Positions 1-28,705 of a DNA stretch of 28,705 bases are shown piece after piece. The translations under genes and the position numbers were made by a program. Under the pieces are notes generated by a model. The model made no database searches and was not told the origin of the DNA. It saw only the letters and a program-made list of their open reading frames with translations. The stretch is from a virus: positions 1-28,705 of the IMG/VR virus record IMGVR_UViG_3300035698_018724. One strand, written 5' to 3'. How positions within the stretch are numbered: position 1 is the first letter of the stretch; every line of letters begins with the position of its first letter.

Positions 1-207
1 TAGCCTCAAGTGCTGCCATGCATCAAACAAGCTCGCGGCGAAGCTGCAAGTAGCCACGAATAACAGCGCTCCATAGCTCCAGGAAATGTCCAGACCGCGA
101 ATGCACTGAAGCAGTACCCAAAACCTATGATAAAATCACGTGGGCTTAGCCACATGCCCACGAAAGACATCAGTGCAGAGAAATGGTCCGAAGAATCCAG
201 CACTGAG
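1..207 (-). other. Frame-broken continuation of the tape measure gene
   Basis: The tape measure frame stops at 208-210, yet no convincing separate gene follows. Reading the minus strand, coding-like peptides continue in shifting frames: one with ELASDAVTQ, then one with SALMSFVGMWLSPRDFIIGFG, then one with ALLFVATCSFAASLFDAWQH. All three join if one G is added at each of the G runs near 229-231, 197-198 and 117-119. I infer either base-loss errors at a contig edge or a decayed gene end. The reconstructed peptide is hydrophobic, as tape measure mid-sections usually are, but this remains a hypothesis. Confidence 0.4.
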
Positions 208-1722
208 TTACAGCGTCTGACGCCAGTTCCCAAGCTTCTGAAAGAAGGCTGTAACAGTCGATATGCTTTCATAGATCAATTCACCTGCAGCGACAAAGGC
301 GTCCTTAAGGGAGACCGCTCCGTCGCTTGTGACTTTTATCTTATCCGCGAATAGCTGGAACAAAACAACGACCGCGGTGACGGCTAGCAGAATAGCTCCA
401 ATTGGATTTGCCAGTAAAGCTGCATTAAGAGCTCGAACTGCTACGCCTGCGGCCGCGGTCGCCCCGGCGAATAGCACCTGGAAGCCGGCCGCAGTACCAA
501 ACTGGCTTGCAGCAGAAAGCGCAACCACGCCCATTATGACAATCTGTTTTCCTACCGCCGTCGAAGCAAGAGCCGCAAGCTTAGCCCAAGTGACATATAG
601 CGCAAGAGCTGTTACCGCTGTGCCTAAAGCGGCAGATATTCCGTCAAGGTTATCAGTGAAGCCTTTCATCAGCGGAACCAGTTTGTCTCCCAATGCGCCT
701 CCAAGCTCAATAGCTTTTGCGGACATTGCAGCTATCAAGCGTTGAGACTGAAACCCGGGTGAATTGACCATTTTGGTAAAGGCCTCTTCAGTAGCTCCCC
801 CTTTGGACTTCATGTCCTCCATAATTACAGACAAATCAGCGCCAGCCTGCCCAGCCAAAGCCATGACAGGCACCAGAGCTTCAACTCCACCGAACATCTC
901 AGCCATAACGTCCGAAGAACCTCCAGTCTTTTCAACCAGGTCTTTCAGGAAGCCTCCGAGGCCTTTGGCTTTTAAGCCTGCAGCATTGAACTCGATGCCA
1001 AGCTTGCTTGCCATCTTTTCAGCTTCGGAGCTAGGCTTGACGATAGCCGCAAGAATTGCTCTCACACCAGTCACTGCTTCTGTTGTTTTTATGCCCCCTT
1101 TTGTCAAAGCCGCAATTGACCCGACAAGCTCATCAAACTGGATGTCTAGCGCTGCAGCTATCGGCGAAACTTTACCGAGCGAAGCAGACAGCTCGCCGAT
1201 ATTGGTTTTACCTGCTTTCATGGCTACGAACAAAGCGTCAGAAACCTGCTCGGCTCCTTCAACCTTATCCCCATAGGCATTAAGCACCGAAGTCAATCCA
1301 TCGGCTGCAGTAGTCAGGTCAGTGACGCCGCCAATAGCCAGTTTGTTTGACTGGGACAAGATGTCTTGTGCCTCAGCGGCTGAAGAGGCGCCCGCTGAGA
1401 TGATTTGATACTGGGCTTTTGCCTGCTCAGCTGGAAAAGACCCGAACGCCTTCGCGTTATCAAGAGCAGAGATTTTGAGCGCGTCCATGCTAAACGTTGC
1501 CGTGTCAACAAGAGTGGAAGTCTCTGCCATTGCATTTTGAAACTGGGTTATCTGTCGGCCAGCAGTGAGGAAAACAGCTCCAACGGAACATCCCAGAAGA
1601 GACTTTTTCAACAGGCCCACCATCGAGTTGCTTTTTTGGCTCGACTTGCCTATGTCTTCCAGGTTCCGCGATACGGTTCTAGACCCACGCTCAGAGACGA
1701 CAATGTTAATTTGTTCAGACAT
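208..1722 (-). CDS. Tail tape measure protein, TP901 core (3' end interrupted)
   Basis: This protein sets tail length and is threaded inside the tail tube during assembly. The 504 residues carry the TP901-type core: a stretch around ETSTLVDTATFSMDALK, the IISAGASSAAEAQDIL segment, GVTDLTTAADGLTSVLNAYG and KTTEAVTGVRAILAAIVKPS. Hydrophobic segments follow from about residue 365 (ALYVTWAKLAAL, NPIGAILLAVTAVVVLFQLF). The ATG at 1722 lies 7 bases after the stop of the gp10-like gene. Tape measures of siphophages are usually longer than 504 residues, and the frame ends abruptly after QKLGNWRQTL with further coding-like sequence in other frames, so this is probably only the N-terminal part. It is the last gene seen of the leftward structural run. 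Confidence 0.9.
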   Translation of the reverse strand: MSEQINIVVSERGSRTVSRNLEDIGKSSQKSNSMVGLLKKSLLGCSVGAVFLTAGRQITQFQNAMAETSTLVDTATFSMDALKISALDNAKAFGSFPAEQAKAQYQIISAGASSAAEAQDILSQSNKLAIGGVTDLTTAADGLTSVLNAYGDKVEGAEQVSDALFVAMKAGKTNIGELSASLGKVSPIAAALDIQFDELVGSIAALTKGGIKTTEAVTGVRAILAAIVKPSSEAEKMASKLGIEFNAAGLKAKGLGGFLKDLVEKTGGSSDVMAEMFGGVEALVPVMALAGQAGADLSVIMEDMKSKGGATEEAFTKMVNSPGFQSQRLIAAMSAKAIELGGALGDKLVPLMKGFTDNLDGISAALGTAVTALALYVTWAKLAALASTAVGKQIVIMGVVALSAASQFGTAAGFQVLFAGATAAAGVAVRALNAALLANPIGAILLAVTAVVVLFQLFADKIKVTSDGAVSLKDAFVAAGELIYESISTVTAFFQKLGNWRQTL

Positions 1723-1729
1723 ATTTTGC

Positions 1730-2140
1730 TCAGCTCAGTAGTTTGGCCCCGTCGATCGCCTTTGTTCCTACCAGGACTGCTATATTCACAAAATCAGCAG
1801 GAGCTTGGACAGAGGAGCCTCGGTTGAGTTCCCCAATATATGGTAGGTTGTTTGTTATATTGATTTCAGTATTTTCGTCACCGTCATAACCCGCGATGAC
1901 CCCCTCATTGCGGCTCATCGCTTCTTGCGCAGACCCGACAGTGAAATTCTCAATTGTGCCGGTGGCTGGTGCATCGAGAGACGCTATCCAGTTTGCCCGC
2001 GCGCCTCCTTTGTCTACTGGAGTGGATAGCACCACCGCAGAGTCTGTAGCCATGGCTACTTTTCTGACAATTTTGTCTGCATTCTGAGAAACCTCTGCTG
2101 CAATTTTCCCAATACGAGTGGAGAATTGTCCTAAGTCCAT
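1730..2140 (-). CDS. HK97 gp10-like tail/neck protein
   Basis: The 136-residue protein has the pattern of the HK97 gp10-like family: an N-terminal helix, then TPVDKGGARANW near residue 40, and a C-terminal block reading NNLPYIGELNRGSSVQAPADFV. In that family the block corresponds to N-LPYI--LN-GSS-QAP--F. These proteins sit at the head-tail or tail terminus in siphophages. The ATG at 2140 overlaps the upstream TGA by one base (TGATG), implying translational coupling. Its place after the tail chaperones, rather than before the tail tube, is unusual. The palindromic 12-mer TAGCCATGGCTA at 2047-2058 lies inside this gene. Confidence 0.75.
   Translation of the reverse strand: MDLGQFSTRIGKIAAEVSQNADKIVRKVAMATDSAVVLSTPVDKGGARANWIASLDAPATGTIENFTVGSAQEAMSRNEGVIAGYDGDENTEINITNNLPYIGELNRGSSVQAPADFVNIAVLVGTKAIDGAKLLS
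2047..2058. repeat. TAGCCATGGCTA palindrome inside a CDS
   Basis: This is one of four exact copies of this 12-bp palindrome in the window (also at 13101, 15937 and 27251), plus a 10-bp core at 20488. Here it encodes part of VAMAT in the gp10-like protein. The copy at 15937 also encodes VAMAT, in an unrelated membrane protein. Whether it is functional here is unknown. Confidence 0.6.
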
Positions 2141-2460
2141 CAGTCTTGTTCCTCTTGCTTTTTCAGCATATAATCACAGTAGGCGCTATCCATTTCGCGG
2201 ATGATGAGAACTAGGTCTTCAAAAGCTCCATCTATAAACTCATGCCTCAGGGCATAAGTCTCAATCGCTGTCCAGGGCACTGGTCCAGGGACTCCGTTCA
2301 TCCCTGCAAAAGCCCGACAAGTGCTCAGATGCTGAAAAGCCTCCCAGTAGACACTAAGGTCTTCTCGGAGGCTTGGCGCATCCTTGATCGCGTCCGGAGG
2401 AGAAACTCCCCTCCGGTACGCTTGCTCAAGAATTTTCTGTTCACCTGGCCCTTGCTCCAA
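2140..2460 (-). CDS. Tail assembly chaperone, frameshift extension (gpT-like)
   Basis: This open frame of 106 residues can only begin at a TTG (2458-2460) with no good SD. It is better read as the C-terminal half of a fusion made by -1 frameshifting from the gene at 2481-2936. After the slippery A AAA AAC at 2490-2484 the -1 frame reads LTEVLQYVLEQGPGEQ and runs straight into this frame, giving a product of about 265 residues. The size, the position before the tape measure and the content (EQAYRRGVSPPDAIKDAPSLRED, then a DLVLIIREMDSAYCDYM helix) fit lambda gpT-type extensions, which bind the tail tube protein while gpG coats the tape measure. Independent translation from the TTG is not excluded. 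Confidence 0.8.
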   Translation of the reverse strand: MEQGPGEQKILEQAYRRGVSPPDAIKDAPSLREDLSVYWEAFQHLSTCRAFAGMNGVPGPVPWTAIETYALRHEFIDGAFEDLVLIIREMDSAYCDYMLKKQEEQD

Positions 2461-2480
2461 AACGTATTGGAGAACCTCAG

Positions 2481-2936
2481 TTAGTTTTTTGCGTCTTCTT
2501 CCGCCATGATTTGTTTGAAGAGCTGAGCGTTCTGGCTCTGCTCCATCAGGTCTCGGGCCATGTCAGGCAAGTCGGTGAAGAACCGAATGACATTTTCCAG
2601 ATTGAATTTAGCGACAGTGCCGTCGCGGTTCTCAATCTTGCCTACGCCATGTGCCTTTGAGCCCCAACCCAAAACGGTAGCTTCTCCGAATGTTTCGATG
2701 CTGAGCTTCTCAGCGAGTTCATCAGGCAGCGTGTTCGTAGCCATTGCTCGCTGATGGGCAAGCGTCTTCTTGCGATACACATCCCGGAACCGGGTGTTTG
2801 CTCCGCCTGCTCGGGCGATGATAAAATAGAACGGGCCATAGTCGATTTTGACCCCGTTGCGTTCCAAATCCTTGTTGGTTTCGAACAGCGCATAAGGGCT
2901 GTCTTTTGCGATCGAGTCGATTACTTTGTCGGCCAT
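2481..2936 (-). CDS. Tail assembly chaperone (gpG-like)
   Basis: The 151-residue protein lies between the tail tube gene and the tape measure, the usual place of the first tail chaperone. It contains DYGPFYFIIARAGGANTRF and a helical C-terminus ending MAEEDAKN. The last three sense codons and stop are GCA AAA AAC TAA, which places a canonical A AAA AAC slippery heptamer directly before the stop. The next frame is a gpT-like extension. The start ATG at 2936 has GGAGAT upstream on the minus strand, just after the terminator hairpin at 2962-2986. That hairpin may lower chaperone expression relative to tail tube protein. Confidence 0.85.
   Translation of the reverse strand: MADKVIDSIAKDSPYALFETNKDLERNGVKIDYGPFYFIIARAGGANTRFRDVYRKKTLAHQRAMATNTLPDELAEKLSIETFGEATVLGWGSKAHGVGKIENRDGTVAKFNLENVIRFFTDLPDMARDLMEQSQNAQLFKQIMAEEDAKN
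2484..2490 (-). promoter_or_regulatory. -1 ribosomal frameshift slippery site A AAA AAC
   Basis: On the minus strand the codons GCA AAA AAC contain the heptamer in the correct zero frame, followed at once by TAA. A slip of -1 gives CTA ACT GAG and continues through 2140. This matches the established G/GT programmed frameshift of tailed-phage chaperones. No strong downstream hairpin was worked out by eye. Confidence 0.85.
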
Positions 2937-2961
2937 TTGTATAAATCTCCATAAATAAGAA

Positions 2962-2986
2962 AGGCTGACCCTATATGGGCCAGCCT
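2962..2986 (-). terminator. Intrinsic terminator after the tail tube gene
   Basis: Read on the minus strand, AGGCTGGCCC, loop ATATA and GGGTCAGCCT form a 10-bp stem with one G-U pair, followed by TTTCTTATTT. It lies 37 bases past the tail tube stop and just before the chaperone SD, so it probably lets tail tube mRNA end here while some readthrough feeds the tail genes. Confidence 0.75.
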
Positions 2987-3023
2987 CTCAATTTTCGGTG
3001 CCGTTAAAGGCAGTGAACAAGCC

Positions 3024-4508
3024 TTATGCTGCGAGAGCAGGCAAGTAGGCAAAGTTCTGAACCAACAGCGTATGGTCCAAAGTGTCGTGTGCAACCGCTT
3101 CGAGGCTCAGTGGAAGCTTGATGGCTTTGTCCTTCTCAATCTTAAGCCGCGCGTCACCGAGCTGCACCAGAGGCAAATCAAACAACCAGCCAACTGCCCG
3201 AGCACTTTCACCTGGGACCGTGACATTTGCCACAAGGGCCTGGTCAAGAGACACATCGGCATTTGCTCGAACCGAAGCAACCGCGTCGGTGGTCGAGAAA
3301 TACGCTTCGACTGAGCCTTCAACCATAAAGTCGCCAAAGGAAAATCCGATGCCTCCAATAGAGCCGATAGCCTTGTTCACTTCAAGGCCATTCTTGATCG
3401 TGAATTCAAGGTCAGACATAAAGCCGACCAGTGCATTGCCTGTTGCATCATCCGTCAAACGCAGCCGGGTGTAATCGGTAGCAGCAGACAACATCGACTG
3501 GCTTGGCAAATCAGGCCGAGTGCCTGATTTCGCTGCACCAGCGAGTTCCTCATCGAGGCCGAGCAAGCTGACATCCATTGCAATCTTGTCAGCTGTTTTC
3601 ACAGAGACTTTCAGCTCGTTTGCACCGCAGCCCGTTACATACTGATAGCTAGACGCATTGATTTTGCGTTCAGCTTGGTACGTACGGAAAACCTGGTCGG
3701 CAGCCAGTGCTTCGTTCTTGATGACATGGCCTGCATAGATACGGATCGTCTTGCCAGAGCCGGTGTCTGTCGTGACATTATCTGGAGCACGGTCACAAAC
3801 CAAAGCGCCTGCGGCGATTGTCTTGATGCGATAAAAGCCGTTGGAAGCTGCAGTAGCAAGCTTGTCGCCAACTGCATCGCCACCAAGCCATACCCACTCA
3901 CCTGGGATAAGACCCTGTGTGGTGAAGTCAATACCTGAAGAGGTGATTGTAGCAACACCACTCGATACTGAAACGCCAATGACACCGGACGCGCCGATAA
4001 AACCGACCTTCGTCAAAGTGGCGGTGGATGGAGGAGACGCGTCGATAGCAAGACCCGAGGCTGTAACGGTAGTGGAGGCCACCGCAGTGACCAGCTTCTC
4101 GCCATTATTCCCTGCGACTGCAAAACCGGTCGCAAAGGCAATCGACCCGGCACCAAACTCGGTACCAACGCCAGAAGGCACAGTGTACAACGTAGCAGAA
4201 ACTGCGGAAGGCGTTGCTTCAGGCTTCTTGCGCCAGTCAGCAAACATAAAGCCTTGCATCAATTCTTTCAGGGACGATGTGGTAAAGTCCTGGTTAAACG
4301 ACGCAGACGCATCCAAATCGGTCACTGCGCCTTTGCGCTTTTGGCGACTTTCAGAAATAGGCCCACGTGACGTGGTTTTAGTTTCAGCACCAAAATCGCC
4401 GTAGCCGTCAGGCGCGTAAGGATGCCAGATAGGCGTGCTCAACGTTTTCGGCGTTCCGATTACTTCTTCTGCAATCCGAAGGTTGGTAGTGTTGCTTTGG
4501 GCGGTCAT
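3024..4508 (-). CDS. Major tail (tube) protein
   Basis: The 494-residue protein has an N-terminal region (PDGYGDFGAETKTTSRGPI, then KRKGAVTDLDASASFNQDF and LKELMQGFMFADWRKKP) that matches the phage tail tube (TTP) family. A middle part rich in Ser, Thr, Ala and Gly (about residues 105-190) may be an inserted Ig-like or variable domain. The C-terminal half (NGLEVNKAIGSIGGIGFSFGDF) returns to tube-like sequence. The product polymerises around the tape measure. The strong SD AAGGAGGA lies upstream of the ATG at 4508, fitting high expression, and an intrinsic terminator follows the gene. It comes after the tail terminator gene with a 13-base gap. Confidence 0.85.
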   Translation of the reverse strand: MTAQSNTTNLRIAEEVIGTPKTLSTPIWHPYAPDGYGDFGAETKTTSRGPISESRQKRKGAVTDLDASASFNQDFTTSSLKELMQGFMFADWRKKPEATPSAVSATLYTVPSGVGTEFGAGSIAFATGFAVAGNNGEKLVTAVASTTVTASGLAIDASPPSTATLTKVGFIGASGVIGVSVSSGVATITSSGIDFTTQGLIPGEWVWLGGDAVGDKLATAASNGFYRIKTIAAGALVCDRAPDNVTTDTGSGKTIRIYAGHVIKNEALAADQVFRTYQAERKINASSYQYVTGCGANELKVSVKTADKIAMDVSLLGLDEELAGAAKSGTRPDLPSQSMLSAATDYTRLRLTDDATGNALVGFMSDLEFTIKNGLEVNKAIGSIGGIGFSFGDFMVEGSVEAYFSTTDAVASVRANADVSLDQALVANVTVPGESARAVGWLFDLPLVQLGDARLKIEKDKAIKLPLSLEAVAHDTLDHTLLVQNFAYLPALAA

Positions 4509-4521
4509 TTACCGTCCTCCT

Positions 4522-4974
4522 TTATTTGATTTCATCATACTCGAAACGGGCCGAAACATTCACCTGAAACCAGGTGTCTTTTGACTTCCCGACTGTTTGC
4601 AACGCCACTCCAAGGAACCGAACTCCACCGGAGGTCGCTTTGCCTTCAAAGGCGTCTGCGGCAACCTTAGCCAGATTGTGAGCACTTTCGAGCCCGCGTT
4701 TGTTTAGCGGCACAAAAACCTGACAAGTCAGTGTTCCAGCCCGATCAAAAATGCGATTGCCCTCACTGCCCAACGATTTTTGTTTTCCCTCTGCGAACTT
4801 GAGGTCAAAACGTTGCCATGGCTCATTTCCTGCATCCAGCTTTATATCAGAGGGACTATTAGGCCATTCAATGCCTGGTACTATTCCGTCGTTAACTGCC
4901 GCCGAATTTGCTTGCCAGTATGTATTGAGCTGAGCACAAATTTCATCGTACGCTTCATTGTAAGTTAGAGCCAT
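4522..4974 (-). CDS. Tail terminator-like protein
   Basis: This 150-residue protein starts MALTYNEAYDEICAQLNTYW and has an acidic-aromatic middle section (NEPWQRFDLKF) and a C-terminus with TWFQVNVSARFEYDE. The size, the pattern and the position just before the tail tube gene fit the siphophage tail terminator family, which caps the tube at the head-proximal end. Its ATG lies one base after the stop of the upstream neck gene and has no clear SD, so translational coupling is likely. Assignment rests on order and sequence pattern, not on a decisive motif. Confidence 0.7.
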   Translation of the reverse strand: MALTYNEAYDEICAQLNTYWQANSAAVNDGIVPGIEWPNSPSDIKLDAGNEPWQRFDLKFAEGKQKSLGSEGNRIFDRAGTLTCQVFVPLNKRGLESAHNLAKVAADAFEGKATSGGVRFLGVALQTVGKSKDTWFQVNVSARFEYDEIK

Positions 4975-4975
4975 A

Positions 4976-5362
4976 TCAAGAAGCCTTCAGGTGCAGTGTG
5001 TATAGGAGACTGGTATCACCAGGAGATAGATCGTCGACCTGGACCAGGATATAGCGGCTGTTTTTTGTTTCCAGGATGTCTCCTACAACGGGAGCGGAGC
5101 CAAGCTGGCTAGCTGCTATGAAAGCTACTGCTGAAGCTTCTGAGGCTACCTCAACCGTATCAGCTACAACTGATGCATCGAAGACCACGTGTGGAATGCT
5201 CGAAGCCACGACCGGGTCTTCAGTTGGGTCTGCATCAGTAGGCCTCCAGGGTGTTAGCGACCCTGCAACATTGTCAGAAGACGGCCGACGAATAACTCCG
5301 TCTGACCGTCCCTTGCTGGCAATAAGGCGCTTAGCAAGCGCCGCGTTTTTTGCATAGGTCAT
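4976..5362 (-). CDS. Head closure / neck protein
   Basis: The 128-residue protein begins with a basic helix (AKNAALAKRLIASKGR), followed by VIRRPSSDN and TPWRPTDADP, then a beta-rich half ending GDILETKNSRYILVQVDDLSPGD and a final YTLHLKAS. This is the common pattern of small head-closure proteins that carry an N-terminal KxGR and a late P-x-GD turn. The ATG follows the upstream TAA directly. It sits between the DnaT-like connector and the tail terminator, as expected for a neck component. Confidence 0.65.
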   Translation of the reverse strand: MTYAKNAALAKRLIASKGRSDGVIRRPSSDNVAGSLTPWRPTDADPTEDPVVASSIPHVVFDASVVADTVEVASEASAVAFIAASQLGSAPVVGDILETKNSRYILVQVDDLSPGDTSLLYTLHLKAS

Positions 5363-5917
5363 TTAGCTGCCTCTCGCCATTTGAGTGCTAGCTAGACCGC
5401 CTCCTCCTGTGTCGGCAATCAAGCCTGCCCTTTTGAGCATGTTGTCAGGCACTGGATAAACTGGGCTATTGACAAAGGCTCCATCAGTGTATGTCACCTT
5501 GTCGGTGATTGGGCCAATTGTCTCTTCTTTGGATTTTATTGTCTGGCCAGTGCCATCCCGTTCTGGGTCAGCGAACAAGTCCGAGCTGAGAGCTCGGAAC
5601 GCATATTCGATGCAGACATTTTTGATAATGGTTGGAACGCCCTCGACGCTATCACCGCGGGCATTGTAAATATTATTGCGGGGAAACTGAGTGGCCTGAC
5701 CTTCTTCGACCTGGTAGCCGGCATAATCCCATCGGCTATCCATGTAGTCAGTGGCTGAAATTATAGCAGCCAAAATCTTTTCATCGTCACTGCCGGACAA
5801 AGTGTCGTAGTCCTTTAGCCGGTTGTCACAATAGGCTTTGAACTCGACAAGAGTGGGATAGGCATTGGCCGTGGCTTCAGTGCCAAGGTCATTCTGAACT
5901 GTAAGCGTGATAGCCAT
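5363..5917 (-). CDS. Head-tail connector, DnaT-like domain
   Basis: The 184-residue protein has the signature of the phage family annotated as putative DnaT-like ssDNA-binding proteins: ANAYPTLVEFKAYCDNRL, a helix with EKILAAIISATDYMDSRW, QFPRNNIYNARGDSVEGVP and IKNVCIEYAFRALSSDL. Despite the name, in structural operons these occupy the head-tail adaptor position, where the gene lies here (after the capsid, before the neck protein). A start ATG at 5917 has AAGGGAT upstream. The C-terminus is Gly-rich (DTGGGGLAS). A function in replication is unlikely in this context. Confidence 0.7.
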   Translation of the reverse strand: MAITLTVQNDLGTEATANAYPTLVEFKAYCDNRLKDYDTLSGSDDEKILAAIISATDYMDSRWDYAGYQVEEGQATQFPRNNIYNARGDSVEGVPTIIKNVCIEYAFRALSSDLFADPERDGTGQTIKSKEETIGPITDKVTYTDGAFVNSPVYPVPDNMLKRAGLIADTGGGGLASTQMARGS

Positions 5918-5939
5918 TGCCTATCCCTTCTTTTTTGGT

Positions 5940-6590
5940 TTAGTCGTCGAGCGGGTCAGAAGCAGCCAGTTTGGTTGCTTCTTCACGGGTCAGTTTTGGA
6001 GCCAGACGTTTGATGTCTGCCCTGCTGACTTCGTCATTTTCTGCAGATACCCGAACAGCTTCAACCGAAGGCAAGCCTGTCGACGTCCACTGCTCGTCAT
6101 TTTTCGGATCGAGCTTTGTCAGCGCGGTGCGGATGGCTCCGTCGATCGCCCGAGGCGACTTAACCGGCGCAGTTTGGGCCAAACGTGGTTCCACAACTGG
6201 TTCAGCATTTGCCTCAGATGCCGTTCCTGCAGCATCAGTGTTAGCATCATCGCCAGCATCAGTTGTCTCCGCTTCAATTTCCGCAGTCGCTTGGTCAGCA
6301 ATTTCTTCTGCTGTCAGCTGGACTGGGATTTCTTTTTCGTTGATCGAAGTTGTGGCTTCGTTGATAGGAGTACCCGCTTCGAAGGCTTCACGAGCAGCTT
6401 CCAGCTCCAGGCTACCTTTCAAAAATGCTTGATATGACTTGCGCAGGTAAATACCCTTACGCATAATGTCTTGCTCCGAGGGGACGACACCATTCACTGG
6501 ACCGACAACCATTTCGCCATCGATGAATTGGTTGCCGCCTAGTTTAATCGTCTTCCCTGCATGAGGGCCGACAAGGACGAAAGTATACAT
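5940..6590 (-). CDS. Phage structural-region protein with LDP-WT-GLP domain
   Basis: The 216-residue protein has an N-terminal beta-rich part (YTFVLVGPHAGKTIKLGGNQ), a long linker rich in Ala, Glu and Thr (about residues 70-135), and a C-terminal helical module starting LDPKNDEQWTSTGLPSVEAV and running on to RADIKRLAPKLTREE. That C-terminal pattern (LDP-ND--WT--GLP-V-AV, then a two-helix tail) recurs in phage proteins encoded near capsid genes, and I know no proven function for it. The SD AGGAGA lies 9 bases before the ATG at 6590. It follows the capsid gene and its terminator. It could be a minor head or decoration component. Confidence 0.6.
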   Translation of the reverse strand: MYTFVLVGPHAGKTIKLGGNQFIDGEMVVGPVNGVVPSEQDIMRKGIYLRKSYQAFLKGSLELEAAREAFEAGTPINEATTSINEKEIPVQLTAEEIADQATAEIEAETTDAGDDANTDAAGTASEANAEPVVEPRLAQTAPVKSPRAIDGAIRTALTKLDPKNDEQWTSTGLPSVEAVRVSAENDEVSRADIKRLAPKLTREEATKLAASDPLDD

Positions 6591-6660
6591 GAAAATATTC
6601 TCCTTAAGGTTGGAAGCTTCTCAATGCCTCAACCTCAACCGGTTTGGAGCCGTCACAATG

Positions 6661-6695
6661 TAAAAAGCCAGCCAGGTGGGGTTTCCTGGCTGGCT
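6661..6695 (-). terminator. Intrinsic terminator after the major capsid gene
   Basis: Read on the minus strand, AGCCAGCCAGG, an 8-base loop and CCTGGCTGGCT form a perfect 11-bp stem followed by a run of T (TTTTTA). It stands 31 bases past the capsid stop, which would keep most capsid mRNA separate from the downstream connector genes. Confidence 0.85.
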
Positions 6696-6726
6696 CTCTA
6701 ATCGCTCGGGGGAGACAGTTCCGAGC

Positions 6727-7641
6727 TTAACTGATGCCTTGCACCATGGCAATGCCTTTTTCTGAGAACAAGGCCAAACCGACATACCACTTGACGCGGG
6801 TGATGGTTTCATCCTTGGTTTCCGAAATACCGACGTCCTCGATAACCAGGCCAGATGCTTGCTCTGCGGTCAAGCCGGCAATACCGACTTTCTGAGAACC
6901 GTCATCAAAGCAACCTGCAAACATGGTAGTCAGCGCAGTACCTGTGCCCTGGGTCTGATCGATAGGCACATAGTCATTGCGGAAAATAGGCACGCCGGAA
7001 TAAGCAATCACCGTCTTGCCAGAAGGCAATTCGTAAACATCGTCTGCAGTCACACCGCCGAGGCCGCGAACAAGCGTCTTGTACTTACGAATGGTGCGAG
7101 CATGGCACATGAAGAAATCGACTTCACCATCTTTCGCAACAACGATGTCAAGCAATTCATCCATGCGCTCGAAGGTCAACGCTTCGCCATTGGTCGCAGA
7201 AGCCAAAGTCTGGCCTGCAGGACAAAGGTCAGTAATGCCTTCAACTGTATCAGACGAGCCATCGCCTGTGACAAAGCTCTGAGCAAACTGCCGGCCAGCT
7301 GATTTCGCTTTGGACGCAATCTGCGTCGCCTGCTGGTCAGTGAAATTCGACCGAGTGGCCTGGATGAGCCCGTTGACTTCAGCGTCACCGATAATCGTGG
7401 TCAGATCGGAATTGACCTTGGTGAACGTTGCAGCCGCTTTGGCGGTGATGGTATCACCGACGCCAGCATACTGGACCGTGCCGAGAACGTTTTCGCGGTT
7501 ATAAGCAAGCGAGTTGCCGCTGATGCCTTGAAATGGGAGCATTTCATACACCTGGTTGACCGTGATGACGTTCGCAATAACGCCGGCAATAAGCATGTCC
7601 TGAGATAGCTTGGCCGACTCCGTGAGGGTAACTGAAGCCAT
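6727..7641 (-). CDS. Major capsid protein, HK97-fold
   Basis: The 304-residue protein (MASVTLTESAKLSQDMLI) shows features of small HK97-fold coat proteins made without an N-terminal delta domain: VNQVYEMLPFQGISGNSLAYNRE near residues 30-52, QATRSNFTDQQATQIASK, FVTGDGS (the usual FxxGDG-type motif), and a C-terminal half with VDFFMCHARTIRKYK and DETITRVKWYVGLALFSEKG. A strong SD (AAGGAG) precedes the ATG at 7641 and a perfect terminator follows. It is normally next to the scaffold gene, but here a plus-strand gene separates the two. Confidence 0.9.
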   Translation of the reverse strand: MASVTLTESAKLSQDMLIAGVIANVITVNQVYEMLPFQGISGNSLAYNRENVLGTVQYAGVGDTITAKAAATFTKVNSDLTTIIGDAEVNGLIQATRSNFTDQQATQIASKAKSAGRQFAQSFVTGDGSSDTVEGITDLCPAGQTLASATNGEALTFERMDELLDIVVAKDGEVDFFMCHARTIRKYKTLVRGLGGVTADDVYELPSGKTVIAYSGVPIFRNDYVPIDQTQGTGTALTTMFAGCFDDGSQKVGIAGLTAEQASGLVIEDVGISETKDETITRVKWYVGLALFSEKGIAMVQGIS

Positions 7642-7801
7642 TGAGCTTCTCCTTTCGAGTGGAATAATTTCCGTGGATGTGGGATGTCCGACCTTTTAGC
7701 GTCTCGCGTAAAAGTCGTTCTGTGGAACGTGGCTCGAGCATCTCACTGTAACCGCGTCGTCTTGAGCGGTATGACGCAAAGGCCTGCGAAGCGGAGCCAG
7801 C

Positions 7802-7824
7802 AATAAAAATGAACTATTTTTATT
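7802..7824. repeat. AT-rich inverted repeat before the moron promoter
   Basis: AATAAAAAT, 5-base spacer, ATTTTTATT. It directly precedes a TTTATTTAGGG block that is also found before the promoter at 27282. It takes the place that the TAGCCATGGCTA palindrome has at three other promoters of this family, so it may be an alternative operator or an UP-like element. Confidence 0.4.
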
Positions 7825-7831
7825 TAGGGGG

Positions 7832-7860
7832 TTTACAAGCTTGCATGTTGGATGTAAAAG
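7832..7860 (+). promoter_or_regulatory. Promoter of the 7886 gene (TTTACA family)
   Basis: The -35 box TTTACA (7832-7837), a 17-base spacer and a weak -10 TAAAAG (7855-7860) precede the start codon by 25 bases. The context TTTACAAGCTTGCAT is nearly repeated at 27282, and TTTACAAGC also occurs at 20511 and, on the minus strand, at 18180. Function as a sigma70-like promoter is inferred from spacing and recurrence. Confidence 0.65.
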
Positions 7861-7885
7861 GGTCACATCAACAAGGAGACAAACA

Positions 7886-8275
7886 ATGCACATTCTGACA
7901 GACAAACTTCGTATGGACATTCAAGACGAAGCATCAGCTAGAGAATTCCTCAATGAGCTTTATGCTCAGCAGCTAGATTGGCATTTTGATGATGATCCTC
8001 ATGACTGCCTCAGCCACACGCCGCTGACCACGGAAGAAATCAATACCCTTGATGCTCAGAGGGAGCAGTTGTATTCTCTGCCTATCTTCGATGGCTCAGA
8101 CTGCCCATTTGGCTTACTGCGGAAACACCTCAAGGAACTTGCTACCTCAAGAAATTGGGATGGACCTTTGCAGACCGACGCGAGAGAGCTGTCGAATACC
8201 CTTCTGCTGCTGCAGCTCAAACAATTCATGACGGCTCCACACTATAAAGCTGCAGTTATTCAGCCTGATGATTAG
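7886..8275 (+). CDS. Plus-strand cassette (moron) protein, unknown function
   Basis: The 129-residue acidic protein (MHILTDKLRMDIQDEASARE) carries the segment LDWHFDDDPHDCLSHTPLTTEE. This resembles small phage proteins with a H/F-DDDP-x-D-----L-T-EE pattern, whose function is unknown. The ATG at 7886 is chosen because AAGGAGAC stands 6 bases upstream; the frame could extend to 7841 but that would overlap the promoter. It lies on the strand opposite to scaffold and capsid genes, with its own promoter at 7832 and a bidirectional terminator at 8307. This is the classic form of a moron inserted in a late operon. An anti-defence or host-takeover role is possible but unproven. Confidence 0.8.
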   Translation: MHILTDKLRMDIQDEASAREFLNELYAQQLDWHFDDDPHDCLSHTPLTTEEINTLDAQREQLYSLPIFDGSDCPFGLLRKHLKELATSRNWDGPLQTDARELSNTLLLLQLKQFMTAPHYKAAVIQPDD

Positions 8276-8306
8276 TTTTCTCTGCGTGTTGATAGCCTAG
8301 AGACGG

Positions 8307-8334
8307 AAAAGGGGAGCATCACTGCTCCCCTTTT
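8307..8334. terminator. Bidirectional terminator between moron and scaffold genes
   Basis: AAAAGGGGAGCA, loop TCAC, TGCTCCCCTTTT: a perfect 12-bp stem with A and T runs on both sides, so it can end transcription from the plus-strand 7886 gene and from the minus-strand scaffold gene. Confidence 0.9.
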
Positions 8335-8360
8335 CTATTTTAAGCTGCGCCACAGCGCGC

Positions 8361-9137
8361 TTATTTTTTACGTGCGTCCAAGCCCGCTTGAAGCAACTGA
8401 GTGGGTGACATGTCTTCACGGTTGACTGTACCCGGCCGCTTCTGCTGAGTTGGCTTAGTGCCTCGACGTTGACCAAAGCCGCTGTCTGCGTCACTCTCAA
8501 AGGCTACGCCGAAGTCTGTGCTCTCGCGCATCTCTGTGACCAAATCAGCAACTGCCATGAAGCCGCCTTTGCCATCGCCGCGATAATCACCTTCACCATC
8601 AGCGACACGAACGACATATTCTTCACCGTCCTTGACCAGCTTGACCTTGTCGCGAATAAGGGGCATGAGCAACGTTGAATTGCCTTTTGCATCAGCGATC
8701 GCCTTGACAGCTGCATTTTCGACCATATACTTTTCGAGGGTCTTCTGCATCGTGCCGTTGTTGTCGCGCTCCTTCTGAAGCTCGGCGTCAAAGGTCTTTT
8801 GGATGTCCGCTTTGATTTTTGCAGGATCGACCTTTGCGCCTTCTGCGATTGTGCCTTGCATTTCTGCGATCGCAGTTTTGGCTTCGTCGAGACTGTCAAA
8901 GCCGAGAGCTTCTTTCACCTGCTCCGCAACAGTCTTCTGGCCCTTGATGTCCTTGTTGGCGGTACGCTCTTTGGCAAGCGCGCCGGACAGTCCGGTGATT
9001 GCTTCTACCATGCCCTTGGCGGTTTCAGAGATGACATAGCTGCCATCTTTTTCCTCGTAGGCTGACTTGAAATTGGCCGGCACTTTCGCGTAGCCATCAG
9101 CCTCGAGTTCCATGTTTTTGGAAAAATCGAATTCCAT
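8361..9137 (-). CDS. Capsid scaffolding protein
   Basis: The 258-residue, highly charged and helical protein resembles GP20-type scaffolds: N-terminal DGYAKVPANFKSAYEEKDGSY, a coiled-coil middle (KERTANKDIKGQ, AEMQGTIAEG, LQKERDNNGTMQKTLEKYM), then AVKAIADAKGNSTLLMPLI and a basic C-terminus with KPTQQKRPG and LLQAGLDARKK. Scaffolds direct procapsid assembly and bind coat through the C-terminal basic end. The ATG at 9137 is chosen for its AGGAGA SD; a TTG 21 bases upstream is less likely. It follows the head morphogenesis gene and precedes (after the inserted moron) the capsid gene. Confidence 0.8.
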   Translation of the reverse strand: MEFDFSKNMELEADGYAKVPANFKSAYEEKDGSYVISETAKGMVEAITGLSGALAKERTANKDIKGQKTVAEQVKEALGFDSLDEAKTAIAEMQGTIAEGAKVDPAKIKADIQKTFDAELQKERDNNGTMQKTLEKYMVENAAVKAIADAKGNSTLLMPLIRDKVKLVKDGEEYVVRVADGEGDYRGDGKGGFMAVADLVTEMRESTDFGVAFESDADSGFGQRRGTKPTQQKRPGTVNREDMSPTQLLQAGLDARKK

Positions 9138-9198
9138 TTTATTCTTCTCCTTGGGCAATCTCTGCCACTATGTTAGCTTGAAGCATCACGCTACAAAC

Positions 9199-11463
9199 CT
9201 AGTCTTGCGCTGACCAGTTCGGATCGGAACCGAGGAACTGGCCTGCATTATCATACCATCCATCAGCTTCTGTCGGGAAGGGCAAGTGCTCGAGCTCCAA
9301 AGAGCCTTTCGCTTCTGACCCATCCATGAACTTCTGGACGACATAAATCTTGCCCTGCAGTAGCTGATACCGCAGTTTTGATTGAGCGTTCTTTAACTCC
9401 AAGCTTGTGGGTATAGAACCCTCATATGGCTTCTCAGTCTCTGTCGGGGACACAGACACTACGCCAGCAGCTGAAGCTGCTATCTGAGCCTGATTGAGCT
9501 TTGAGCGCCAACCGCGCACCATGTTAGCCGAAGTCTTTCCCTCTGGGAAAGCTTTTCGGACTATCTGAAGAACTGTTTTGTCGTTGAAGCCACGCCGCAG
9601 CAGAGCGACTGCGTAGGCTTCAGGAGTATTGCGGAAACTTTTGAGCAGCGCCTGAGCCCGCTTTATGTCCTCACGGAAAATAGATTTGAACAATAGTCCA
9701 CCTAGCCCCTGGCTAGTTACCGCGCTGTCCGTGATAGCAAAAGCCAGGACTTCAGCCGCGAGCTCATCAGGGCTAGACAGGTAGTAGGAATAGATATACC
9801 GCACCTCTGGGTTTGTCATTTTCTTAGCCTGCACAGCCATTTTGAGGCCGTAATCTTCCATCAACATGTGACCGAGCTCATGCCCTATAATCTGATGAGA
9901 CTGCTCATAGCTTAAGGTGTCAAGCTTGCGCTGGGAAATCTGAACGCCTTCACCCACTTTATAATAAGCATAGACGCCAGGCGATCCTTCAAGGTCAGGT
10001 TCAATCTCAGCCCACGCTCTACCTAGCGCAGAATACACATTCGGTAGGTTGGCCTTTAGGTCACTCTCAAATGTAGCCAAGGCAATCTTTGTGCCTACCG
10101 TGCCGGTCTGAGGAGTAGCTTCAAGGAACGAAAGAAGCCCTGCACTTTTCAGCGTGTATTTATAACTGGAAATAGACGCAGACGAAGTTTTGGCGTCTGG
10201 AAATTGCCGACGCACAGCTACAAGCACATCATCATTTGAAGCGCCAGCCATCAACATGCCTTTGGCAACCTGGCCAACCGTCGGTTCGACCACGTTCAAG
10301 GCGTCTCCTGCAAGCTCGGCTTCGAGCTCTTTGATTGACAGCTTGCGCCCTGACCGGTCGAAGAACCGCTCCGCCGGGGTTCCATTACGGAACATGTCCG
10401 CACGCTTCTTGCCTAGCACTTCATCCTGGAAATTCGCGGGCTGGGTCTTAAGCCAATCCTGATACCCCGTTGCTGCGGGCAATGTACCTACATTTTTGTC
10501 GGCCCACTCTTTCCTGATTTGCTGGATGGGGACGCCTCGCTTTTTTGCATCAGCTCGGAAATCAGCTTCACGCTTGGCGCGGGTTCGGGTATCTTTGACG
10601 AACGGCCTGGTTCCTGCGATCGCGACTCCGTCGAGGACTGCGACCATGAGCGAACGGCATTGAAAATGCGCAGGAGGACGTGCATCTGAAGGAGCCAGCA
10701 GAGGGCCTTCCAACGTGGGAGGTGGTTCAGAACCTCCTCGAATGACAGGGGCCAAGTGGCCGTCCCGGCTGACACATATATCGGAAGTTCTCCCGTCAAG
10801 GGTAGCAGTCCATCGTAGAGCTTTGACAATATCCGAGTTAGCATTCCATACCTCCTGTCTCGCTGCATTAGACACATGATTGATCGCTGTCCGTGCCAAC
10901 GCTTGAGCATTGCGGGTTGAAGTTCCCAATATGCCATCTTTGAAGTTGTTTGCGCGGGTGCCTCGAACTCGCTGTGTTAGCTGCTCAATCGTCTGCCCTT
11001 CAATCACAGCTATACGAACCGCGCGCTCGAGCTGAATGACTTCATCGGCCTCAATCTTGTTGAGCCAGCCGTCAAGCGTTATGCCCTGGATGGGATTATT
11101 GGCGACAGCTCGAATGAGCTCGATCGGAACAGCTGCAAGGTTGAGAGCTATAGGAGCCACGCCAGCTATGGCTGTTGCTTCCCATGCTGCTTCAACTCCA
11201 GACAGCGTTTTAAGCATCGCTGAGCTGTCTTTACCCATCGCGGCGTAGACCTTAGCTCTTTGCTCCCGAAGGGACACAAACAAGGCCTCAAGGCGTTTCG
11301 GGTCCGCTCCGCGCGCCATGGCCAGGGTGATTTGGTCGAGTAGGTCTTGCTCAGCCTCTTTTAGGATGTCTGCTATCCTGCGAGCTTCGCCCTCAGCAAA
11401 CCGGTAGAGATGGACCTGATGCCTGACAGAGGCGTCATATAGTTTCTGGTTCGCATTGGCCAT
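9199..11463 (-). CDS. Head morphogenesis protein (gpF-like) fused to HExxH metallopeptidase-like domain
   Basis: The 754 residues have several parts. Residues of about 140-275 form a Mu gpF/SPP1 gp7-like minor head domain (ARTAINHVSNAARQEVW, LRWTATLDGRTSDICVSRDG, RPPAHFQCRSLM). Residues 403-442 and 617-657 carry two copies of a short helical module (VRRQFPDAKTSSASISSYKYTLK and VRKAFPEGKTSANMVRGWRSKL in outline). Between them, residues of about 515-580 contain GHELGHMLME with HELGH at 528-532 and a downstream SPDELAAEVLAF, a pattern like zinc metallopeptidases with a third Glu ligand. No separate capsid protease was found, so the domain might process head proteins, or act on the host cell after ejection. 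The ATG at 11463 follows the portal stop by 6 bases, with AAGGAA upstream. Confidence 0.8.
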   Translation of the reverse strand: MANANQKLYDASVRHQVHLYRFAEGEARRIADILKEAEQDLLDQITLAMARGADPKRLEALFVSLREQRAKVYAAMGKDSSAMLKTLSGVEAAWEATAIAGVAPIALNLAAVPIELIRAVANNPIQGITLDGWLNKIEADEVIQLERAVRIAVIEGQTIEQLTQRVRGTRANNFKDGILGTSTRNAQALARTAINHVSNAARQEVWNANSDIVKALRWTATLDGRTSDICVSRDGHLAPVIRGGSEPPPTLEGPLLAPSDARPPAHFQCRSLMVAVLDGVAIAGTRPFVKDTRTRAKREADFRADAKKRGVPIQQIRKEWADKNVGTLPAATGYQDWLKTQPANFQDEVLGKKRADMFRNGTPAERFFDRSGRKLSIKELEAELAGDALNVVEPTVGQVAKGMLMAGASNDDVLVAVRRQFPDAKTSSASISSYKYTLKSAGLLSFLEATPQTGTVGTKIALATFESDLKANLPNVYSALGRAWAEIEPDLEGSPGVYAYYKVGEGVQISQRKLDTLSYEQSHQIIGHELGHMLMEDYGLKMAVQAKKMTNPEVRYIYSYYLSSPDELAAEVLAFAITDSAVTSQGLGGLLFKSIFREDIKRAQALLKSFRNTPEAYAVALLRRGFNDKTVLQIVRKAFPEGKTSANMVRGWRSKLNQAQIAASAAGVVSVSPTETEKPYEGSIPTSLELKNAQSKLRYQLLQGKIYVVQKFMDGSEAKGSLELEHLPFPTEADGWYDNAGQFLGSDPNWSAQD

Positions 11464-11469
11464 CTAGTC

Positions 11470-13026
11470 TCATTCCTTCTGAGGAGGCTTTTCCTCTTTG
11501 CCGACGCCTGGCTTTTTGTCTTCGAACAATCCTCCGAGAGCGCCATCTTCCCCTTCACCATCAGGAGCCTCAGCATCAAGTTCTTCTTTGTCAGCGTCAA
11601 TGTCAAACTCTTCAGGAAATACACCCCTGCGCTTCATCTCTTGCAAGTGAGCTTTGCGGCTTATATCCCGGCGGTCACGAGCCTTGTCGACGCTCGTCAA
11701 TTCAGGCTGATTGACAAGGTTGGCTTCGGCTTCGATGCTAAAGTTGACCTGGAGGTTATCACCTGCGTCTATTTTGAGCCACGCAGCAGTCAGCTCGAGA
11801 GCTTTTTTCATGGCATCTTTGAAGTCAAGTCCCCACGCCTGGAGAGGGCTAATCGCCTCGCCTTCGTCAAGGATGCGACCGGTCGCAGTATCTGGGCCAT
11901 TGGTCTTTTCGAGGAATGCTGAGCCATATGACGCCATCTTCTTTTCGAGCCGTTCAAGGTCTTTGTCGCCTGCCTCAATCGCTTTGCCTTCATGCTCGAT
12001 ATAGTAAATCTTGCCTGAAGGGTCTTTGACTGAGAGGAACTGACGCGGGCCAACAACAATCGTGTCAGCCTCTGTGCCTGAAATGCCTGAGCCACCTAGC
12101 ATAGGAAAGCGGGCAATCGTCAGGATGTTGTTTTGGTCAGAGGTTGACTGCCAGTGCCGCACATTGGTATGGGCCAGGTCAGTCAAAGGGCTTCGGCCGT
12201 AGCCAAGTCCTAACTTGTTTGTATAATAGGTCACAACTGGAATTTTACCTAGAGGGTTCACGCCCTCCTGGACCAGTTGCCATTTCGACTTGCCTGCGCC
12301 TTGTGTCTCTTTCTCCCAGGTTTCCCAGGTTGAAGGAGTAATGACTTTGACACGCTCAACAAGCTTTTCGCCCCATTGACCGTCCTCCACAAGCTCATTG
12401 TCAATGAACCGTACCTGAGACAGCTGCATAACTCCTGCGACCCGTGCCCAGCTCATGCTGATCATATCAGTTGCAGGGATGAGACGCCAGAAAGGCCCTG
12501 CACCTTCTTTGAGGTCATCAGCCAGGTTCCGCTTGCGCCCATCTTCAGGCTCCTTGAGCACTGGAAAATCGACAAGCACGTGGCTCAAAGCGTCTCGCAC
12601 GCCGAACCGAAACCACTCACGGCAGAAAGGAGCGAACGCTGTTCCCTCCATATCGATGTTCTCAGCCAAGTCCAAAAGCTTCTGTGGAACTGTGTCCCCC
12701 ATGACAGGAGGCTCTTTGAACGCTTTACCCACAAGAGAATTCAACGTTCGCAGGGTCTCATTGTCGAGAACAGTCTGTGCCAGGCGTTCATTGTAGGCTC
12801 CATTGTCTTCATACGCGTGCTGAGGCAGGTAGTCTTTGCCTGCTTCGCGCATAGCTTCAGTTCCGCCGATCACTGTCATGATGAGTGACTGGTTTGCAGC
12901 CATAGAGTTATAAGCCGCATTTGGCTTTGCTACAGCTGAATTGTCAGGTGCTGCAGCTGCCGCTTTTGACTTCGCGATCGGCTTGCCACGTTTATTGCCG
13001 GTATGGGTATTTTGATTGTCGGCCAA
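11470..13026 (-). CDS. Portal protein, DUF4055
   Basis: The 518-residue protein matches the DUF4055 portal family: MTVIGGTEAMREAGKDYLPQ, YNERLAQTVLDNETLRTLNSLVGKAF, FGVRDALSHVLVDFP, and PVVTYYTNKLGLGYGRSPL with DLAHTNVRHWQSTSDQNNIL. The C-terminus is acidic with a Lys/Pro tail. It forms the DNA channel at the capsid vertex and docks the terminase. The start appears to be a TTG at 13026, preceded by AGGAG at 7 bases; no ATG in the right place was seen. The first 40 residues are basic and low-complexity. It is followed by the gpF-like head gene and preceded by a plus-strand cassette that separates it from TerL. Confidence 0.9.
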   Translation of the reverse strand: MADNQNTHTGNKRGKPIAKSKAAAAAPDNSAVAKPNAAYNSMAANQSLIMTVIGGTEAMREAGKDYLPQHAYEDNGAYNERLAQTVLDNETLRTLNSLVGKAFKEPPVMGDTVPQKLLDLAENIDMEGTAFAPFCREWFRFGVRDALSHVLVDFPVLKEPEDGRKRNLADDLKEGAGPFWRLIPATDMISMSWARVAGVMQLSQVRFIDNELVEDGQWGEKLVERVKVITPSTWETWEKETQGAGKSKWQLVQEGVNPLGKIPVVTYYTNKLGLGYGRSPLTDLAHTNVRHWQSTSDQNNILTIARFPMLGGSGISGTEADTIVVGPRQFLSVKDPSGKIYYIEHEGKAIEAGDKDLERLEKKMASYGSAFLEKTNGPDTATGRILDEGEAISPLQAWGLDFKDAMKKALELTAAWLKIDAGDNLQVNFSIEAEANLVNQPELTSVDKARDRRDISRKAHLQEMKRRGVFPEEFDIDADKEELDAEAPDGEGEDGALGGLFEDKKPGVGKEEKPPQKE

Positions 13027-13098
13027 TCTGGCTCTCCTGGAAAATCTCGAAGCCGACCAATGCCATGCTTAAGATGCCTGCAGAGCCGTCATTGAAAC

Positions 13099-13114
13099 TA
13101 TAGCCATGGCTATA
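13099..13114. repeat. 16-bp palindrome (TATAGCCATGGCTATA), putative operator
   Basis: A perfect palindrome whose 12-bp core is repeated at 2047, 15937 and 27251 and in shorter form at 20488. Here it lies 9 bases upstream of the -35 box at 13124, sharing the arrangement palindrome, AAAATA and TTTACA with the site at 20488. It is a candidate binding site for a phage or host dimeric regulator. Confidence 0.65.
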
Positions 13115-13123
13115 AAATAACTG

Positions 13124-13152
13124 TTTACATAGCTTGGGAAAAAGCATATCGT
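13124..13152 (+). promoter_or_regulatory. Promoter of the 13178 gene (TTTACA family)
   Basis: TTTACA (13124-13129), a 17-base spacer and TATCGT (13147-13152). It stands 25 bases before the start codon of the plus-strand gene, the same distance as at the 7886 gene. The palindrome at 13099-13114 lies just upstream. Confidence 0.65.
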
Positions 13153-13177
13153 CAGATTATCAACATGGAGACAACCG

Positions 13178-13381
13178 ATGACTGCTACACTTCGAGCTAC
13201 CAAACAGATGCAATGCGACGAGGAACGCCTCGTCAAAATCATCAAGAGCAACGCGCCAACTGAGGATGATATTGCTTTTCTGCAAGCCCTCAAGAGCCGT
13301 GTGCCTTTCACTCTGCGCTGCACTATCAACGTGGCAATTGCTATAGCTGAATTTGACAAATTTATTGAAGGCAAAAGCTGA
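13178..13381 (+). CDS. Small plus-strand cassette protein, unknown
   Basis: The 67-residue protein (MTATLRATKQMQCDEERLVK) is not recognised. It is helical in outline, with a central CDEERLVKIIKSNAPTEDDIAFLQALKS-like stretch and a more hydrophobic second half (CTINVAIAIAEFDKF) that is too charged to be a clear membrane segment. ATGGAGAC stands upstream as SD. It lies between TerL and portal, opposite to both, with its own promoter and palindrome, and so resembles the 7886 cassette. No strong terminator was found in the 61 bases before the TerL stop. Confidence 0.7.
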   Translation: MTATLRATKQMQCDEERLVKIIKSNAPTEDDIAFLQALKSRVPFTLRCTINVAIAIAEFDKFIEGKS

Positions 13382-13442
13382 TGCCTATTTTCAATAGCAC
13401 ATCCAACTTGGTGGAAAGATTGGAAACCTACCGTAGGCCGAG

Positions 13443-14936
13443 CTAGAAGGTTTTGCGTCTTACTGTTTCGCCTTCATGCCTAGACTTGTAGCGAACCTCA
13501 TCCCCGATGTGGTCTTCTGCATCTGTGTCAACGTCGTCTAAGTCTTTGTCGTCTCGGGGCAAAACCGGAACGAGCTCAATTGCCTTGTCGCATCGACGGC
13601 TGAAATACATCGCAGGTTCTTCCCGTGGCAAGTTGCGCGGGTTGCCTTCAAGGTCAAGATTGAGCGCACTGCGGAACAGTTTGCGCATCTGCTCCCATCC
13701 TTGTTTACGTGAGCCTGGACCCTTCTTAGCCATCTCCCATTCAACGCCTTCAGCGAGCATGTCGTCCTCGACAGATGGTCCATTGTCGCTGCCTGCGATC
13801 GCGCTATCTGCGGGGCCCGGATAAATCTTGGTAGGCACGAGGCCGCTCTCAATCAACTCAGTCTCGCGTTCTTTGATGCCTCTGGCGACTTCTTTCGCGC
13901 CCATGTTCAGGCCCTTATTGGAGTCCCGTGGGGAGGCTCCATACCATTCAGCTATGCGGAACAGGTCACCTCTCACGGTGCGCATTATGCGGCCATCAGG
14001 GTAAACCAGGTCTGTGCCGTCTGACCGAGCCCACCAGCCGACCGAGAACGGGTGACTTGAGCCCCAGTCAAAGCTGCGATCGATGAACCAGCTGCGTGGA
14101 ACATCGAAAGGCTCGACCACATGGACTTTAGGGTCCCATAGATCGTCGAACATACCCCCTGCGACAATATCCCAATCGCCATACATCCACGCACCCAGTT
14201 CAGCCTTGTTCCTGGCTGCTGCACGAAGTTTTGAGATATATTCTGGGTCAGCATCAAGGAGGATGCGGTTCTCCAACAGGTTGCCGTGAATGGCTACCCT
14301 GGGCGGCTCTGGATTGCCATCGAAATCGACGCAGTTCCACTGCACAACGCCTCTGGTCTGAGGGAGCTTGAACCTGCGTTTGACCCAGTTGTGGCCGACG
14401 CCATATGGGTTGCAGGTTGCCCGGTACTTGCGGGGCATATTCGGATTGGTCGAACGACTACAAGACATCATCTTACGATAGAGATAATCATCCGCCCAGT
14501 TCGTCAGTTCTTCCCAGCCGATCCAGGGATAAGCGTGGCCGTGATACTTCCAATAGTCAGCCTGCTTCATAGCATGGCGGAACATCAGGACTTCGCCCTC
14601 AGGGAACGTCCAGGAATAATCTGATTTGTTGAATACAGCTCCAGGGAACATCAGCGGAAACCATTTTTGGCTCTTCGCTACAATGTCTGACAGCTCTGGA
14701 TATGTCCGCCGAAACAGGACACCGCGCCACTCTGCGCCCCAGCCTTCGCCGACGTGCTGGACGAAATCCATGAGCAGCGCATCAGTCTTGCCTGGACCGC
14801 GCGTTCCTTCGTAGAGAACTTCAAATATAGGGCAATTAAGAAAATCAACCTGAGAGCCTTTTTGAGGTTCCCAGGCCGATACATATTCTATGCCATCATC
14901 ATCGGTCTCAATTACTGGCTGGTCATCAAGGAGCAT
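13443..14936 (-). CDS. terL: Terminase large subunit
   Basis: The 497-residue motor packages DNA into the prohead. Residues 43-51 (EGTRGPGKT) are the Walker A motif, and 139-143 (IGWEE) the Walker B with catalytic Glu. The nuclease half has DRSFDWGSSHPF with the first Asp, PGPADSAIAGSDN with the second, and DVDTDAEDHIGDE near the end, matching the RNase H-like acidic triad of TerL. The ATG at 14936 has GAGGAG as SD. It precedes the portal gene, apart from the inserted plus-strand cassette. Packaging strategy (cos or pac) cannot be told from this alone. Confidence 0.93.
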   Translation of the reverse strand: MLLDDQPVIETDDDGIEYVSAWEPQKGSQVDFLNCPIFEVLYEGTRGPGKTDALLMDFVQHVGEGWGAEWRGVLFRRTYPELSDIVAKSQKWFPLMFPGAVFNKSDYSWTFPEGEVLMFRHAMKQADYWKYHGHAYPWIGWEELTNWADDYLYRKMMSCSRSTNPNMPRKYRATCNPYGVGHNWVKRRFKLPQTRGVVQWNCVDFDGNPEPPRVAIHGNLLENRILLDADPEYISKLRAAARNKAELGAWMYGDWDIVAGGMFDDLWDPKVHVVEPFDVPRSWFIDRSFDWGSSHPFSVGWWARSDGTDLVYPDGRIMRTVRGDLFRIAEWYGASPRDSNKGLNMGAKEVARGIKERETELIESGLVPTKIYPGPADSAIAGSDNGPSVEDDMLAEGVEWEMAKKGPGSRKQGWEQMRKLFRSALNLDLEGNPRNLPREEPAMYFSRRCDKAIELVPVLPRDDKDLDDVDTDAEDHIGDEVRYKSRHEGETVRRKTF

Positions 14937-14978
14937 TCAGCTCCTCTAAATCAGTTGGCCCAATATTAAGACCCGCGT

Positions 14979-15545
14979 TTATGGAATGGGATCGTGCTTG
15001 GGTGTAGGACGTTCTTCATCCTTCAACATGAGCCTGGTTTGCTCGACCGCAACTGATGCCACAAGGCTTGGGTCTGTGCGATCGCCGAACCGTTCAGCCA
15101 TATTCTCCATCTGGGCTCCGGCATGAACGCCAACCAACTGACACACCTGGGCTTGAGTTTTGCCTTCCAGGAAGGTTAAATTGAGCTCGAAACGACGTGC
15201 TGCGCCTTTACGCGCCAGGGAAAAGACTTCGCAGACGATTGTTCCGCTTGGCATACGCCCGACACGGACCCTTGCAGAGGTAGTCTCACGATCCTTGTTC
15301 CATTTGCGATCGGCGAGGGTGATAACCACTTTACCAGTATGCTCTTCAATCAGGAGCTGGTCATGGTGCTTAGGGACCATAATTGGATGGCCTCCTGCAT
15401 CAGATGCAAAAGCCCTCACAAAACCTTCTTCTTCATCCGCGGTGATTGCCATTGCAATTGGCTGGCCGTCACAGGTGATGCTCAGGACCTTTGTGCTCAG
15501 CGACTGGTCATAAGCTCGGTCGTTCTTCTCGATAGAAATTCTCAT
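14979..15545 (-). CDS. Unknown 188-aa protein upstream of TerL
   Basis: The protein (MRISIEKNDRAYDQSLSTKV) is predicted mostly beta-stranded in its first part (DGQPIAMAITADEEEGFVRAF, HTGKVVITLADRKW) and helical at the end (QVCQLVGVHAGAQMENMAER). I do not recognise a family. The ATG at 15545 overlaps the preceding stop as ATGA, so it is co-translated with the small membrane protein gene upstream. Its start region, TTTCATATGAGAATTTC, closely resembles the arm of the 22-bp inverted repeat at 15771-15831. No membrane segment or cysteine motif is present. Confidence 0.65.
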   Translation of the reverse strand: MRISIEKNDRAYDQSLSTKVLSITCDGQPIAMAITADEEEGFVRAFASDAGGHPIMVPKHHDQLLIEEHTGKVVITLADRKWNKDRETTSARVRVGRMPSGTIVCEVFSLARKGAARRFELNLTFLEGKTQAQVCQLVGVHAGAQMENMAERFGDRTDPSLVASVAVEQTRLMLKDEERPTPKHDPIP

Positions 15546-15775
15546 ATGAAATACCCCATAAAAATTGCAGTCAATATTGCTCCAATACACATGAACCCAG
15601 GATAGATGGACCAGTGTGCCCGGCTGGCCTCAGCTTCGTCAAAGCCTTCTTGTCTGGCCTCATCCAGTTTCATCATCGCTACCTGAGCCCCCTCCAAATA
15701 GCCTTCTTCTCGGCCTCTGGCTTTCACTTGCTCAAATATGCTTTTGCCTAAGGCCTTTTTCCTGGGGTTGCTCAT
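15542..15775 (-). CDS. Small single-pass membrane protein
   Basis: This 77-residue protein has a basic N-terminus (SNPRKKALGKSIFEQVK), an amphipathic middle with repeated Glu/Lys (EARQEGFDEAEASRAH) and one C-terminal membrane segment (YPGFMCIGAILTAIFMGYF). The start chosen is the ATG at 15775, which lies within the 3' arm of a 22-bp inverted repeat. An ATG at 15826 would give 94 residues, but neither has a good SD. It sits between a two-segment holin-like gene and the 188-aa gene, overlapping the latter by ATGA. A role in lysis or membrane function is possible but unproven. Confidence 0.6.
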   Translation of the reverse strand: MSNPRKKALGKSIFEQVKARGREEGYLEGAQVAMMKLDEARQEGFDEAEASRAHWSIYPGFMCIGAILTAIFMGYFI

Positions 15776-15831
15776 ATGAAAATTTCCAATAGCCCCCATA
15801 TCCCGAGGACTATTGGAAATTTTCATATGAG
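15771..15831. repeat. 22-bp perfect inverted repeat covering a start codon
   Basis: Arms at 15771-15792 and 15810-15831 are exact reverse complements with a 17-base spacer. The outer part contains TCATATGA. In mRNA from the minus strand they would form a long AT-rich hairpin that holds the ATG at 15775 in its 3' arm and covers its weak SD region, so it could limit translation of the 77-aa membrane protein. It could also be a protein binding site. Confidence 0.8.
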
Positions 15832-15913
15832 ACGTCAATGACCTACTGGCCATCATCGGAGCGTATGAGCACTGTGTCTGCAAAACCGGGGTTGAGACTG
15901 AATAGAAAATCGA

Positions 15914-16135
15914 TCATGCTGCCATTCCCAGGAATGTAGCCATGGCTACTAATACTGAGGAGGCCATACACATGAGGCCTGTGACCTGCATCGTGCGGCG
16001 CTGGCATTCAGGACTGGTCCTGGGCTTTGCTCGCTTTGCTGCGTGAAATATGCCAAAGCCAATCACCCCGATTAGTGTTGCTATTCCATAGAAGCCATAT
16101 GTTACAGCCGCCTCAATTAGTCCCATTTGATCCAT
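15914..16135 (-). CDS. Two-segment small membrane protein, holin-like
   Basis: The 73-residue protein has two hydrophobic segments, AAVTYGFYGIATLIGVIGFG (about 9-28) and GLMCMASSVLVAMATFLGMA (about 53-72), with a basic hinge (HAAKRAKPRTSPECQRR). Two segments in about 70 residues with a short N-terminus resembles class II holins, though no lysin gene is next to it and the place beside terminase genes is unusual. The ATG at 16135 overlaps the end of TerS by 23 bases; the longer frame upstream lies inside TerS and is not used. TAGCCATGGCTA (15937-15948) lies near its 3' end. Confidence 0.6.
   Translation of the reverse strand: MDQMGLIEAAVTYGFYGIATLIGVIGFGIFHAAKRAKPRTSPECQRRTMQVTGLMCMASSVLVAMATFLGMAA
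15937..15948. repeat. TAGCCATGGCTA palindrome near the 3' end of a CDS
   Basis: An exact 12-bp copy of the palindrome found before plus-strand promoters. It lies 24 bases before the stop of the holin-like gene and codes for VAMAT, as the copy at 2047 does. Confidence 0.6.
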
Positions 16136-16811
16136 CGTCACGTCGGTTCTCTCTATATTTTGCCTGGTTCTTGCCTGCTTCGGCTGCCCATTCCTCGACA
16201 GATACCTTGGGACCGAGCCGGAGAACACCCTTACGTTTAGTAATGTCCTGCTTAACATCCATCCTGTTGCCATATTTCTTGTGGTTGGTGGCTTTTACTA
16301 AGTCGCTGAGAAGCTTGTCCGAGAACACAGTCTCGTAGCCGACGACTTCGCCTTTGTGCCAGACTTCTTTCTCGACGCCGTGGACTGCACGGCGGATAAG
16401 CTCTGCTTCAAAGTAGTCGACGGACATTGCTTCTGCCTCATCCCAGGCCTCAGCAAAGTCCTTGTCTTTCTTCCTGGCTGCTAGCGCCTTTAGACGAGTC
16501 CAGCCAGCTGCACCAGCTGACATAGAGACATTCTGGGTCATTGCCATGGATTGTAGGAATATACGCTTGCGCTGACGCTCGAACTCGTCTATCGTCGGTT
16601 CGCCATCGCGTGGCAGGGCAACCAATTGAGCCGATTGTTGCCGGGCAATAGCGATCGCAGCTCCAAACCCTATTTCTGGGTCTGAACCTGCGTTCACAAT
16701 ATCGCCATCAGGTTCAATCTCGAGAGCCAGGTCTGCGAGGCGATCGGCCTCGACTTCCGTGAGCTTCTTCTTAGACTTGCCCCAGGCTGGAGTGGGTTTT
16801 CGACCTGCCAT
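16113..16811 (-). CDS. terS: Terminase small subunit-like protein
   Basis: The 232-residue protein lies ahead of the structural operon. Its central part reads SAGAAGWTRLKALAARKKDKDF, then AEAWDEAEAMSVDYFEAELIRRAVHGV, followed by a short hairpin-like insert (EKEVWHKGEVVGY), then SDKLLSDLVKATNHKKYGNR. This is the common arrangement of TerS-like proteins: helix-turn-helix-like region, a helix pair, a K-GE-VG insert and an LL--LLKA-----Y tail. The N-terminus is basic and probably binds DNA. TerS recognises the packaging start and activates TerL. The insert is encoded by 39 bases nearly identical to part of the cupin-like gene at 20143-20181. SD is weak. Confidence 0.75.
   Translation of the reverse strand: MAGRKPTPAWGKSKKKLTEVEADRLADLALEIEPDGDIVNAGSDPEIGFGAAIAIARQQSAQLVALPRDGEPTIDEFERQRKRIFLQSMAMTQNVSMSAGAAGWTRLKALAARKKDKDFAEAWDEAEAMSVDYFEAELIRRAVHGVEKEVWHKGEVVGYETVFSDKLLSDLVKATNHKKYGNRMDVKQDITKRKGVLRLGPKVSVEEWAAEAGKNQAKYRENRRDDGSNGTN
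16335..16373 (-). repeat. 39-bp repeat, copy in TerS
   Basis: On the minus strand this copy differs by one base from plus-strand 20143-20181. Both are read in the same frame as EKEVWHKGE, then V or I, then VGY. Nearly full DNA identity, silent positions included, points to a copied segment and not to converging protein sequence. Confidence 0.9.
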
Positions 16812-16861
16812 GTTGGACCCTATACCCCAACGCAGGCAATTTATGGAGCCAACACTGCGGG

Positions 16862-17023
16862 CTAGTCATTCGCTCCGAGCCACAGCTCAACGTGCAATGG
16901 ACCCAGGTAGATCGAGAAATAAGGCAAGTCGTTGAAACCGACCAAAACCCCAAAGCCCCAAACCCATATATCGAAATTCGCCACGAAAAGATGGCGCTCA
17001 AACTGTTTGATATATTCCCACAT
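16862..17023 (-). CDS. Small conserved-type phage protein, unknown
   Basis: The 53-residue aromatic-rich protein (MWEYIKQFERHLFVANFDIW) has the alternating pattern of small phage proteins with a beta meander (FGVLVGFNDLPYFSIYLGPLHVELWLG). The ATG at 17023 shares one base with the stop of the preceding gene (TAATG), with GGGAG 8 bases upstream. It is the last of four overlapping small genes before TerS. Function unknown. Confidence 0.65.
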   Translation of the reverse strand: MWEYIKQFERHLFVANFDIWVWGFGVLVGFNDLPYFSIYLGPLHVELWLGAND

Positions 17024-17337
17024 TATCTCTGCTCCCATTCTGGCCAGTCGCCAATCCATATTGTATCTATAAACCTGGAGCGCATGAACGCAACCAGTGA
17101 TCCGAAAGTCTTGTGGTGTAGCGTCATCATGAACGGCGAGACTGAGCTGTCAAGCACCACCATATATGGATGCATGCCCCGGAGCCTTTCAATCGCTGCT
17201 CCTGGCTGCTCAGTCAAGCTGTCATATGCAATAGCCCTCAGGCTTCGGTCCTTGGTGTGCAGCATTGTCCCATGGTGAAACCCTGCGTCAACCAGCTGCC
17301 TCTTTGTGGCAAATACGAATAGAGCTCTCATCCTCAT
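17023..17337 (-). CDS. Unknown 104-aa protein
   Basis: MRMRALFVFATKRQLVDAGF opens with a beta strand and helix as in a Rossmann-like fold, followed by IAYDSLTEQPGAAIERLRGM and MVVLDSSVSPFMMTLHH. An LVAFMRSRFIDTIWIGDW end completes an alternating alpha/beta pattern, but there is no Walker motif, so I assign no function. The start ATG at 17337 overlaps the upstream stop as ATGA, and its own stop overlaps the next start. It belongs to the tight leftward cluster that begins at 18097. Confidence 0.65.
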   Translation of the reverse strand: MRMRALFVFATKRQLVDAGFHHGTMLHTKDRSLRAIAYDSLTEQPGAAIERLRGMHPYMVVLDSSVSPFMMTLHHKTFGSLVAFMRSRFIDTIWIGDWPEWEQR

Positions 17338-17675
17338 TCGTTAGTGACTGCAAGGGCTTTACTGGCTTGAACAGCAGCGCACCGCTTCAAATGAACAAGG
17401 CACACGTCCTCACGATGAGCTTCTCTGTTGATAATCTCCAAAGCCTCCCGTAACATAGCAACCTGCTCGACTAGCGGAATATCCTGCTCGGGCGCAGGTG
17501 TCTCAGGGTCGTATGCATCTATGTCAAGCCTACAGACGTCTTCTCCGATGCAAAGCTTGCGCCTTGCCTCTATGACACGCTTGATGTGGGCGTGGTTGAC
17601 GATGAGCTTGATTGATCCATATCCGATCACTCTCGCTCCATTGCTGTTGTCAACTTCTAGGGCTGAACGGCTCAT
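17334..17675 (-). CDS. Unknown 113-aa protein
   Basis: The protein starts MSRSALEVDNSNGARVIGYG, with a basic helix (AHIKRVIEARRKLCIGEDVCRL), an acidic proline-rich hinge (AYDPETPAPEQDIP) and a C-terminal helix (QVAMLREALEIINREAH) followed by CLVHLKRCAAVQASKA. Four cysteines are present but not in a known zinc-finger spacing. ATGA overlaps occur at both ends. No family recognised. Its position suggests it is expressed with the 141-aa module protein. Confidence 0.6.
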   Translation of the reverse strand: MSRSALEVDNSNGARVIGYGSIKLIVNHAHIKRVIEARRKLCIGEDVCRLDIDAYDPETPAPEQDIPLVEQVAMLREALEIINREAHREDVCLVHLKRCAAVQASKALAVTNE

Positions 17676-18097
17676 GCGCTTTTACGGCGCATTGAGACTT
17701 TCTTGCCCGCCTTCCGCATGTCTGAGGCAATCGAGGCAACAGACCGCGCTGTGGTCTTAGCTTCGGGGTATGCCTTGAGGACCGCAGCCACAATGACAGC
17801 GTATGGAGCATCATCGGCAAGCAGAAGCTCACGGCAGAGCCCAGTGATTTTTCCGCGGTTGGTATCAGCCTTCTTCTTCGCAGGCTTTTTGAGCTGAGCA
17901 GCTCCATGCAATTCTGCCAAATCGATCGCAAGGGCATCGATTTCTGAGGTGGGCACACCGATGAACTTTTCGAATGACTGTTTGGCCAGTTTCTTGAGTT
18001 CCATAAGAACCTGGAAGTTACCTTCCCGATCCTCGAGTGCCCGAGTAGTATCACGGGCAAAGCCGAGTGCGCGCTTCGCTTCTGTTTTGCGTGACAT
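17672..18097 (-). CDS. AKT-module protein, first gene of the leftward run
   Basis: The 141-residue basic protein (MSRKTEAKRALGFARDTTRA) has a helical N-terminal half with KKPAKKK near 70-76, and a C-terminal module at about 87-131: LCRELLLADDAPYAVIVAAV, LKAYPEAKTTARSVASIASDMRKAG in outline. The module recurs in the head protein (twice) and the AAA+ ATPase. It looks like a small helix-turn-helix and the basic tail (MRRKS) suggests nucleic acid binding. The ATG at 18097 is chosen because CGGAGA lies upstream; it is the first gene after promoter 18180-18152. Its place next to the candidate origin would suit a regulator or origin-binding protein, but this is inference. Confidence 0.7.
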   Translation of the reverse strand: MSRKTEAKRALGFARDTTRALEDREGNFQVLMELKKLAKQSFEKFIGVPTSEIDALAIDLAELHGAAQLKKPAKKKADTNRGKITGLCRELLLADDAPYAVIVAAVLKAYPEAKTTARSVASIASDMRKAGKKVSMRRKSA

Positions 18098-18151
18098 TAT
18101 CAATCTCCGTTTAGTCTGTTTCCAGGCCGTAGCATTACAGCCGTGGGTTCT

Positions 18152-18180
18152 GGTATAAGCCGCAAGAACCTGCTTGTAAA
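18152..18180 (-). promoter_or_regulatory. Leftward promoter (TTTACA family)
   Basis: On the minus strand, TTTACA (18180-18175), a 17-base spacer, and TATACC (18157-18152). The upstream AAAATAG and the TTTACAAGC core match the plus-strand promoter at 20511. It is placed to drive the 18097 gene and those after it, 55 bases before the start codon. Confidence 0.65.
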
Positions 18181-18237
18181 TGGTCTATTTTCAGCGCTGG
18201 GCGAAAAGGCTCGAAAAAGGCTCTTTATTAGCAACTT

Positions 18238-18269
18238 TTGCTATTTGTTAATATATTAACAAATAGCAA
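18238..18269. repeat. 32-bp perfect AT-rich palindrome
   Basis: TTGCTATTTGTTAATA followed by its exact reverse complement, with no spacer. It lies 58 bases upstream of the leftward -35 box. The lack of a loop favours a dimeric protein operator over a terminator, though cruciform formation at an origin is also possible. Confidence 0.9.
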
Positions 18270-18378
18270 TCAAACTATTAAAAAACTACCAGGTCCGAGG
18301 TTTTCCCGCATGTTGCAAAAACAGCCCATAAGCCCTTGAAAACAAAGGGAAAAAAAGTATTAATGCCTTTTTTCCCTC

Positions 18379-18447
18379 CCTAAGTCGCTGTAAACGTTGA
18401 CCAATTTCTTAAGGACTTAAGGACAAATAGCCTAAGTTGTTGTAAAC
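18379..18447. repeat. Two 17-bp direct repeats (CCTAAGT-G-TGTAAAC)
   Basis: Copies at 18379-18395 and 18431-18447 match at 15 of 17 bases. Each is followed by a block of GGACTTAA or its reverse complement. On the minus strand each contains GTTTACA, the -35 sequence of the promoter family, but the -10 positions are poor, so they may be iterons or weak promoters. Confidence 0.7.
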
Positions 18448-18597
18448 AAAGGATTACTTCCAATGGGTCCTTAAGTCCTTAAGTCCTTAGAGTAAGTTCA
18501 TAATATATCATTTAAGTATATTTAGCATATATAAGTTGCTAAATCTACTTAAATGATTTTATATGGAAACTAGCCCTGGACTTAAGGACTTAAGGAC
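18408..18597. repeat. GGACTTAA iterons in a 20-bp perfect inverted repeat
   Basis: Three clusters of the 8-mer GGACTTAA or its complement occur: 18408-18425 (forward), 18467-18490 (reverse) and 18578-18597 (forward). The 20 bases at 18467-18486 and at 18578-18597 are exact reverse complements separated by 91 bases, which in turn hold another hairpin. The 8-base period suggests an initiator or regulator that binds in arrays. Confidence 0.85.
18507..18557. repeat. 20-bp hairpin nested inside the iteron inverted repeat
   Basis: Arms 18507-18526 and 18538-18557 (ATCATTTAAGTA and its complement at the outer ends) pair at 19 of 20 positions, with an 11-base AT loop. It is centred close to the middle of the outer inverted repeat, giving a two-level cruciform-capable structure. 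Confidence 0.85.
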
Positions 18598-18673
18598 ATT
18601 GAAACATAATTACGAAAAGGCCAGCTGGGTTCAGGGCCTGGTTTACGATATGCATCCTTAAAAATGCTGGCAC

Positions 18674-18702
18674 TTTCAGCCAATCCATAGCCTAAATATG
18701 TT
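18674..18702 (+). promoter_or_regulatory. Candidate rightward promoter
   Basis: TTTCAG (18674-18679), a 17-base spacer and TATGTT (18697-18702), 35 bases ahead of the 18737 gene. It is weaker than the TTTACA family and lacks its flanking pattern, but it is the best match by eye. Confidence 0.35.
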
Positions 18703-18736
18703 CTCACGACATTCATCCATTTGGAGACGATAAACC

Positions 18737-19492
18737 ATGCATCTATATATCACTGAAGATTGCCCTCGGAAATCTGCTGCCAGTATCCCTGACCAGGCCG
18801 TCGAGAAGACCCTGAGGACTGCTCTCACCCTTCTCTCACATGCTGTGAAGCGTACAGACTTACGCCTATATACCGATATGCGAAAGGCTACTATGCTCAA
18901 ACAGGGCGAAATCTGGTATGACCCTTCAATCAAAAACTCTGATGAAGTGAGCTGGCTTTGCTCAAACGTCCACAACTTCGAGTGGCTGGTCAAACATGCC
19001 CGCGAGCTTTTCAATCAGTATCAAGCAGCTCATCCAGGCGACAGGATGTTTTCGATCAAAGCCCGCTTGATGGGTCTTGAGGACAATATGATCGTGATTG
19101 GCTCTACTCTGCCTACCGAAAATAATATGGGACCAGTCACCTATACACCATACCGCGAACGCCTCCACGAACTGGTCGCCTCGATAACCCAGGACCAATG
19201 CTCATGGATTGGCCGATCGCCACCAACCTGGTTGGTGCATGACTTCTTCGTCCTCTGCACTGTCGGGCAAAAAGATGAGCAGTGCATCCTGCTGGACGGA
19301 TCGCTAGCTCCGCTGCGAACAACATCAGGTCCTGAGGACCTCTACCGGTTCGGCTCAATCCGCGAAGCGCAGACATACGCTCGCGATCGAGCATCCAAGA
19401 AAACGGACCCTTTACCCCGCAAAGCAGTCGGCCCCAAATACGCAAACGCTTCAGGCATGATTTCTGAAGCCATATCTGAAAGGAAAGCATAA
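18737..19492 (+). CDS. Unknown 251-aa phage protein
   Basis: The N-terminal half (MHLYITEDCPRKSAASIPDQ, KTLRTALTLLSHAVKR, GEIWYDPSIKNSDEVSWLCS, HNFEWLVKHARELFNQYQ) follows the layout of a phage family whose members read M-IY--D-DP--AA---D-HVVKM--ETAQ-LS, then H--W---S--NY-WL--H---L--EY. I cannot name a tested function for that family, and here the HVVKM motif is degenerate. The C-terminal half (WLVHDFFVLCTVGQKDEQCI) is unmatched. The ATG at 18737 has TTGGAGACG upstream. It is the first rightward gene after the divergent region. The stop shares a base with an ATG (TAATG). Confidence 0.75.
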   Translation: MHLYITEDCPRKSAASIPDQAVEKTLRTALTLLSHAVKRTDLRLYTDMRKATMLKQGEIWYDPSIKNSDEVSWLCSNVHNFEWLVKHARELFNQYQAAHPGDRMFSIKARLMGLEDNMIVIGSTLPTENNMGPVTYTPYRERLHELVASITQDQCSWIGRSPPTWLVHDFFVLCTVGQKDEQCILLDGSLAPLRTTSGPEDLYRFGSIREAQTYARDRASKKTDPLPRKAVGPKYANASGMISEAISERKA

Positions 19493-19530
19493 TGCCTTCC
19501 GGCATCAGACGACTGACAGGAGAAAACATC

Positions 19531-20190
19531 ATGATTGACAAGACACCAACTGCTGAGAATATCAGCCTTCACGGCCTGGGGTTCATCCAGATAATCCTCG
19601 GCGGCAACTACCGGATGCACATATGGCACCCGGACTTGCCTCGCCGGTCGTGCTTCGAGCATAGCCAAATCCACAATCACCGGTTTGGTTTCACCAGTCA
19701 CATCCTGGTCGGCCAGCAAACAAACATCAACTATGATGTGCAAGGCTCAATCCGCGGAGCAACTCATCAAGCCTACATCCACAATGGTCCTCGGTCTGAA
19801 TTTGGCAATCGACCCTGGAACCCTACCTTCCAGGCTGAAGTTAAGGAAACCGATCGACAAACCTATGAGCCTGGCCAGTTCTATATGATGCGCCCAGGGC
19901 GGTATCATGCCACAGACCCAAGCACCTTTGATGGCAAGGTTGCCACATTGATGATGAAAATCGAACAGGCAGACGTTCCGGCGGTCAGTCTCTGTGAGCT
20001 CGGATTTCAGCCTGATGTCGATTTCGATCGCAAGCAAATGTCTGCGGGCAAGCTGTGGGAATATGCTCTCGACGTTATCGGACACGGGGCTATGCCAGCT
20101 ATGTACGATAATGACTACTACACCCACAAGTTCATGGTGAGTGAGAAAGAAGTCTGGCACAAAGGCGAAATCGTCGGCTACTATGACTAA
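19531..20190 (+). CDS. Cupin-like protein with TerS-derived C-terminal peptide
   Basis: The 219-residue protein shows a cupin-like pattern: YRMHIWHPDLP, then IHNHRFGFTSHILVG with HNH as metal-ligand-like histidines, YEPGQFYMMRPGRYHATDPS with a further His, and KVATLMMKIEQ. Cupins may act as metal-dependent dioxygenases or binding proteins; the substrate is unknown. The ATG at 19531 is chosen for its AGGAG SD; a frame start at 19492 with TAATG coupling would add 13 residues. The last residues, EKEVWHKGEIVGY, are encoded by a near-identical copy of 39 bases of TerS, so this end is probably acquired. Confidence 0.7.
   Translation: MIDKTPTAENISLHGLGFIQIILGGNYRMHIWHPDLPRRSCFEHSQIHNHRFGFTSHILVGQQTNINYDVQGSIRGATHQAYIHNGPRSEFGNRPWNPTFQAEVKETDRQTYEPGQFYMMRPGRYHATDPSTFDGKVATLMMKIEQADVPAVSLCELGFQPDVDFDRKQMSAGKLWEYALDVIGHGAMPAMYDNDYYTHKFMVSEKEVWHKGEIVGYYD
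20143..20181 (+). repeat. 39-bp repeat, copy at the 3' end of the cupin-like gene
   Basis: It matches minus-strand 16373-16335 with 38 of 39 bases. It falls 9 bases before the end of the gene, so the copied part became the C-terminus. Confidence 0.9.
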
Positions 20191-20482
20191 CCTGGTTGGC
20201 TCCCCTTACGGCGACCCAGATGGCCATCTGGGTCGCCGCAAAGCGTCAAAGTGGATTATCGGGAAGCTCGAGCGCTTCGTCTGTGGACGAACGGACTGAA
20301 GCCCGGAAGCAAATCGCCGAACTCCGCGAAGAGCTTCGTGGCGCGAAGCTGAAATCAACAAGTTGGAAGCTATCTCGCCAGGTGTTGGTGATATTGCCCG
20401 CAGGATCGAAGCGCTGGAAGACCGCCTCACCGGTCTGCTTCCCGCGTGGTTGCCACAAAGGCTTCGGTACATGAAGGGATAA
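20183..20482 (+). pseudogene. Small coiled-coil gene with two frame breaks
   Basis: From the ATG at 20183 (overlapping the cupin-like stop) one frame reads MTNLVGSPYGDPDGHLGRRK and on to KLERFVCGRTD before a TGA. The middle is coding-like in a second frame (DERTEARKQIAELREELRG, a clear coiled coil), and the end returns to the first frame (EAEINKLEAISPGVGDIARR, IEALEDRLTGLLPAWLPQR, LRYMKG stop). The pieces join to about 99 residues if one base is removed near 20290 and one added near 20343. Compensating changes may be sequencing errors or real decay. The pseudogene label is provisional. The 30-bp palindrome at 20209 lies in its 5' part. Confidence 0.5.
20209..20238. repeat. 30-bp perfect GC-rich palindrome
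   Basis: CGGCGACCCAGATGG followed by its exact reverse complement, with no spacer and no T run. It is inside the 5' end of the coiled-coil gene. It may be an operator, a recombination site or a strong mRNA hairpin affecting translation. Confidence 0.9.
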
Positions 20483-20487
20483 GCGCC

Positions 20488-20497
20488 AGCCATGGCT
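20488..20497. repeat. AGCCATGGCT palindrome core upstream of a promoter
   Basis: A 10-bp core of TAGCCATGGCTA that continues to the right as ATAAAATA, as at 13099. It lies 13 bases before the -35 box at 20511. Confidence 0.6.
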
Positions 20498-20510
20498 ATA
20501 AAATAGAGGG

Positions 20511-20539
20511 TTTACAAGCTTTATTTATCAGTGTAGGAT
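20511..20539 (+). promoter_or_regulatory. Promoter of the 20590 gene (TTTACA family)
   Basis: TTTACA (20511-20516), a 17-base spacer and TAGGAT (20534-20539), 50 bases ahead of the start codon. AAAATAGAGGGTTTACAAGC closely matches the minus-strand site ending at 18175. Confidence 0.7.
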
Positions 20540-20589
20540 AACTGAGCGCGCTAATGCGCTTCAACAAATAAGACGGAGACTATTGTGAT

Positions 20590-21105
20590 ATGTTTACGAA
20601 ACCAGAAAACTACAATCCAAACGGCACGGTCCTCAATGCAACAGGCTTGAAAGTTTCAGGAGTAGCGAGCGAGCTCGGCCTCATTCTTCTCTCAGCTATG
20701 ACCCAGGGGAATACGCACTCGCCAGCTACTGGCCGAGGCAATTTAATCAAAGCTGAATTGCTCAGCGGAAAACATCCCTACCTGAACTTCACTGACGAGC
20801 AAATTGGCGAAATCGAAGATGGCTTGTGGTACACAATCATGTTCGGCAACGGCTTTATGACTGAGGGCTTCAAAAACCGCCTCGATGCAGAGCGCGCATT
20901 GCTTCTCAACCTGGTTGGGCTTAAAGCAAATCAAGCTGACGACGAAGCTGAAGCTTTCATCAACAGCCTTTTGACGGCGGCGCCTACCCGGCCAGGGCAA
21001 ACAAAAGCTGATGCCCGGTACGAAAAGCTTAGTCAGGCCAAAAAGCCCATGTGGATGAAACGCGGGCTTTCTTCTATTAAAGCCTGGTTGATTTCAGGTG
21101 GCTGA
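20590..21105 (+). CDS. Unknown 171-aa protein
   Basis: The protein (MFTKPENYNPNGTVLNATGL) has a segment SGVASELGLILLSAMTQGNT, GKHPYLNFTDEQIGEIEDGL and a helical end with LDAERALLLNLVGLKANQAD and QAKKPMWMKRGLSSIKAWL. No family recognised. It has its own TTTACA promoter and an ACGGAGAC SD 9 bases before the ATG. It converges with the primase-helicase gene on the other strand, with 92 bases between them and no clear terminator. Confidence 0.7.
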   Translation: MFTKPENYNPNGTVLNATGLKVSGVASELGLILLSAMTQGNTHSPATGRGNLIKAELLSGKHPYLNFTDEQIGEIEDGLWYTIMFGNGFMTEGFKNRLDAERALLLNLVGLKANQADDEAEAFINSLLTAAPTRPGQTKADARYEKLSQAKKPMWMKRGLSSIKAWLISGG

Positions 21106-21197
21106 GATGATTGCCATGCCCGGTGACGCCTCGACCTCTGCTCCGCGCTCCCATCCAGTACCAGCAGCCATTATCCCCTTTCTATATGCAATAGTAG

Positions 21198-23678
21198 TCA
21201 TTCCAAATCATCCCATACTTCAACGTTGCTATCCAGGTCAATCACAGATGGCTCGTCATTTCCGTTGCCTTCCAGGTTATCCCACACCAGGCGCTGGCCA
21301 ATCTGCTGTTCGAACATAAGGCGGCATTCGCCCAGGAGCGGAAAGACATAGCCGTAGCATCGGCCATCCGTGAAGGTTTTAAGGTCTCCCCGGTCTTTCG
21401 GCGGCTTGGCACGTACCTTCTTCAATCCTGTCACGCGCTTGAGCAACCGGCTGCCTATCAGAAAATCCATCGACCGTCGACCAAAATACCTGTCACCTGC
21501 TTTGCGCAGGTATGTTTCCAGGCTGTCTTTGATGTCCTCGACCGCGACGATGATGTAGTCGTGGGCATCTTCCTTGAGGCTCAACGGGTCTGTTTCCCAA
21601 TCGCCGAACACAACGCCTTTTTCGTCGGTAGCGTCCCCAGTGCAAAGGCATTCGTACCACCAACTGTCGAAGTTGTCCAGCGAGTGGATTTTCTGCTCGG
21701 CAAGCGCTTTGGTTTGAGGAATACTTTGGCGTGGGTGATAGTCTTTGATGTCCCGAGTTTTCAAGTCGAACAGCAAGCCTTGAAGTCCGCCATTGTCAAG
21801 CTGCTTGTATAGAGCATCAAAGAACTTTTTGTCCCCTCTGAACTTGTCTGAGGCTTCGGTTATCATGAAGCGGCGTTCATCCTCCATAGAGGCTGGGACG
21901 ACCCAGTCCTCATTTGAGGCCATTCCGACGTGCAGATAGTTACGCCCCATGATTGCGTCTTTGCCCTTGCCCTCAAACATGATTGTGGGTTCAGTGATTA
22001 AGCGCTTGAGTTCGCCCTCAGCCTTCTTGTCGCCCGCCCACATAGCTTCATCGACAAACAGGAACACGCAGTCCCTGAGGTGAGAGTTGAAGTGGTTTGT
22101 AAAATGGTGCTGATGGCTGACGTGCATTCCGTGCCGGCCGGATAAGTTGGCAAGAGCCCTGAAGAACGTGCCTTTGCCCGAGCCTTTTGCTCCCTTAACG
22201 ATGAGCGCGACTTCAGCCGGCTTGTCAGGGTTCTGCACCATAAAGGCAGCCCAGTCAAGCATATACTTGTAGGCTTCCTCATCATCGTCGCAGAGCCCTT
22301 CCAGGATGAGCTGGTCGAGTAAGGACCAATCGCCTTTCTTCGGCTCCACTGCCCAGTCAGTCCATAGGTTGAGGACATTGGCTTTGGCAGGTATCGCGTT
22401 GGCAGGGTCAAATGCCACGCCGTCGTAACTAGTCCGCTTCCCCCATTTGAGCCACTCAACAGCGAGAGGCACGACGGTCGCTTTGTCCCCTACCGTTTTC
22501 TGGATGCGAATATTCGACAGGATGTCCATGAAGTCATTCTTCTTCTGGACCTCCCAGAATTCGCGGGGACCATCTGGCCAGGTATAGTCGACCTTTTTCC
22601 GGTATATCCGAAAGGTCCCGTTTTCGTTGACAGCCGCGTAGCCTTTCGCATTCAATGCCTCGAGAGGTCCAGACGTTGGGGCTCCTTCTGGCAAGGTGGT
22701 GATGATGTCAAGCAGGTCGGTATCATCCTCGGAAGTGTTGTCATATTCCTTGGTATTGAAATCTGCGGGAGGACCTCCGAAATCGTCTTGGGCAGTGTCC
22801 CGAGGGATAAGGTTGCTATTGCCTGCTTCCGTCAGAGCTTTGTACAAAGTCCGCTCGGTTACCCGCCGGCCTGTTTGATCGACGTGGAGACTATCCCAAC
22901 GGCGACCGATGAGCCAGGCGTCTTTCGCGTATTGATGATCTGAGGTAGACCATTCGAGGAACTCGTCTCGGCCTTCGCCAGCAGTCGCATGGTGGCAAGC
23001 CATCATGATTTCTAGCCAGGCAGTGTGGTCTTGATACTTGGTTGGGTCAAGCCCTTCGAGCATGTCTCCGAGTTGCTCAGCAGAGTATTTTCCCGCATCA
23101 ACCGTAACTGTTCGGCCAGGTCTTCTTGCGATTTCGATAAGACACGAGGGAGCTGCATGTAATCCCTCCATCCCAACGGCGAGCGGATCGTCTGACCAGA
23201 GGTACGGCTCTTTTGTGTCGGGATGGACAGAGCCTGGAGCGACAACCTGGCGCCCGAGAGCTTTGAACTCAACGCCCTGATACGCCTCGAGAGTGTCTCG
23301 AAGCTGTTCATGCTCTGGCTTGAGCATGTAAATATGCAATCCGCCAGAGCCTGTGATGACGGTAGGGTATTCTGAGAAGTCAATGCCAAGGTCTTTCTCC
23401 ATACGGGTAATTGGATCGTCGCCCTGTTCAAAGTTGCGAGGGTCCACATCAATAACAAGGTCGCAAGGCCGCATCCTCACTCCGATGTTAGCGTCTTCGA
23501 GATGCTCGAGCGCTTCGTCAAAAGTGAGAGGATGGTCTTTTCGCCATCCTTTATGAGGGGCTTTACCTATAGCACGACCTTTTTGATCGAGAGCGTTAGG
23601 AGTGTGCAGAGGAATAAGCTCATGTCCGCTTGTCTTGAACGCGTTGAGCTGGTCAGGCTTGAATTTCCATTTACTCAT
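21198..23678 (-). CDS. Primase-helicase: prim-pol domain plus SF3 (DUF5906) helicase
   Basis: The 826-residue replication protein has an N-terminal bifunctional primase/polymerase domain with LVIDVDP (catalytic DxD at 77-79), GSGGLHIYM (110-118) and FKALGRQVVAPGSVHP. The middle contains a linker, and the helicase half carries Walker A GAKGSGKGT (496-504), Walker B VFLFVDEA (538-545) and a later SNEDWVVPASMEDERRF with sensor and arginine residues, typical of the D5/P4-like superfamily 3. The C-terminal region (IKDSLETYLRKAGDRYFGRR, then KRVTGLKKVRAK) resembles a winged helix. It would prime and unwind DNA at the origin. The ATG at 23678 has GGAGAC upstream. It is the only minus-strand gene in the rightward half. 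Confidence 0.9.
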   Translation of the reverse strand: MSKWKFKPDQLNAFKTSGHELIPLHTPNALDQKGRAIGKAPHKGWRKDHPLTFDEALEHLEDANIGVRMRPCDLVIDVDPRNFEQGDDPITRMEKDLGIDFSEYPTVITGSGGLHIYMLKPEHEQLRDTLEAYQGVEFKALGRQVVAPGSVHPDTKEPYLWSDDPLAVGMEGLHAAPSCLIEIARRPGRTVTVDAGKYSAEQLGDMLEGLDPTKYQDHTAWLEIMMACHHATAGEGRDEFLEWSTSDHQYAKDAWLIGRRWDSLHVDQTGRRVTERTLYKALTEAGNSNLIPRDTAQDDFGGPPADFNTKEYDNTSEDDTDLLDIITTLPEGAPTSGPLEALNAKGYAAVNENGTFRIYRKKVDYTWPDGPREFWEVQKKNDFMDILSNIRIQKTVGDKATVVPLAVEWLKWGKRTSYDGVAFDPANAIPAKANVLNLWTDWAVEPKKGDWSLLDQLILEGLCDDDEEAYKYMLDWAAFMVQNPDKPAEVALIVKGAKGSGKGTFFRALANLSGRHGMHVSHQHHFTNHFNSHLRDCVFLFVDEAMWAGDKKAEGELKRLITEPTIMFEGKGKDAIMGRNYLHVGMASNEDWVVPASMEDERRFMITEASDKFRGDKKFFDALYKQLDNGGLQGLLFDLKTRDIKDYHPRQSIPQTKALAEQKIHSLDNFDSWWYECLCTGDATDEKGVVFGDWETDPLSLKEDAHDYIIVAVEDIKDSLETYLRKAGDRYFGRRSMDFLIGSRLLKRVTGLKKVRAKPPKDRGDLKTFTDGRCYGYVFPLLGECRLMFEQQIGQRLVWDNLEGNGNDEPSVIDLDSNVEVWDDLE

Positions 23679-23883
23679 GTCAGGTTTAGTCTCCAGGTCA
23701 ATTTGTTTGGATACAATGAGGCAGCGAGCTGTTTCAAGCCACCAACGTGGAGACGTTAAATACGTACATTTATATAGGCTTCGACGCCATCGTGCTTTTT
23801 CTCAAGTGATGGTTACTCTTAATCTAATTCCCAAGCAGTTACTGGGCATCAAACAAATCGACCTCGAAACCATGGAGACACCT

Positions 23884-24291
23884 ATGTCAATTGAAGACAA
23901 TCTGAAAACACTCGCCGAAAACTCGACCCGCATTGCTGATGCACTTGAAGCTATGCTCTCAAGCTCTTCCACTGCCGGATTGGTTGCTGACGAAAAGCCG
24001 GTTGAGGAAAAGCCGGTTGAGAAAAAGCCGGTTGAAAAGAAGCCGGTTGAGAAAAAGCCGGTTGAAAAGAAGGTTGACCCGCTCGACGATGCTCCAGACG
24101 ATGAACCAAAAATCGACAAGGAAGATGTCCGCAAAGCTTTGATGAACTATCGTGACATTGAAGGCTCGCCGGCTATGCTTGAGCTGCTCGCTGAACACGG
24201 TGACGGAGCTTCAGGCATCAAGGACCTGGATGAGGCCTTCTTCGCCAAGGTCCACACCGCAGCGATCAAAGGGCCAAAAAAGAAGAAGTAG
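23884..24291 (+). CDS. Lys/Glu-repeat protein of the recombination cluster
   Basis: The 135-residue protein has an N-terminal helix (MSIEDNLKTLAENSTRIADA), a flexible linker of EKPVE/KKPVE repeats (about 37-61), and a C-terminal fold with KEDVRKALMNYRDIEGSPAM, LAEHGDGASGIKDLDEAFFA and a lysine tail. Phage proteins with this layout, in which DVRKAL begins a helical module with an L--GA----L domain, often lie beside DUF2815 and DUF2800 genes, as here. Exact function unknown. The ATG at 23884 follows CATGGAGAC; the longer upstream frame is not used. The 205 bases before it hold no promoter I could call with confidence. Confidence 0.75.
   Translation: MSIEDNLKTLAENSTRIADALEAMLSSSSTAGLVADEKPVEEKPVEKKPVEKKPVEKKPVEKKVDPLDDAPDDEPKIDKEDVRKALMNYRDIEGSPAMLELLAEHGDGASGIKDLDEAFFAKVHTAAIKGPKKKK
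23992..24066 (+). repeat. Five 15-bp tandem repeats encoding (K/E)KPVE
   Basis: Units of GAAAAGCCGGTTGAG with changes at three positions are repeated five times, followed by a partial unit. The copies are nearly identical in silent positions, so the linker expanded recently by slippage. Confidence 0.9.
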
Positions 24292-24334
24292 TTTTTCGCT
24301 CGACGTCTACCACTCATCAAATAGGGAATAGGAT

Positions 24335-24676
24335 ATGATGACCACCTTATATTATCTACTCGACCTGATAGCTAATTGGCTACCAGGCAACAAATCGGAC
24401 CCAACTTCTTTTGAAGCGCGTGTCCGAGCGGCAGCGAGTGCCAAGTCGTCCATTATTGACCAGGCCATTGTCAAATTCAGCGCTGAAATCGACGCGGTGC
24501 AGGCTGAAGCCAAAGCCCGTGTCGATGGCATCCGCACGTTGATGGAAACTGCGTCTCATGAGCTTGATGTTTTGAGCAAAGCGGACGGAGTGCTTCCACC
24601 AAAAGAAGCAGCAGGAGCTGAAAAGCTTCAGGCTGGCGTGGTGAAAAGCCTTGACGTGTCGAAGCCAAAAAGCTGA
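24335..24676 (+). CDS. Unknown coiled-coil protein, 113 aa
   Basis: MMTTLYYLLDLIANWLPGNK begins with a short hydrophobic helix that could associate with membrane but is too short for a firm transmembrane call. A charged helix follows (SFEARVRAAASAKSSIIDQA, FSAEIDAVQAEAKARVDGIR, TLMETASHELDVLSKA). The gene follows the Lys/Glu-repeat gene and its stop overlaps the next start as TGATG. It starts at 24335 (or 24338). No family recognised. Confidence 0.65.
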   Translation: MMTTLYYLLDLIANWLPGNKSDPTSFEARVRAAASAKSSIIDQAIVKFSAEIDAVQAEAKARVDGIRTLMETASHELDVLSKADGVLPPKEAAGAEKLQAGVVKSLDVSKPKS

Positions 24677-24813
24677 TGGACAACGGTGATGAAGATATTC
24701 ATGACCTTGGGGTGAAGGGAAAGATTTTTCCTATACTGGCCACCGCGTTCGGGCAAGAAGTTTCAATCAATAATGTGCGCATTACTTTCCCACAGACTAC
24801 GGAGACCCATTAA
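24676..24813 (+). CDS. Small 45-aa ORF
   Basis: The ATG at 24676 overlaps the preceding stop by one base and the stop at 24811-24813 lies one base ahead of the next start, so the ORF exactly fills the gap. It reads MDNGDEDIHDLGVKGKIFPI, then LATAFGQEVSINNVRITFPQ and TTETH. The tight packing, and the GGAGAC SD of the next gene lying within its last codons, support it as real. Function unknown. Confidence 0.5.
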   Translation: MDNGDEDIHDLGVKGKIFPILATAFGQEVSINNVRITFPQTTETH

Positions 24814-24814
24814 C

Positions 24815-26257
24815 ATGGCAAAACATGCCCGCCTTTCAGCGTCAGGTTCAAAGCGCTATATAAACTGCAAGGGCTCAATCGCTTTTTGCGACAGCCTTCC
24901 GAGTGAAATGCGATCGGGTACCAACCCAGCTGCTCAGACCGGAACTTGTGCCCACGCTGTTGGCGAGCAATGCCTGGCTGATGGCAAATTGACATCCGCA
25001 CATCTTGAAGGCAAGCTGGTTTGGATAGACGCCCAGGAAGATGCTCACATATGCAATTTGACTGCGGAGCAATCAGAGAAATTCGTGAAGGCCTCCAATG
25101 GCGCTTTGGCGGCTGAGATTGGGGAAGATGTACAGTTCTTCTGCGAGATTGATGACCGCATGGTTGAAGGCGTCGATGTCTATCTGGACACTATCTGGGA
25201 AGACTGGACGAAGCTCGGACGAGATGTTACCGAGATGTCCATCGAACGCGGTTTTGATCTGTCCTGGCTACGTCCAGAGATGTTCGGCACCTCAGACTGC
25301 ACGCTATACCAATTTATGGGCCGGCTGGCTGTCTACGACTATAAAAACGGTCGTGTTGACGTCGAAGTCAAGGGCAACACCCAGGGGATGTATTATGCCC
25401 TTGGTATGGCCCACGAAGTTGACTGGCTGTTTGAAGACGTGGAAATTGTCGTTGTCCAGCCAAATTCCTATCATGAGGATGGCAAAGTCCGGCGATGGGT
25501 TATCACAAAAGAGCAGCTAAAGGCATTTGAGAAAATGCTTGGTGAAGCCCATGACGAAGTCCAGCAAGCAATCACCGAGATGGACTGGGTTGATGATGAC
25601 GCTAGCTTTCTGGAATGGTGTGAAAAATGGCTCAGTGTCGGAGACGATGGCGACCACTGCACCTACTGCGACGGGCTCAACACTTGCCCCGTTGCGCGTC
25701 AGAAAGTCGCAGACATTGCCAAAACCGATTTTGCGACCTGCAATGAAGACCCAAAAGAAAGGGAAGTAGACTTGTCAGACCATACCCCCGAAGACATTCA
25801 ACGCCTGGCTGAAGTTTTAACCTGGACGCCCTTCCTTGACAGACTTGTCAAGTCAGCGGCAGCGTTGGCAGAAAAGCGTTTGAGTGCCGGCAAACCGGTT
25901 CCAGGACGTAAGATGGTGTCCGGCAAAGCCAACCGATCGATGGACCTGGATGCGGACACTCTTCTCAAAGAGCTGAAAAAGCGCAAGATTAAAGTCCTGA
26001 AGAAAGACCTCTACGAGCCGGTCAAAGCCAAAAAGGTGAAATCACCTGCTCAGCTTGAAAAGATTTCGAAGGAAGTCAAGTCTCACATCCAGGGCGTTTG
26101 GGACGAGGACATGGACTGCTGGGCAGTTACGCCATTGGCCACGAAAAACTATGGCAAGCCCACTGTGGTTCCTGAGAGCGATCCGCGCAAAGCGCTTGAG
26201 CTCAGCGCCAAAAATGACTTTGAAGAGGACGATGAAGATTTTGTCCCTCCATCGTAA
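24815..26257 (+). CDS. DUF2800 PD-(D/E)XK nuclease
   Basis: The 480-residue protein opens ARLSASGSKRYINCKGSIAF, the standard DUF2800 start, with GTCAHAVGE (His47) next. GTSDC (Asp161) and VYDYKNG (Asp175, Lys177) form the PD-(D/E)XK core and NTQGMYYALG the Q/Y helix motif. A late set of cysteines (WCEKW and HCTYCDGLNTC) may hold an iron-sulfur cluster, as in RecB/Cas4-like nucleases. It is probably an exonuclease in phage recombination, acting with the DUF2815 protein. The ATG at 24815 has ACGGAGAC 8 bases upstream; the 14 codons before it are not used. Confidence 0.85.
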   Translation: MAKHARLSASGSKRYINCKGSIAFCDSLPSEMRSGTNPAAQTGTCAHAVGEQCLADGKLTSAHLEGKLVWIDAQEDAHICNLTAEQSEKFVKASNGALAAEIGEDVQFFCEIDDRMVEGVDVYLDTIWEDWTKLGRDVTEMSIERGFDLSWLRPEMFGTSDCTLYQFMGRLAVYDYKNGRVDVEVKGNTQGMYYALGMAHEVDWLFEDVEIVVVQPNSYHEDGKVRRWVITKEQLKAFEKMLGEAHDEVQQAITEMDWVDDDASFLEWCEKWLSVGDDGDHCTYCDGLNTCPVARQKVADIAKTDFATCNEDPKEREVDLSDHTPEDIQRLAEVLTWTPFLDRLVKSAAALAEKRLSAGKPVPGRKMVSGKANRSMDLDADTLLKELKKRKIKVLKKDLYEPVKAKKVKSPAQLEKISKEVKSHIQGVWDEDMDCWAVTPLATKNYGKPTVVPESDPRKALELSAKNDFEEDDEDFVPPS

Positions 26258-26528
26258 GGCAAGTGGCTTGACTGCACAAGAGCAGTCAGACCAGCAAGTC
26301 AGACAGTTCATTCATGATCGAGGCGCCCTGGGTGAGTCCCTGGTAGTCCCGCTCATGATTGTCTGGCACGAATACGAAAACTATATGGGCAGCAGAGAGG
26401 TAACTGCCCGTGCATTTCGACGATCGCTCGAGGCAATACCCTGGTGCGTGATCGAAAACCGGCCGAATGCCCGCGGCAAATTTAAGACGGTGGTAACTGG
26501 GCTTGGGCTCAAACCAACGGCACCTTAA
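26232..26528 (+). CDS. Winged-helix-like small protein, 98 aa
   Basis: The gene starts within the last 26 bases of the nuclease gene. The protein MKILSLHRKASGLTAQEQSD has MIVWHEYENYMGSREVTARA, FRRSLEAIPWCVIENRPNAR and KFKTVVTGLGLKP. The order helix-helix-basic hairpin and the closing G-GL pattern resemble the winged helix at the C-terminus of D5/P4-type primases, so it may be a DNA-binding accessory protein. The start is not certain: ATG at 26214 is another option, and 26232 has AGAGGA only a few bases upstream. Confidence 0.55.
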   Translation: MKILSLHRKASGLTAQEQSDQQVRQFIHDRGALGESLVVPLMIVWHEYENYMGSREVTARAFRRSLEAIPWCVIENRPNARGKFKTVVTGLGLKPTAP

Positions 26529-26625
26529 TTTGCCAAAAAGCATAAGGTCATTTTTCGCTTTCAGCAATGGTGAGGAAAGCGAAGGCTCGTTGATGGGCCA
26601 TTTTGTAAAAAGGAAGCCAGTTGTT

Positions 26626-27189
26626 ATGGCATTTAAGAAACTCGTTACCCCGGTATTCAGGGCATCGTTCCCCAAAGTTTTCACTCCTGAAAGCTTCGAC
26701 GGTGGTCCACTGAAATACAGTGTGTCTGCAGTCTGGGACCCAAGCCGCTTCACGAAGAAAGAGAAAGAGCTCTGGCAGGCAATGCTTGACTTGGCTGATG
26801 ACGTGTCTGTTGACATGTTCAAAAAGAAAATTGCCGATTTGCCTGGCAACGTCAAAACTCCTCTGCGTGACGGTGAAGAAAAAGCTGACCTCGAAGGCTA
26901 CGGTGAAGGAACTATGTTCTGCAACCTGTCGTCCAAGATGCAGCCTGGCATCATCGACAAAGACCGCAATGACATCCTGGATGCAAGCGAATTTTATCCT
27001 GGCTGCTATGCTCGTGCCACCATTTCGGCGTACGCGTATGACAACAAGGGCAAGGGCGTTGCATTCGGTCTGCAGAATTTGCAGAAAGTCGCGGATGGCG
27101 ATCGCCTTGACAGTCGCACTGAAGCATCGGAAGACTTCGATGAAGCAGACGACGATCGCTGGGGTTCGTCTGACCCTCTTGACGATTAA
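26626..27189 (+). CDS. DUF2815 ssDNA-binding-like protein
   Basis: The 187-residue protein has the DUF2815 pattern: MAFKKLVTPVFRASFPKVFT, YSVSAVWDP, a helical middle (KKEKELWQAMLDLADDVSVD), LPGNVKTPLRDGEEKADLEG, ASEFYPGCYARATISAYAYD and GKGVAFGLQNLQKVADGDRL, then an acidic tail (EASEDFDEADDDRW and DPLDD) as in single-strand DNA-binding proteins. The start at 26626 is chosen by the family N-terminus; the frame continues further upstream to 26593. SD is AGGAAG. It lies beside the DUF2800 nuclease, the usual pair, and ends before a strong terminator. Confidence 0.85.
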   Translation: MAFKKLVTPVFRASFPKVFTPESFDGGPLKYSVSAVWDPSRFTKKEKELWQAMLDLADDVSVDMFKKKIADLPGNVKTPLRDGEEKADLEGYGEGTMFCNLSSKMQPGIIDKDRNDILDASEFYPGCYARATISAYAYDNKGKGVAFGLQNLQKVADGDRLDSRTEASEDFDEADDDRWGSSDPLDD

Positions 27190-27216
27190 AGTCTGAAGTC
27201 CTCAACAGACACAGAG

Positions 27217-27249
27217 AATGCCCGGCCAGGAAACTGGTCGGGCATTTTT
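27217..27249 (+). terminator. Intrinsic terminator after the DUF2815 gene
   Basis: AATGCCCGGCCAG, loop GAAA, CTGGTCGGGCATT with one G-U pair, then a T run (13-bp stem). It closes the 23884-27189 gene group before the next promoter. Confidence 0.92.
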
Positions 27250-27250
27250 G

Positions 27251-27262
27251 TAGCCATGGCTA
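27251..27262. repeat. TAGCCATGGCTA palindrome before the AAA+ gene
   Basis: An exact 12-bp copy directly after the terminator, 19 bases before the -35 box of the promoter at 27282. The spacing is about 7 bases longer than at 13099 and 20488. Confidence 0.65.
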
Positions 27263-27281
27263 TTTATTTTTATTTAGGGTG

Positions 27282-27310
27282 TGTACAGCTTGCATAGACC
27301 TATGCATAAG
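27282..27310 (+). promoter_or_regulatory. Promoter of the AAA+ gene (TTTACA family)
   Basis: TGTACA (27282-27287), a 17-base spacer and CATAAG (27305-27310). The preceding TATTTTTATTTAGGG and following GCTTGCAT match the 7832 promoter almost exactly. It is 31 bases before the start codon. Confidence 0.65.
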
Positions 27311-27341
27311 AACTGCATCAACAACACGGAGACCTCGCCAA

Positions 27342-28472
27342 ATGGCCGATATGCAAGAAGTTCTAGTTCAGCTGATGGCAGCTAATCCTCACGCCAATAA
27401 TCAGCAACTCGCTGCGGCGATGAGGGAAGCGGTTCCCGGCGCAAAAACCACGCCGGCCTCAATCAGCTCTATGAAATCGAGGCTGAAAGCATCTATAGCA
27501 TTAGGCGATGGACCCGAAGGATTGGACATTGCTTCAATCAATATTCCAAAAGCTGCAAATGTTTTTAATACTCTTCCCGACGGCGAGGATGATGAGGAAA
27601 CTATTGACGAAGCAATGGACCGTATTGACTTACGGTATAAGGCAATGGAGCGGCTTTCCCGCCGTCTTGTCGGAGGCTCAATCAACAGTCTAATCATCAG
27701 CGGCCCTCCGGGTTTAGGAAAATCTTTCACTGTGGAAGAAGCTCTTGAAGAGGAAGAAGTTGCCTCCGAGGGAGTATTCCAAAATGTTCTTCTGAAGGAA
27801 GAGGATGGACTGTCTGCTGACGATAGTGACAGCGAGGAAGAAGATTGGAAGCCTTCTGATGAAGAAAACCGGCCGCGTCTATATGACCAAATATCGGGTT
27901 CCATAACGGCTGTGGGTCTTTATCAAGCTTTATGGAATACACGCAACGGAGGCGTTGTGGTCCTCGACGATATTGATGAGGTATTCCGCGACGAAGTTTC
28001 ATTGAACCTTCTGAAGGCTGCTCTTGACAGCAAAAAGAAGCGCATGTTGTCATGGCGGAAAGAAGCATCTTGGCTTGACGACTATGGCATTGATAAGACC
28101 TTTCAGTTCAAAGGTCATGTCATATTTTTGACCAATGTGGATTTTGAAGCTGAGATTGAAAAAGGCAATAAGCTGTCAGAGCATTTCAAGGCGCTGATTG
28201 ACCGCTCAATGTACCTCTGCTTGACCCTCCGCACAAAGCGTGATTTCATGATCCGCATCCGTCAAGTTGCGGGCGGTGAAGAAGGAATGATTTGTAAATC
28301 CTTTGGGCTGAGCAAAGAAGAGAGCGACGAGATTTTGGACTTTGTGGCTGACCACCAAAATGAGTTTTACAACTTGTCACTGCGCTTGGTCAACCAGATT
28401 GCGCAATGCCGCGCGGTCGACCCCGAAGGATGGGAAAGCGACATCTTTGCAACGAAAACAAGGACACGGTGA
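27342..28472 (+). CDS. AAA+ ATPase with N-terminal AKT module
   Basis: The 376-residue protein begins with a helical module (MADMQEVLVQLMAANPHANN, MREAVPGAKTTPASISSMKS) shared with three other sites in the window. The ATPase core has Walker A GPPGLGKS (121-128), Walker B VVVLDDID (205-212) and a sensor 1 region IFLTN (261-265). An acidic insert (SADDSDSEEED) lies at about 158-168. The C-terminus is helical with no recognised domain. The ATG at 27342 is chosen for ACGGAGAC upstream. It could load a helicase or remodel a protein complex, but the target is unknown. It is the first gene after a terminator and has its own promoter. Confidence 0.8.
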   Translation: MADMQEVLVQLMAANPHANNQQLAAAMREAVPGAKTTPASISSMKSRLKASIALGDGPEGLDIASINIPKAANVFNTLPDGEDDEETIDEAMDRIDLRYKAMERLSRRLVGGSINSLIISGPPGLGKSFTVEEALEEEEVASEGVFQNVLLKEEDGLSADDSDSEEEDWKPSDEENRPRLYDQISGSITAVGLYQALWNTRNGGVVVLDDIDEVFRDEVSLNLLKAALDSKKKRMLSWRKEASWLDDYGIDKTFQFKGHVIFLTNVDFEAEIEKGNKLSEHFKALIDRSMYLCLTLRTKRDFMIRIRQVAGGEEGMICKSFGLSKEESDEILDFVADHQNEFYNLSLRLVNQIAQCRAVDPEGWESDIFATKTRTR

Positions 28473-28473
28473 T

Positions 28474-28641
28474 ATGAGCGACAAGCCTCAATTAACTCAG
28501 TCTCAAAAAGCTTTGGTTGTGCAATCAAGGTGGTTCGTGGGCCACTTCAATAGGCAAGCTGAAAAAATACCTTTGAATAAGCCGCCACAGCCTCCTCAGG
28601 ACAAGAAGGAGTTGCCTAGCAATGTTACATCAATCCGATAG
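28474..28641 (+). CDS. Small 55-aa protein
   Basis: The protein (MSDKPQLTQSQKALVVQSRW) is basic, with a proline-rich second half (LNKPPQPPQDKKELPSNV). It starts two bases after the ATPase stop with AAGGA upstream. No family recognised. It probably shares the ATPase mRNA. Confidence 0.6.
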   Translation: MSDKPQLTQSQKALVVQSRWFVGHFNRQAEKIPLNKPPQPPQDKKELPSNVTSIR

Positions 28642-28705
28642 ACCACAGAGCTTTGTGGTCGACGTGCCGGCCAGTTTTCAAAACAGGTTTGCATCAATAT
28701 TCAAA
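28622..28705 (+). CDS. Start of a further gene, cut by the window end
   Basis: The ATG at 28622 has AAGGAG 10 bases upstream and overlaps the preceding gene by 20 bases. The frame stays open through the window end for 28 codons (MLHQSDRPQSFVVDVPASFQ and NRFASIFK). The short sequence gives no family; a helicase would be usual here but that is a guess. Confidence 0.55.
   Translation, partial: MLHQSDRPQSFVVDVPASFQNRFASIFK

Follow-up and report, generated by a model that had tools for sequence, protein, structure and literature searches.

Introduction

The early promoters of phage T4 have GTTTAC at positions -36 to -31 and, at -40 to -44, a UP-like region rich in A (PMC1524935, PMC2988021); they combine UP, -35, TGn and -10 elements and compete well for the host polymerase (PMC2988021). 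In T4 middle promoters, GCTT occupies positions -30 to -27 (PMC1524935). Here we analyse five promoter-like sites in a 28.7 kb virus record (hereafter the window, meaning the whole of this stretch of DNA) that comes from an uncultured siphophage and is probably a fragment. Among described types, these sites come closest in sequence to the T4 early promoter, which they resemble in having a G followed by a TTTAC(A) -35 box, an A/T-rich upstream region, a -10 box and an association with small novel genes. T4 itself has GGTTTACA-17-TAnnnT sites, none of them with GGGG, and the T4-like phage SP18 has two GGGGTTTACA sites. Nevertheless, up to five G residues precede TTTACA in the window, as opposed to the single conserved G of T4 early promoters, and weak -10 boxes stand without a TGn element. 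Moreover, the carrier is a siphophage with Rhodobacter-phage relatives, whereas T4 early promoters belong to the Straboviridae. Since the strong -10 and TGn elements are lacking and the carrier is not T4-like, we do not class these sites as T4 early promoters; a T4-type Alt protein was not seen in the fragment either. They also share with the UP-element promoters of the Escherichia coli rrnB P1 type an A/T-rich block 5' of the -35 box, at the alpha-CTD position, but differ from them by the G tract between the UP region and the -35 box and by being phage-specific. We found no description of such a G-extended -35 box in the open-access literature searched.

Gene content of the window

The minus strand encodes the tape measure, tail, capsid, scaffold, portal, and large and small terminase proteins, and the right half of the window carries primase, exonuclease, SSB and AAA+ genes. 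The closest named terminases are those of the Rhodobacter phages RcRudolph and RcSimone-Hastad (65%), followed by those of DLP4/AAT-1-type phages (61%), with RcRudolph having the closest named large subunit, TerL (65%). The closest viral contigs (L005 to L008) also stand at 65%. Two repeated features were observed in the predicted proteins. A P-[EDG]-[AG]-K-T stretch followed by a helix-like segment (e.g., AVLKAYPEAKTTARSVASIASDMRKAGK) occurs four times in three different phage proteins, encoded at 9199-11463 (two places), 17672-18097 and 27342-28472, and is also present in relatives. In the small gene preceding the exonuclease gene, a 15-base tandem repeat (23994-24072) encodes KPVEK/KPVEE.

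Five sites sharing an extended sequence

The first-pass annotation had proposed five sites made of TTTACA or TGTACA, exactly 17 bases and a weak -10 box, and we recovered each of them at the same position and on the same strand. Four lie on the plus strand: promoter 1 (7832..7860, TTTACA-N17-TAAAAG), preceded by TTTATTTAGGGGG (7819-7831); promoter 2 (13124..13152, TTTACA-N17-TATCGT), preceded by TATAAAATAACTG; promoter 3 (20511..20539, TTTACA-N17-TAGGAT), preceded by AAAATAGAGGG; and promoter 4 (27282..27310, TGTACA-N17-CATAAG), preceded by TTTATTTAGGGTG and containing within its spacer the inverted repeat TGCATAG-AC-CTATGCA. The fifth, on the minus strand (18152..18180, TTTACA-N17-TATACC), is preceded by GAAAATAGACCA, with no G run. 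The -10 boxes have only four of six matches to TATAAT and no TGn, and the layout is of the sigma-70 type (hexamers 16-18 bp apart, 5' of a start codon), with a 17 bp spacer in all five cases. Four of the promoters are followed 54-83 bases downstream by a Shine-Dalgarno sequence and a start codon, and the other one by an ATG 79 bases downstream. The sequences, their spacing and their position 5' of start codons are thus direct observations.

The similarity among the sites extends beyond the hexamers. Immediately 5' of the -35 box, all five have AAAATA or TTATTTTTATTTA, an A-rich, UP-like region; the flank reads TTTATTTAGGGnG at 7832 and 27282 and AAAATAG/A at 13124, 20511 and 18180. The base directly before TTTACA or TGTACA is G in four sites and A at 18180. 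Downstream, the leader is ATCAACA..GGAGAC at 7832, 13124 and 27282, and TTCAACA..GGAGAC at 20511. These upstream flanks agree with the earlier description, which had also made GCTT a general feature of the family; we found GCTT after the -35 box in the four plus-strand sites only, not at 18180. Its presence there might recall a MotA-like box and hence promoters of the T4 middle type, which also have GCTT (PMC1524935). However, in most sites it lies about 2 bases closer to the -10 box, it is absent from 18180 and from the sites of other phages, the -35 hexamer is retained, and we recognised no MotA relative in the window, so that this reading appears hardly credible.

Support within the window

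TTTACA and TGTACA occur 22 times on the two strands of the window, and only the five sites combine them with a -10 box of at least 4/6 matches at a spacing of 17. Both strands of the window (~57,000 positions) were scanned with a position matrix trained solely on sites of other phage contigs. Ranks 1 to 5 were exactly the five sites, in the order promoter 3, 1, 2, 4 and 5, with scores of 26.0, 18.0, -1.4, -4.7 and -6.5, and a clear gap separated them from the sixth position (-12.7). The mean score of the best position in simulated sequences was -6.5. By score alone, the sites at 13124, 27282 and 18180 are therefore weak, lying close to, and not above, what simulated sequences can reach. In addition, the search patterns were derived in part from the sites at 7832 and 27282, for which the outside support is not fully independent.

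A generic sigma-70 scan of the window yielded 17 promoter-like sites for 14.8 expected, i.e., no excess, and the evidence therefore comes from the shared extended sequence and not from the hexamers alone. This result and the weak -10 boxes would fit a set of ordinary, unrelated host-type promoters, alike merely through their sigma-70 hexamers, with a family read into noise. Yet the common sequence reaches well past the hexamers, a matrix built from other phages puts exactly these five sites first, which already disfavours such an explanation, and relatives hold lineage-specific families of the same build (see below). We consider it highly improbable. On sequence grounds, it is very probable that all five are genuine phage promoters and form one family.

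A promoter build widespread in uncultured phages

The same build recurs in other phages, which supports the proposal of a single promoter family. The pattern TTAGGGGGTTTACA-N16-18-TATNNT was found in at least 120 stretches of viral contigs, versus 7 for its mirror image. Bacterial genomes totalling 257 Gb gave just 17 scattered matches in unrelated taxa; we took these as chance and discarded a bacterial source of the motif. Although spacers of 16-18 were allowed, the spacer was 17 in 86 of the 95 distinct TTAGGGGGTTTACA sites among the viral matches listed. An exact TATAAT was found at a distance of 17 in 55 of these 95 sites and of 16 in five, and at no other distance between 8 and 25. The consensus of this viral class is approximately AAA..ATTTAGGGGGTTTACAAAcc..aaATatGGTATAATA, and the TGn element TATGGTATAAT, missing from the window sites, is typical of those of other phages. 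The block TTTATTTAGGGnGTnTACA is present in unrelated viral contigs, several of them with many copies of the core, and among 178 sites of the same contigs that the search seed does not fit, 70 have runs of 3-6 G residues before TTTACA. Lone matches in a contig may be due to chance; many contigs hold several, up to 16 in single contigs and in some cases on both strands. The position of the sites is also that of promoters: of 142 GGGTTTACA-17-TAnnnT sites, 87% are intergenic and 62% have a ribosome-binding site (Shine-Dalgarno) and a start codon 35-130 bases downstream, while for positions drawn at random from these contigs the values are 13% and 14%, respectively. The extended -35 box is thus present in many phages and not in bacterial genomes. 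According to these searches, uncultured tailed phages commonly have promoters composed of an A/T-rich stretch, a G run, TTTACA, 17 bases and a TATAAT-like box, a type that bacterial genomes almost completely lack.

The carriers include T4-like phages (whose DnaB-like helicase, DNA polymerase and SbcC-like proteins are closest to those of T4-type phages), a contig encoding a tape measure of the siphophage type (L180) and another with a portal of the CRP-3-type roseophages (L247). Two contigs (L108 and L116) have repeated ATTTAGGGGGTTTACAnCCnCCTTTTTTTATGGTACAAAGGTGTATAAGTTAA elements, which make up a very long conserved promoter block. Among named phages, the searches made for a GGGGTTTACA or GGGTTTACA promoter site found none in the T4-like KVP40, RB49, P-HM1, Melnitz and HTVC008M or in the roseophages SIO1, CRP-3, CRP-235 and DSS3phi2, and blastn of the promoter against named phages gave weak matches only (E 0.08 to 10), including the T4-like VR20, SP18 and Acinetobacter phage 133.

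The near absence of the block from bacterial genomes is what recognition by a phage-only factor predicts, and a phage-encoded RNA polymerase or alternative sigma factor reading the A/T-GGGGG-TTTACA block would also accommodate the weak -10 boxes of the window. Nevertheless, the wider class has TATAAT at exactly 17, the classical sigma-70 layout, and we recognised neither an RNA polymerase gene nor a sigma gene within the window, although this record is a fragment. We regard a dedicated phage factor as very unlikely.

Promoters of the close relatives

Three of the closest contigs (L005, L006 and L008) have two or three promoters each of their own, of the form GTTGGGAAAAATGCAAATAGGGGG-TTTAC(A/G)-N17, the third site of L006 being TTTACT, and three others (L012, L016 and L034) have GG-TTTACA-N17-TATTCT. 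A divergent promoter pair lies in relatives between the terminase side and the relative of gene 17672-18097. In two of them (L005:1480-1700 and L008:2287-2400), near-identical GGGGG-TTTAC promoters stand back to back between modules, and this pair is a candidate bidirectional control region. These sites imply that every lineage maintains a few similar promoters whose upstream module is peculiar to that lineage; in the window, this module includes a palindrome. The absence of a GGGGTTTACA site from Rhodobacter phage RcSimone-Hastad and other named relatives counts against the explanation that we propose below.

Genes behind the promoters

Morons are self-transcribed gene insertions within phage structural operons. 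Two cassettes of the window are similar to them. Behind promoter 1, an orphan gene of 129 amino acids (7886..8275, plus strand) lies antisense between the major capsid and scaffold genes and is closed by a strong hairpin terminator, AAAAGGGGAGCA-UCAC-UGCUCCCCUUUU (8305..8336; -24.2 kcal/mol, z -7.0). Behind promoter 2, an orphan gene of 67 amino acids (13178..13381, plus strand) lies antisense between the terminase and portal genes. The capsid-scaffold gap measures 719 bases in the window versus about 233 in L005 and 191 in RcSimone-Hastad, and the terminase-portal gap 416 versus about 90 and 68, respectively. Since the flanking structural genes are adjacent in relatives, we interpret both genes as insertions, and in this respect the inserted cassettes proposed by the first-pass annotation hold for these two. 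Like morons, each holds one orphan gene under a promoter of its own, placed between late genes that are adjacent in relatives, and one of the two also has a strong terminator; the features by which a moron is recognised (own promoter, own terminator, absence from the same junction in relatives) are all found in cassette 7886-8275. They differ from morons in their antisense insertion and in having a promoter common to other genes of the same phage, and their carrier is not demonstrably temperate.

Promoter 3 precedes an orphan gene of 171 amino acids (20590..21105, plus strand) that converges on the primase gene. The searches made found no convincing homologues for the proteins of this gene or of the two cassettes. 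Promoter 4, located after the SSB gene, precedes an AAA+ ATPase gene (27342..28472, plus strand; phrog_1250, function unknown), and promoter 5 precedes a gene of 141 amino acids (17672..18097, minus strand) with a C-terminal domain conserved in relatives. The tie between the family and replication genes that had been suggested is consequently weak: one site stands before the AAA+ gene and another, 18180 on the minus strand, before a small gene beside an origin-like region, but none was found in the window before the primase or exonuclease genes. This region (18200-18700) is non-coding, lies between divergent genes, is A/T-rich (64% versus 49%) and contains direct and inverted copies of CTTAAGGAC/GTCCTTAAG at 18408, 18416, 18467, 18475, 18581 and 18589; in its sequence it looks like a replication origin.

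An apparently lineage-specific palindrome

As the first-pass annotation had noted, a palindrome or its core precedes three of the sites, and we found it far above chance. Promoter 2 has the 16-base perfect palindrome TATAGCCATGGCTATA (13099..13114; centre 17.5 bp 5' of the -35 box), promoter 3 the core AGCCATGGCT (20488..20497; 18.5 bp) and promoter 4 the palindrome TAGCCATGGCTA (27251..27262; 25.5 bp), directly preceded by a terminator-like hairpin that follows the SSB gene (27216..27248, plus strand; -26.4 kcal/mol, z -7.0). The window contains four exact copies of TAGCCATGGCTA (2047, 13101, 15937 and 27251) and one with a single mismatch (20487); allowing up to two mismatches, there are 8 copies for 0.77 expected, a number that none of 100 shuffles reached. 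Two exact copies missing from the earlier list, one in a gene (2047..2058) and one in an ORF (15937..15948), encode Val-Ala-Met-Ala-Thr on the minus strand, with no family promoter nearby. We rejected the palindrome as a transcription terminator, its RNA hairpin being weak (z about -1.4).

The other two promoters have inverted repeats of unrelated sequence: AATAAAAAT-N5-ATTTTTATT, made of A and T only, at promoter 1 (7802..7824; centre 19 bp 5' of the -35 box), and the 8-base palindrome CAGCGCTG at promoter 5 (18192..18199; 15.5 bp). Inverted repeats of some kind are thus found 15-26 bp 5' of all five -35 boxes, and none of 2000 shuffles was equally strong, a result that local A/T richness may inflate.

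The first-pass annotation took the five sites for a regulon that ties the inserted cassettes to replication genes. On such a view, a phage-encoded dimeric regulator would bind TAGCCATGGCTA at three promoters and co-ordinate the two sets of genes. The number of copies, their location at -50 to -60 in the three promoters, where the distal part of a UP element would lie, and the inverted repeats before all five -35 boxes speak in favour of it. However, the distance from the palindrome centre to the promoter varies by 8 bp, which is most of a helix turn, promoters 1 and 5 lack the palindrome, two exact copies lie in coding DNA, and we recognised no regulator gene in the fragment. The promoters of the six relatives compared (L005, L006, L008, L012, L016 and L034) are also devoid of the palindrome, and a combined palindrome and TNTACA pattern gave 64 matches in viral contigs, none with a G run and one in a contig that matches a window protein over a short stretch. 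The palindrome itself is real, and by this distribution it looks lineage-specific, an addition upstream of three promoters and at best a candidate operator. A regulon controlled through it seems rather unlikely; the proposed tie of cassettes to replication genes has partial support, in that two of the promoters precede inserted orphan genes and one precedes the AAA+ gene.

A proposed phage module for host RNA polymerase

We find it likely, from sequence comparison, that the five sites form one family of phage promoters of the sigma-70 type, used by the host RNA polymerase and most probably early in infection. In this family, an A/T-rich stretch in the position of an UP element (about -40 to -57) is followed by a G tract (up to GGGGG) that extends the -35 box upstream directly before TTTACA, then by exactly 17 bases, a -10 box of the TAnnnT type, a short ATCAACA leader and the ribosome-binding site GGAGAC. 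The host sigma-70 and alpha-CTD would read this upstream G and A/T module, which may help the phage to compete for polymerase as in T4 early promoters. In this phage, copies of the module would drive small transcription units that stand apart, the two antisense, moron-like orphan cassettes among them.

More tentatively, and with a probability that we place well below even, the A/T-rich block and GGGGG directly before TTTACA could be an element found only in phages, one that has spread through unrelated tailed phages and is absent from bacteria. Its contact with alpha-CTD, sigma region 4 or a factor of the phage would give phages an advantage over host promoters, and in this lineage the palindrome would act as a further, phage-specific switch. 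If the G-extended -35 box is indeed a phage-specific promoter grammar, it would provide a sequence handle on early genes, often anti-host ones, in uncultured phages. It would also help to place orphan cassettes and would raise the biochemical question of what reads the G tract.
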